From Vishniacozyma victoriae (lineage: Eukaryota > Basidiomycota > Tremellomycetes > Tremellales > Bulleribasidiaceae): 64,000 nt of DNA. The notes below the pieces were generated by a model. That model saw nothing but the letters and a program-made list of their open reading frames with translations. It was not told where the DNA came from and did no database searches. The stretch is from the NCBI GenBank assembly GCA_017654735.1, contig JADPYG010000091.1, positions 372,001 to 436,000 of the forward strand. Direction: 5' to 3'. Both the position numbers and the translations under genes were made by a program. This document shows positions 1 to 64,000 of the stretch, piece by piece; positions within the stretch are counted from its first letter, which is position 1, and each line of letters starts with the position of its first letter.

Positions 1-1205
1 TTCGGTAGTCGCCCTCCTCAAATTCGCAGGAGCATGCATCATCGGCAAGACTGTACGTCCTTCCCATACATCGTGGCTCACAATGAAGACAGTCAACGAA
101 TTCGCATATGTCCAAAATAAGATGCTTACTACCAATCCTATTGATCCCGGATATCGTCCCGGAGTCTCGTCTACTGGCTCAGGAGCTGCTGTTGCCGATT
201 TTCAATGTCATGTTGGGATTGGTACTCAGACCGTAAGTCTCCTTCCAAGCTATTGGATATCGCTGATCCTGTAGACTACTTCGATCAATCGACCGGCCAG
301 CTATTGTGGGATTTTCGGATTCAAGCCAACGTGAACCACACCCGTTTTTAGGATCAGATCGGAGCTGATCAAATAGCTGGGGACTCGTCTCATTGGAAGG
401 GGTGCGACCCGTAGAACCTCTTACAGACTCGATAGGGATTTTAGCTAGATCCATCACCGATATCGAACTCGTCGCTAAACCACTTGGAGTGTTTAGGAAT
501 CAAACCCCCGGTCTTACCCATACTACCCTCAAACAATGCCGGTTCGGGTTCTTCACTGGCGAGCTCGATCATCTCGCTTCCAAAGGCGTCAAGCTCGCCT
601 GGGAGAAGGCGAAGCTCGCTTTGTCGAACGCTGGGGCCGTTGTGGAAGATGTTGACTTTGGTGAAGAGTTCAATGGGTGGGAGGGTGTTGATGGAAAACT
701 TGGGAGAATCATGAATTCCGCCGCGGATATCAGTACTTATAAATATTACGTGGTGAACGGAGGGAAACTTCCCGAATCAATCTTGCAGGCTGCGGAGCAT
801 GGTATTCCAAGACAAGAGACCCTCAAGATATACGACCAGCTGGCGGCTTTACGACCCAAATTTGATGAATTGGCAGGACGATACGACGCCATCATCACCC
901 TGTCGACTCTTGTTGAGCCACCCAAGATGTCAGAGAATGACGTGCCGGACTTTGGGGCATTATGGTCCTGTCTCCACGCCCCTACCCTCTGCATGCCCGG
1001 TTTCGCAGGTATCCAAGGCCTGCCTATCGGACTTACCATGGTCGCTCCAAGGTATGTCGATACAGTGGGTGAGCTGATAAGTAGATATCAAGATGAGAGG
1101 TTATTACATATCGCCAGACTCGTTGCCGGCGTATTCATCGAGGCTGGGAAAGAAGATCTAAGGAAGGTTCCCGCACGAGGCTGGGTCGTTGCTCTCAAGC
1201 CTTGA
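1..1205 (+). CDS. Amidase-signature family hydrolase, 5'-truncated
   Basis: Hydrolyses amide bonds (family role: acetamidase, fatty-acid amidase or GatA-like); the substrate cannot be told. Proposed exons are <1..52, 89..232, 275..330 and 377..1205; the start lies left of the window. The spliced reading shows the amidase signature in order: LLKFAGACIIGKT, then GVSSTGSGAA (the Gly/Ser-rich cis-Ser loop), then GTQTTTSINRPASYCGIFGF, which matches the GTDTGGSIRxPA block carrying the nucleophilic Ser, then LTDSIGILARS (usual PLARS block). The C-terminal half contains the proline-rich FGALWSCLHAPTLCMPGF segment typical of fungal members. The central nucleophile block is less glycine-rich than in textbook enzymes, but the Ser and the RPA motif are kept. 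Introns are only 36-46 bases. Confident on family, not on substrate. Confidence 0.88.
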
Positions 1206-1350
1206 GGTGGAAATGAGATCGTAAATGTTGACATGTATACAACGTGAGAATACAACTTTGACAGACTGTTGGGGTCGTACAAACTAAGCTTGTGGGAATG
1301 GGGCGCAGTATAGTGTTATTGCAGCTTCACTGAATCATTAGCGCATCATT

Positions 1351-2415
1351 TCATATATAAGAAGGAACATGCCGGACAAGATTCCGCCATCCCTGCACAT
1401 CAGCCTGAGTCGTGCACTTGGAGGCTAGACTTACAGGATATTGAGCCCTGACCCATAGAATCACCCTATCCCCTTTCTTCACTTGTTTCACGAAATCGTC
1501 CTCACTTCCCAGAAGCACACGGTGGGCCTTGTAATACTGTCCCGCATGGACATTGTTCAATATCGAGCGGCGAGTGCCTTCTGCTTCTGTGCCGTTCCTC
1601 AGGATGGAGATCTCGAACCATGAATAGCTTTGGTCGTATGTACCTATATATCAGCGTAGTCGGGAGTGGAACAAAAGGGGGTATCATACCGTAAAGCGTC
1701 GGGTTGGCCGTGACCGCGGAAGACCATCCTTGATCTTTGGAGAGAGTCTCGATGACTATCTCGCGTAGCCAACATCCTTTCTCCTCCTCCTCTCCGTCAT
1801 CCTTTTCCTCTTCCCCTCCTTCCTTTTCTTTCGCGTCCTTGACACCGGGCTTCATGCCACCTTCTTCCGGTCGAGCAGGGACAGTCCCCGTAATATGGCT
1901 CGACGAGCTCTCACACCCGACCTCCCCCGACAGTAGATACCAAATCTGTCCAATCTCATCCCCCAGTCCCACCCCCTCTTCCTGTCCAGTTTTCCACCCA
2001 GAAGCCCGAGGTAACCTCCTCATCCCAGGTTGAGCAGAAACGACCTCAATCTCCTTTTTCAATAAATTCCGACATCCTGCCCAATACCTACTCTCATCTA
2101 TCACCCTTAACACCAATTCCGGCGGGAGTTTATGTGACAGAATTTGGATTGTTTTGTTGATATCGTTGATATTGGGATTATAGTGAGAATGAATAAGGTC
2201 GGAAGTTGGAGCTGAGAGGAAGTAGGATAATGCGTTCCGAGGTCGTGGGCGTGTGGGATTGAGCTCCGAGCGGGAAGGGTGAGGAGGTGAGCCTGGGGGA
2301 CGTGAACGGAAGCCAGTATCTTTCAAGAGGGAAGGCTGGGAAGTTGAGCTTGAGGGAGGTTGAGAAGAAGGTTGCAAGACCTCATTTGAAGGTGTTGATT
2401 GCCATGCTCCCATTC
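1351..2415 (-). CDS. Conserved fungal protein of unknown function
   Basis: Exons complement(1351..1392, 1435..1643, 1690..2415). The start is the ATG opening MGAWQSTPSNEV; an in-frame upstream ATG at 2479 is less likely because it runs through what looks like leader sequence. The N-terminal third is Ser/Pro-rich and probably disordered. A helical middle segment (YWAGCRNLLKKEIEVV) is followed by an acidic Lys/Glu/Gly-rich linker. The C-terminus carries a recognisable fungal domain: KDQGWSS, then GTYDQSYSWFE, then NNVHAGQYYKAHRVLL, GDRVILWVRAQYPGWRN. I recall this domain from many ascomycete proteins (W-S-x-P/A, HGT-Y-S-W-FE, N-x-HAG, FPGW) but know of no assigned function. The gene is convergent with the amidase; their ends are 145 bases apart. 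Confidence 0.75.
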
Positions 2416-2608
2416 TGACTTTGTCTATAGGTGAGATGTGTTTAGTATAGTAAACTACGTAGAGGATATAGGTAGACAAGGGGGAGTAGGAGCGTCATTG
2501 ATTACCGGTATTTAAGCGTATTCATCAGTTTCAGAACTAGACGATAAACGACCTTTGAATTTCAGGTATACCTTCTTATCTCTCATAATACCATTGGGTC
2601 GAGTCACA

Positions 2609-4196
2609 ATGGCAGACAAAGCAGGTCTATACGATATCTGTAAGCTCATCCTTCTTTACCATCTGTGAAATGAAGAGCTGATAATCAGCCAAACCTCGCT
2701 TTGACCTATCGACATATTGTCAGTGCCCCCACCCCCTACTAAATTGAATTGCTGACATACAGCTGGGCGATTAGCTTATTTCTATTCTACTACCTCACCT
2801 CTCACTTTGTTCGCTTCTTCCTCTCAATTGAGTCAAGCCCAGAAGGATGTCACGAAATATGATCACCTGATCAAGGAGAGTGGGAAGAAGGGCGTTTGGG
2901 TCGGGGCGGAGGAGAAGGGATTATATGATAAGGCTAAGCAATGTACGTTTCTTTCGTATTGATGTCTTTCCTCGAGGAGCAAAGGGTCTTTGGTGGAATT
3001 CAAATGTAAAAGGCATTGGCTGATTGGTAGTGGTAAACTCCAGTATTCACCCAGATACAGGAGAAGCTGTCCCTCTACCATTCAGGATGTCAGCTTTCGT
3101 GCCCACCAACTTAGTGTAAGCTTTTACTTGCTTTCCCAACGTGACAATCGAAGCTGATAGATAGGATCGTCGTAAGCTTCTTGTAGCACTGAGATAGCGG
3201 GATAAGCTGATATCAGGCGGGCATGTTGATCCCTAACGCTGGACTGAAAAGTATAATATTCTGGCAATGGGCCAATCAAACTTTGAACGTTGCTGTACGT
3301 CCTTCTCTTAAGTGTCCAATGTCAAATGACTGACGGGTAGGTAAATTTCAGTAACGCAAACAAATCTATCGAAATGACACCTACCGAAATTGGAACTGGT
3401 ATGTCACCCCCTCCTGACTTAGCTGACGTATAGCATACACTGCTGCTACCCTCACATCGGTCTTACTTGCTGTATCGCTTACTCGACTCGTACCCCGTCT
3501 GAGGGTCTCGCCAGGGACGAAAGACGTTCTGTCGAAATTGGTACCATTTGCTTCTGTTGCTAGTGCCGGTGTTGTCAAGTAAGTCCTATTCTTATCTCAC
3601 TTGAATCTACTCATTGATTGGGAGATGAGGAATAAAAGCTGACTCGCAGTATCTCCTGTATTAGATGGAAAGAGATGAGAGATGGAGTTGAGGTCTTCAA
3701 ATTACAAAAGAAGGATGAAAGCGAGGAAAAGCAAGTTCTCGGGAAAAGTCCAAAAGCAGGTCAGATGGCTGTTATGCAATCTGCCGCCAGTCGAGTGTTT
3801 ACCAACATGTACGTTGAACCTTTCCGTGCTATTTCCCTCTTCTTTTCTATGCCTTAGAGGGCGACAAGATAAGAAGGAAAAAAAGAAGAGGAGGGACTAA
3901 TGCTGATGATAGTCCAACATTAATCATTCCACCAATGTTAATGACCATCCTCCAGAAACGAGGGACATTCGTCGGACCAAGGGGCCCCTTGATGTCAAGT
4001 ATCACCCAATTATCCCTAAGTGAGCTTTGACATCCAATCGGGAAGCCAAGCTAACGAGACAGTCGGATTATCTCTCGGTCTATTCTTACCGCCCGCTATC
4101 GCTTACTTTCCCCAGAGGGCCGAAACTGATCCTAAGAAATTAGAATCTCAGTTCCAAGGTGTAGAGGGACCCGTATACTTCAACAAGGGTCTGTAG
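2609..4196 (+). CDS. FSF1: Sideroflexin (mitochondrial inner-membrane amino-acid carrier)
   Basis: Sideroflexins are multi-pass inner mitochondrial membrane proteins; some carry serine for one-carbon metabolism. Eleven exons: 2609..2639, 2689..2718, 2763..2942, 3031..3115, 3165..3171, 3217..3294, 3341..3398, 3434..3578, 3650..3808, 3913..4019, 4063..4196. Hallmarks in the spliced reading: KPRFDLSTY near the N-terminus, KYDHLIKESGKKGVW, HPDTGEAVPLPFRMSAFVP (family HPDTGE..P..FRMS), IIFWQWANQTLNVAVNFSN (family FWQW.NQS.N..VNY.N), IRWKEMRDGVEVF and a C-terminal EGPVYFNKGL. The length (about 335 residues) is normal. Exon 5 is only 7 bases long yet is needed to join TNLV to VAGMLIPN in frame. The aromatic Trp expected after STY is replaced by Ser-Gly in my splice model, so the exon 2/3 junction could be slightly off. 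Confidence 0.95.
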
Positions 4197-4494
4197 ACAA
4201 TTATACAATCTCTCGGGATGTGGGCCAAATTTGGTAGATATCGTTATAATGCATAATCATGGTTCTACTCCACTCTCAAGTTGGAAGTATTGAGGCAGGC
4301 TATATTGACATATCCTTCATCCCCTCCAACCCGTGGGGGAGGGTCATAACCTCAACACGCCTCCCTAATCCAGGCCATGGTTTACCTTGCACTTTATCAC
4401 ATGATAGTAATGCGGATTCTCCCATACGCGTTAAAGCTTGTGAGACCCAATTTGGATTTGTAAGAGGTGATAAATCGTGAGGTTGATCTAATTT

Positions 4495-5811
4495 CTACTC
4501 ATCAGTCCCTCTGTATTTCATGACTTCACCTTGAGCAGGCGAGAAACAAGGTAGACTTACACTTTTTATCGTATCGTAATCTGCTTCCATACCTAATGAT
4601 TCCTTTATCACCTCCCCACTGCCGAATTTATGGTATATCCTAACATCGTATATCCTAAATAAGACATTATCGACCCTCAGAAAGAGGCGGTAGAGGATGA
4701 AGAATGAGTGAGGCATCACTCGCTGCCTGTCAGCTTCAACCCCTGTGGATAGATGTAATATATGATGTTGGGTACGGTGGAAAAGGATGAGGAAGAAGGT
4801 TGAGAAGGCGAAGAACGATGATGTAAAGATCAATTGCAGTTGGGGATGAAGCAGTCCTGGCGGACTTGACTTACGATCCTTGCATTCAAGATAGATTCCC
4901 CATTATCATGCAATTCATCTTCAAATAGAGGGACATCGGCATAATATAGTATTTGATCCAGGACTGGATCTTGTCGAGCGAGAAACGTTATTGGGATTTC
5001 GTGTGTTGTAGAGGGGACGAATTTCTGATAATCAGTCTCATTCGTTATATTTGATTTCTTGATCAAGACGAAGTTATGCTGATGAAGAATTCGAAGTGAG
5101 AAGAGAGGGGAGAAGAAAAAAAGAGAGGGGAGAGGATAAGGGGACATACAGATGGACCGGCGATTTGACCTGTGTGACAACTTGAATAAGTCCAATCATG
5201 TGGTTTGACCGGACGGGCTGGGAGGGGGGTATCTGAAAGTAATTGACTAGGTTGTGTTCTATCATCAGCCCACTTCCTCTTTTCCTTGAACCTCGTCCTT
5301 CCTTCCCTATATATTCTCGTGCCCACTGGTGGAAGGTGATGAGGCACCATCAATGGGGGACGTAATAAAGGACCAGGACTCTAGACTTACCGATTCTTCC
5401 CCCAACTTTCCGCCATGGATACCAAGACCGCACCTCCGACTCTCTCTTCCCATCCCTCTCCCACGCCTACTTCTGAGAGTGCTTCAATTCCGTTGAATCG
5501 CATTGTGACCTCATTTGAGCCGTCGTTATATGTACATAGAAGGGAGTTGTTGCCGAATGTCATTTCTGGTAATGGAAGATTCAGCCTCTTCTCTGCCCTA
5601 CATATCAGCTCCCTACTCCCTCGTTCTTCTTGTTCCGCCCTTCGATCAAAGGAGGAAGGATGAGCAAGAGGTGGACATACGCTTCTATCTCTGGACCATT
5701 CAATATTGGTTTCTTTGTAGATGTGATTGTCCATTTATCAATCTTTATACTCGTACTGTACTTGTCCGAGTTCAAAGCATATTGCGGGCGTCGAGCTGGT
5801 GCTTCAGTCAT
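4495..5811 (-). CDS. TIP41: TIP41-like regulator of PP2A-type phosphatases (TOR pathway)
   Basis: TIP41 binds TAP42 or PP2A-family catalytic subunits and modulates TOR signalling in the cytosol. Exons complement(5681..5811, 5391..5597, 5150..5306, 4875..5078, 4561..4722 plus a short last exon). Family marks: DKWTITSTKKPILNGPEIE, LPEMTFGNNSLLCTYNDGS, PHDWTYSSCHTGQ (family P.DWT), DPVLDQILYYADVPLFEDEL with HDNGESILNARIRVMP, and LYRLFLRVDNVLFRIYDVRIYHKF. The start was chosen as the first ATG on this strand before the conserved region, with a good AACAATG context. The last exon is unclear: after DYDTIKS the reading frame can run on unspliced to a stop at 4495, or splice to a stop a few codons later. 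The gene body is certain; the last 10-20 residues are not. Confidence 0.9.
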
Positions 5812-6018
5812 TGTTGCTACGTGTCGTAGAGGAGGTAGTGATGGAGTATGGTGGACCACAAAAGTCGGTGCGGTAGTCGGCAGCGGTAGATGATTCCGGC
5901 GGAAATCATCTTTGCCGGGTCATATCCTATCCCTGTTTTTGGCGATGCTAACATAAGTTCAATCATGCAATGCCTCTAGGTGACTTGGAAATGAATACAA
6001 CGTATTGGGTCTAGTAAT

Positions 6019-7136
6019 CTATTCTGTACAAATAGGCCCGTAGCCCTTCGACCAACCCACTCCCCCAAAGACTACCAACATCAAGATATGACCCCCTACA
6101 ACGCTCGCTCCAATATATATCCACTTCATCCACCCCTTCAATGCTCTCACCTCTACAGCGAAACTCGAAACAGTACTCAAACATCCACAAAATCCCTGTT
6201 GGATAGAGTACATCGCATTACACCTAACCCCACTCCCAATCCGATGCTGTTCAGCAAATACCCCAGCTAATACGATTGTAGCAATCATATTAGCCAAAAA
6301 AGTGCCTAATGGGAATTTGTAATGTGCGTTTAATCGGGATAAAGCGTATCGAAGCATTGCCCCTGGTGGTGAGAGGAGGATGGGGAATATCGCTCGATGA
6401 CGCCAAGTTGTGGGTGTGTAAAAATATAGAATGAGAGCTATCAGGTAGCATAAGACGGCGGCAATGATGGCGAGAGTATCGAGGAGGGGGTGTTGGGATG
6501 GTCTCCGGCGGCGTGTAGATCCTTTTGAGTTCTCGGTAGTAACGGAGGGTAATGCACGGCTTGGAAGGTGAGGTAGGATCGATGCGACGTATTCACCAAA
6601 GTAGAGGCATGCGAGAGCGATAGCGAATGTTGCGAATGTATAAACAACACCGTCGACAGTCTACCATCAGCTCCTCTTCACCAAGAATGACGTACATCAT
6701 AGAATCCACTCCTGCGATATCCATTGAAATCCGCAAAAGCCAAATACCCTTCTTCCATCCAAGTCGAGAACGTAGTAATACTAGCGGCAACACCCGTAGT
6801 CCAGAAAGTAAATATCGGCGGCCAGAAAGTAAGTTCCTTTTTCCTAGCAAGCGCTAAACCCATAATAGCACATCCAACACCTTGAGACCATGCTATTGGG
6901 AATATCGAAGCGCCAGCATAAGTGCCCATAGCGGTCAGACCTAGGCGGATAAGGCAACCAGCCATGGATGCGAGGACTAGAATCGAGTAGTGCGCTAGTA
7001 GTCGATAATGCGTCATGTCTTCGGGTGGGGGTTCGATGTTTCCCCTTTGTGAACGAATAGAGGTGGTGGGATCATCATACTCGGTATCGATACCTTGGTC
7101 GGACCTTGACCCATCATTCGATTCCCGGGTACTCAT
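6019..7136 (-). CDS. FEX1: Fluoride export protein, two fused CrcB domains
   Basis: Plasma-membrane fluoride channel or exporter that protects cells from environmental fluoride. Exons complement(6696..7136, 6019..6660) with a 35-base intron; 360 residues, close to the yeast length. The N-terminus (about 45 residues) is polar. First CrcB unit: LLAHYSILVLASMAGCLIRLGL, FPIAWSQGVGCAIMG and TTGVAASITTFSTW (family G.xGS.TTFSTF). A linker with basic residues follows, then the second unit: LRYALSRLNAHYKFPLGTFLANMIA, IQQGFCGCLSTVSSFAVEV and a last membrane helix. The antiparallel two-domain fusion is typical of eukaryotic FEX. The first unit has Trp-Ser-Gln where the family usually has the pore Asn, while the second keeps LAN; this asymmetry is known for FEX proteins, so I do not treat it as a defect. 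Confidence 0.93.
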
Positions 7137-7411
7137 TTCGAAGATGGCTCCTATGTAATCGGTCGTGGATGTCAGCGGTGTAGATACATGATAATTAGAG
7201 TAATTCGTAAAGTTGTGTCTTAATCCGTAAATAGACTGTCAACCCCCTAACCCCCCAATCGATGATCGTATGGGTATTACAAGTAAATACAACGGCATTA
7301 TCCTTAAAGTGCATCGATAACGCCGATCTTACACGTGAATATACTTCCGCTTCTGCCTCTTGTCTTGATGATTTCCCGAGTTAGTTGAATGATTGCATCT
7401 ATAGTGTAACA

Positions 7412-7683
7412 ATGGCACCGAAAGCTAAGCAGAGGTAAGCTCCCAACGCACTTAGACGAGAAACAAGAGCTCAAATCAGGCGTATCCTCGTCAGATTAGT
7501 CTCTACGGCGCTATCTGGGTTCTTTTATACCACTACTCGACCTAGGATTGGAGAGAAATTGGCAATGATGAAATATGATCCGAAAGGTTAGTCTCCAATA
7601 GATTTGATGCTGTGGTATGTGAAAGATGAGCTGATCTAGTAGTGAAGAAGCATGTGCTATTCACCGAGGCCAAGATCAAGTAG
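7412..7683 (+). CDS. Mitochondrial ribosomal protein bL33m
   Basis: Small protein of the large mitochondrial ribosomal subunit. Exons 7412..7434, 7480..7586, 7643..7683; 56 residues. The translation MAPKAKQRRILVRLVSTALS, then GFFYTTTRPR, KLAMMKYDPKVKKHVLFTEAKIK, matches the bL33 pattern (LVS.A.TG.FY.T.K.......KL...KYDP...KHV.F.E.KIK). The Cys pairs of zinc-binding bL33 are absent, as is usual in mitochondrial forms. The first exon encodes only seven codons. Basic N-terminus with no separate cleavable presequence, as commonly found for this protein. Convergent with the CUZ1-like gene. Confidence 0.93.
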
Positions 7684-7910
7684 TCGAATCACTCAATACG
7701 AATCTTCGAACAATAATCATCCACATCGAACCTCGATCATATCGTCAAACAAGATATTTTTTGACATCACTCTCTCGCAAACGCAAAACTACTCCGCATG
7801 GCTCAGAACAGGAACAGATCATTGTAACAAATACAGACAACATTATGCATTGTATTCTCAAGCTGCTGGAATGTGGAATGGAGAGTGGAAAAGCAAGGGA
7901 TCATTGCTAA

Positions 7911-9033
7911 TTAGGCTTCTACCCAGCCCTTGACGAGGAGTATACTACTTCCCTCGACCAACTCTGAAGCCGGCAGGCTATTCTTCATCGTAACGACACT
8001 TCTTCCTTGGTCTGGGATATCAGATAGACAAATGATGGAATACGCCTAAAATCAGCTACGGTCTCATGGAAGGACTAACGTTCTTTGGATCGAGATCTTT
8101 TGGACGAAGAGATTTGGATTGAGCAATCATAAGGTCTAGAACCTTTCCTATGGGTGTAGTCTACCATCAGTCCCCTCCTGTCTCCTCTCGGAGGTGGTAA
8201 CTCACTACAGGAACCCAGACTTTCTCCCATTTCTTATCAAGTTTCCCTCCCCCTTCCCACTTCTTTACATCCTCCGAATCTCCTATACCCCACTGGAAGA
8301 ACCTCCTCTCTCCCGTCGCTTGCATTTTGGAATCGAGGGGTTTAGCAAGAGACCTCAATTTCCTTAAATCAATCTCATACATCTTTTCCGCTTTACTCTT
8401 TATCGTCGTATTCGTCTTCTCCTTTGGCTGAGCCAGGGCAGGGGCGGGGGGTGTAGGTTGTAAAGAAGGAGGTAGTTGATCTGGTGATTCTGGCTTTTGT
8501 TTGATCACATCTCTCTGAGGTGGGAGTTTGGGAATCTCCCTAGTCCTTGTATTTGGGAATTTCTGAGCTATGATTTCTTTTGCCTTGGCCCGTCTTTCGA
8601 GGAATGCATCTTGTCTAGCGTTTGTTTCGAGTGGGGCGGTACATGCGTGTGATTCTTGTGATCGATGTCTATTATCAGTTTCCCTCTCCCACCTACCTTC
8701 TGATACGCGAAAGCGGATAGTTGATCAGACGTACATCGTACAGAATGCCCCCTGGCATCCAGAACACCTAACCTGCTTCGCGACCCCACCCACCTCAACG
8801 ACTCCAGCAATAGCTTCAATCCGAGCTCTCCCACAAGACCCATAATCACAAGTCACCTTCTTCGCAAAAGAACTAGGTCCAGCTTGAGCATTGACCTCGG
8901 TGGTTGAGATTGTACATCCATGAGAATGAATATGGGTTCGGCAGAATGTATGAGAACATGAAGGGCATTTGAATGGTAGGAAATCAACAGTTGAGCATTT
9001 ATAACATGCTTTACCGACGTCTAGGAGTGACAT
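7911..9033 (-). CDS. CUZ1: AN1-type zinc-finger protein, CUZ1/ZFAND1-like
   Basis: CUZ1/ZFAND1 proteins bind Cdc48/p97 and the proteasome and are needed for arsenite tolerance and stress-granule clearance. Exons complement(8735..9033, 8206..8668, 8080..8160, 7911..8045). Two AN1 fingers: CYKCSTVDFLPFKCPSCSH with CRTHIHSHGC, then CDYGSCGRARIE ... CSGCQGAFCTIHRSQESHAC; the second finger is completed only across intron 1. A coiled, basic middle (ERRAKAKEIIAQKFP) follows, then a Pro/Lys-rich linker and a C-terminal ubiquitin-like domain (KMYEIDLRKLRSLAKPLDSKM ... TPIGKVLDLMIAQSKSLRPKD ... LLVKGWVEA). Intron 3 is just 34 bases. About 300 residues, normal for the family. It shares a 262-base divergent promoter with the Asteroid-like gene. 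Confidence 0.9.
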
Positions 9034-9295
9034 TGGAGTGGAGGATTGGTAGGTAGGACGGTGAAATGATGGAGGTGGAGGTGTAAACGACGATTAGTTG
9101 ACGACACGACGTCACGAATCAACTTTTTTTTGAATGTCATCTACATCTCCTTTCCATATACATCAAACGTCGACAAACTTCTCTCCGAGGCTGACGTAGG
9201 ACGGACCATATCCTATCTCCCTTGCTATCATTCGCCCAAGCAAGGCAACACCCTCGAGGAACCAGTAGTTATCGACGCAACCGAACAACGGCGAG

Positions 9296-11940
9296 ATGGG
9301 CGTTAAAGGCCTAACGACATTCCTTAAAGAGAACCGATCAATATCACGTAGTCTCAACCTCGAAACTACAGGTAGTACCAGGGATAGTATACCAATAGTA
9401 ATAGACGCATGGGGGTATGTCCCTTTGTTTGCAGTGCAGGATCAAGAACTGACTGACTCGTAGACTTATATTTCGATTATATCATGGTTCATTACCTTGG
9501 ACATCGGGAGGGGAGTATCTTGCTTTCTATCGGCTTGTGAGGCGATTGTTGATGGCATGGAGGGGAGTTGGACTGGATATGTTGTTCGTCTTTGATGGTA
9601 CGTCCTCGTCAAGCCTACGTTCACCTTCCCCCTCTTTCACTATTCGACCTCCTTCGACTCACCGGAATTGATTGGATATTGTATCGAGAGGAGGAACTGA
9701 TATCAGGCGCTCCACCACCCGAAAAACAAAATACGATCCTAGCTCGATTCAACGAAAATATAACTTCCACCCAATTATTCTACGCAACCTCCCCAGCCTC
9801 TCGTTCTACTCAATCATTCTCTCGAAACTCAGCCCACAATAATTCAATCCTCCCGCCATTATGTTCGCACGTCTTCATTCAAGCCCTGCATGATTTGGGA
9901 ATCAAAACCCATTTCGTTCCTCTTGGAGAAGCTGATGGGGTTTGTGCTGTCCTTGCTGAACGGTTGGGAGCATATGTTATGGGTCAGGATAGTGATTTCG
10001 TTATCCTCATGGGAGAAGGTGGGGGAAGGGGGTATGTGCCTTTTGATGGGTTGTCTTGGTTTGAGGGTCAGACCGAGGAGAACAATAATGAATCTCCAAA
10101 AGCGGGTGGGGAAGAATTTACAACTGTATCCAATACGAAAATTCGCCGATCTCGAGAATCCCCTCTTGTCCCTCCACCCGACTATTCCAATCCAACTCTC
10201 AATCTGACGTACTACCCTCCTTCAGCCCTTCGTGTTCGACTCCGAATCCCTTCGACTGTCTTACCACTTTTCGCCTCGTTATGTGGGACAGACTACACAC
10301 CCCTTTCAGCAGCTTATCATTTCTTCGAACCCTCTCAAAATCTGGTATCGCGGATTGAAAAAGTCGCTAGAATATTACGGGAACAGCTGTACTCCCCCAA
10401 CGCCAACAAAGTGGGAACGGCAGGTGATCACGCTGCCGACCTAGTGACGAGGGTGATTAAGAAGTTATTGGTTAGGCCATTTTACACGGAATCAGAGGGG
10501 GCGGCATTAGTGGATGCGATAGTGGATTCCACACTTCAATACACCTTACCAACGCTGGGGAGATGTTGCGAATGCACTCCATTCTGCGGTGTACTCGACG
10601 AAGGATGTCAATCTGAATCAGCGGATGGGGTTGGGGAAGGAGTTAAGCGTTTCAGTAAAGCCAGTGAGAAAGGGGGATTTAGGGCGGCTAGACAAGGGTG
10701 TTTCTATCCGGGTAGTCTATTCCCTTATCAGGTCCTGGAAGATCCTGGACGGGGTAGTTTGAAAGCTGGAGGATTGATGGGCGTTAGGAAGATGGCTTGG
10801 GAGATACTGGATGAGGCTCTAGGGCTGAGGTTTGTTAAGCCGGACCTAGAGTCAGAGATGGAAGCAGCTTCATCGACGACAGTGGATCCTAGTGTCGATG
10901 GCGGAGATGGGTCAGCGGATATGACGGACCTCGAAAAGCCGGAATCCGACCCTCAACCAGGCATGATCGTTGACGAAGGGTCTCAGACCACTTTGGTCGA
11001 GAGTGAATCTTCAAAGGCAAACCAAGTCGATTCAACGACAGACGCCGATATACCCGCCGAGATGGATATAGATCTTCAGTCCAGCTCGACAACGCCCTCA
11101 AGGATAGTCACGGAATATATCCGCTCTTCAAACCGTATTACCCCACATACAATCACCCTTGATCCACCTACCAACGACTCTACCCCACGCGCCCTCCAAC
11201 CCCTACAAGACCGATTGCGAACCTACCTAACCCCCTTCCAAGCTGATACACCACTCATAACATCCCTGCCTATTCAATATCAACCGATCATAGCAATCAT
11301 TCGATTATGTATACTCGACTCAGCAACTTGGGTGGGCCATGAGCAATCCTGGCGTTTCTCCGAGATCGAAGCGGTATTGAAATCGTGTTTCGGGACGTAT
11401 GCTCAATGGCAACGAGAAGCAAATGGGGATGTGCCTTCGAAAAAGGAATTGGAATTGTCGTATCCACTCCTCACTTCACGAAATGCCCAGATTTGTTCTC
11501 ATCTGAAAGCTACCATGACCGACTCTCTCCTTCTGGCAGAGGCGTTACTATTATCCGATCACGATGAAGGGTTGACGCATTCACAGGTATATAAATTCTA
11601 TTCTGGCCAGACACTTCATATCTTCCTCAATAAACAAATTCCAGAAGGATGGAAATGGCGTGCATCCGACCAAGAAATGTACGATAAATGCTGGGAGGCT
11701 TTGATCGACGGGATACATGATAAGATCGTTGGGTTCACGCCTACTACACACACTACGACCACGCATGGGGGTGAGAGAGAGGTGGATGAACAGGTAGTAG
11801 AGGTGCCGGAGAGGGAAGTCGGAAAGAAAAGGAAGAAGAGTAAGAGTAAAGGAAAAGGTGGAGGTGGGGGAGGTAAAACCCCGAAACCCAGTGGAGGGCT
11901 CGGTGGACGATTTGATCTACTTAGTGGTCTAGATGGTTGA
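9296..11940 (+). CDS. Asteroid/XPG-like nuclease-fold protein
   Basis: Exons 9296..9414, 9464..9597, 9707..11940. The N-terminus MGVKGLTTFLKEN is the signature opening of Asteroid (AST1) proteins, a branch of the XPG/FEN1 PIN-like fold. It is followed by IPIVIDAWGLIFRLYHGSLPW, FVFDGAPPPEKQ and the acidic, metal-site-like THFVPLGEADGVCAVLAE ... YVMGQDSDFVILM. DSDF and the GEADGVCA acidic residues keep the typical XPG-I arrangement. A 170-residue middle is acidic and Ser/Thr-rich (probably disordered). A helical C-terminal half ends in a Lys-rich tail with a poly-Gly run (GKGGGGGGKTPKP) and GGRFDLLSGL, a possible nuclear signal. The role of fungal Asteroid proteins is not settled. About 830 residues. 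Confidence 0.88.
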
Positions 11941-12220
11941 GAGTCATAGAAGAGGGGAAGGGAAGTTTTAAATGGGGTTATAGTGCCAAAACCAAAATGA
12001 TGAGCTGGACTCGTCTCGTCTCATATCATAGAATCTATAATTATGTTGTACATTGCCCATGCCATCTTGCATTACATTAAATGAATGATAGATACAACCC
12101 TGGTATCGTACTCATAGTCACTTACGATCGTATTCAGTCCATCTTGTCACTACGGCAAGAGATCAATCGTACATAAAAACATATCAAGTCATATAAGTCA
12201 ATCTACACACCACTCCCAGA

Positions 12221-13851
12221 CTACCTAGCATACCCTTGACCTTGACCCTGTCCTTGTTTTTGTCCAGCAGCGAACCCATACTGCCCCTGCCCCTGTGCTT
12301 GCCCATAATGTTGTTGATCATGCTGATCATACCCATACCCTCTCTCATCATGAGCATCTTCATACCTACTCTCCCTATTCCCCCCTCCATGCGCATAATC
12401 ATCCTGCTCATACCCCTGTTGAGGAGGTAACATCCCCCCAGAACTCTCTCCCCTATAATGTTGAGGATAAGCCTCATGTTGATCTTGATATACTTTATCG
12501 TCCCTCAATGACTCTGTTGAAATTCGATGATCCCATACATCGTCTTTATGGCCTGGGAGGGGTGGTTGGGTATTGTATACTGATCCGGGGTTGTACCTTG
12601 TAGAGCGGAGGACGGACATTGTGAATGCCTCGGGGTTTTCAGAGTAGACGGAATGGTAGAGTTTATGGTCTGATACTTGAGATTTACCGTATTTCCGAGT
12701 GACACTGGTGGTCAGCTTTGCCCTCTTCTGGCTTTATCATCCTGATCATCCTTGCTTCTTCGCTTTCGGTCCTCGTCCCTGCTTATTTACTCTCCGGCTT
12801 CTTGTTTGTTGTCGAACACTGTGAGGGATAACTTACAAGATGAAGTACCCCTGAGTGACCAGTAAGATTAACCACAAACCACCCATGATCCCCACATCAG
12901 CCCAAGCGAAAGCAGGACATAGGGTATCAGCCTGAGCAGACAAAGTAGCATTCGCAGCGCCGGCAGTAATCCCAGAAAGAGCTGTGGAGGGCGTAAAGAA
13001 GTCCGTCTATGCATTAGCTAATTACTCCTGGAATTCGGAAGACCGATGACATCGAGGAGATGATGGAGAAGAGATACTCACTCGACATTTCCCGATGGCA
13101 GGAGCATGTTTCGTAGCTGAACTAATGATCAATCCAGCAGCCGCCGCGAAGGATGATAGTACAGCAAGCATGTTGAGGAGAGAGTACCATCGGTAGGTTG
13201 AGGTTTTTTCCTACTACATTAGTCGTCGCTCTTGAAAGTCGGTGAGATCGGCGAGACGGCCGTTAACACACTGATCAAAGGTAAAAGGAGAGATAGGGTA
13301 GATGAGGGGACAGGGACATACACGTAATACACCGACGAAGCCCACTGGCTGCAAGCCCGCTACTACGAAACAACAGATTGCGAGGATGATTCCAGCGAAT
13401 GAGGGGAAGTAGGCTCCGACCACTGATTGTCAGATTGAATCTCATTTCTCGCTTTCGTTGCGTTCTCCTCCCTCAGTTCTCCCCATCGTCCCCGTGTTAT
13501 CCTATTTCCAGGGGACACACGGCTTGGATAGAGTGCAAGCCGGATCTGAAAGAGAAGACCTACCGGATGGAGTCGTGAAGACCATCACTCCAATGGCTAG
13601 CGCTACGACCTACACATCAGCCTAGGCTATGATAGTGAAAGGGGTTACCTACGCCCTGTTCAAGTAATATCGAGTAGATCCCAAAGTTGACTACTGGGAT
13701 TGCTGACCATCAGCTCTCTTCCCTTCAACTTTCCGGTACAGAGAATATGAGGAGACATAGAGCGATGGACGAGTGTAAAAGGGGACATACCGCAACAACA
13801 GTACTTTGGGTCTATTAACGACTTTCCAAAGTCTCTATACATCGACTTCAT
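12221..13851 (-). CDS. Four-helix (tetraspan/MARVEL-like) membrane protein with Gln/Gly-rich tail
   Basis: Seven exons: complement(13791..13851, 13653..13702, 13564..13609, 13322..13422, 13082..13210, 12837..13006, 12221..12704). The spliced protein begins MKSMYRDFGKSLIDPKYCCC, a Cys cluster just before the first membrane helix (IPVVNFGIYSILLEQGVVAL) that could be palmitoylated. Further hydrophobic segments are YFPSFAGIILAICCFVVAGL, LLNMLAVLSSFAAAAGLII and VGIMGGLWLILLVTQGYFIL. A loop with Cys residues (KHAPAIGKCRTDFF ... SAQADTLCPAFA) lies between helices 3 and 4, on the same side as in tetraspanins. The cytosolic tail of about 150 residues is rich in Tyr, Gln, His and Gly with repeated QGQGQ units. 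No CCG motif, so I call it tetraspan-like rather than a true tetraspanin. The function is unknown. Confidence 0.8.
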
Positions 13852-14204
13852 GTTTGTTTCCCGACTGTAGTCGCTTCGATTTCTGGTATATATGTATTCC
13901 GACCAATGTATTTTCTGCTGATACTGAGTCCTTATCGGCGCGAGTTGCCGTGGAGTAGGAGTCTAGAGTATGAGTAGTGAATGGAGTAAAGTGGTCGTGG
14001 ATGGACGCGCAGCAAGTTCAGTCGCGTTCGTTGAATATGCACCGCTCATTCATTCACCTTCCAGCGGAATCAATCTGCACTGCCTATATGACTATGGCAA
14101 GGGGGGTATATGCATACAACAATAGGTAGACAGGTAGGCATGATGCCAGAGATGTATTATAATAGGATAGATGCGTGATTGGTAGATGGAAGTGTACAAT
14201 GACA
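13852..14204. other. Intergenic, 353 bases
   Basis: Lies between the start of the tetraspan gene and the end of the CWF23-like gene. It holds the tetraspan promoter and 5' leader and the CWF23 3' end. I see no gene, tRNA or repeat. Confidence 0.6.
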
Positions 14205-15582
14205 CTACGCCTCCTCCTCCCTCCTAATTTCCTCTATCAATCTCTCCCGTTCCATCTGCCTCATCTTGAGTAATGTCATACTTTCAAACTCATCTTCTCT
14301 TTTCTTTCTGTTGATCTGATCCGTGCGTGATTGAGAGTGGGAGGCGAGCAGGTCGGACATTGTTGTCGTTCCGAAATTGGGCGCTGAGCTGAATGTCGGG
14401 AGGGGTGCTTCTATGTTCGTATTCGTATCTGTGTTGGCACGCGTATCCGTATCGCGTGATTCTTTGGCAAGAGGCTGTGAACGTGGAGATGGACGATGAG
14501 TTTCCGACCAAGCTACCCAGTCCGGCGTGGCCCCTCCTGCCCATTTAACTTTAACTCCCTCCCACCCTTCTTTCCCACCTTCCAAATCACGCCAACAAGC
14601 CCAACATCCTCCCCAATTCCCCTCTTTAAACTCTACGATCGCTTTCTTGCCCTTTCTCTTCTTCTTCCCTTCAACCTCTGGGGGATCTTTGATGAAGACA
14701 TGATTGATTGGTCCGTATGATGACATTAAACGATCTTGTAGATCATCTGCCAGACTTGAGGTGGTTGGGAATTGTAGGATTAAAGTCAGGTCGATAGGTG
14801 TGATTGGTGGTTGTGAAGTCGACGTTGATGTCGATGTGCTTGCGTGGACCGGCTTGGGAATATCGGGAGCAGCTTGACCAGCAGTCTTTGCTATAGCAGC
14901 AGCTTTCCTCTGAGCTTCCTCCAACATCCTTTTTCCAGCATCCATAATCTCCTCTTCAGCAGCTTCTTCACGTCTACGACGCGCTTGCTCGAGTTTGGCT
15001 TTTTTGGCTTCTTCCTCTCGGAGTTCGAGGGCCTGGGAGTTAGCTTACGAGCGGAGCGAGCAAGTCCATGGAGAATGGGGAGAAGGAAAAGATTTAGATT
15101 GGTCTCGGGGACACTTTGTGACTTCAAAGCAAGTAAAGGGATGGACGACAGAATCATGAGGGCAGAGCACAGAGGAGAATTTTCGGACGTGGGGATAGGG
15201 AGGTAATGTCATCGGGAGGAGAGTATGGTGAGAAACATGGACGTACATCAATCATGTCCTTCCTTTTCTTATCACTCTGAGCATATTTCTCCTTCCTCTT
15301 CCGATCCGTTTCGAGCCGAGTATCGACATAAGTCCGTTTAGCAGGATCACTAAGTATTTCAATCGACAATGAAATCTCTCTAAACCTCACAGCTAATCAT
15401 CAGTCATGGCTCGACGAGAGAATGATGGACGTACGCGCTTCCGGGGCAGATGATTTATCTGGATGCCATTTCAAGCTAGCTTTCCTATATGCTTTCTTGA
15501 TTTCTTGATCTGTTGCTCCTACCTCCAGACTTAGGATACGGTATGGATCTAGAGCGGATTCTTCTTCTGTAAGTAAAGGCAT
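14205..15582 (-). CDS. CWF23: J-domain plus RRM protein, CWF23/DNAJC17-like splicing factor
   Basis: DNAJC17/Cwf23 proteins are nuclear J proteins linked to spliceosome disassembly. Exons complement(15435..15582, 15247..15392, 14205..15032). The J domain opens the protein: DPYRILSLEVGATDQEIKKA, AYRKASLKWHPDKSS with the essential HPD, then FREISLSIEILSDPAKRTYVD. A charged coiled region follows (ETDRKRKEKYAQSDKKRKDM ... LEQARRRREEAAEEE). A single RRM-like domain then reads LILQFPTTSSLADDLQDRLM, YGPINHVFIKDPP, KKAIVEFKEGNWGGCWACW, and the end is a charged helix. This J-coil-RRM order is diagnostic. The start was taken at MPLLTEEES, not at the upstream in-frame ATG at 15636, because the J domain follows directly. 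Intron 2 is unusually long (214 bases). Confidence 0.92.
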
Positions 15583-15680
15583 AATTGGTTGAATGACAAC
15601 AAGTAGATTAGTTGTAGAGATTAACCGATATTTCATCTCTCATCTTTCATTTATCATCTCATTTACACCTAGAATACCAA

Positions 15681-16427
15681 ATGTCCTTAGCTCGATATCT
15701 CCAGCCTGCAAGAATACTATTCACCTCGAAACCGATTCAAACGTCTTTATTAGTTCGATCAATACATACAAGCTCCAAGATGTCGGCTTCAGTTGAAGAT
15801 GGACATCCACCTAAATCGAGATCTGCAGCTAGGATCCCTGGTCCAGTTGAACAATCTATGCAGACTAAGGTATGTACCTCTCTTTCCCTAGTTCTAATAC
15901 TGTTTATCGGATTCTCTCTCCACTCTGGATATTGCTTCCCTTGCTGGAATGCCATTTGAATAGGATTCGAGGATACTACCAGGGCGAGACTGACGATCAG
16001 CTTGTCGAAGCATTCACACCGACTTTGATCCGTATATCAAATGATAGTTCCAAACACGCTCATCATACTGCAATGAGAGCAATCGGTGGTGGGGGTGGTG
16101 AGACTCGTAAGTCACAAGGCCATCAGGCCGTCATCTCTCTCTTCCCTCCCCTTCAATACCACCCATGCTTTTAAAGAGCTACTCGATCAGTTCCCCATCC
16201 TCAAAGGAAAGGATTGAAGTGATTGATGCTGATATCCAGATTTCGCAGTAGCAATAGTTTCCCCGGCCTTCAAGTCCAAAACCGCAATCCAGCGCCATCG
16301 AATGGTCAATAACCTCTTGAAAGATGAATTCGATAATATGGGTTTACACGCTCTTTCACTACGTCTGAAAACTCCAGAAGAATGGGAGAAGGAGGTTGAT
16401 GTAGCTAGTGCCAAGATGGGAGTTTGA
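15681..16427 (+). CDS. BolA family protein, probably mitochondrial (BOL1/BOLA1-like)
   Basis: BolA proteins work with monothiol glutaredoxins in iron-sulfur cluster delivery. Exons 15681..15869, 16001..16106, 16240..16427. The N-terminal 35 residues (MSLARYLQPARILFTSKPIQ, then VRSIHTSS) are rich in Arg/Ser with no acidic residue, as in a mitochondrial presequence. The BolA fold follows: EQSMQTK joined to LVEAFTPTLIRISNDSSKHA, then HHFAVAIVSPAFKSKTAIQR, HRMVNNLLKDEFDNMGLHAL. The invariant RxR/K-H-R-M-V segment and the SSKHAHH metal-ligand His are present. The second exon was placed so that LVEAFTP directly follows MQTK; the longer unspliced reading (RGYYQGETDDQ) is not family-like. A 5-Gly run sits in the usual variable loop. 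Its divergent promoter with the CWF23-like gene is only 98 bases. Confidence 0.9.
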
Positions 16428-16824
16428 TTAGAGCAGGTTCTCTGGAGAAGGAGCGATATGTCGGGAAGGGAAATGTATGTAATTGCATTTGATGTACTCT
16501 TAATCGTACAAAAACAACTATCTATATCTGATTTGAATTTCCTTTGAAACCCTTGAAAGTACACAACGCGAGAGGGTGGAAAATGATACAACCATGTAGA
16601 GGAGAATGAGAATGAAATTGAGAGGGAGAGCGAAAGCGAAAGTGTGGTTGGGAAAGCAATCCGGGATTGAGGAGATGGTGGTGGTCGTGATCCGGTCCGG
16701 GAATGTCATTGTTATTGTGACATATGGTCGATAATGTGATGAGAGTTGATGGGAATTGTGTCGAATTCGGATGTTGTAGGGCGTCCTTCTTCCTCTCCCC
16801 GTCACTTTGACTTTATCGTTCACT
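16428..16824. other. Intergenic between convergent genes, 397 bases
   Basis: 3' regions of the BolA and UBL3-type genes. Open frames present here have no recognisable protein content. No repeat or RNA gene seen. Confidence 0.6.
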
Positions 16825-18013
16825 CTACATGATCACGCATTTACATCCCCCAACTTCTTCTTCACCTCTTGATCTCGTTCGCGAAGGGTTTAATTTATTC
16901 GTCTTGGGATCTGACCATCAGCTTGGTCCAAGTCCGCTATCTCGGCTCCTTCTCTCTCTTCCATCCAGCTCTGCTCCCACTTGCTCCCTGAACTGAGGAT
17001 CATGATAAAACACTTCAGGTTGCAGGGAGGGAAGACCGAGACAGGAAAAAATGGGTCGGAAAGAGGCGGAGAAAGAACGTACCCTCTTCTGCTCGGATTG
17101 AGAATGACCGCACGGAGATATGGATGACTGTTGGATTTGTCGATACTGTAGAGGTGGGTAGATTATTTGCTGTTCGTCAGTACATTTCTCAATCTATCTT
17201 CCAGCTATCCGCTCCTCTTTCTGCCACACCTTGCAGACCCTTCCCACTGTTTGAGCCGGTGACGAGCTCGTATGATGGTAGTCATGAGGCACACACGACA
17301 ACTTGGGATCGGTAGAGGACGATGAGAGACGGAACGTACATGAAAGAGTAGTATCATCCTGTAAGATCCGACCAGCATGTAGGATCCTCAAATACGACGG
17401 GGAGGGAGGTTGACTAGGTTCTGTCCAATCTGGATATCAGCGTTTCATTCTAGCCTTCCATCTTCTTGATCTTCATCCCCGATGCGGTCCTCGTCCGACC
17501 TTGATGGGGGTGGACCGATGGGAAAAGGGACATACCAGAAGGCCACATTGACCAAATCAATTCTTTCTATAATATCAGTATCATCCAGATGATCGATCGC
17601 ACAGATCGCTCGAAGAAGGTAAAGCTGAGTGTGCAGGAGGAGCCGAAGAGGTAGTGATAAGGAAGGGGTAAGGGGGAGGAAGAAGGAAGGCAGAAGGAAC
17701 ATAACTCACCATCCGCCCAACAGTTAATTCCGGTTCAAAGTTAAAGACATGGTTTTGTCCACTTATAACGAGTGCCCGAACATGGACCTATATGTCAGCT
17801 TGATCCAGCAGACACACAGCAGCTTGGCGAGAGGTATAGGGCGGAGAAGTTGCCTGGGATGGGAAAACATACCATAGGCCCAGCTGCGGGTGGATTCGTA
17901 CTACTAGGTGAAACCGGTGAAGCCGCTGATACTTGAGGCTCAACATTGGAATCAAGGGCGAGAGGATGAGATGGGGTGATAGGTGCTAGCGAAGGTGCGG
18001 TTGTTGATGTCAT
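16825..18013 (-). CDS. Membrane-anchored ubiquitin-fold protein (UBL3/MUB-like) with CAAX box
   Basis: UBL3/MUB proteins carry a ubiquitin fold, lack a diglycine end, are prenylated at a C-terminal CAAX box and act at membranes. Exons complement(17873..18013, 17710..17787, 17536..17566, 17340..17429, 17083..17145, 16825..16910). After a 45-residue Ser/Pro/Ala-rich leader the fold reads VHVRALVISGQNHVFNFEPE, ELIWSMWPSDWTEPSQPPSP, YLRILHAGRILQDDTTLS, TNPTVIHISVRS, close to the human order (LRLILVSGK..EFLF, WP.DW, LRLIYQGRFL, TTVMHLVAR). The last exon ends EEEVGGCKCVIM-stop: Cys-Val-Ile-Met is a textbook CAAX motif with an upstream Cys that could be palmitoylated. The 172-base intron before it was chosen because it alone joins the fold to the CAAX frame. 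Confidence 0.87.
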
Positions 18014-19253
18014 TGTGGTGATGTGATGTGTGATGTGTGATGTGTGAATGGAAGAGATCGATTGGTCGGGGGATATATTGGCCGTGGTGTTCTCCCTTGT
18101 CTATAGGAATCGTCTGAGTGATGTACAACTTGGATATCGGAAGGTGTATATATCGATATATTCAAAGTATCGTATCAGGTATGAATGATAGTAACACGCT
18201 GAAATGATTAATGCGCAGTTCGAAGATCGGCTGAGTAGTTACACCTTCAAAAAGCGCCAAGGATGGCTCCGCCTGGAATTTCCCCGAGAATTAAAGTGAC
18301 GATGAATCAGGGCTGGGGTTGGGGTTTGGATGTATTATCGGTTGATTGGTTGTATCGTATTGTTCTACTTAATTTGAGTGGTAGTGATTTAAATAAGAGT
18401 AATTTGACCGGATGCATGAGATCACCGGTCCACCTTCTATACTTCTACTTGATATGAGATGCGTCTACAAATGTTTGATGTTTAATTTGGAATTAGGAAA
18501 TGGATCTAAAAAGAACGGGGATACTAGTTTACAGACAGCGGGGGAACAACGGAGGAAGATAAGATGACGTACTCCTTCATGATTTTCTTGTCATTACCAT
18601 TATTCGGTTTGTAATTTGACCGGGCTGTGATGCTGCTTAAAATGGCCAGACTTCCCTTGAGTCCCGTGTCTCATGATCTCAGATTTGCATAACGTGGCTG
18701 AAACTTTGAATGTTCTTTGTGCACTGGTTCATCTGGTTTTATGAGATCAGATCCGAGAAGAAAGATCTGTATCTGTAGAAAGGGTATGAAAGAAGCCGTT
18801 TTGGTTGATATCAATCACCGGTAATGAAGAGAGACTCTATCCTAGACCGATAATCATCGGTCTTGCGGCGATTGGACATGATGGATATCTAGCACCGACG
18901 ACAACGTATCCCCGTGCTCGCAAGACCGTCATCAATTAAACGTGAAGAACGAAGGTGAACACGAGACAGCGGTGATGATCACCGAGGCGATGATGCTCAC
19001 GCGATAAGCCAATACCAAGACTCGTAGTCCACCTTGGAATCTTGGCAGGTACATGATACCCCCGATACTATCGGTAAAAGGGAATCGTCATCCCATCTCG
19101 TTCTTGAGTTCCTCGAGCATTGTGATCGACAAGCCTGGACGGAAGGATACACTCATTTGGGATAGTGAAGAAATACGATGCATGAGATAATGGTTTTGAT
19201 CGGATTTTACGACTGTTTTTGGGTTTTCCTATTTTTGTTTCCTCTTCCACCGT
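18014..19253. other. Gene-free stretch, 1.24 kb, with inverted repeats
   Basis: Lies between the UBL3-type start and the PAN3 3' end. No coding signal seen. It holds the UBL3-type promoter (a run of TGATGTG repeats near 18015-18045) and two short perfect inverted repeats: AGACCGAT/ATCGGTCT around AATC at 18844-18863, and CGGTGAT/ATCACCG around G at 18970-18984. Confidence 0.55.
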
Positions 19254-22136
19254 CTAGCTCTTCTCCCCTTCTCTCATCTCCGGACCTGACATCCGCGTCC
19301 GCTTCATCTCCTCGGCGTCTGCTTCTTCGTGCGACCTGGCCACAACCAAGATATCAGAATCAGGGTTATCGCCTTGATCCTTTCAATTCACTATTCATCA
19401 GCTCTCTCACTCCATTATCCCAGGTGGAGACGGGACTCACGAATAAGCGGCCTCGACACATGTTTTGATTTCCCGATAAGAGACTACTAGACAAGATGAA
19501 TCGTCCCTAGAGACAAGCATGATTTTCTCATCCAATCCCGCGTCCAACTATACATCAGCTCTGCTCATATCACTCTCTTTTAATGCCCCTTCGTTCTCTT
19601 TCTGATTGACTTGACAATGGGGAAGATTACATGACGGTGATATTGGGACTGACCTTGTTCAGACATGTCAATACGTGCGATAAGTCCAATACTGGGGAAT
19701 TATCAATACCGATAGAATGGAATACAAAGTCCCGGAATAGCTTTAGGATGTACCTAGCGAATCAGCTCTCACCCTCACTTGTCTTCCCGGTGCTCTGTGA
19801 ACAGCGAGGATCACGAAGGAAGGGGACATACCGATCACCAGTATCGCTCCATCTAGGATCAAGTTCGAATCTACGAGTCAGCTCTCTATTCACATTACCC
19901 AAAAAGGCTCTCGGTAGCGGCTGACTCACTCGGCACGTTCATTGATGAATCCCAACTTAATCATCAATCGAACCAGACGTCCATTTTCGACTTCTCCACT
20001 GAGTTCGCTTTCAAGCATGTCGTTGTAACTAGCATCAGCTCTAGTCTTGTTGTTCTCCCATCATCCCGATCGGTCCTTGGCCAGGGGATGACAGAAGGAC
20101 ACGCTGGACCTGCCGGTCCAGGTACTTACTTTTGCATCGCATCAAACTCGTTCAATATCCTCAATCCGAGTATACTAACGACCTCATCGATGTTCTTCCC
20201 CTGTGGTCCGGGTGGTTTACCACACAAGTACATGACTAGATTCTTGACATCAGGCGAGTAATGTCGGGAAATGTGATCGAGTGGAGCAGCGGGATGTTGA
20301 CCTGGTACGAACCATTCACAACATAATGTCATGATTAATTTACCTAGGGATACTAGGTCGTCGTGCTGTCGATTAGCTAGATTGCGAAAAGGTGACGTAC
20401 TTGTAGACCTGATATGTGGACGTGTGGATCATAAGAAACCACATCAAGGATACCCACACCAGTCAATCGGATTCTATCATCAGCACACACATACACATCA
20501 CCAAAGTGAGAACGCACCTGTTCTTTCCAGTGAGGATTATTCGACTAGGATCTAATCCCCTCAATGCCATTCCTGAAGAATGGATCGCTTTGATAGCATT
20601 CGCGATCTGGGTGATATAACTCCATAATAACCTCTCTGGGATGGGCGGGGGTGATTTCCGACGAGGAGTCATGGCCATCATTTCGGGGTTTAGGTGTTCT
20701 TCTTCTAGAGTAGTCGAGTTTGGGTGGAAATCGTAGACCATCATCAGGGCTGCTGTTAGCGAGTTCTCTGAAGCGAGATAAGGAGAAGGAGATAGAAGGA
20801 ATGATTTAGGAGACGTACAGTTATCATTGAATGCCTTGGTCGTGAATGCTTCCCGTAGACTGACGACATTTGGGTGTTTCATCTGTCTCCATTTCTCCAT
20901 GGCAGAGAACGCTTCCTGGCTGGAAACCTTGTACCCTGATTGTCAGCGCTGCTCCAATCCTGCCAACTCGAGCCAACAGCCAACAAGCACCCCCAGCCTA
21001 GAAACCTCGCCCGGACTCACCTTCAACTCTCCTCAGACAATAAACCCCACCATCAATACTACTAACAGCCCGATACAACGGTGTCGGATATCCATAAATC
21101 TTGCTTACCCCCATCCGCCTATCGAGTGGCATAAGCGAATGATAAGGCCCAACCTCATGCGGTAATCCCGGAACAGGAACGTTTCCGAGGTGTGTAGCAT
21201 CTTGTCGAGCTTGAATCATGTGCCGCAAATCGTCTGGGATGAAGAATGAGTGTAGAGGGTGTTTTTGCATGGGTGGGTTCGAGATGAAGGGGAGAGAGGG
21301 GGTGTAGAGGTGGTGAGTTAATTCGTTTTGGGGGTTTGGGTGGTGTTGGTAATGAGAGTGGAAAGAGGGGTCTTCGTAGCTCATCTACTTATTAGTTACG
21401 GCTCGGGCGAGATCTTTACGAGGAGGTAGGAGTCACTTGAGCAGATTGAGATCAGGATAGAGAGGATAGGAAGAGTGAGGGGGGACATACGGAAGCACCG
21501 AGCCCCTGGGAAGTATTCAATTGAGGCCATTCCGGAGCATCCGCTCTAGGTCCAGCGGGAGGAAGTGATAGAGAGGAAGGATCAGGAGAATTGACTCTAG
21601 GCGTGAACGTCCCAGCCGAGGTTTTGGGGACGAATACAGGTGCAGCTAGATTGACGGATTTAGTCGTCGTTGTGGATATGTTTGTACGGGTGGAAGCGTT
21701 TGGAGGGGGGATACTGTTTGTCAGCTTGTCCCCGAGAGGTGAGCTTACGAATCGGAGGAAGGCTCTTCTCCTTGTATATCCTCTTCTGGCTGATTTGTTA
21801 GTTCCCATACTGAGTAGGATGGATGAATAGGGCATACGGCAGGATGATAATAGACACACTACTCGTCAGCTCAATCTGGTAAGAGATAGTAGACTTACAC
21901 CCGCATCCTGGAATCGACAAACACTTCTAATCAGCTACGTCAAGAGATATACATACCCATAAATCAATACATTACGACATAGTTTCTGATTCCCATCTAC
22001 ATATCAGCTCAGTCTGTTGCAAGGAGTAAGCAAGCTTACCTTTCTTCCCAGTTGCTGTTCCCTCCGACGCTCCAGTCCCGGCGGATGGGGAGGATGGACG
22101 AACGATCTGAACGGCTGCTGAGCGTGGTGCGGCCAT
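19254..22136 (-). CDS. PAN3: PAN3, regulatory subunit of the PAN2-PAN3 poly(A) nuclease
   Basis: PAN3 recruits PAN2 to poly(A)-binding protein for initial mRNA poly(A) trimming in the cytoplasm. The gene has more than ten exons. The start gives MAAPRSAAVQIVRPSSPSAG; the next short exons build a CCCH finger with the order CRNVLIYGKC, CGCVYYHPA. A Ser/Pro-rich linker follows. The core begins FFIPDDLRHMIQARQDATHL, then YHSLMPLDRR, YPTPLYRAVSSIDGGVYCLR and the pseudokinase (EKWRQMKHPNVVSLREAF, LLWSYITQIANAIKAIHSSG, LRGLDPSRIILTGKNR). The C-terminal knob is recognisable: LDAGLDEKIMLVSRDDSSCL, VVSYREIKTCVEAAYS. The last exon adds about 25 residues ending at 19254; this tail is my least certain splice choice. 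Confidence 0.92.
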
Positions 22137-22363
22137 GCTGAGGCTGGATATGGTGTAGTATACAGAGAGATGGAGGATTAAGGATGTGAAAGGAGTAAAG
22201 TCATCTCGGACCCAGACGCGTCGGTCATTCGTTAGTGCGGGGCCATCTCATAGGGTTCTTTGAGATGTTGTACTTGGATATGCATACAAAAGCGAGTGGG
22301 TTTGCTACTAGAGGGCATCTATAAGATCTATCAAGGGGTTGGATACTGCATGAGAACGACGGA

Positions 22364-23743
<1,380 letters not shown>

Positions 23744-23914
23744 CTTTGCTCGAGTATATATGGTAGAGTAGATAATTGAGTGATTCCAACTTTTGATTAA
23801 ATTGCTTGATTTAGTAAATCTATGTACCGTGCCTGAGTGAACTTAATGACAAGTCGTATAATCAACACCTAGTACTATTATACCATTGAATACACTCATT
23901 TACTCGCTGGCAGG

Positions 23915-26671
23915 ATGCAGGGGACTCCAGTCAAGCAGACCCCAAGGTCTCGGCCGACTCCATCACCATTTATCGCAGCTTCAACCTCGCATCTCGGCAA
24001 GAGAGGAGCCTCGGAAGCTGGTATTGATGGTACGTCTTCCCAATCAATCTAGATTACCTGAACTGATATTAGATACATACGCATTACAGAAATCGAACAG
24101 AGAACTTCAGAATAGGATTGAAACTCTAGAGCGTCGGAATACGTCCTTCAAGTCGCATGAGGCGAAGTTGGAAAAGGAATTACAGGAATTGAAGGATGAA
24201 AATGCGGTCTTGAGACAGAATCGTGCTAGTCTCGTGGACAAGTCTACAGCGGATGGCTCGCTTTCCGAATCACGAGCCAAGGCATTACAGGAGGATAACG
24301 TACGATCTTGCAATCAGTGCGAGACTGAAGCTGATGATAGGCTCGCTTGACGACAGAACTGAGTACAATGAGGACACGAACCAGTCGAACGAAAGACGAG
24401 AACGAAATACTTCACTCGGAGATCTCTCAACTCAACAACAAAATATCAAACCTCGAACAAATCGCCAAACCTATCCCAGGATTAGAGGACGAGATCACGG
24501 ATCTTCGAGCCCAGAACCAGGAACTGCATAATTGGCGAGCCAGGGCTCAGAACCTAGGTATTCAACTAGAAGAGGAAAAGAGGAAATCTAAATCGAGTCA
24601 TCAGGATAGTCAAGATATCGAGGCGGATAGAAAAGGAGATGATGTGTATAAGCAGGAGATCAAGCGTGAGTCCACCTGTGCACAGGGCAGTGCTGAGTGA
24701 CAGGTCAAGCACAATTCCTATCTAGTTCTAGTACCAAGATCAATCAGTTGAAGATTGAGAATGCGCAATTGAAGGAATCAAAGACGAAATGGGTCGATGA
24801 TGTTCGAGCGCATCGCAATAGAGAACAAGAATTGAGGGACGAGATACGAATCCTAAACGGTCAATTGGAAGCAGCAAGGCGCGAAATGGAGTACGTTATG
24901 TCCCCCAATCCACCTCGGGTACGAGTATACTAATGTCCAGCTCAGTAACCCAATCGTTCCCTTCTGGCGAAACTCCTTCCGACCCGATAGCGATTCTCCA
25001 AGCCAGACTAGCAGCGTTGTCTGAGCTTCATCAGGAAGCTTCGATACAATTGGCAAACAAGGAAATCAAAATCAACGAACTCTATGCTCGACTCACACAA
25101 GCGACAAGCGCTGCCGAGGTGACCATTGCTCAAATGGGCAAGGAAAAGACCGACTTGGAGCGAAGTCTCAGGTGGGCGAATGAAGGGAGAGGTGCTGCGG
25201 AAAAGGCAGAGAAAAGGGCGAAAGAGGAATTGAGGGTTTATTTAGAGGATCATGACACTGGAGTAAGTCTTTGGCATCTCTATCGTCGTCCTTCTCTCCA
25301 ATTCGTATGGAGTCCATGTGGACCTTGGACTGACTGGTAGTCACAACAAATGCCTGGCGGACTAGGATCATCCGATCAATCAGCTCGTATTCGTCAACTT
25401 GAACATCTCGTCAAAGAGTACAAGGCCGAACTGGAATCCCAATCTCGAGATTCAAGAGATATAGAGGAAAAGATCGCAAAGGGACAAGGACTCGTCAAGC
25501 AATCAGTCTTGGACGAAGCTCAGTCGGAAATACAATCCCTGAAATCCCAAATTACATCAAATGAGTCAACCCTCTCCGAACTCCAGAACGCAAATACAAC
25601 ACTAGATGCCGAAGTCAGCGATTTAATGCGCAGAGTAGCAAGTGGGGAATACAATCCGAAATCAGAACGGGTTATTGAATTACAGAATAATCCAGCGGCA
25701 AAGATTATGGCTGTTAGAAACCAGGTATTGGAGGATCTGAGGAAGGAGAATGAAGCTCTTTTACGTTCTGGTGGAGGTGGAGGAGGTGAGGGATCGGTAC
25801 CGAGGGAAAGTTGGGAGAGGTTGTGTAAGGAGAAGGAAGAGCTTGAGAAGGGGCATGCTAAGCGATTGATGAGGTTGAAAGAAGTGAGTTCCTTTTCTGC
25901 TCCATTGAAATCGAAGAGACCATCGATGGTCTGCATATAAGTCCGCGGATTGCTGGAGTGGATCGAGTCGGTGACATACCAAGTCGATCGCTTCAGTGAC
26001 ATTGTCTCTTCCCCTTCATTCCCTTTCATCACCTCCCTCACTCCTCACCCGTTCGCTCGGTGTACTTTACATTCTTCCTTCTGTCGATCAACCTATCGCC
26101 CCTCAGCATGCTTCACATGACATGGAGCTCCTGGCTAATCCCAGATATTCAGCAACAAATCCAAAGAATTCCTCGAAGCAGTCTACTCTCTCTTAGGCTG
26201 GCGAATCAAATTCGATGAATCAGGAACAGATATCCGCCTCACATCCATGTACGCTCCCAAAGGCAAAATGGGCCTCACTTTGAAATTCACTTCTCAAGAA
26301 GGTCATTTTGGGACTATGCAAATGACTGGCGGGATGTCTAGGTCCGAGGAATTGGGGGAATGTAGGAGGTTTTGGATTGAGGAGAGGCAGAGTGTACCGG
26401 GCTTTTTGGCTCAGGTTACTACCGAGATGTTTGAGAAGACTACTGTGAGTACACGTTTTCTCTCTTTGAGGCAGAGGCGAACGAGGAAATGATTGGAGAG
26501 GTGAGAGTCCGGATGGAAGGTGCGACAGAAAACGACTGCCTGAAGACGGACTATGGCCTGGCGATGATTCTCTTTTGACGTCGCAACTATTCACTTTCCT
26601 ACGTGATGTTGTTTGAGAACTGAGCTGATCAGCAGATGGGTCAGAAAGCAGGTTATGTAGGACTTGAATGA
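23915..26671 (+). CDS. MAD1: MAD1, spindle assembly checkpoint coiled-coil protein
   Basis: MAD1 anchors MAD2 at nuclear pores and unattached kinetochores. The start gives MQGTPVKQTPRSRPTPSPF, a basic, Pro/Thr-rich head with possible CDK sites. Long coiled coils follow over about 500 residues (ALQKSNRELQNRIETLERRN; LTTELSTMRTRTSRTKDENE; RIRQLEHLVKEYKAELESQS). The MAD1 block RVIELQNNPAAKIMAVRNQV is present. Next comes RLMRLKE spliced to IFSNKSKEFLEAVYSLLGWR; the RLK triplet matches the conserved Bub1-binding motif. The C-terminal globular domain reads IKFDESGTDIRLTSMYAPKG. The last exon is very short (KAGYVGLE-stop). Seven or more short introns fall inside the coiled coil. Confidence 0.92.
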
Positions 26672-27015
26672 TGGTTCAGTCGACGATACTGGAGGGGAGG
26701 TGATAGAACCGTGTAAGAATGACGAAATGACGAATGTACAAGATAACTCAACTGCCCACAACACCTCACTTTCGTATACTCTTCGAACGGCCCCCGTCGT
26801 ACTTACCAAAACGAATGCACTACGTAATTCGCGCAGCGTCTCGATCTGACACCCAAACACTACCTCGATCTCAGGGTATACATACACACAAACACCAATC
26901 AGACGCCACCACACTGGTGGCTCTGTTGGTAAGACCATCTGTCTGACCAAGACTAATGACCTTGGTCAGTCTGCTGTCACATTGACAGCCTATACGCAAA
27001 GTGTAGTCCACATCC

Positions 27016-27050
27016 GAAATAAGATTTCCCCTGGGGACGCCCTGGTTTTT
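27016..27050 (+). repeat. Two-hairpin/T-run element, copy 1
   Basis: Hairpin 1 GAAAT-AAG-ATTTC, spacer CC, then hairpin 2 CCTGGG-GACG-CCCTGG (one T/T mismatch), then five T ending at 27050. It is preceded by two further perfect hairpins (26945-26991) and, 136 bases upstream, by a TATAC block. Confidence 0.75.
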
Positions 27051-27576
27051 GTTGCTTCGGGTTTCGAAGGACGGTAAATGTGACCGCTGACGATTTCTTG
27101 ATATTGACTGCGCACAGACATACTGGACATTCAACCCCGCAGAACGGCGCGAGATCGAGCCTCCTCTGAGCTGTCTAGGCCGGGTCGAGGCTAGTACGGT
27201 GGCCAGGTGACATGCCTTGTAACGATATACTGTACTGTACGGACCAACTGTGACCAGGGTCAGTCGTATGCCGTGTGCTCTGTGCTCTGTTGAGTGCATA
27301 CTCTACCACGAACTCGTATGGTACCCGAGTATCAACGACCAGCTCACTCTGAACAACTTGTCTAAGCTTGGAATCAGCCCAATAATCCGTATATAAGGGC
27401 TTATTACCGATGGGCGAAGGGGGTCTCTATGGTGTAGAGGCCCTGTCAACGTCAATGCGAAAATCTATCAATGCGGAATCTTATGAAAATCTGCGGAAAC
27501 TAGTCAATGAAATCTCAAAATGCGAAAACCAATGTGAAGACAAGTCAATGATGCGCAGTGATGCGCATACAAGAAT

Positions 27577-27618
27577 AAAACCGAAAGGTTTTCCCAGTGG
27601 GACGCCACTGGTTTTTTT
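27577..27618 (+). repeat. Two-hairpin/T-run element, copy 2
   Basis: Hairpin 1 AAAACC-GAAA-GGTTTT (a GNRA loop), then hairpin 2 CCAGTGG-GACG-CCACTGG with seven perfect pairs, then seven T (27612-27618). The cleanest copy. A TATATAAGGGC block lies about 185 bases upstream. Confidence 0.85.
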
Positions 27619-28304
27619 GTTGTATTGCGCTCGGACGTCTCCTTCCCCGATTCTTCGGGCTCCGAGCTTGATAGTATCTCTACTTATACCCGCTGATCGT
27701 CCAGCCGGGTGAGGAAAGTACCGTGTAGATGAATTTCAGCGACCCGCGGCTTACAGCCAGACAGACCCAAATCAGATTGAACAATCTAAAAGGAGCTGGA
27801 CAGGCTTGCCCATCGATCGCATGTCACGTCGACATCTCTTGCGGTCAATGTAGTAATAAAATAACGTTGATCATTCATCTTGAATATCCCTGGTGTGGTC
27901 GGTGGAGAGCTTCCAGATTGTTTAAACTCTGCTATGGCAAAGCCAAAAAGCCATGTATCCATTGAATTCGAATCGTGGGGATTTCTACTGTAGGGTTTCA
28001 ACTTCGCCATTCCATTCCTGAAATAAAAAACCGGACCCATAATTGACGCTTAGGCAGAGTGAGAGTCTGCACAGACTAAGGCAGATTGACTGGATGAGGT
28101 ATATGTACCTCCAAAACACCACCATGGTGTCACACCCGGGACAGTATCGCAACAGCAAACTGACGACTGCCCGCGTGGAGCGTCAAGTGAGCTTTCGGTA
28201 TTGAGGAGGATAGTCAACCTTCGAATCACTGTAGGATATACTCCGCAGTTGATGAGAACAGCTCAATGCGCATTGAGCAGACAGACTATTCGCCGAAACA
28301 AAAT

Positions 28305-28347
28305 GAAATCGTAAGGTTTCCCCAGCGGGACGCCGTTGGTTTTTTTT
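28305..28347 (+). repeat. Two-hairpin/T-run element, copy 3
   Basis: Hairpin 1 GAAATC-GTAA-GGTTTC (GNRA loop, one U-G pair), hairpin 2 CCAGCGG-GACG-CCGTTGG (one G-U pair), then eight T. The perfect palindrome GCTCAATGCGCATTGAGC lies 27 bases upstream. Confidence 0.85.
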
Positions 28348-28829
28348 GCCAGCTCTGATCTGATACTCGGTCTTTTGAATGACGACTCGTTCTCTTCTCA
28401 CTCTCCTGTAGTATGGGATCTCGTCACTCGAATCCTAGTTATCGATGGTTTCTTCGCTTGATCTCAGTAGCTGGCAGAGTATCGACCAAGCTCGTCTCTT
28501 GAGAAACTGGCTGGAATCCGTCCTTGAGCTGTCACGCGGTTCACCTTTAAGATCAGTATAGCTAATCACATTCAATGGTAGTGTGATATCTCATAACAGG
28601 TGCCGAGACCAATCAGGATAATCTGAAACACGATCCTATTTACGATACGGCATATAAACACACACAAACCCATTCCCTCGCCGCATTAGTGGCCGAGGCG
28701 TTAGCGACACAGCATAAACCCTCATAAGACAAATAGACTACATGATCCTTCGTGACATTAAGACACTGAAACTTTCCTTGAACTTGGTTGTCAAGACCGA
28801 GTGATATAGATGTGGGTAGGTGGTAAAAT

Positions 28830-28876
28830 GAAACCTACTGTACTGTAGGTTTCCCCAGGGGACGCCCTGATTTTTT
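28830..28876 (+). repeat. Two-hairpin/T-run element, copy 4
   Basis: Hairpin 1 is longer here: GAAACCTAC-TGTACT-GTAGGTTTC, nine perfect pairs. Hairpin 2 CCAGGG-GACG-CCCTGA has one unpaired end position (C/A). Six T follow. TATAAACACACAC lies about 175 bases upstream. Confidence 0.82.
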
Positions 28877-29235
28877 GCTGACAACGCCTTTTTTCACTTC
28901 ATCACCTGATCAATAGCCTTACCTCAGCACTCCGTACATTTGTGCGTGAGATCGATTCATTCATATATCTAACAGAAGGAGAGTGAGGGCGGTACAGCCG
29001 AGGTTGATGTGTGATTTAGGGTCTAACGATATCCCCGAGAGGAGACCACATACACACAGACACGGTTTTAGCTCGGTTACCTCATTAGGATTGGAGCGTG
29101 AGTCGCATGCTTGCTAACCCGTGGAACTCGTCGTTCCGTTAATGATTGGGGATCGTCATGGTCATTTCATTTCAATTCTATAGACGTATCTATTTATCTA
29201 TTTCTCAACCCCAAATCTACTTTCCACTTCATGTC

Positions 29236-30748
29236 CTACATCTCCCCACATTCAACGACCCTCACGATCAATTTGGGTCTACGGCATCAGTTCAATCCTA
29301 CTAGTGCCTTAGACCGAGGGATCAATAGGACGTCGTAGGCCATGTTGAGATAGACATCGCCCCGACTTCCGGTTCAGGCTCGGGACTCACCGATTATTTG
29401 CCCCTGTGGGTACGTTCTCAATTTTCCTAACCACCAACATCCCTTCTACTACTCTCCCGAAAACACAGTGTTTACCATCGAGGAATTCGGCCGGGGCGCA
29501 TGTAATGAAGAACTGGAGTCAGCGAGAGCCATAGGCCCGAGAAGAGCAGGTTGGTGGGAAAGACGATTCGTCTTGGATGGACAAGCTCGGACAGAGATGA
29601 TGAGATTAGAGGGGATGACAGTCAAGAGGGAATAGAAGACTGAGGAGATTGAAGTTGCTGTAACTAGAGGAGGGACTTACTTGAGAACCATTCGTTCCAG
29701 GACCTGAATTCGCCTGGTTATCAGTACATTGTATCTCTCACTCGGAGTATTTTTCGGGAAAAACGAGTTCAGTGGATGTTGAGGAGGACAAGGAGGATAG
29801 CCAGAGAGACGAGGAGAAAGATCAGGGAGAAAGACACGAGACGTACCATACTCAATAACCCAGGACCAGTATGTCTGACTTTGAAATTCTCATCTTCAAA
29901 TACTCCACCCCCATAAATACTGAATGAACCAGTACCGTCATTTTTCAAGAAATCACCTCCTTGAATCATGAATTGTGGGATCCTGCTATCAGTTTTCTCT
30001 TCTCTATTCAGTTGTGGCTCCCTTCTTCCTTCCTGCTTCGTTAATCCTCTTTGCCCTTTCCGTCCATCTTGGATTCCTGACTCGCTAGACTTTGGAAAAT
30101 GGTTCACGGGGATTTAACTTACACACTGTTTCATTAGCATAAACACTCGAGTGGAGGGGGACGTACCGATGGAAAGTAGATTTCTTGTATCCCTGAGCGA
30201 GTTGATTCACCCTAAAGATCAGTACGATTCTCATAAACCAATGATATCCACGATCATCCCAATAACGGGTATATCATCATCCTCCTCATCTGTTCCATAT
30301 TGACGACACCCTTCCATATCCTCTCACTCTATTCACCTCAACTCCTAGCTCAATGTGCATGACCCTCATGTCTCCTCCAACTCCATATCCCTCACTTCTT
30401 CGTCCAAGGAATTACCATGACTTGGATAGATTAGGGGACATACCGATGTTCACCCGTGCATAATTGTCTGAAATTCTCTGCTGTCCTACCCCATCAGCTG
30501 TGTCCTGTACGCTGTACAAAGGCGTACTTGGGAGTGATATCACTAAACAATTCTATCATCAGCTTCTTCTCACTATATCCATCTACCAGCCCGTCCAAAC
30601 CTTCAAACCTCGTGCTCGAGGTCAATCCTCCGGAAATGGACGACTTACCGATCTTTATACGTCCTGCTGGTGTTTCTCCAATATTAATATCGAAGAATAC
30701 TACTGGTCTCGTTACTCCAGCTGGCGGTTCCAGGGATGTTGATGCCAT
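29236..30748 (-). CDS. Cyclophilin H-type peptidyl-prolyl isomerase
   Basis: Cyclophilins catalyse proline cis/trans isomerisation; the H type (PPIH) joins the U4/U6 snRNP. Eight exons. The spliced reading is [27 protein letters not shown] (two exons), [108 protein letters not shown]. The catalytic Arg ([14 protein letters not shown]), Phe, Gln and the FFIT and HCVFG stretches are intact. The [18 protein letters not shown] insert fits the H type. One position reads [10 protein letters not shown] before the Phe-His-Arg motif. The start was fixed at the first ATG before VTRPVVFFD. The terminal intron of about 100 bases was chosen to reach the ECGEM end. Confidence 0.93.
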
Positions 30749-31115
30749 TGTACGTCTGTGGATATGCTATCAAAGGTGAGTGTAATTGAATGCTAGGTGA
30801 CAAAGTGGACAAGTCAATTCAAGGGGCCTCCACGCGGGAGTATTTCTGCTCATCTAACACGCCCTAGGCTCAAGCCTTGGATGAGCGCGACGGTCATTAC
30901 TACCAAATGAAGTGCTGTATCAGACCAGGGATGCACGCATTTCAGTGATATGTATGTCATGACGCAACGACCACCAATTGTAATTGTATCAATCTACAAA
31001 AAGTGCTCAGTCGCCGGATAAAGAAATCCAAGTATTTATCCTTGTTTCCCTCATCCTCTACTCCCCCTCCTTCTCCTCTACCATAACCTCGCGTTCGCTG
31101 ACGCCGAATGAGAAT
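30749..31115. other. Intergenic, 367 bases
   Basis: Promoter of the cyclophilin gene and 3' end of the eL14 gene. Nothing else seen. Confidence 0.6.
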
Positions 31116-32115
31116 TTACTTGGCAGCCTTCTTCTCCTTGGTGTAAGCCCGACCGATCTGATCTCGTCGCGATCGCTTGGCGAGCTGGATCTGGAATCGG
31201 TCAAAGTCGGAGGTCTCCTAGTAACGTTAGCATTGTCAAGGGGATCAAGTACAGCATATCAAGACGAGTGCCCAATGTGGATTAGACAGTGGATGACCCA
31301 TGTCGATAGCGGCTGCACTACGCATCCTAGGACTCACCTTCCTTGACTGCCTAGCGGCCAACTTCTTTGCCCAAGAGCTAGCTTCCCACTTCTCAACGAC
31401 CTGTGCCTTTTCGAAAGCCTTCTTGATGGCTCCTGATCCAGCGGCTCGGGGTAGGGTGGTGATGGTGTAAGGGGTGAGGATTAGGTGTCGGTAGGCGATA
31501 GCTTGTCGGGGGACAGAGGTGGTGGGTCCGTCAATGAGAGCCTGGTTGTTAGCTTGCACTCGAGAACACGAGTCGCCGAAGGTGACGAGTGTGATTGCCT
31601 GTAGGGGATGGATATTCCATCTGGTAAGAATGAAGATATCCAATCCCCAACAAGACAATCCACCCGTCACCTAACGGTGATACACAGGTTGACTCACTCG
31701 GTTGTGGTCGATGATCTCGGCGATAACGGCAATGTGACCAGCGGAAGGTCCGTCGTTAACAAGGACGACTCGGCCGACTTCGACGAATCGCTTGAAGGTG
31801 GATGGTTGTTGGGGCTAGATGTTAGTTCTGGGTGTTTATGGATGTGTTGGTTGGGGCAGAGCAGCTGGTCCTTCTCCCTTTCTTTCCTTCCATCTCTAGC
31901 TTCGTTTGAGGCTCTCCATTTCTGTGTACTCCTCATCGTATCCATTGATGTTATCCTTGTACCAACATCCATCGTTGTCCATTCACGATGTTGCTTATCG
32001 CATTCCAATCTATCCCACATTCCTTTCCAGTTCCTCTCGAATTCCATGTCCTGATCCAAGTATCCAGCTGCTCTGCCTATTCACCACTTGCAATTGATGC
32101 TAGACTTACAGCCAT
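31116..32115 (-). CDS. RPL14: Ribosomal protein eL14
   Basis: Component of the cytosolic 60S subunit. Exons complement(32110..32115, 31698..31814, 31338..31541, 31116..31217), 142 residues. The first exon is just Met-Ala, a layout often seen in fungal ribosomal protein genes. Spliced reading: [33 protein letters not shown] joined to [20 protein letters not shown], then [37 protein letters not shown] and [14 protein letters not shown]. The stretch between HNR and ALIDGP (31542-31697) could be read in frame ([11 protein letters not shown]) but is an intron, because eL14 families run directly N-R-A-L-[IV]-D-G-P. Intron 1 is 295 bases long and holds a 14-base perfect inverted repeat. Confidence 0.95.
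31855..32077 (-). repeat. 14-base perfect inverted repeat inside eL14 intron 1
   Basis: GGCAGAGCAGCTGG at 31855-31868 and its exact complement CCAGCTGCTCTGCC at 32064-32077, 195 bases apart. Both arms lie well inside the 295-base intron (31815-32109), about 40 bases from each splice site, so the transcript could fold the intron into a long stem that brings the splice sites closer. Confidence 0.8.
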
Positions 32116-32665
32116 TGTTATTGTCGAACTACCCGATTGATGGAGAAGAGTGAGTGAATGCTTGACGGATGAACGATCAACTAGCACTCGAACGTGCATA
32201 GAGTCAGGGACAGGAATGCATGAACGTGGCACTTATTGCTTGTTCAACGGAGTTTCGGTGTTAGCTTATCACCGACGGACTCGAAATGCAAGACCGGAGA
32301 ATTGGAAACAAGTAACAATTTGTGTGGGTCAATGTCGGAGCAATCACGCCATCGGTAAATATTGGCAATATCTGTCATGAGTTGGTCAGCTAGTTCAAAA
32401 TAGGATTTGATTCCGTTGCGTCGATGTCGGAGAATGGGGCTTGGTCGATGCTTCTTACTGTGAACCCTCTTGCTATTATACTCATCTTGCTACAGTACCC
32501 TACGTCAATTCGACTCGACACCGACCACGCATTAATCGACGGTCCATACAATTCGCTGAATTCCATCAACACCGTCTGACCCGAAGCATATCAAATCAGA
32601 CAATCACCGGAAACATACAACTAGAAGGAAGGAACGTGCACCCACGCACCCCCACTACATCAAAG
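32116..32665. promoter_or_regulatory. Divergent promoter region, eL14 and bZIP gene
   Basis: 550 bases between two divergent starts. The bZIP side stays open in frame back to an ATG at 32441, so its 5' leader could add up to 75 residues. I see no repeats or RNA genes. Confidence 0.5.
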
Positions 32666-33541
32666 ATGTCATTCAATCTCCCACCCCACCTTTCCACTCT
32701 CAACTCGATCCCATCTTCATCACCACCAAGCGGTATCAACGATGAACAAGAAGAAGCATTCTGGGGGTACATGCATACCGACGATTTATTCGCAAACTTT
32801 GGATTCGTCCCTTCTCCAAGTGATGGGACCGATAAGAAAGAACAATCTCAAACTCAACAAACCATCGAAGGAGTTGATGCTCAGTTGAGAGCGGGAGTGG
32901 AAGCTTTACAACAACAGGAGAGTACACCGAGTACATCGACACAAACGCCTGCATCGACACTTGAATCGTTTTTAGCTGCTTTCGCTGGGGAATTGATGAC
33001 TCCCCTACCCGTCCCCGCCAATACACCCACTGTTGGAGTCAACACTTCCGATATCCTAGGAGAAGAGGAGGAGGATAAACCAAGTGGAGCCAAGAAGTTG
33101 AAGTCGTTAGGTGCAGGGCATGTTGAGATTGAGGAAGAGTACGTCTGGCTGCAGGCAGCCAGCTTGTCTGATGCGAAATTATCTTTTGATAGTCTCCGTC
33201 GGGCAGCTGTCTGTTTGGATTCGAAAGATCAATTGCTGACAACAAGCAGTAAAAGAAGACGTAATACGGAAGCATCCGCCCGATTCAGAGCAAAGAAGAA
33301 GGAGAGGGAACAAGCAGTAGAGAAGCGAGCTAGTAAGTGAAATTCATCTATCTTTGTGAATTCAGTTAACAATATCCCAGAGGAACTTGAAGCTCAAGTC
33401 TCTAAACTTCAATCTGAAAAAGCATCTCTAGAAAATGAAAATCGACTGTTGAAAGCAATAGTCCTAAATGGAACGGGTGGTCAGGCAGATGCGCTACAGG
33501 GTGCATTGAGTGCTTTTGGAAAGAGAAAGAGGGAGGCATAG
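32666..33541 (+). CDS. bZIP transcription factor, CYS3/MetR-like
   Basis: Exons 32666..33138, 33250..33332, 33381..33541. The N-terminal half is acidic and Ser/Thr/Gln-rich (activation-type). The basic region spans intron 1: DKRRRNTEASARFRAKKKER, with the N-x3-A-A/S-x2-C/F-R invariant positions (NTEASARF) typical of the ATF4/CYS3/MetR group that controls sulfur or amino-acid metabolism. The zipper follows across intron 2: KELEAQVSKLQSEKASLENE, NRLLKAIV, with Leu/hydrophobic heptads. The protein ends FGKRKREA. Start chosen at MSFNLPPHLS because the upstream in-frame extension to 32441 looks like leader. Assignment to the sulfur regulator is by motif similarity only. Confidence 0.85.
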
Positions 33542-33544
33542 GGC

Positions 33545-33661
33545 GTACGAGCGTAGCGAGTACGACTTGCGTCCAAGTACGTCGTAGCGGGCGAGCACGT
33601 CGTGCGGCCAAGTACGATGTGGCTGGACGAGTACGATGGATTAGAGTCCGTCGTAGCTGAG
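33545..33661. repeat. Degenerate short tandem repeat after the bZIP stop codon
   Basis: About seven units of 15-19 bases, each starting GTACG or a one-base variant and rich in CGTAG/CGTCG (for example GTACGAGCGTAGCGA, GTACGTCGTAGCGGGCGA, GTACGATGTGGCTGGACGA). GC-rich against an AT-rich surrounding 3' region. The stretch begins four bases after the stop. Confidence 0.7.
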
Positions 33662-34116
33662 TGGAAGGGAGTTGTCTAGGTGGGGGGAGTACAATTGTTT
33701 TATTCTTGGATACTTTTTAAGTTCTTGTTTCGTTTTTCTCATTTCTATTCCTCTAGATCTCCTATTCTTGTATAGGTTGTACAAATAAATATAAATAAAT
33801 GCCGTATTGTAGGCTCAAATTATGCAGTGTTCAACACCTGTTCCCTATATCTACTCTACCGCACATTCAATCTGGTATCAACATGAACAGCGAACAGCGA
33901 ATAAACGTGATTGACGAGAGTGAAGTTCCTTTCTTGGGTATTCACGACTTTGATTGATTGTCATACAGTACAGTACAGTACAAACTATCGGAACACTACC
34001 TTATCTGTACTCGTACATCTATCCCTAAAACGCCTGTGGCCCTCTCTTCGTCTTCTCCTACCTGTCATCGGTCCATTAATCGCCCATCTTTGACGAATAT
34101 TGCCCTTTCTCCAGAT
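33662..34116. other. Intergenic between convergent genes
   Basis: 3' ends of the bZIP and Rab5-type genes. AT-rich, with AAATAAATATAAATAAATG near 33786 that may serve as polyadenylation signal. No gene seen. Confidence 0.55.
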
Positions 34117-35623
34117 TTAGCAGTTACATGCGGATGGAGTCGCTTCGGTACCAGGTGTGACTTTCACTTTCCCAGCAGAGGAGGTTGTCGGTTTAGGTGG
34201 TGCAAGTGGTAATTTCCGAGCTATCATCAGTATCATTCCACGCATTGATTCCTCCCTGTTCTCGAAGCCCACCTCAATTAAGATTCCATGACCAAGAGGA
34301 AGGTAGGGAAAAGAACCAGGAGGAAGAGGAAAAAAGGGAAAACATACCAATCTCCATAAACAACCCTTCAACCCCTTCACCACTTTTAGCACTAGCTTCC
34401 CCAAATAATAATCCTTCTTCCTCGGCAAATAATTCTCCCATCTCTTTAGGTATTTTCCTTTGACTCTCTAGATCGGATTTATTGCCGACTAGCATTATTA
34501 TTGTTGATGGGTCGACCTGACGTTTGAGTTCCTTGACCCAGTTTTTCGCTTTTTCGAATGATGCCTGTTATCAGCGAAGGCCGCGATGATTTCTTGGGAG
34601 GGGGAAGACGATCTCTATAATAAGGGATATGATCTCGAGGAGGGTGAAAGTACCACCCATCCGACGGATCAAGCTGTGAATCGCGCGTGATGTGAGAGAA
34701 CAAGGGATTGGATGATGTGAAGACGAGCAGGAGAGGTTTGACATGGACGATGTGAGCATCAAACCCCCAGTGAGGTTCAATATGACCGTCGGCGGGAAGA
34801 TCCTTCTGTGATTGAATAGATCGACATCCTCAGACATACGCCTGCGGGACAGACCCGCCTGCGATGCACCGCCTCTCCTCTTAGAGTACCGCGAGGTGGG
34901 GGGACCAGCCTGGAAAGCCGGGGTATAGAACACGAGAGAAGGGGAGAAGAAATAAGGAGAAGATTGGACATACCTCTGGAGGCTGGGTTATATCATAGAC
35001 AATAACAGCAGCATTCGAGTTCCTAAAGTATATCGGAGCTAAGGATTTATATCCTATCTATCAGTTTCACGTTCCTTTGATTCTGGTTCGCTGAATTACG
35101 TTCTTGCCCAGCCTATATGTCAGCAGTAGTCCTCCCTTTTACTTGTGAAGAAAGATGAAGGGGGAGAAGGAAGAGCTAGGAGGAAGGAGAACTAACGGTA
35201 TCCCAGATTTCAAACTTGATAGCCGTGTTCTCATCTAGATTAACGGTTTGAGTAAGGAATGCGGCTAATCGTCAGCTTGCACCTCCCTCGAAGGACATGA
35301 AGCTCACCGCCTAGAATCAATGTCAGTATCCTCAGATGGTAAGAAGACAAAGGGGGACATACCAATAGTAGATTCCCTAAATTATCAGCTTATCACTGCG
35401 AAGGAGATAGATAAAGCATACCTGAAATCCGAGAATTCATTTCGGACCTACTCATCAGCTTGACAAAGTGAAGAGACTAGACTAGCTCACAAAGCGGAGA
35501 ACGAGCGAACTCTTTCCTACTGCCGATTCACCTATTTATCAGGATCTTGTACTTTTCTTGTGACTATTGACAAGGGGATGATTTACCTAGTAAGACGAGT
35601 TTAAATGCTGTTGTCTTTGACAT
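34117..35623 (-). CDS. Rab5-type small GTPase (YPT5/VPS21)
   Basis: Endosomal Rab that recruits tethering factors for early endosome fusion. Many small exons. Spliced reading: MSKTTAFKLVLLGESAVGKS (P-loop GESAVGKSS), SLVLRFVRNEFSDFRESTIG (switch I with the ESTIGAAF Rab5 signature), then [31 protein letters not shown] (switch II), NSNAAVIVYDIT, FEKAKNWVKELKRQ, LVGNKSDLESQR (NKSD), FGEASAKSGEGVEGLFMEI (SAK). The tail ends ATPSACNC-stop, a Cys-x-Cys geranylgeranylation signal. About 200 residues. Long introns (150 or more bases) interrupt the middle. Its likely effector partner, the VAC1-type FYVE protein, is encoded at 56.8-59.7 kb. Confidence 0.94.
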
Positions 35624-35974
35624 CTTGGGAGTATCTTCTGTGTTTTTGATCTTCTCTGATTGATGGTATGATAGTGATTTTATTGATTTGAGCAAGCAAT
35701 TGTATGATATGATAGTGTGTATGATAAAGGCCAAGACATGTCTCAGGTGGCGAGGCAATGCGTCACTCGAGCTCGGACCTGACCGAATAACGTGGTCACA
35801 ATTTGAACAAGTCTAATGGGATTAGGAATATAATCCTAATCGTACCTTAATTCATTACCTTTCATTACCTTTACTCTACTCCATCAATTCAATTCAATTC
35901 AATTCAAATCAACTATATTAGAGCAAGCCTCGACCCCTCCTTTACTTTTCCCGCCCCTTCTCCCGTAGGATAAG
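35624..35974. promoter_or_regulatory. Divergent promoter, Rab5-type and Mei2-like genes
   Basis: 351 bases. Near the Mei2-like side there is a pentanucleotide repeat, about four units of aattc (35886-35906), and a doubled cattaccttt block. No gene seen. Confidence 0.5.
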
Positions 35975-38835
35975 ATGAGTTATAATCCATACCCACCTCA
36001 GCAGGGATACAATCCCCCTCCTCAATCACATCCATTACCTCCAAACCCACATAATCAAGGATACCCTCCAGCGCCTGCCTCAAATTACCCGCCTCCAAGT
36101 AATTACGATCGTATGAGTTCAGGTCTTCCGCCTCCGCCTGTGGCTTATGATGGACCCCTTCCTCCTGTGCCGTATGGCGCTCTCCCTCCTCCTGCGCATT
36201 ATGGAAGGGATGATAGAGATAGAGGTTCTAGTGGTCCGCCTCCTAGATACGGTGGTGGTGGTGGTGATCGACGTGAAATGAGTCCTGGTGAGCTCTCTCT
36301 TTCCCTCCTTGTCCTGCTTCTCTTGAATTCCATCTCCTCTGTTCATGTCTATCGAATCTCTTGGGTGACAGTCTCGGCATGAGTGAAATGAGCGGAATAC
36401 TCCTGGTCTGGAATCATGAGCTTAAGCTTAAGCTTGATTTGAGCCTGAGCTTGAACTTGAGCCTGATCACGAGATGAGATAATTCAGTTCCAAACCCTAC
36501 CTCGTATCTATGGAAATGCAAAGACCAAACTCATTATCAGGCCGAAGAAATCATTACCCACAACAACAAGATGATCGAAGACCGTCAGTTCCACCAGGAC
36601 CACCAGGCAGGGATAGAGATAGGGGATTCTCAAGAGATAGGGATAGAGATAGAGATAGAGCTAGTGGGAGTGGACCATTAAGAGGACCACCTAGGAAAGA
36701 TCCAAGGAGTAATGCAGAGAGGATAGATATGGAACGACCTAATCGGATTTTATTCGTTAGGAATATTAGTGTATGTTTACATTCCTCCTTTCAGTATTCC
36801 CCCTTTCAGTGTTCCTCTTGCAGGAGAAAACCTGAGAGAGGAGGATTAAGAGGATAAAGACGCTGATATATAGTTTGAAGCTGAATCAGATCGACTCAAA
36901 CTTGATTTCGAACAACATGGCGAAATTCAATCTTGGTTCGATATGATAAAAAGGAGGGGAATGGTATTTGTTACTTATGTACGTATCCTCTAATTCCTCT
37001 TTAACTCTGTCCGCACGCAGAGCTGGATGGGCGCCTGCTTGATCAACTTGGGAGGTAGTGGCTGATGATAGTACGATCTCCGAGCTGCTCAGAGGGCTAA
37101 AGAAGCTTTACACGGTATCAAGATTGGGACTAGGGAGGTAAGTCATATTCTCTTTACCTAGGGTTCTGGATTTTGGAGCATGGGGGTCACGGATCTGGAG
37201 GGAGGAAGAAGAGGAAGACTGATTATAGATTGACGTTCATTATGGATTACCTAAAGAAGAGGATATGAAGGGGAAATGCGATAAGGACAAGAATCAGGTA
37301 TGTCCCCTCTCTGACAATTCTCTCATTTCCAGACTTGGGAGGACATGTCTTTGGAGCAGGAAGGAGATGTCGAGAGCTGATAACAGGGATCAATCCTTAT
37401 TATCTTGAAACCACACGTCCCAATTAATATCCAAGAATGTGGGAGAATGTGTGATTCGTTCGGATTAGTGAAATCGCTGAGAGGGTGTAATAGTGCTTCG
37501 TACGTTCTTCTCCCCTCGCTCCTTCCCTTCTCCATGCCCCCCCCCCTATCGGCTGCTTCGTGATGTCCCTACGGACGAAAGGCTGGATCCGAAAATTAAT
37601 AGCTGACAAATAGACAAGCTATCGTAGAATACTGGGATTCTAGAGCTGCAGTAGATTTATTCGAAAATATGAATGGAAAACCTTTCGAGGGTGGAACGTT
37701 GGATATGAAGTACATATGGGATGAACCTCCTCCAGGACAGTAAGTCTCGCCTGAAGCCGTCAGGCGAAGTACTCTCGCCTCGACGAGTAAATCGACCTGG
37801 CGGTCTTCGAGAGAAGAGCTGACGGTAGTTCAAAACCTGAAAGAAGGGAAGGATCGGGAGGTAGACGAGGATCTGAACAACGTGGACCTCCTGGTGGGTA
37901 TGATCGTGATCGAGGTATGTTCAATCTTTTCAAATATAGAAGGAGTATCAGCTGAATGATAGAATATAATCAAGGCCCACCACCTAGGGATAGGTACTCT
38001 GATCGTCCACCTGCTCCGGCCGTTGATGATCGATTAGATCAAGCTAGAAAGGTTCAACAAGTACGCATCTACTTCATATATTGTCATTGGAGCTGATTAA
38101 TAGCTCTTGGCAAACCTTGGGAATGCGCCCCCTCAAGCAAATTATCCACCTTATCCACCTCCTAGTGACAGATCAGCCGGTCCGGGGTATGGGCCACCTC
38201 CTACCAACAATTACGCCCCTCCTGCTCCTCCCGCTGCTGCTCCCGCGCCATATTCCAACTCGGGATATAGTATTCTTCCAGCTCGACCCCCACCTTCAAG
38301 CTATAATGCACCACCACCACCGGCGGCACCTTACGCTCCCCCAAGCAATGGGTACGCCCCTCCTCCTAATTACCCTCCGCCAGCTGGAGGTGGGTATAAT
38401 CCCAATCCGACTGCGGCTGCTAGTTATGGAGGTCCTCCGCCTCCAAATTCCGCTCCTAGCTATGGAGCACCACCCCCAAATCCCGCTTACAGTAACAATC
38501 AACCCCCTCCCGCAGCATATAATTCTAATCCTCAATACGGCGCTCCCCCGAATAACGGATACAACCCCCCACCCCCTGCCGCAGGATACACTCAACCCGC
38601 ACCTACAGGATACCCCCAACCGCCTCCTTCACCTTATGATCCGGCCTCCCAAGGGTATAGGCCGAATGTACCTATTGCTGCTGATCCACGACGACCACCT
38701 CCTGCTCCACAGGGTCAAGGGCAGTATAGACCCCCACCTCAAGGGCAGGGTAGTGAAGTGGGAAATCTATTGGCTAGGCTTGTATGTCCCCTATCTATTA
38801 TTGGTTTAGCTGATGAATAGAACCAAAATCGATGA
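35975..38835 (+). CDS. Mei2-like protein with two RRMs and Pro/Tyr-rich flanks
   Basis: Probably an RNA-binding protein; the specific RNA target is unknown. The N-terminus is Pro/Tyr-rich (MSYNPYPPQQGYNPPPQSHP) and joined by a 250-base intron (36292-36541) to GRRNHYPQQQDDRRPSVPPG. An Arg-Asp repeat region follows. RRM1: RILFVRNISFEAESDRLKLD, FEQHGEIQSWFDMIKRRGMV, FVTYYDLRAAQRAKEALHGI, DVHYGLPKEED. RRM2: GSILIILKPHVPINIQECGR, MCDSFGLVKSLRGCNSASQA, IVEYWDSRAAVDLFENMNGK. The DVHYGLP end of RRM1 and the EYWD-R-A in RRM2 are the Mei2/Csx1-group pattern. A long C-terminal tail of Tyr-x-x-Pro-Pro repeats (about 230 residues) ends VGNLLARLNQNR. The last exon is five codons. The N-terminal splice was chosen because only it keeps the RRM frame. 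Confidence 0.82.
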
Positions 38836-39272
38836 AGACCGGTCCAAATAGATTCAACGAGAGAGATATCGTTCAAGAAGAACAAGAGGGGACACCAAGA
38901 TGATGCCAGTAGGCAGAGGAGATAATCAGGATACCATCAGAAGTAGATATATGCATAAAGCTGACATATCAACCGTTGATCCAGATGGAGATAGTCTCGT
39001 ACTCGAACCTCTGACTCAGACTGACAATATCAGTGATCCTAGGACTCGAGTCTGGATGTCGCCGGACGACACCTTACTACTACGCCCCAGAGATGGACTC
39101 ATTGGGCACTCAGCCTCAAGATAGTACCCCCATGAGACTGCATACGAGACTAGCAAATCAGGATCAAATATTAATCGACATGTAAAATACTTTTGCACAA
39201 TGAATCGCAATAGCAACATCACGTCCTCGTTCCCTTTTCAAACAGAGATTGGTTCGGCCTACTCACATAGCC
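38836..39272. other. Intergenic between convergent genes, 437 bases
   Basis: 3' ends of the Mei2-like gene and the first membrane-protein paralog. No gene or repeat recognised. Confidence 0.55.
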
Positions 39273-40783
39273 TCAGAAAGCGGGATTCTTCTGAGAAGAA
39301 TGAGAGATAGGCGAAGCATCCCTTCGGTAAGACTATCATCAGTATCCCTCTGTATCGACAAGACACAAGAAAAGAAGGAACGCACTTGAGCAGGAACAAC
39401 AACTTCCCCCAACTCCAAATCCCTCTCTTTAACATCCCCCTCACTCTTGGTCTCACCGCCACCGTAGGTAGCAACGAAGATACTTTCCCCCGCCTGAGTT
39501 GAATGGTCGGCTTTAAGCATGCCATTCGATGCCAGTGATGTACCTAGCATTTGTCGGATTGTAGCTCTGGCCACTAGGGAATGAAGGAGGGACACGTAGA
39601 ATAGAGTTGGGATCAACATCTTTACTGGTTTTCGGAAATCCGCTGGAGGTTAGCTTTCTATCGTCAATTGTAAAGAGGAGGAGATGTACCGGTTGGAGAA
39701 GCTTTGGAGGCGTCTACATCGAGGATAAGGATACAAATGACGGGAGGTAACCTATCATCAATCGTTACTCTTGTGAGAAGGTGGAAACTTACATGGTCTC
39801 AAGAATTAGGACCACCAATTTATGATAAATCCTCTTTTCTTGATGGAAGACACTCTCCCTGGATTTGATAAGGTAAAACAACACTATTTGTTAGCCAAGC
39901 AAAAGTATCTAACAAGCAATAAGGACTTACTAGTAACGACAATCATCCCATCACTAGTCATTGCCAATGCTCCCCAAGCTTTTCGAAGTGGAATCAACCC
40001 TTCATTAAACGTCTTTAGCTTCATGATTGTTTCCATAGTCACCTCGGGACTGGTCATTCCTTTGATGGCGATGCTAAACATCAGCACCTCTGTCTCATGT
40101 CGAGAAGAGGTGGACTCACAAAGTACCCATCACGAACGTAGCTGTTGTGAAGGTCATGATAAACGATCCGAGCCACCATTTTCGTCCAGACATCTAATCA
40201 TCAGTCATGTCCAAGTATACGGTGAGAAGAGGGGTAGACTCACCCTGTAAGCTCTTGAGGCGTAGTACGACGATGCAGCGATATTGAGAAAGGCTCCGAG
40301 GAGATCAGAGACGTTCCCGCCAATTGATTCGAATCGACGGACGGTGTGGAAATCGGTAAAAGCATGTCGAGAAAGTTCCCATGCCTATCCATTAGCTCAA
40401 GTCTCTTCAAACGAAAGGGGGTGATGAGCTTACCTGAGCAACACAGATCCCAAAATGAGCGCTGATATCAGCAAACAACCTCGAACGGTCGGGAGGACGT
40501 ACCAAGCGGCAGTAGTGCCCAGAGCAACACCCATCTGCATCCACCTATTATCCCTATGATGAAAGAATTCGTAATACCTTCCGGTATCAAGCAAGATCTT
40601 TCCAGTGGCCATGGATACGAAGGTAGCTCCAAGGATTGTCCATGACTATCATTAGCTCTCCTTGTAGCATGAACTTACAGTCATCTTGGCTGGGTTACTT
40701 TGAAGACCCATGAACATGATTTGATCGAGTGTGGGTCTGCCAGTAGCGCCACCGCTCGGGGTTGTGCTGTTACCACCTTGCAT
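39273..40783 (-). CDS. Multi-pass membrane protein, paralog A (DUF6534-like 7-TM type)
   Basis: One of four paralogs in the window. Start MQGGNSTTPSGGATGRPTLD, then QIMFMGLQSNPAKMT, SWTILGATFVSMATGKILLD, TGRYYEFFHHRDNRWMQMGV, then a short exon CAHFGICVAQ, AWELSRHAFTDFHTVRRFES, IGGNVSDLLGAFLNIAASSY, MSGRKWWLGSFIMTFTTATF, LIPLRKAWGALAMTSDGMIV, VFHQEKRIYHKLVVLILETM, LPPVICILILDVD and LHSLVARATIRQMLGTSLAS. About seven hydrophobic segments, an extracellular-type N-terminus and a polar tail ending SYRRDASPISHSSQKNPAF. The order of helices and the W-x3-D and R-L-x3-T segments resemble basidiomycete DUF6534 proteins; function unknown. Closest to paralog D at 50.2 kb. Confidence 0.8.
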
Positions 40784-42045
40784 TGGATGAAGTAAAGTTG
40801 AGTAACAGTAAAGGTGGAGATTTGGGGGAATTGAGTAATACGAGCGTCGTACACATGATATATATCATGTTGAAAGTGAATCAAAGATCTAGTGAGCTAT
40901 TTCAAGATCCAACCTCCTTTCGGACCCAATTATTCAAGCCCGAATCGGACAGATGTCAGACTGGTGTACAGCTTCAATTGAAGGGGGTCATTGAGTGTGT
41001 CCGTCATGAGTTTGATGTGAATCATCCTTGCGATCTATACCTGAGCCGGCGTCGGTGTCAAATTTATCGAATCACCCTCAAAGGATGGACTTAATCCACC
41101 ACACAAAGTTCGGACCCGCCTTGCTCCCTTTGATTCATGGATATCCCTTGGAAGGGAACATGCAGTGTTCGAGATGCAGATCAGTGTTCCTTTGATTGGA
41201 GCTATTTTGATACTTGAGAACAAGTTCGGGAAGAAAGCTGGAGATGGTCCCGGTCGGTACACAATCGAGTTCGGGATCCTAGTTTGAAGGATGTTGTAGC
41301 CTGTGGTGGGATCCCCCATATCTCGGAGGAGGTCCCGAGGTACTGGGTTGCTCGCTTCTTTGATCCCTCTCGTTATTCTACATACCCTCAAGTGGCTTCT
41401 GATGTAGTGGCATACCTCCGAAGTGCAAGTCATACAGACGATGAGGATCATAGGGATACTAACTAGTATGGACGTGGCAGCGGTCCGGTCTGGCCGAGCT
41501 TGTGATTACGTAATTGAGGTGATCTCGCCCGCTTGGCCAAGACGCGTTCAGGAATGACTGTGCAAATGAATCACCTGTATTCATGTAACAATGAGCGACA
41601 AGATAGCTAGCTACCTGCCTACTCCCTCGGAATGTAATACGCCTACCTTTGGATCTTCAGCCGCTTCAGCGATCGCATTGACCCTTATTATAGATCGGAG
41701 TACTGGCACAAGAAGGCGGGCGATCCTAAACCGATCACCCTCCTTGGGGCCGGGACGGAGATGCTCCTCTTAACTCATGTTCAGGAACCCTGTCAATCTC
41801 CCTTTGAATGGACATGCTAATTCCAAGCCACAAAACAGAAACGGAGACGCCAAAACAAGGTCCCAAAGGAGATCATCAAACGAGTGGGGGATGGTACACA
41901 CACATTCTAGTTAACGCAATTTTCAATAATGCTTCGGATTCAAAGGACCTATCTTGATAGTCGTCATGTTGGATTTTAGCTCTAGCTAATAATACGAGCT
42001 CGATGGTCATATACCAAATTGTATCTTGTCAACCTCACTATTACG
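40784..42045. other. Gene-free divergent intergenic stretch, 1.26 kb
   Basis: Separates the starts of paralogs A and B. Several open frames exist on both strands, but none shows family features or plausible splicing. A sequence at 41845-41880 (agacgcc flanked by aaac and aaaac) faintly resembles the two-hairpin element but lacks its stems. Confidence 0.55.
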
Positions 42046-43740
42046 ATGGAGAATGGACCACCTAGAATGTCTGTGGATGAGATGCTGTGGATGGGGATCG
42101 GATCTAATCCTGGTAAAATGCTTGTGCGTTATTTCCTTCCATCTGACTTCATTGGGCTAATGGGTAGAGCTGGGCGATGATGGGATCCGTCGTTGTTGCT
42201 ATGGTCACTACCGTTATTCTATCAGACACTGTCAAGTATTACGATCGCTTTGGATTTACCGACAAGAAGCTAGCTATTGGATTAGGTTTTGGCACTCTGG
42301 CTGTCTTGTATGTCTCCTCTCGATGTCGTAGCTGATATGAGATCGCATCTCGCAATCACAATTGCTCAAGTTAGTCCTCGATTGATCGCATAGGATCGCA
42401 GCTGATATAAGGCATTTGAACTTGGCCTACATGCTTATACCGATTACGCAAATGTCAATCTATTCGATTTATACGCCAACACAACTTCGGACTTGATCGG
42501 TGGGTTCTTTGCGCTATGGGCCGCAAGCTACTATTCAGTCCAAGTGTTCAAGGTGAGTCTAGTTCCTTATCGATGACACGCACCGGCTAACGGTCAAGCT
42601 GTCCAGAAGAAACTATTGGGTGATGGTACCGATCGTCGCACTCAATCTGGGAACGTTCATCATGACCCTCGCGTATGTCGTCCTGTCTATCGCATATCAG
42701 AAGCTGACAAGTAGAGTCGCAGGAACCGGATTCAATTGCCCCAAAGCATCCTTCTCGACCATGATGGAATTGATTCAATTCAATGTTCGTCGAATCCCGT
42801 TCTTCAAGGCTTGGGGGGTATTTGCGTTCGTGGACGACGTGACTATCTGGCTCGCTAGTGAGTAGTCTCACCTTCCACCAGACGATACTGATGCCTAGTG
42901 ACGTATTATCTCCTCAGGGTAAAAGGGAGTATGCTCCATCGCCAACGAAAATTACTTGCAAAATTGCAGACGATCTTGCTTGGGACCATGTACGTCCACC
43001 TTTGCGATCGAGCTAATGATAGGTTTCCACCAGTCTTGATCTGTATGATCCTGCTGGCTACTGCAGATACCAAGTCTGCCAATATAGGTTCGTTACTTCG
43101 ACGAGGTCCTTGTCCAGAGGCTGATGACTAGGTGACTATAGACGAGTCATCAGAGTCATCCTTCCCGTGTTCTACTACCTCTCTCCACTTCACTCGATCG
43201 TCACCAGAATCGACCTCAAGGAAGCATTCAGCAGTGAAGATGACGCGACAAATGCCGATAGTATACCCCTATCACCCAAGACGTCCCAATGGCCAGAACA
43301 AGAAAGAGGTCAACACTCGACCATCCACATTGATCCGTTGAGGGGTAAGATCCATTCAGTCATTGGAGCCACATCTACCAGTCAAAGCGTAGGAGGCGGA
43401 TTGGTACGTCTACAAACTACTGAATGAGCTGATGGTAGGAACCACATGCTCGGCCTGCTAAAGGGACCTTTGGACTCGTTTCCGAGCTCGATACTGGATC
43501 TGACGGATCTGATACACCACCCGAAAAGGTAGGGTATCAATTCAACGCGGATAAAGCAGACCACAAGTCTGCTATAGTAAGTCCAGCCTTGTGTCATGGG
43601 AGCAAGCTAATCTGTAGAAATGGCAAGATCCACATATCCCAAGAACAACGACTTTTGGATATTCAGATACTATTGAGGAATTAGAGTCGACCACTCCTCG
43701 GATCATGCCAGATGCGGTGCTGGGTCCTATGCGCTTTTGA
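42046..43740 (+). CDS. Multi-pass membrane protein, paralog B (DUF6534-like)
   Basis: Start MENGPPRMSVDEMLWMGIGS, NPGKML, then SWAMMGSVVVAMVTTVILSD, TVKYYDRFGFTDKKLAIGLG, the short exon SHLAITIAQ, AFELGLHAYTDYANVNLFDL, YANTTSDLIGGFFALWAASY, LSRRNYWVMVPIVALNLGTF, NVRRIPFFKAWGVFAFVDDV, MTYYLLRVKGSMLHRQRKLL, MFPPVLICMILLATADT, GDYRRVIRVILPVFYYLSPL. Exon borders match those of paralogs A, C and D, including the tiny exon ending in Ala-Gln. The acceptor that opens with LSRRNYW was set by comparison with paralog D (MSGRKLW). The cytosolic tail contains DSIPLSPKTSQWPEQERG and HSTIHIDPLRG, shared with paralog C. About 430 residues; function unknown. Confidence 0.8.
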
Positions 43741-44131
43741 TCTTGCTCCCGGTAATTGTGGCTTATAGTATGTCTCGGATCCCTCATTGTACTTGTCGAC
43801 TATGCACGTCCCCGTATTTGACGAACATCGGGAGTGAACAATAGATGAAACCGATCTATTTACGATAATCATCCTTTCGGCTCGCAACCGATACTTCTCT
43901 CCGAAAGCCTGTCCGAAACCCTCGAAAGCCACCACTTTAAAGGGTCAGCAGATTGTTTCCTCACCCACACGCCTCGACCCCGCGAAGATTGGTGGCTTTG
44001 TGTGTGTTAAAGGAGGCCTTGACGATTGGTAGGCGACACCTGTCATTTGACCTATTGGGTATTTTGAATACCCATAAGTTACTTATTCATCTATCACTCA
44101 TCTAACGTTATTCTACTCATATACCTATCCA
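43741..44131. promoter_or_regulatory. Tandem intergenic, 391 bases
   Basis: 3' end of paralog B and promoter of paralog C. Includes the short palindromic-looking GGGTATTTTGAATACCC at 44058-44074 (GGGTATT/AATACCC around TTG). No gene seen. Confidence 0.55.
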
Positions 44132-45941
44132 ATGAACAGTACAGAACCACCGAATGGACCTCCTGGAGGTCAACGACCCAGTTTAGACCAGATCATTTGG
44201 ATGGGAATTGGATCGAATCCAGGGAAAATGCTCGTTAGTCTCCCTTCATTTGGTCTTTGCGTGACTAATGAGATAGGGATGGTCAGCGATAGGATCAGCT
44301 GCGGTATGTATGCTCCTCACCAAGATACTCTCGGACACAGTCATTTACTATGACCACTACGGATTCAGGAACCACAGGATGGCAATCGCCATTGGTATCG
44401 GGACGACTTTTGCTTGGTAGGTCAATTATGTCAATTCGGGATGTATGTAGCTGACTACTAGCGTTCACGTTGGTATCACGTGTGCTCAGGTCAGTCGCGA
44501 CACACTCTTACAAGCTAGCTGATGTCCAGACATTTCAACTAGGTCGATTCGCTTATACTGACTACGCCTCTATCGCTGGATTCGACAATTACGCCAATAC
44601 CACCTCGAATCTCATAGGCGGGTTGTTCAACTTTGCCGCAGCTCTTCATTATACCAATCAAGTGATGAGAGTAAGTGTTCGAAGGGGAAAGACATGTAGC
44701 GCTGATTGTAGTTATCAAACCGGAAACTTTGGCTATTGATCATCATCATGACCATCAATACTGGTACTCTCGCCTTGACCTTGGCGTAAGTCTCTTTAAC
44801 TACGGCTTGGGCGTGCATCTGATATGTAGAGTAGCTATCGAGGGATATCGGATCCCGCCTCCCGAAATGGCAAATCTGGCAAGATATCGCGAGCTCAATA
44901 TTGGTCGTGTAGCTTTTTTCAAGGCTTGGGGTGTATTCTCGTTGCTTGGCGATATCGCTGTATGTGGAACAAGTAAGCTTATCCAAAAAAGGTCACGCTG
45001 GCGGTGAGATTGATGAGTAGTGACTTATTACCTTTTAAAAATCAAGGACAGTATCATGCACAAACAAAAGAGACTCGTCTACAAGCTCCAAACTCTGGTC
45101 GTTGGTACCATGTGAGTTGTCTCTTCAAGGTCAATCACCCAGTGACTAAAAGTCAGGCTGCCACCCGTGATTTTGACTTTGATTCTCGCTGTTTCCCAGA
45201 AAAGCGGCACTTCCAACATTGGTGAGTGAATCAGCTTTTTTCCATGCCAAGCTGACCTGTAGGCGATTACCGTCGAGTGGTCAAGACAATCTTACCCGTG
45301 CTCTACTATCTCTCCCCACTACATTCCATCGTGACCCATATCGATCTTCGGGAGGAGATCAGGGATAGAGATGACGATACCACCAACCCCGACAGTATAC
45401 CGCTCTCACCACACGAATCGCAGTGGAAGGGTCAGCATTCGACTATACACATCGATCCGCGCAGGGATAAGGAGACACCCTTGAGGCAGAGCGATGATAC
45501 GTATGGTATTGTCGAGAAGGATGTGAGTAATTACAAAGTGCAAGAGGAAGTAGCTAACAGGTAGGACACTCCAAAAGAGATACCTTGTAAGAGGACGTTT
45601 GGCGCCGTCGAGCCAATCAAATCAACTTTGAGGCCTGTGCCTAAGTCATCACCCAAACCAATCGATAGGAGCCTGATCCCAGATGCGGTATGTCCCAACG
45701 ATAGCTCTTTGACTGATGATAGGTCGATTACGGGAATCAGAAACCGAGCAAGAGGACTTTCGGAGCGATCGAGGCGATTAGCGAACAGGAAGATTCGAAT
45801 GATGGTCATGATTGTCGTGAATCAACTCTTGGATTGGTTTCGGCTCGACACCCGTTCGCTGGGCACTCAATGGTATTGGAGGAGGAGGATGAAGTTTGGA
45901 TTCACGACCATGCCGAGGTAAAGCAGGCGGGTGTAATGTAG
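44132..45941 (+). CDS. Multi-pass membrane protein, paralog C (DUF6534-like)
   Basis: Start MNSTEPPNGPPGGQRPSLDQ, IIWMGIGSNPGKML, with the same exon plan as paralog B: CVHVGITCAQ, TFQLGRFAYTDYASIAGFDN, YANTTSNLIGGLFNFAAALH, LSNRKLWLLIIIMTINTGTL, NIGRVAFFKAWGVFSLLGDI, MTYYLLKIKDSIMHKQKRLV, LPPVILTLILAVSQ, GDYRRVVKTILPVLYYLSPL. The tail has DSIPLSPHESQWKGQHSTIH, then an exon with KRTFGAVEPIKS and another with KRTFGAIEAISE, which looks like a local exon duplication. It ends EVKQAGVM. Closest to paralog B, which lies just upstream in the same direction. Function unknown. Confidence 0.8.
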
Positions 45942-46291
45942 TCTTGGGACCTTTCTCGGTTGAATAAAGGTAAATGGGAAAGCGAATAGCCTTGGGTTGT
46001 CTAAATTGTACTTATTCCATGCACAGTCTCCGGAACCATGAAACTGCATAGACTTAGCAGAAAGTCGAAACAAGACCTCACCGGCCTTTACTTAAGGATT
46101 CCTTGCGGTTTGAGTGCTCATTGGGTGCTACACCCAACGAAAGACGATGATAATCTCTCTAACCCTGGGAGTCGATTGCATTGCCTCTAAGATAAATCTG
46201 ACTCTTTGACAGGTGCACTTTATCCCTTCCTCTCACCTACTCTGCCCGAGACCAAAAAGAGGATCCAGAGATCTCAGATCAAATCCCACAT

Positions 46292-46329
46292 AAAAACCGA
46301 GGGCGTCCCCCCGGGGAAACTTCGATTTC
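46292..46329 (-). repeat. Two-hairpin/T-run element, copy 5
   Basis: On -: hairpin 1 GAAAT-CGAA-GTTTC, hairpin 2 CCGGGGG-GACG-CCCTCGG (one G-U pair), then five T. It is preceded on the same strand by a stem of 16 bases (46335-46350 with 46410-46425) and, about 121 bases upstream, by GGTATATAAGCGCCC. Confidence 0.83.
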
Positions 46330-46801
46330 ATTCAGGAGTCCAAGGTGAATGTAAATGATGTACAAAGGAGAGGTTCCAAAGTTTGTCGCAAAGTGCCATT
46401 AACCAAAGTATTCACCAAGGACTCCCGCTTGACATAGGGAATTGGGCGCTTATATACCGATGCAGAGATCTTGGTGAGATCTGAGTATCGATCTGGATTA
46501 GATCTCGAATTTGACGAGGTGTATTACACGACCGTGATAGTTGTCAATTTGCGAGCTGGCTTATCATGTAAACGGGATATGCCCCATAGCTGGAGCAACA
46601 CTCTGGCTGGCACCTTCAATGCGAACTTGTTAACGGAGTATCTATCAATCGTCGATACGCAAAGTAAGCCCCAGACCTACCTTTCCGCTCCGCATCAGAC
46701 GTCAAGAGGCTACTAGACCCACAGGATGTCCCGATGAGCTCGGACCTCAAAAGGGATGAATTTTTGTTTTCTCACAGATCTGGCCGTGAACCAAGAACGG
46801 C

Positions 46802-46840
46802 AAAAAACCAGTGGCGTCCCATTGGAGAGACCTTGGTTTC
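46802..46840 (-). repeat. Two-hairpin/T-run element, copy 6
   Basis: On -: GAAACC-AA-GGTCTC with one A/C mismatch, then CCAATGG-GACG-CCACTGG with one A/C mismatch, then six T. In this copy both odd pairs become G-U if the opposite strand is read, so it argues against the - strand as the RNA strand. TATTTAA lies about 90 bases upstream on -. Confidence 0.78.
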
Positions 46841-47311
46841 ATTGTTTTGAGCGAATTGAGAGAAAAGTGTTGAGTGTCCTGTAGACCGTTTCACTACATA
46901 AGACCCCGATATGATCATGTGATAAGGACTTAAATAGCTGTTTTGGGAGCGACATGCCGAAAGCGTTCCCTAGCCCCCAGAATCAATGCGATCTCGGGTC
47001 CGACATGCATCCATGCCGAGTGATGGCACATACAACCTTAGTGATATTTTGTGGATAGCTTAAAGAAAGGTTTCTTTGTCACAGACTGTACCAAGTTGTA
47101 TGCGGATATCGAGATCAATGGGAGTCCATCGGCGTGGTGGCAAAATAGCTCATCACCCGCGAAGCAACTTGTTTGGGAAGGACCCTACCTGGTCAATCTT
47201 GAATTGGCATTTAGCACGCAGCGTCCAGACTCGAACACCAGCCTCTATAGCCTCTCCATCCGTGATGCTCGGCTTCCAAAAAGGGTTCAATGTCTCACCT
47301 GTGAGAAAAGC

Positions 47312-47352
47312 AAAAAACCGACGGCGTCCCGCCGGGGAAACCCGAAGGTTTC
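47312..47352 (-). repeat. Two-hairpin/T-run element, copy 7
   Basis: On -: GAAACC-TTCG-GGTTTC, a C(UUCG)G tetraloop hairpin, then CCGGCGG-GACG-CCGTCGG with one G-U pair, then six T. A further hairpin GGGGTCC/GGACCCC lies upstream (47413-47431), and a TATATG block about 103 bases upstream. Confidence 0.85.
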
Positions 47353-48235
47353 ATTTGTGTGTACCGGTAGCAAGGATATGTAGCTCAAGGTATCGGCTTC
47401 AAGAGTATCCCGGGGTCCCACCTGGACCCCAGAAGCCTGCTTTTCAGGAGGGTTCATATAGGTGAAACATCTGGGATTTAGGGGGATTTGAGGGTCTGAG
47501 CTTGGACCGCTGGAATGCGGCTGCAGTGCGTAAGAGGTAGTCCGGGGCTGCCATGGCGTATGAGGACCATTGGGGCATTACTGATCAATATTTGACCATG
47601 GTGATGACAGGATGTCGAACCCCCATAGTTGTTCCCGGATGCCCTCATCACCGGGGCGAAAGTCATCGCGATCACAGCCGCGGAGCTGACCAGTTGATAC
47701 CGAAGCTGTATTCAGTGACAATTCATACCAGAGGATCTGTAGGTCCTGCGATCAGCGAGCTTCGTCGCACGCGGATGTGACGTCTCTTTCGGACTCAGAC
47801 GACAATAGTGCCGGTCGAGAAGCATTGCAGCGCGAGGGATCTGTCTCGTCCCTTGCTCCACTCACGTATGATGAAAGACTCGCACTACACCCTTGATGCT
47901 CGTTGTATATCCTTGTGCGGCGATACCTAGGCTCATGTCATTTGACCGCTGATGCAATGATCCGCTATGGAGTTTCGTGTGATGAGCCTCTCCCACAAAG
48001 GTATGGACCGAGCTGAGGGGTGTAGGTGCCTGAGCAACACACACATATTCCAAAGGACGTCTACCGTCTCTGCTTTTCCACCGGCTACTCCCAAAGCAAG
48101 AAGCAGAACGCGAATCGAACCACCCTACTTCACCTTTCCGACTCCTGTTCAGCTTGAAATCCTTTGTATGGCATCATTACTCCGCATTCCGCAATATGTA
48201 TTGCATCAGATATCAAATCAAAAGGAAAGAGGGGC

Positions 48236-48271
48236 AAAAACGGCGGGCCCACCGGAAAACCCGAAGGTTTT
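48236..48271 (-). repeat. Two-hairpin/T-run element, copy 8 (variant)
   Basis: On -: AAAACC-TTCG-GGTTTT (UUCG loop), then a diverged second hairpin CGGTG-GGCC-CGCCG with one U-G pair and without the GACG loop, then five T. TATAAATA lies about 115 bases upstream, and TGCGCA directly upstream. Confidence 0.75.
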
Positions 48272-48866
48272 ATTGCGCATGTTGGCCATAAAAGTCGCAT
48301 GTCACTGTTGTCTGAGGGTTTAGCAAAGACCCTAACTGCCCGGCGCAGTTTAACCACCGGCGTCAAGATTGAGTCGTTCCAAAGGTATTTATACCCTATG
48401 TGTGTCCGTATTCCCCTTGCCTCGCCTTTCAGGTACGTGCTGTGCATGGGTCTGAGCCTTATGAAGCGGTCTCTGTGAAGAAGATCAGAACCGATCTTCC
48501 GTCTCCTCCATGGCTCTATCTTGTTCTACAGCTCACGCTACAGAGATGTCCAGCGGTAGAGGGGTTTGCCGATAGCAAAAAGTACCATCAGACGCAGACT
48601 GACGAAGTCGAATTTCTGAGGTTGTGAACGACAATAACCTGCCGCATCCACCGGGGGGGGAATCTTTCGATCTCACAACAAAGTCTGCCACCTTGTCATG
48701 AGCCAGCTCTGGCGCGGACTCCGGACAAGGTTGGCAGACCCGCTTAGTCGTCTCTTCCCAAACGATTCATATACCCTGGCTGTCCCTCTTCAGACGCTTC
48801 TGAAAACCTTCCTATCGGTGCCTAAGGTGCACGTCATGCATTCAGCCCACCAAAAGCAGCAATAGC

Positions 48867-48904
48867 AAAAAACCTACAGCGTCCTGTAGGGGAAATTAAG
48901 TTTC
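48867..48904 (-). repeat. Two-hairpin/T-run element, copy 9
   Basis: On -: short first hairpin GAAA-CTTAA-TTTC, then CCTACAG-GACG-CTGTAGG with seven perfect pairs, then six T. No clear TATA-like block upstream. Confidence 0.8.
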
Positions 48905-49053
48905 ATCAGGGACAGGAGAAGTGTGGGACGATTGTTTGTAGGATGTGTGTAAAGAAGAGACGAACTCACCAAAAGGATCAAGCCACTACACCAAAGTCCC
49001 CCGAGGGGGACATACGAGCCCCTTCCTTTGATACTATGATAGGCAGCGGTGAC

Positions 49054-49090
49054 AAAAAACCGGGGCGTCCCCCGGGGAAACCGGAGTTTC
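49054..49090 (-). repeat. Two-hairpin/T-run element, copy 10
   Basis: On -: GAAAC-TCCG-GTTTC (a UNCG-type loop), then CCGGGG-GACG-CCCCGG with six perfect pairs, then six T. It begins next to the TTTGG-rich repeat block. Confidence 0.82.
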
Positions 49091-49104
49091 ACTAGTAGGC
49101 TGGG

Positions 49105-49275
49105 TGGTCTTTGGTAGTATCTTTGGGTGGTATCTTTGGTCGTTTGGGTGATGTAGCTTTGGTATCTTTGGTAGGCTTGTAATCTGTTCTTTGGGTGGTA
49201 GGCTCGTAAACCCGGTTGGGTGATAAACTTGTAATTCCGCGTCGTAGGTAAAGTAGGTTAACCGGTTTGTAGTAG
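49105..49275. repeat. Degenerate TTTGGGTGGTA / TTTGGTA repeat block
   Basis: Repeated units such as tatctttgggtggtatctttggtcg and gtttgggtgatgtagctttggtatctttggtagg, fading rightward into gtaggtaaagtaggttaacc. Strand-skewed: G/T-rich on +, with very little A/C in the repeated units. Confidence 0.65.
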
Positions 49276-49332
49276 GTAAATTTGTCGTAGTCTTAACGTC
49301 GCCTCCCCTTAACGAATAGTGTAATAGCGTAG

Positions 49333-49434
49333 AGATCATGCAGTGGTCGAGTGTCGATCTGTCGACCGTGACATGATCTTATAGACGCGTAGCACCGAAT
49401 CGCTAAACGTCTGCACCACCCGCGAGGGTGGTGC
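49333..49434. repeat. Cruciform and adjacent 9-bp GNRA hairpin
   Basis: Outer arms AGATCATG (49333-49340) and CATGATCT (49372-49379) enclose GGTCGA (49345-49350) and TCGACC (49362-49367). Thirty-three bases later comes GCACCACCC-GCGA-GGGTGGTGC (49413-49434), nine perfect pairs closed by a GNRA tetraloop. No T-run follows. Confidence 0.75.
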
Positions 49435-50226
49435 GCTTGGACCATTTACATGAGGGGGGTATATCTGCATTTTCCCTGAATCTTTGATGTGCATCTGTCA
49501 CGCTGAGAGGGTGTAACGCTGATCATCCTTGTAACGCTGACTACCTTGACCTTTCCATCGCATGGTTCAAGGATCTGCAGCATGACCCAACCGAGCACAT
49601 AGCTCAACCACTTCCTTTGCTGCATGCCACGTACTTTGTGCCACATTCCATACTCCATCGGGGATGACCGAGATGACCGGACCAACTCTCTGTCATCACC
49701 TTCTTTATTTCAACTTTGTATTTCCCGATTCTATGCTTATATTCCAATCTATGACCGGAGAACGTCAACCCACTCAAAGGCATACTCAAAGCCTCACTCC
49801 ACACCCCTGGACACCTTCGTGTCCGTTACTTACGGAAAACGTCCAGGCGCTAGGAACGGAAGGATGGAACCAACAACGAGGCTCAAGCTTTGTGTGGAGG
49901 CGTACACCATCCTTCAAGGGGGTCGTCATGCTTCTCAACAGCAGCAGGAAGGAGAGGAAAGGGCTGGCTGATGTAGCACCTGACGCCAAGTGTATGCTTA
50001 TGGCTCAATCCCCCCCACCGAATCAAGCCACATCTTCCGACTAGAGTTTCCGTAACGAAGGGATAGAATCGGAAAGGAGGCTACTTTTTGGAGATTCGGA
50101 CAAACACAACCTTGTTGACGACGATATGTAGTCTGTGCTTTCCTCTTGTTCAATCGCCCCAACATCCTTCATCTTCTTCGTGCCCTCTACAGTTTTCGAT
50201 ACTCGACAACCAACACACGACATACG

Positions 50227-51757
50227 ATGCAGGCAGGTAATGGAACAGCACCCGCTCCTGGCGGTGGTGCCGGCGGCAGACCTACGTTTGACCAGATCCT
50301 CTGGATGGCGCTTGGTAGCAGTCCTGGAAAGATTACCGTGAGTATCTTGAGGTGTCTTTGCATGACAAAGCTGACGTTCAGTCATGGACCGTCCTCGGTG
50401 TCGCAATGGTGGCACTCTTGACCGGAAAGATCCTTCTCGATACTGGCAGATACTACGAATTCTTCCACGAGAGGGACAGTAAATGGGTTCAGATTGGAGT
50501 TGCGGTCAGAACGATTGCTGCTACGTAGGTCATTGCTATGTCTCACCAAAGTATGCTGCTGATCATTCAAGCTCCAATTTCTCTCTTGGTCTTGCTCAAG
50601 TAAGTTACCTTGTCGCTCGCCAGATAAGAGACGCTAATGGGTAGGCTTGGAAACTCGCTCGACATGCATATACCGACTTTTACAATATCCGAGCGTTCGA
50701 GGCTACTTCTGCCAATGTCAACGACTTGATTGGTACTCATCTCAAACTCGCCGCTTCGACATACTACGCTTATAGAGCATATAAGGTACGTCCATCATCC
50801 AATTATCAACATCAGTAGCTGACCATCAGATGTCTGGTCGAAAACTTTGGCTCGGTGTGCTCATGCAGGTACTCGTCGTCGTCTCTTATGTAATGAGTCT
50901 CTAGTAGGTCATACACATGTCGTGTCGCGGTAGTATCGCTGACGAACAGCGTAAACATCACCGGACTACTTGCTTCTGATGTCACTATCGATACTGTCAG
51001 GCAGTTGAAGGCTTACAACGACAAGTTGGTCCCTGTTCGAAGAGCGTGGGGTGCCATGTCCGTCACCAGTGATGGGCTGATCATGCTGGTCCGTAGGTTG
51101 ATTCAGCTGTGTCGAGTCATAGTAAGACACACTGACACGCAGTCATGTATTACCTCATCAGCGCCCGAGACAGTGTCTTTCGAAAAGAAAAGAGAGTCTA
51201 TCACAAGCTTGTCATCCTCACCATCGAGACCATGTAAGTTTACCCTCACAAGTTGAAACTTTGCTAATGAACAGGCTTCCACCTGTCGTCTGCATCACCC
51301 TCCTTGTCGCTACCGTCTCTCAGAACGGGTCTCCAACAGGTAAGTCTACTTTATCCATTGACTATTTATGCTGACGACCAGCCGACTATCGAAAGGTTTT
51401 CCGAATGCTCGTTCCCACTTTGTTCTGGGTCTCTCTTCTTCATTCTCTCGTAGCGAGAGCTACCATCAGGCAGATGCTCGGTACTTCTCTCGCCTCTGAT
51501 GGTATGCTCAAACCCCAAATGTCGTCTGGAGCGAATGACAGTGTTTTCGTCGCTACTTATGGGGCTGGAGTCTCGGATGCGGAGCTTGCAGAGAACAGGG
51601 AAAGAGACATCGAGGCGGGAGCATCACATGTCACTCCTCTTGAAGTAGGTCAATGTTTTCCCAAGGTCTAGCTTCGCTGACAGAGTAGTTCCAACGACGA
51701 GACGGGTCGCCTATCTCCCATGACTCTGACAAGAAGATTAAACCCACTGGTATCTAA
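50227..51757 (+). CDS. Multi-pass membrane protein, paralog D (DUF6534-like)
   Basis: Start MQAGNGTAPAPGGGAGGRPT, FDQILWMALGSSPGKIT, then SWTVLGVAMVALLTGKILLD, TGRYYEFFHERDSKWVQIGV, the short exon ending in GLAQ, AWKLARHAYTDFYNIRAFEA, TSANVNDLIGTHLKLAASTY, MSGRKLWLGVLMQVLVVVSY, LVPVRRAWGAMSVTSDGLIM, MYYLISARDSVFRKEKRVYH, KLVILTIETMLPPVVCITLL, FRMLVPTLFWVSLLHSLVAR, then ATIRQMLGTSLASDGML. The tail ends FQRRDGSPISHDSDKKIKPT-GI, parallel to paralog A (SYRRDASPISHSSQK). Protein identity with A is high, but codon third positions differ often, so the duplication is old and the protein is under constraint. Roughly 390 residues, about seven membrane segments. Confidence 0.82.
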
Positions 51758-52057
51758 GCTTTGATCCGTTTACGACACCCTCCTCATATTGATGAGTCCT
51801 ATTTTCTTGTCTACAGCTGTCTTATCTAGTAGCAACGCTTAAGTCTTTACGCTCGTTTCCATGTTCTATCTTAGTTCCTATTTTGGGATCTCTTTATGCA
51901 TATACATTTTTACCTTTACATCGTCTCCCATTTATCCCGAGGCGACATGTGTTCGATCATGATATTCATAATGCACATGCACATAGTATACAACATAAAC
52001 AAATGGTCTTACAGCAGTTCAATTACACAGCACTGTTCGCAGACGCGATTTTTGGGT
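51758..52057. other. Intergenic between convergent genes, 300 bases
   Basis: 3' ends of paralog D and SIR2. No gene or repeat seen. Confidence 0.55.
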
Positions 52058-54124
52058 TCACACTTTGACTCGCTTGGAAGGTCGATCGACAAGTACATCT
52101 CCGTCCTCCTCTTTCGTTCCGATAGATCCAGGGATGTTCGATGATTGACTATCACCGTCAAGCGTCTTGGGGCTCGGGACTGGACTGGATCCGATCGCCT
52201 CTTGGCTTGATTTTTCACGGGTTGAGATGAAATGCATATGTGACCTGTTTATCAGTAAACTCCGGAAAGGATTGGGAGAGACATACATCTCTCCGACCCC
52301 ACTTAAACAGACTGTCTCCTGTTTCTCGAGGGGTACTTTCGGCTCGTCGGTCTCGGATACTTGAGCTGGAGGCGGTATAGTCCATCCTAATCGTTGAGAG
52401 AGGTATGTGACGATCGTATCTGCGTCTCCTAGTAAGCAGATCTACCATTAGCATCATCAACAAACCAGAGGGTGGACTTACATCCGGCTTAACATGCAGG
52501 ACAGGTGTCATGTTGATATAGATCTGAGGTACCGAATGGGGGATATGAGCTGTATATCAGCTGAAACCTCAATGACGAGAGCCTGTGGAAGCTTACCAAG
52601 CACTTCACTGACAGGAGCAACCTTCAATGAAGTCCCTATGACAACTAACAAATCAACCTTCTCTCGGTCTTTGAATAGACATTCATCGAATTCGAAATCA
52701 AGAGCCTGGCCAAAGAATGTGATATCAGGCTACCTATCAGTTCCTACTCATCTTAGGGTGAGAGTATCGTACCTTCATAATCCCTGGTTCACCTCCTCCC
52801 CATTCACTCTCCTCATCCTCGCTTTCGCTGCCCCATTGAGCCTTGGCTTTTCCTTTGGATTTAGGTTTAGACTTGATTGCTTCGAGTTCTGTATCGCGGT
52901 TCTTGCGGCAGATTGGGCAATAGGGGATTGTTTGTGACATGATATTTGGTTCGATCGTACTACCTGGTACGCGAGTCTTGCATCTCTGCATGTTCAGCTT
53001 TCTTCGTTATCGCAGAGGATCATAGCTTACAAGGCAAGAAGCTGTCTTGAATGATCCTACTGGTCAGCTAGAGCCTATGAGGGTCAAGATGAGGGTCAAG
53101 CGCGACATACCATGACACTGCAGGACCTTCTGTACGCCTGCTTGTGATTCGAGAGTATCGATATTCTGAGTATAATTCCTCAATAGCTACTCGTCAGCTT
53201 CTACCATTCCGAGATGAGGGAGTAGCTTACAAGGCCCTTATCCTCCAGAAGCTTGATCCATCGATGACAAGGACTAGGCACAAAATTACTCGGGTAAATC
53301 TGTTTCGCAAATGAACTGAACATCAGCTCCTCTCCTGTTGTATGAAGTGACGAAGACGTACTAGAAAACCTCGGGATGTTCCTTGAAATACCCAATATCA
53401 AACATCTGCTGAGGATCATCCAAATCGAACTTCCCCTCTTCCTGCAACTTGGCATATAACCCCTCACTAGACCTAAAATCGGGTATTCCACATGATGTCG
53501 ATATCCCAGCTCCTGTTAGGACTATTATATTCTTCTTTGTTTTCAACAAGTGGATAGCGTCGTCGATTGTATTGTATTGAGGTAGTTTTTGGCGTCGGCG
53601 AAGGATCCGGGAGAGAGCTAGTTTTGTGAATGGGAGTAAGGCGAGGTTTGGGGTTGAGGGGTGTCGAAGGGATATTGGCTATTGTTCAGCTCTTGGCTTC
53701 TCCTTCTCCTCTTTGGATGGCTGATGGGGTAGAGGAGCCGGATTGGATTTGCAACTTACTGGTATGATCCCGAACCCGAGTACCAACTTCCTCAAAGAAG
53801 GTATCTCGTCACCATCACCTCCTCTCAGGTAATCCCTGAGAAAGGTCACCAGCCCAACTTCTTTCAAAGTAGCAGCCATCTTGTGCATTTCCTCCTCGGT
53901 GAATCCATTCTCAGCTACCTGTCAGTCCAGTTTCCACATGGCGGAAGGATCACATAGAGGGAAGGAGAAGGAGGAGAAGAGAACATACCTTCCTCCATCA
54001 ATTGATCATATTCTTCATCAGGAAGCATATCTCCCTCATCCTCCGACTCGAATTCATCACTATCAATATCATACCCTTCACCAGGTTGAATCTCGTGAAC
54101 AGCAGGTTGAGGATTCAAACTCAT
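52058..54124 (-). CDS. SIR2: SIR2-family NAD-dependent protein deacetylase
   Basis: Class I sirtuin; removes acetyl groups from histones using NAD. Start [20 protein letters not shown] with an acidic stretch ([20 protein letters not shown]). A helical N-terminal region ([20 protein letters not shown]) typical of the Sir2/Hst1 type precedes [20 protein letters not shown] (NAD-binding GAGIS and GIPDFR), [40 protein letters not shown] (TQNID), [12 protein letters not shown] (catalytic His), CPICRKNRD with an upstream MQRCK (zinc site), [48 protein letters not shown], then [20 protein letters not shown]. The zinc region holds a 40-residue Lys/Ser/acidic insert. The tail is disordered and ends DRPSKRVKV, a possible nuclear signal. 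Confidence 0.94.
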
Positions 54125-54302
54125 TCCAATGTATCAATGTATAATGTAGAATGATGAAGTGATATAAGTGAAATGAACGCCAAGACCGTTCCAGTTGATC
54201 GTCCGTGCCTCGACCGTTATCTATCTCTTGTTGTTGTACATCATTCCCTTCTTCCCCCTATATAACTATACCTTGTATCTTCCTATACTGACTATATCTG
54301 AG

Positions 54303-56599
54303 ATGGCACTGAATCCACCGATTGAAGCTTTACCAATTCAGGAAACTGATAGGGATGGTCATTTACAGAGATATTTGAGTGGATTACCGGATTTTGGATC
54401 TTGGCAGGATCAGGGGGAAGGTAAGCTCGACGGGCTCAGTGGAGACGATGAGCTGATGATATAGGTCCTGCTCAAGAATCGAAGCAGACTAGGATGGACG
54501 TAATACAAGTTAGAGAAGTGGAAGCTGCTGAGCGTGAGTGATATCAGGTAGGCTGAGCTGATGAGCAGGTAGGAACGAACGTAAAATCCGTAGACGTGAA
54601 AAAGCAGCAATCTTAAAACCTAAACCTCAACCAGATCCACCCGGAGAACTAGATCAAGAATGGTGGGACAATCATCGAGCTCAGAAACAAGGTCTACTCC
54701 GAAAAAAGGAGGTGGAAGTCTTGCGAGATAGGAATAGAGATGTAGAGGCGGAGAGGGGGGAGATGATTATGGAGAAGAAAGAGAATAGAAGGTTGCAGCA
54801 GAGGATACCTAAGTCCAAGGGTAGGGGGAAGGGGAAGGGGATACCGGGGATAGAGATTATTGAGGCTTATAAGCCTATGACTACTGCTCTTGGGCCTAGG
54901 ATGACGGTGAGTCCCTTTTCTGATCCCCGTTCTTCCTCTACGTCTTCCCTCATCATCCTTCTGCCCACATCATCCTTCTCCCCACCTCAACCTTTTCTCC
55001 ATCATACACTCGAGTATTGACATGTGAGATGGAACTGATGACAGATGAAACCCGAAAGAAAGAAAGGGATGTTTGCAAATGGTATATCCTCAACACCAGG
55101 CGTGATCAACCTAATAGAATCAACAAGAACAAATAGTAAGCTTTTCTTCCCTCGTAAAAGGATCTAGCTGATTAAAAGATCCAAGAGTATCTTCATCCCA
55201 ATCAACACCGGGAAGACTTACGATTAAATCACCAGAAAGGGATTGGAGAGATCAATGGAGACGCAATCCTTCCCAATCTCAATCTCAAGTCCGACCTAGG
55301 GTTAATGATAAACTCCCTGATCCGGGTTATACGAATTCGACCAGTTGGCCTAGTACCTTGCCCTCGAGCGATGGACCTTCCAAACCTTCGCGGCAACCCG
55401 TCCCGGGTGGATCTATCGCCGGACGACATCCGGTTGATCGGCCGCCTGGTCATGATTTGGCTAGGTACATGTATCGACAATCATCACTGCCCCCATCAGA
55501 ACCCAGAGATACTAAAGAAGAAGGACCTCGAATCCCAATTGACCCGACTTATCAATATCGAAGCTACCCAATCCCACATAACCCATCATCTCACCGCACT
55601 TCCACTCATGTACTCGACCGGCATCACCATCATCACCTTCAAAGACCTACATCCGAAGATCATCGAGATATCCACATGAATCAAGGTCCACTCCCTCAAG
55701 ATCTCCGGCCAGATCAACCTCATACTCAAATGTATCAAGAATATAATTCATATCCTCAAACGTACTCACCTCTTCTTCCTCATCATTCTCATCTCTACCC
55801 TCATTCACTTCTATTCTCATCTCCATATCTACACCCTAATCATAACGCTCAACCACATAACTACATACCTCAAACACCGATATTTCAAGACCAAGACACT
55901 CACTTAAACTCAAGAATGCATATACCTCCCCCCCTCTCTACGCCAGGACCATCTCGACTCCCAAACGACCCCCAGCATCCTCAATTTCATCCCCAAGCTG
56001 ATCATTGGGAGTCATTTGATTACCCTGCTCATGGGGAATATCAAGATCGTTATCCATATCGACCAAACGAGGATATTGAAAGAGAAGGATTGGAGGGATT
56101 CTGGAAGTCTTCAAGGCGACCCGGATCGAACGGGATGATAATGGACCAGCATGATATAGATATGGGCAGGGGTTTAGACCGACCACCGATCTCGGATCAA
56201 TACGGGCCCCGGGCAAATCAACCTGCGCTACACTCGCCCTACAACGACCCTCTTGGTCACCTCTTCGTTCCCGAGCACGAGCATCATCGTCAAGATTCAA
56301 TGAATTCTTATCGACATCAACAACAATTACATTATCGTGACAACAACAACCCATTCCCACCCCAAGTATGTCAAACTCCTCGGATCCAGCATCGACCCCA
56401 GCTCAATGGATCTGAAAGAAGATGTCAAACTCCGATCCCAACTTCAAATCACTACCAACCGGACCAGTCTGGACAGATATTGGAAGACATTCGCGAGGAT
56501 GATCGGGGAGTAGTAGCTCAGGAAGAGGAGATTATGGAATTTGGAGCTTCTACAGATGAGTGGAAATTACTTTGGTCGAGTCGGAAAGCGTCAAAATGA
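54303..56599 (+). CDS. Long low-complexity protein of unknown function
   Basis: Start MALNPPIEALPIQETDRDGH. Early exons: QRYLSGLPDFGSWQDQGE, TRMDVIQVREVEAAE, a strongly basic helical block (RRNERKIRRREKAAILKPKP), WWDNHRAQKQGLLRKKEVEV, KSKGRGKGKGIPGIEIIEAY, KKGMFANGISSTPGVINLIE. A splice at about 55132/55177 joins this to PRVSSSQSTPGRLTIKSPER and a single open exon to 56599. That exon is rich in His, Gln, Pro and Tyr (DRHHHHHLQRP, HSHLYPHSLLF) and ends DEWKLLWSSRKASK. The N-terminal 200 residues look conserved in style, the rest looks disordered. I do not recognise a family. Shares a 178-base divergent promoter with SIR2. Confidence 0.7.
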
Positions 56600-56828
56600 A
56601 TATATGGGGGATGTTGTATTCATCTATTAACAATCCCACCTATAGCGATTATATCATTGATGACTGATGACACATGTACAAGTAGTCAAGCTGAAATTTC
56701 ATACGGAACGGATGAACAGTGTCTAGCACATTCAACTATGGCAGATGTACATTTAGAATTTACAACTCCTCTATCTTGTACGATGTACAATAATCTACTT
56801 GGCTCTTATACAACACCCCAGCTGGGCT

Positions 56829-59676
56829 TTACCTTACAGCCCCACTAGTAACTCTTGCTATTTCTGCCCTGATTTCATTTAGGGCTTCTTGAAGTGCTTT
56901 TCCATCTTCATATTTCCTCTGGGCGTTTGCATCTGATATGTACGATCTGGATGTCAGCTCACTCTCATGCACCTCTTCTCCTTCTCGTATTGACACCTTA
57001 CTCCTCTTTCTCTTGTTCATTGTAGGTACGAGGAGAATTCGCGGGAGACGGGGGGGAAGGGGAGAAGAAGAGGAAAAAGGAAGAAAAAGACTCACTCAAG
57101 TTGTGCCTCCTGCTCCAATAGCGGTTGTAGTAAAACAGCAATATCTTCTACCCCATCTTCAATCCCTTGAGCTTTCAACTGTTCTGCCAGTGTCGTTTCT
57201 ACAATTGCCATTTGTGATCGTTTACCCTCAGCTAGGCGTTTTTGGTATCGTGGTAATGCCTGAGATCAGTATTCCGAGGTACAACGAATACTAGAGAGAA
57301 GAAGTTGGACGGGGAGATAGAGATGATAAGGAGAAGGGGAAAAGAGGAGATTCTAGGAGAATGAAGACGAAGAGGGAGACATACTTGAACTTTCAACATT
57401 TCCTTAGTCAAGAAAGTAGCTGCCATTCTAGCAACTGCCCCTTGGACAGTAGCTTGATTTCCACCTTCTTCACATTGTATACTCGAGATCCGTTTTGTTA
57501 GGTGTTCGTATTGGAGTAATAAGGCCATTAAGGTTTTATGGGTGAGGAGTAGATCTTCGGGTGGTTCGATTGAGGTTTCGTTTGATCTAAACATTAGCTC
57601 TTGTTCCACTTTCTTGAATCTGCCCTCTTCAGAGCTTGCAGTCAACCAGGACGACCATCGGGAGATAGAAGAGGGGAATGAGAAGAAGAGGACGTACACT
57701 AGATCTTCCATCTGTTCTTCAAAGTCCGACATTTGGGCCTCTATCTCCCTTTGAATGGTCCGTATCGTACTATACAATCTAGCGAATCCATTGACTCGTG
57801 ATCGATCCGCAATCTTTTGTTTACGTCTATACCGTCAGCTTCTACCACACGTATGACCGTGGACGGCCTGTCGGCCTGTGATGACCTATCGGCTTTGGAC
57901 GTACGATACAGTCCCCCAGCAATCTTTACATACCCTCACTCCCCTCACTTGAACCTCTTTAACCTCTCCATCCCCCTTACCATTTGTACTTGGCCCAGAC
58001 GATGACTCGTCAATCTTCATCCACCCCACGAACCCTTCTTCCACCTCCTCCCCCCTTCCTGATTTCCAATCAGCAACCAGGAGTAGACTACATTTATCCC
58101 TCCTTGTCCCTGGGGGTAATTGGCCTTCAGAGGCGAATAATTGAATTTGGACCGCCAAGAGTGTCGAGGGCGTTGGAGGGAGGGAACAGACTATACGCCC
58201 GCATACTCTACAGTGATGTTTTCGGTTTGATAGTGAGAATGAGGATCTATGTCGTTAGTCGATGAACAGCAAGAGTAGAGGGACATACAGGCATATACGA
58301 CATTTCCGAACTTCAGAATCGTCTTCCCATTTCACAATAGCCTGTTCGGCCGCTGTTATTAGCTCCTCTCCTACGTCTTACTGGGAACATGGACTTACCC
58401 CTTTTTCTAGCAGCCTCTACCTGATCAGGGGGATTAGCAACCCCCTTCAAGCCTTTCCACATATCTTTCGCCTTCATTGCGTCTAATGCACCGTCTATAC
58501 TTAGGATTGATTTCCGTTTATCAGCGAGGGTGAGGTTTGAGGAAGTTGATGTGGAGCGAGGCATCATGCCTGGCGGCAGAGGTTGGGCCGTGGGATTGAA
58601 ATGTAGATCCACAAGCTACCTGTCAGCTATGATTCACTAGAAATGTGTGGACGTACCTTTGCCCAACGTCTTCCCAGACGGCCCTCCTCCTTCTCCCTCT
58701 CTTCTGCCATCCTCTTCCGATCCGAGTGGAATTCCGCCGTACGATCATGCTTCACCCCCGCAGGTTGGAATCCCACTTTATAGGGCATGCCTGCACTTCT
58801 CCATATCCCATTCGCCGTCGAACTTGATCGTGAGGGCGTAGGCGATGCAGAGGGTATATAAGACATACTAGGTGATCTCACGTGATTGGGGGCTGGATGT
58901 GAAAAGCTCGCTCGGGGTTTCGGGTTCAAGTGCGAAGGACCGTGGGGTGCGTGTATCTGTATTTGGGAGGAGTTTGTATTTGTTCGTTGATGTCCCGGAG
59001 GTTGAGGGGTCAGGGAGGAGGAAGATGGAGAATTTGAGAGGGAGAGTGAAGGGCGGTGTAGTCCTGTTGAAGTTGGTGGTGAGGTCGCTTGATTCGTAGG
59101 TGTTGGGGCTAGGCGTGATGCGTTGACTGGTAAGAGTGGTTTACGCCCTGTCGCCATTTGAGATACTGGTACCGTAGGTGTGGAGAGTGTATGAATCGGT
59201 CCAGGCGGACTAACCACTTTCCTCAACCCATCCCCTTGTGGTGCTAGAATCCCTAATCCTTGCCCCGAAGTCTGGCCAACCGCATGGAAAGAATTCGGCC
59301 TGCTCCCCAGTCCAGCCCTCTGTTCCAAAGTATTGACAGTCCCCCCAAGGCCAGAACTGACGGTACTAGCAACACTAGCAACTCCATTCACCGTATGTGC
59401 CAAGAACTCTCTTGTCCTACCTTCCCCCCTAGGTGCCCAGGTAGATAACCATGCTTGAGCTTTCCCAAATGAATTGTTATTAGCATCCGACCCATCTTGG
59501 GAAATGACGGATGCAGAGGATGATGACCTCGTACGACGTGGTTCGGCCAGAGGGGGGACGAGCGTAGGTGTAGATTGACGGGGGGTGTTTGTATTCGATC
59601 GAGGAGGAGTGGGAGCTATTGAACCGAATCGACGTGGTTGTGGCGAATGTGCTGATGTTGGACCGGGGGATGTCAT
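56829..59676 (-). CDS. VAC1: FYVE/rabenosyn-type endosomal tether VAC1 (PEP7)
   Basis: Binds PtdIns3P and Rab5-type GTPases and promotes Golgi-to-endosome fusion. Start MTSPGPTSAHSPQPRRFGSI; about 340 residues of Ser/Pro/Thr-rich disordered sequence follow. The VAC1 core begins MPYKVGFQPAGVKHDRTAEF, HSDRKRMAEEREKEEGRLGR. Then SILSIDGALDAMKAKDMWKG, AIVKWEDDSEVRKCRICLSS and FSLSNRKHHCRVCGRIVCSL: a complete FYVE finger (W-x2-D, R-K-H-H-C-R) once the acceptor at gacatag is used. RVCKDCWGTVS closes the finger. A coiled coil follows (YSTIRTIQREIEAQMSDFEE), and MFRSNETSIEPPEDLLLTHK, EALNEIRAEIARVTSGAVR at the end. An in-frame ATG farther upstream at 59796 exists but is not needed. Confidence 0.9.
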
Positions 59677-59844
59677 CCCGGTTAGGTAGGTATAGATGTG
59701 TTGACAAGGTAGAGAGTACCAAGAGATAGTGGACAGTGGGGACGGTGACGATGTTGTTGACCGAGGACATTCCGAGTGACACGTGACTTGGTACATCTTC
59801 TTCTTTCATTGCATTCATACACTATACCTATACATACATACACA

Positions 59845-60093
59845 ATGGGGAGATCAGCAAAGTTCGCAAAGAGACCAACAAAGAAAGAGAAGGTAGCTTC
59901 AAAAACTGCAAAGGAATCGAGGAAACCGATACCGCGACAGCCATCACCTGTAGAAGAGAGAGGGGATGAGGAGGGAGTCAAAGGGCCAAAGAAGAGGAAG
60001 ATGATGCGGGCTAAGGTGGATCAGGTGCGTGGCTAGCTTCACATCGGTCGTATGATCAAGAGCTGATGGTTGTAGCAGCTAGGCAAGGCGTAG
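59845..60093 (+). CDS. Small basic protein, possibly nucleolar
   Basis: Proposed exons 59845 to about 60024 and a short last exon ending with the stop at 60091-60093. About 64 residues: MGRSAKFAKRPTKKEKVASK, TAKESRKPIPRQPSPVEERG, then PKKRKMMRAKVDQLGKA. Nearly one third Lys/Arg, with PKKRK as a nuclear-localisation-like motif. I do not recognise a named family. The last exon (LGKA-stop) is weakly supported; the basic body is clear. Divergent from VAC1 with 168 bases between starts. Confidence 0.6.
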
Positions 60094-60263
60094 GCTGCCG
60101 GCAAGGCTTTCAAAGTCCCTCGTTATCTCGCCAATATCATTTCACTTCAAATTTGCACCATTACGATCATGACGACCTAATTTTGTTTTACTATATATAT
60201 GCAATGCATGGAATGTATGTATGCTACTCCGCAGTATTATAAGGCGCCCTCTACCTCGCAGGC

Positions 60264-61676
60264 TTAAGCCTTCGCAGGCAACTTTGTAGCCTTCATCTGT
60301 AACCATATTCGGTACATTTTCAACTTCAATTTCCGGTTCACCAACTGCCATATCAGCCCGACCCACCAGATAATATAGTGACGTACCATTCGCCTATCCT
60401 CCCCCGAATCTTCAATCTTGAACATTGCCCCCTCCGTCCCCTTGGGTGGGGCAGTGACCAGATCCTCGAGTTCTTTCTTTGGGAAGAAATAGACCCTGGT
60501 TCCATCTCCTCGAATATATAGTCCGGGATAGGCTGGATCTAGTAGTCTTTCTTTCTTGATTCGTAGTTGGGCTAGATCGTGTCGTCCATAGTCTCGGATG
60601 AAGAGGGTTCCACCTGGTTTCAGTGCCTGTGTGTCAGTGATGACCATGTAAAGAGAGAGAGACTTACGGCGTAGAGGTTATGGATGGCCTGATCGAACTC
60701 CTTGGGATGTAATGCGGAAAGAACGTAGATTACAGTGATTACATCCACTGAATCTGGTTCCAATCCCTCAGGAAGGGTATAGGTGGTAGATGAACCAGCA
60801 GGTGGGTGGGAGGTAATATCCCAAACTGCGGCATGGAGGACACCTTTTCCATTTGGTGGTTTGGGATATAATGGGTTTGCCTATTGTCAGCTAGGAATTG
60901 GGGAGGAACATACCTTGACGACTTCGACTGCTGTTGAGGAGTAATCTGTCGCCCAGATTGTCAAGTCTGGGTTCTCGTTATGTTGCAGTAAAGGGAATGC
61001 GGTATTTCCAGCGCCCTAACAGTCAGCTCAGTCCACTACTGGTCGCGTCAACTCACACATCCTACTTCCAGTATCGTTTGCGGTCCAGACTATACATCAA
61101 TACACGCAACACTTCTCAACGGTGACCTACATCCGCCTCTGTCCTCGCGATCAATTCGGGGAATTCCAATCTCAGCCATGACCTGTTTTTGAAGAATCTG
61201 CCATTAGCATCTAGCACTAAATTAGTCCTGGCACTTACCCCTCCTGATGATTCCCGTAAAACTTGTTCCAATGGCTCGCAGGATCGTCGTTGTACTTGTC
61301 TCCTTCATCAGCTCCTCCCCTCCACGCCAAAAGTGGACATACCCCTCAACTCCTCCTTGACTGGATTCGCGCGATGATTCTCTTCAATCTCTGCTGCTCG
61401 CTCCTCGAAATCATCAGGCAATTCCGCATGATCCCTTCCATCAGCTCACCATAAGAACTAGACGTACCAAGCATTAAACTCGAAAGGATCTTCCCCTTCT
61501 GCTAATTTCCTCGCGCCAAAGCTCGAACCGACTGGTGGCCCATTCTTTTTATGCCATTTATCGTATGCGGTCAATACTTTCGGTGGACTCGATGGGCCTG
61601 CTTCTGTAGTTGGATCCATTGTAGTTATACCTCTCCTTATTTGACGCGTAGCTATGGTCCTTATAGCTCTTAGCAT
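60264..61676 (-). CDS. tRNA m3C methyltransferase, METTL2/TRM140-like
   Basis: Methylates N3 of cytosine 32 in tRNAs for Thr/Ser/Arg using S-adenosylmethionine. Spliced segments: YDKWHKKNGPPVGSSFGARK, then a region with YNDDPASHWNKFYGNHQEGF, FKNRSWLRLEFPEL (family W..FY..H...FFK.R.WL..EFPEL), VGCGAGNTAFPLLQHNENPD (SAM-binding GCGAGN), WATDYSSTAVEVVK, TVIYVLSALHPKEFDQAIHN-like exon, KPGGTLFIRDYGRHDLAQLR, IKKERLLDPAYPGLYIRGDG, TRVYFFPKKELEDLV, NRKLKLKMYRIWLQMK. Two in-frame starts: MLRAIRTIATRQIRRGITTM from 61676 looks like a mitochondrial presequence, while Met20 (61619) would give a cytosolic form. Confidence 0.9.
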
Positions 61677-61854
61677 ACAATAACAGTATAGCTGATAATG
61701 ATAAAACCGAAATCTGATTGTATACTAATCGGCCGAGTAATTCCGTGGTATAATTTACCCTGAATTCACTCTTCGAGAAACATAGACACCTCTTTACTCT
61801 TGTTGGCTCACTCTAACTGTCTATACACCTTACTCTATACTACATTCAATCAAA

Positions 61855-63286
61855 ATGATGACTCCATCTATCAGACAGTCAGTCGCTGGACTAGCTAGGG
61901 CTGGTGCTTCTCGATCAGCAAGGGTCCCTGTATCCCGAACAATGGCAACATTGACAGACGAGAAGAGAGTGAGTCACTTGTTACAACAGTCAAACATATG
62001 CTGACAAGTAGCTACCCGCCAAGTATGGAGGTGAGCTTCTCTTGAGGGTGCTTGTGAGACGACAGACTAATGACAGGCAAATACACCGTCACTCTTGTCC
62101 CTGGTGATGGTATCGGTCCCGAGATCACTGACTCTGTCAAAGAGATCTTTGATGGACTCAAGGTCCCAGTCGAGTGGGAGCAGTACAACGTCTCTGGAGA
62201 GACTGCTGCTGGAGAAGGTCTCTTTCAGCAGGCAATGGAGAGTTTGAGGAGGAACAAGGTCGGACTAAAGGGTGAGTCCCCTTGTCTAGATATATATACC
62301 AAGTTGTGTTCGAGTCAAACACTAATCGCAGGTATCCTCCACACCCCCATCGACCAACACGGCCACAACTCATGGAACGTCGCCATGCGTCAAACCCTCG
62401 ATATCTACGCTTCCGTCGTCGTGTGCAAATCCCTCCCAGGTTTCCCTACCCGACACGAAAATGTCGATTTCGCCATCATCCGAGAAAACACTGAAGGAGA
62501 ATACTCTGGTCTCGAGCACTCTTCTTTCCCAGGTGTCGTAGAGAGTTTGAAGGTTTCCACCAGGGCCAAGGCTGAGCGAATTGCTCGATTCGCATTCGAC
62601 TTTGCCATCAAGAACAACCGAAAGGTAGTCCCTTTCCTACGTATGGTGAGGACAATAGCTGACCTCATAGAAAGTCACTTGTGTCCACAAGGCCAACATT
62701 ATGAAGCTCGGAGATGGTCTTTTCCTCAACACATGTAAACGAGTCGCAGAGCAAGAGTACGGACACACTGGAATTGAATTCGATTCCATGATTGTCGACA
62801 ACACTTCGATGCAATTGGTTTCCAAGCCTCAGCAATTCGACGTCATGGTCATGCCAAACTTGTACGGAAACATCGTTAGCAACATCGGTGCCGGTATGTC
62901 ACTCCTCCCCTTTCATATACAATGCTGATATCTCTAGCACTAGTTGGTGGACCCGGTATCGTCCCAGGATGTAATTTCGGACGAGAATACGCTCTATTCG
63001 AACCTGGATGTCGACACGTCGGAAAGGATATCATGGGAGCCAACAAGGCTAACCCCGCCGCCATGATCCTTTCTTCAACCATGTTACTACGACACCTTGG
63101 TTTGGAGTCTCAGGCAAATGTTATCGCTTCTTCGGTTTACGATGTTATCAAGGAGGGAAAGATTAGGACTGCTGATATGGGTGGTGGGTCCCTATCTCCT
63201 GTTCGATCATGATGGTGACTGATGAATTAGGAAACACATCGACTACCGATTTCACCAAGGCTGTTCTTAACAAGTGTATGGCTTAG
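61855..63286 (+). CDS. IDH1: NAD-dependent isocitrate dehydrogenase subunit 1, mitochondrial
   Basis: Oxidises isocitrate to 2-oxoglutarate in the TCA cycle as part of an octamer with IDH2. Start [20 protein letters not shown], an Arg/Ser-rich mitochondrial presequence. Spliced reading: [200 protein letters not shown]. Exon 7 ends [18 protein letters not shown]. The ENTEGEYSG and MPNLYGNI motifs favour the regulatory subunit (yeast Idh1-like) over IDH2. Introns are short except near the start. Confidence 0.95.
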
Positions 63287-63400
63287 ATCGAGTACTGAGT
63301 ATATTACAGGTTATATACATATGGATCAGGTACCATTGACATCATGAACAATAAACACGTAACCCGGAGACGAAATTGATGATCGATGACGACTGCTCCT

Positions 63401-64000
63401 CTAGAACTCCTCTGTGACTATAACTGATCCTTCGCTTTGTCCATGTGGTTCCCGTGTGGGCACAGCGGCGTCAGAGTCAGTGAATCCCGGGGGCACGACG
63501 TGGCTTCGAATATCTCCGAGCTCATCTAAGGGAGGGAGGGCGTCAACGAATTCTCGCTCAGTCGCAGGGAGCGAATCGATCCATGGATCGACCCATGGAG
63601 CGACGCGTGTGGGGTCAGGATAGGCTTCTCGCACAGTCTCATTTCTTGCGCGAGCTGCTAAAATGTAAGGAGCGAATTGGAGAGCAGTGTCCGCAAGACA
63701 GAGATCCGGCACATCCACCCCCGCCCGACGAGCATTACGGCGATAGCACGTCTTGACTGAATTTCAGTGTAAACACGTTCTTTGTGACTCACTGTCCTCA
63801 TAATTTGGAAGAATCGCCTCTGGGTTCCAGTATAGGTTCATCGGCGCGGTACCATTATCAAGAACCGAACGTATGGCTCCCAATACAATGTCCTCGTCGG
63901 AAAACGTCGGCCACAACCTTGTAACTGTCTCACGTTGACTTTCACTACATGGTAAGTTCTGATACCGCTCTATGCACGAGACTTACGCATCATGATCCAT
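63401..64000 (-). CDS. Unknown protein, truncated at the right edge
   Basis: C-terminal part only; the gene enters from the right. Three exons are visible on -: the edge exon, about 63795-63954, and 63401-63758. Readable text includes LPCSESQRETVTRLWPTFSD, EDIVLGAIRSVLDNGTAPMN, LYWNPEAILPNYED joined to IKTCYRRNARRAGVDVPDLC, LADTALQFAPYILAARARNE and the end SEGSVIVTEEF. No family recognised. The composition and splice signals look like the neighbours, so it is probably a real gene. Confidence 0.6.

Follow-up and report, generated by a model that had tools for sequence, protein, structure and literature searches.

Organization of the element family

A stretch of 64,000 nt from Vishniacozyma victoriae (GCA_017654735.1, JADPYG010000091.1, positions 372,001–436,000 of the forward strand), hereafter the window, harbors a family of short elements built on a single plan: an (A)TGAAAC-type hairpin 1 is followed—mostly after one unpaired C—by a hairpin 2 of 5–7 bp and a run of 5–8 T (Table 1). 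Ten such elements had been proposed in a sequence-only reading of this DNA, and all ten were confirmed on the strands assigned to them, including the 5–8 T after hairpin 2 (at least five T in every case). The loop of hairpin 2 is indeed GACG in nine of the ten, the exception being m3 (48236) with GGCC. The C spacer described between the hairpins is likewise present, as one unpaired C in most copies rather than "two or so".

In total, 12 strong and two degenerate copies were found, 11 of them in the window, within 22 kb; these 14 are a lower bound for the searched genome, the model search itself having covered both strands of the window. The strong copies outside the window, C5a on contig C5 and one on contig C11, are matches of the covariance model R1 described below. 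The degenerate copies, m2b (48633–48671, minus strand) and its counterpart C5b on contig C5, are assigned by homology and position; R1 misses m2b, which follows m2 in the same order as is kept by the C5 pair. Both m2b and the copies beyond the window had been overlooked in the earlier reading. No additional copies were found in the 8 kb on each side of the window. Two looser genome patterns, for each of which the first 30 loci were inspected, gave almost as many control matches as real ones, and two pattern matches on viral contigs, having neither a T-run nor an R1 match, were judged to be due to chance. The predicted RNAs are about 100–215 nt long, one perhaps 380.

Table 1. Elements and predicted promoter features in the window (positions are those of the window)
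Feature	Position	Strand	Remarks
p1 TATA-like TATACATA	26877-26884	+	
p1 3′ two-hairpin element + T-run	27016..27050	+	R1 22.9 bits, E 4e-4, held out
p2 predicted TATA TATATAAG	27390..27397	+	exact TATAWAWR, 222 nt before T-run
p2 A box TGGTGTAGAGG	27430..27440	+	exact TRGYNNARNNG, 40 nt after TATA
p2 3′ two-hairpin element + T-run	27574..27617	+	R1 63.0 bits
p3 TATA-like TATATGTA	28100-28107	+	
p3 3′ two-hairpin element + T-run	28302..28345	+	R1 65.6 bits
p4 predicted TATA CATATAAA	28651..28658	+	1 mismatch, 220 nt before T-run
p4 A box TGGCCGAGGCG	28690..28700	+	exact, 39 nt after TATA
p4 3′ two-hairpin element + T-run	28827..28876	+	R1 36.6 bits, held out
p4 B-box-like AGATCGATTCA, past T-run	28949..28959	+	weight matrix 6.7, p 0.16 alone
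m6 3′ two-hairpin element + T-run	46291..46332	-	R1 61.6 bits
m6 TATA-like TATATAAG	46449-46456	-	
m5 3′ two-hairpin element + T-run	46802..46843	-	R1 62.3 bits
m5 A box TAGTGAAACGG	46886..46896	-	exact, 40 nt after TATA
m5 predicted TATA TATTTAAG	46929..46936	-	1 mismatch
m4 B box TGTTCGAGTCT, past T-run	47227..47237	-	p 0.017
m4 3′ two-hairpin element + T-run	47312..47355	-	R1 63.6 bits
m4 TATA-like TATATGAA	47453-47460	-	
m3 B box GGTTCGATTCG	48111..48121	-	121 nt past T-run start; 1 mismatch to GGTTCGANTCC
m3 3′ two-hairpin element, loop 2 GGCC	48235..48274	-	R1 28.8 bits, held out
m3 A box TGGTTAAACTG	48346..48356	-	exact, 37 nt after TATA
m3 predicted TATA TATAAATA	48386..48393	-	exact TATAWAWR
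m2b degenerate eleventh copy, without clean T-run	48633..48671	-	C5b homology 74%, E 0.1
m2b long body hairpin	48672..48745	-	same fold kept in C5b
m2b GGGTATATGAATCG	48763-48776	-	
m2 3′ two-hairpin element + T-run	48867..48907	-	R1 57.4 bits
m2 19 nt identical to C5a, with B-box-like GTTCGTCTC	48957..48975	-	
m2 A box TGGTGTAGTGG	48983..48993	-	exact, 40 nt after TATA
m2 weak TATA-like TATCAAAG	49026..49033	-	1 mismatch, 161 nt before T-run
m1 3′ two-hairpin element + T-run, gene start uncertain	49054..49093	-	R1 41.1 bits, held out
m1 TATA candidate TATACCCC	49456-49463	-	picked by eye

Covariation of the two-hairpin module

The covariance model R1, built from six window copies and scanned over both window strands, recovers all ten proposed elements with E 4.9e-17 to 4e-4, the next matches in the window being three at E 2.1, 3.0, and 8.6. 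A model derived from the copies had been suggested as a check, and six copies suffice to find the other four, which were held out: 49054 (E 1.3e-9), 28827 (E 2.9e-8), 48235 (E 6.5e-6), and 27016 (E 4e-4).

Covariation was evaluated in an alignment of 12 copies (the ten in the window, C5a, and the C11 copy) that is fitted to the model and consists of related sequences. Here, 94.8% of 153 cells are paired versus 79.9 upon shuffling, two-sided change affects 9 of the 13 base pairs (4.5 shuffled) and 25 cells (6.6 shuffled), and the covariation score is 0.50 (0.19 shuffled); none of 500 shuffles was as high in any of these measures. Further pair types numbered 17 compared with 13.4 in shuffles, a value reached in 14/500. 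Shifting the partner by 1–3 columns left at most 54.7% paired. When the 3′ arms of the eight 7-bp stems were re-dealt, the observed 54 of 56 pairs were equalled in 8 of 40,320 permutations, the same procedure being uninformative for the three 6-bp stems (4/6 permutations). Both arms of the stem change together, as had been proposed, and a lack of covariation, which the sequence-only reading had named as an argument against itself, is excluded on these paralogues of one genome. Folded singly, the p1, m3, and m6 elements are no more stable than shuffles and m1 is only slightly better; the best fold of m2 is devoid of hairpin 1, and m5 folds differently from the common plan. Selection acts on the folded module, and the elements constitute one family.

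Promoter boxes

Promoter boxes are enriched at the elements. A TATA-like box (pattern TATAWAWR) is located 117–240 nt upstream of the T-run in 12/14 copies versus 4.2 in shuffles, m1 and C5a being without one in the scanned range. An exact A box (TRGYNNARNNG) is found in five copies (0.97 shuffled; 0/500 shuffles) and absent from nine; with one mismatch allowed, 10/14 copies carry it (5.6 shuffled), a count reached by one of at least 100 shuffles. All five exact A boxes lie 35–52 nt after the TATA box, a range fixed after inspecting the data, compared with 0.037 copies in shuffles (0/1000), and the window's 59 other T-runs all lack this combination. Besides the TATA box, the search for a shared upstream element yielded as best 8-mer one present in 5/13 copies, and 30 random sets reach 5–7.

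Sites resembling a B box, situated mostly 60–151 nt past the terminator, constitute weaker evidence than the TATA and A boxes. The strict pattern occurs downstream of 5/14 copies versus 2.6 in shuffles (sd 1.4), which is not significant; a relaxed pattern, picked after the strict one, occurs in 9/14 (2.8 shuffled), one m1 site also falling inside m2. By weight matrix, Fisher p is 0.0027 on the RNA strand and 0.90 on the opposite strand, and the m3 site GGTTCGATTCG is scored as well by 0/300 shuffles. Eighteen of the 19 nt common to m2 and C5a are found solely at those two places (allowing at most two mismatches). As these 19 nt hold a B-box-like core, a promoter role may explain their identity.

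Database comparisons and coding potential

Rfam 15, with which the earlier reading had suggested a comparison, gave no match over the window at the gathering score; below the cut-off, the two arrays gave chance-level matches alone (E up to 5). No snoRNA family was matched at the gathering score, a sub-threshold SNORD49 match lying at 48562–48621 on the other strand. U6 and RNase P were not found by Rfam in 11.58 Mb of a possibly partial genome; the same searches were silent in 14/14 control genomes and therefore permit no statement on the absence of these RNAs. Neither the window nor 53 examined loci contained a tRNA gene, and no Pol III gene of the same genome, U6 included, was found for comparison.

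A protein-coding role was rejected, the longest open reading frames in the 14 predicted transcripts comprising 50 aa (C5a) and 23 aa (m6), and inspection of intronless frames of the chosen sizes near the elements revealed no CaaX pheromone-type peptide genes. Guide–target pairing was likewise dismissed for want of any exact match of at least 13 nt between the bodies and the window outside the arrays.

Interpretation and alternatives

Covariation, the TATA and A boxes, and, more weakly, the B-box-like sites support a view of the element as the constant 3′ terminus shared by predicted Pol III genes. The elements are almost certainly a structured RNA family, and transcription by Pol III is likely. 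The sequence-only reading had proposed that the elements are copies of a structured small RNA, or form the structured 3′ end of such an RNA, and that they have a Pol III-like terminus; covariation together with TATA and A boxes at a fitting distance supports both proposals.

The bodies preceding the module are almost unrelated: scarcely any 9-mers are shared, and only the tail is common to members. The same would be expected if hairpins and T-run were a mere termination or end-stability device of unrelated small Pol III genes without a shared RNP, given that a terminator requires just a hairpin and then a T-run. The recurrence of loop GACG in 9/10 elements, the core GAAA/TTTC in hairpin 1, and the unchanging distance between the two hairpins would, however, be superfluous for a plain terminator, and we regard such a device as unlikely. 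A role as Pol III transcripts from which Dicer would release microRNA-like small RNAs by cutting a body hairpin is less probable still. The p1, m6, m2b, and C5b bodies are far stabler than shuffles (z −3.7 to −5.8, m6 at −3.7), the genome has Piwi domain matches, and milRNAs of Neurospora are mostly Pol III-made (PMC3547838); yet z exceeds −2.5 in 10/14 bodies and is near or above 0 in four of these, and what the family members have in common is their 3′ module rather than any hairpin of the body.

Pol III boxes, a T-run, and copies on three contigs would also be compatible with the elements being 3′ termini of SINE-like mobile DNA. This is very improbable: 11 of the 14 copies found in a lower-bound genome search are arrayed in 22 kb rather than dispersed, no transposon-like spread is seen, the bodies are unlike one another, and two window genes recur in the same order in the C5 pair, as expected of segment duplication. 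Least credible are attC-like sites, at which a recombinase reads folded single-stranded DNA with unrelated sequence between; repeated structured sites with a kept fold and unrelated spacers resemble them, whereas same-strand promoter boxes lying at fixed distances, the polarity of the T-run, and the lack of a recombinase among 20 open frames scanned speak against them.

We consider it probable that the genes form a Pol III non-coding RNA family in which fast-changing, member-specific bodies are joined to a constant 3′ module that would act as a handle for one protein common to all members. Transcription would start about 30 nt after the TATA box, with the A box just within the gene as in yeast SNR6, and would stop in the T-run, the B box lying mostly past the terminator. 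Each RNA would end in the common covarying two-hairpin module and a U-tail, its body being free to vary. The module might shield the 3′ end and load one common RNA-binding protein (La/LARP or other), each member forming a small RNP whose own body sets what it acts on. From the design of the family, the balance tips slightly toward the module being a handle for one shared protein; that the members are trans-acting regulators is a tentative suggestion drawn from the same design. Rather more doubtful is a complete modular system akin in design to bacterial small RNAs, in which a shared protein-binding handle is joined to target-choosing bodies in duplicating and diverging arrays.

The Pol III RNAs known from fungi are mainly tRNAs, 5S, and a small number of housekeeping RNAs encoded by single genes. 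The present elements may belong to a fungal non-coding RNA family that has not been described before; if so, many genes that combine a constant covarying tail with almost unrelated bodies would define a new class of fungal non-coding RNA, raising the questions of what protein recognizes the tail and what role the bodies play. R1 and the TATA/A box/T-run layout offer a direct search route for Kwoniella, Cryptococcus, and Tremella.

Comparison with known systems

In 7SK and some telomerase RNAs, a 3′ hairpin bound by LARP7-type proteins directly precedes a U-run. The elements described here share the hairpin with a U-run directly after it, but differ in forming a multigene family with two hairpins, in having no Rfam match, and in that their binding protein is hypothetical.

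Dictyostelid Class I RNAs are an intergenic, clustered multigene family with a conserved stem showing compensatory changes and a variable remainder (PMC7919456), features that recur in the present family. Those RNAs are about 60 nt long; their 5′ and 3′ ends pair in a stem, and they have an 11-nt motif and a DUSE promoter. In contrast, the RNAs predicted here measure 100–215 nt and carry local 3′ hairpins with a T-run; the 3′-terminal stem pairs locally, covaries (12 copies), and joins no 5′ end, and no DUSE-like element is evident, the best upstream 8-mer (5/13) being within the range of random sets (5–7).

Pol III-transcribed milRNA genes of Neurospora are likewise fungal and intergenic, with TATA-like boxes and poly-T, some also having putative A and B boxes (PMC3547838). 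They are not described there with a common 3′ module, and most bodies here, unlike theirs, are not long hairpins (4/14 with z at or below −3.7).

The predicted promoter layout resembles, more tentatively for the B box, that of SNR6, the U6 snRNA gene of Saccharomyces cerevisiae, where a TATA box lies upstream, an A box in the gene, and a B box beyond the T-run terminator. Whereas SNR6 encodes U6, the present genes are many, their bodies are unrelated, none matches an Rfam family, and some copies are without a clear A or B box. The combination of upstream TATA and internal A box is found, in its exact A box version, in 5/14 copies, and the distance between boxes A and B, 202 bp in SNR6 (PMC9136082), is 235 in m3 and 259 in p4.

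Two Arrays of a Two-Hairpin Element

The ten two-hairpin elements with a T-run proposed in the sequence-only reading are all present when the sequence is read directly. On the strand of the T-run they share the order (A)TGAAAC, loop, GTTTC, one unpaired C, another stem whose loop is GACG, and finally 5–8 T; the GACG loop occurs in nine of ten copies, the exception being 48236 (m3), which carries GGCC. Four elements (p1–p4) form a plus-strand array at 27.0–28.9 kb and six (m1–m6, numbered from 49054 downwards) a minus-strand array at 46.3–49.1 kb, so that the two arrays face each other. Folds of single copies are uneven, with z < −3 for p2, p3, and p4 and about 0 for p1, m3, and m6.

Covariance model R1, of the kind the same reading had called for, was built from six copies (alignment A2) and, with filters off, recovered all ten in the window at E 4.9e-17 to 4e-4, four of them held out; the three remaining matches had E 2.1, 3.0, and 8.6. 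In the genome sequence searched (11.58 Mb, 17 contigs; the window is C14:372001–436000), three search patterns had 0 matches to the reversed control, and two looser ones gave 39 matches vs 28 controls and 88 vs 66. Application of R1 to 52 sources (50 genome stretches and two viral) yielded two strong new copies: C5a, with 48 bits, on contig C5 near 316.4 kb, and C11, with 38 bits, on contig C11 near 2733.7 kb. All four remaining matches had E 0.1 or worse; one of them is C5b (13.5 bits), about 220 nt after C5a. The C5 block (L086 4515–4978, about 3.3 kb from the contig end) holds two genes ordered like m2 and m2b, the latter a degenerate eleventh window copy adjoining m2.

A DNA search with the minus array as query aligned three segments to C5, one of 83 nt with 80% identity (E 6.4e-11), one of 70 nt with 74% (E 0.1), and one of 19 identical nt (E 0.7). 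The second aligns C5b with m2b. Because m2b is not recovered by R1, membership of this pair rests on mutual homology, order, and inspection by eye. The C5 block is an old duplication between contigs. With the plus array as query, no second location was matched, the sole alignment being an 18-nt piece inside the array itself.

Covariation of the Stems

The compensating stem changes noted earlier are borne out by two tests. In alignment A4 (12 related copies, the alignment being fitted to the model), 94.8% of cells are paired and nine of 13 pairs show two-sided change. Two-sided cells number 25 vs 6.6 in shuffles and the covariation score is 0.50 vs 0.19, none of these four values being reached in 500 shuffles; the count of further pair types is less clear (17 vs 13.4; 14/500 shuffles reach it). 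The second test is alignment-free and leaves out m2b, C5b, and m3: when the 3′ arms of eight 7-bp stems were re-dealt, only 8 permutations out of 40320 attained the observed 54 of 56 pairs. A set of three 6-bp stems was uninformative. Selection on an RNA fold is shown for at least 12 gene ends.

Candidate Promoter Boxes and Predicted RNAs

Promoter boxes were scanned in 14 copies (the ten window copies, m2b, C5a, C5b, and C11). In keeping with the earlier suggestion of a 3′ end of a structured small RNA, a TATA-like octamer (at most one mismatch) lies 100–260 nt before the T-run in 12 of 14, vs 4.2 (sd 1.7) in 100 shuffles, and an exact A box (TRGYNNARNNG) lies 260–40 nt before it in five, vs 0.97 (0/500 shuffles). 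TATA stands 35–52 nt before an exact A box in p2, p4, m2, m3, and m5 (5/14 vs 0.037; 0/1000 shuffles), a distance range fixed after the first matches had been viewed, of which the plain A-box count is independent. The pair is found at none of the 59 other window runs of five or more T. With one mismatch and the range placed by TATA, the A box occurs in 10/14 vs 5.6 (sd 1.8), the top of 100 shuffles also being 10.

For the B box, the strict pattern is not significant (5/14 vs 2.6, sd 1.4); a relaxed pattern, downstream only, gives 9/14 vs 2.8 (sd 1.4). Scoring with a weight matrix built from a consensus gives Fisher p 0.0027 for the RNA strand, compared with 0.90 for the opposite one, the signal being carried by m3, m4, C5b, and C11. 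The 19 nt conserved in m2 and C5a contain B-box-like GTTCGTCTC, which may be the reason for their conservation. Apart from these boxes, no motif common to the upstream regions was detected. The elements are shown to be enriched in Pol III boxes, most clearly TATA and the A box; the two-hairpin element is the end of a predicted gene, and transcription of these genes by Pol III is likely.

Measured from 30 nt after TATA to the T-run, the predicted RNAs span about 105–216 nt for p1–p4 and m2–m6 and about 100 nt for C11; that of m1 would be about 380 nt if TATACCCC at 49456–49463, chosen by eye, is used for it. Upstream of m1, minus strand 49100–49290 is low-complexity, with ACCAAAG and ACCCAAAG repeats, its RNA being predicted unstructured. 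The longest ORF in any of the 14 predicted transcripts is 50 aa. Exact 9-mers common to the bodies (the portions upstream of the shared end) are one in p4/m3 (10 nt), two in m2/C5a (19 and 11 nt), and one in m2b/C5b (9 nt). Body starts follow the TATA choice and are provisional for m1, m2, and C5a. Compared with shuffles, folding is much stronger in four bodies (z −5.1 for p1, −3.7 for m6, −5.8 for m2b, −4.0 for C5b), moderately stronger in p3 (−2.4), and no stronger in the nine others. Folded separately, the m2b and C5b helices have 27 and 28 pairs by dot-bracket count, 23 in common by 5′ position. Thirteen keep their register whichever end is counted from: nine are identical, three are changed on one side, and one on both.

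Neighboring Genes

Protein-gene fragments between and beside the arrays encode bZIP, Ras-like, and ribosomal L14 proteins. Frame 9553–11937 matches eight named Kwoniella proteins at 35–39% and metagenome proteins at up to 90%, a pattern that puts the fungus within or close to the Tremellales, to which Kwoniella belongs. Frames in 39266–51253 resemble a small membrane-protein-like gene present several times over, judging by eye from peptide stretches in common and from a 58-nt direct repeat, 74% alike, at 42780 and 44895. A Pfam scan of seven frames gave no match.

Protein-coding features in the window
Feature	Position	Strand	Evidence
Deoxyhypusine synthase gene piece	22678–23325	minus	Pfam E 7e-47
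Membrane-protein-like repeat frame	39266–39649	minus	shared peptide stretches by eye
Membrane-protein-like repeat frame	42563–43424	plus	shared peptide stretches by eye
Membrane-protein-like repeat frame	44078–45561	plus	shared peptide stretches by eye
Membrane-protein-like repeat frame	50119–51253	plus	shared peptide stretches by eye
Isocitrate/isopropylmalate dehydrogenase gene piece	62058–62738	plus	Pfam E 3e-23

Relation to Known Systems

Comparison with Rfam 15, also proposed in the sequence-only reading, gave no match. No title or abstract opening among the open-licence papers listed (for two of the searches, 15 of 63 and 8 of 3,750) describes such a family. In PMC5640933 (15 candidate fungal RNA motifs), a term search with the stems used gave no mention of basidiomycetes, Tremella, or Cryptococcus.

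The shared tail would serve as a handle for a common protein, and the bodies would act as member-specific effectors. For the hairpin-bodied members, Neurospora microRNA-like RNA genes (PMC3547838) offer an alternative model. Piwi domain matches occur in this genome (best E 1.4e-55). In the predicted Pol III genes, the order TATA, box A, terminator, and putative box B corresponds to that of yeast SNR6 (PMC9136082). Closest in style are the dictyostelid Class I RNAs, which are likewise clustered and combine a covarying constant stem with a variable rest (PMC7919456), whereas their defining stem and promoter are unlike those described here.
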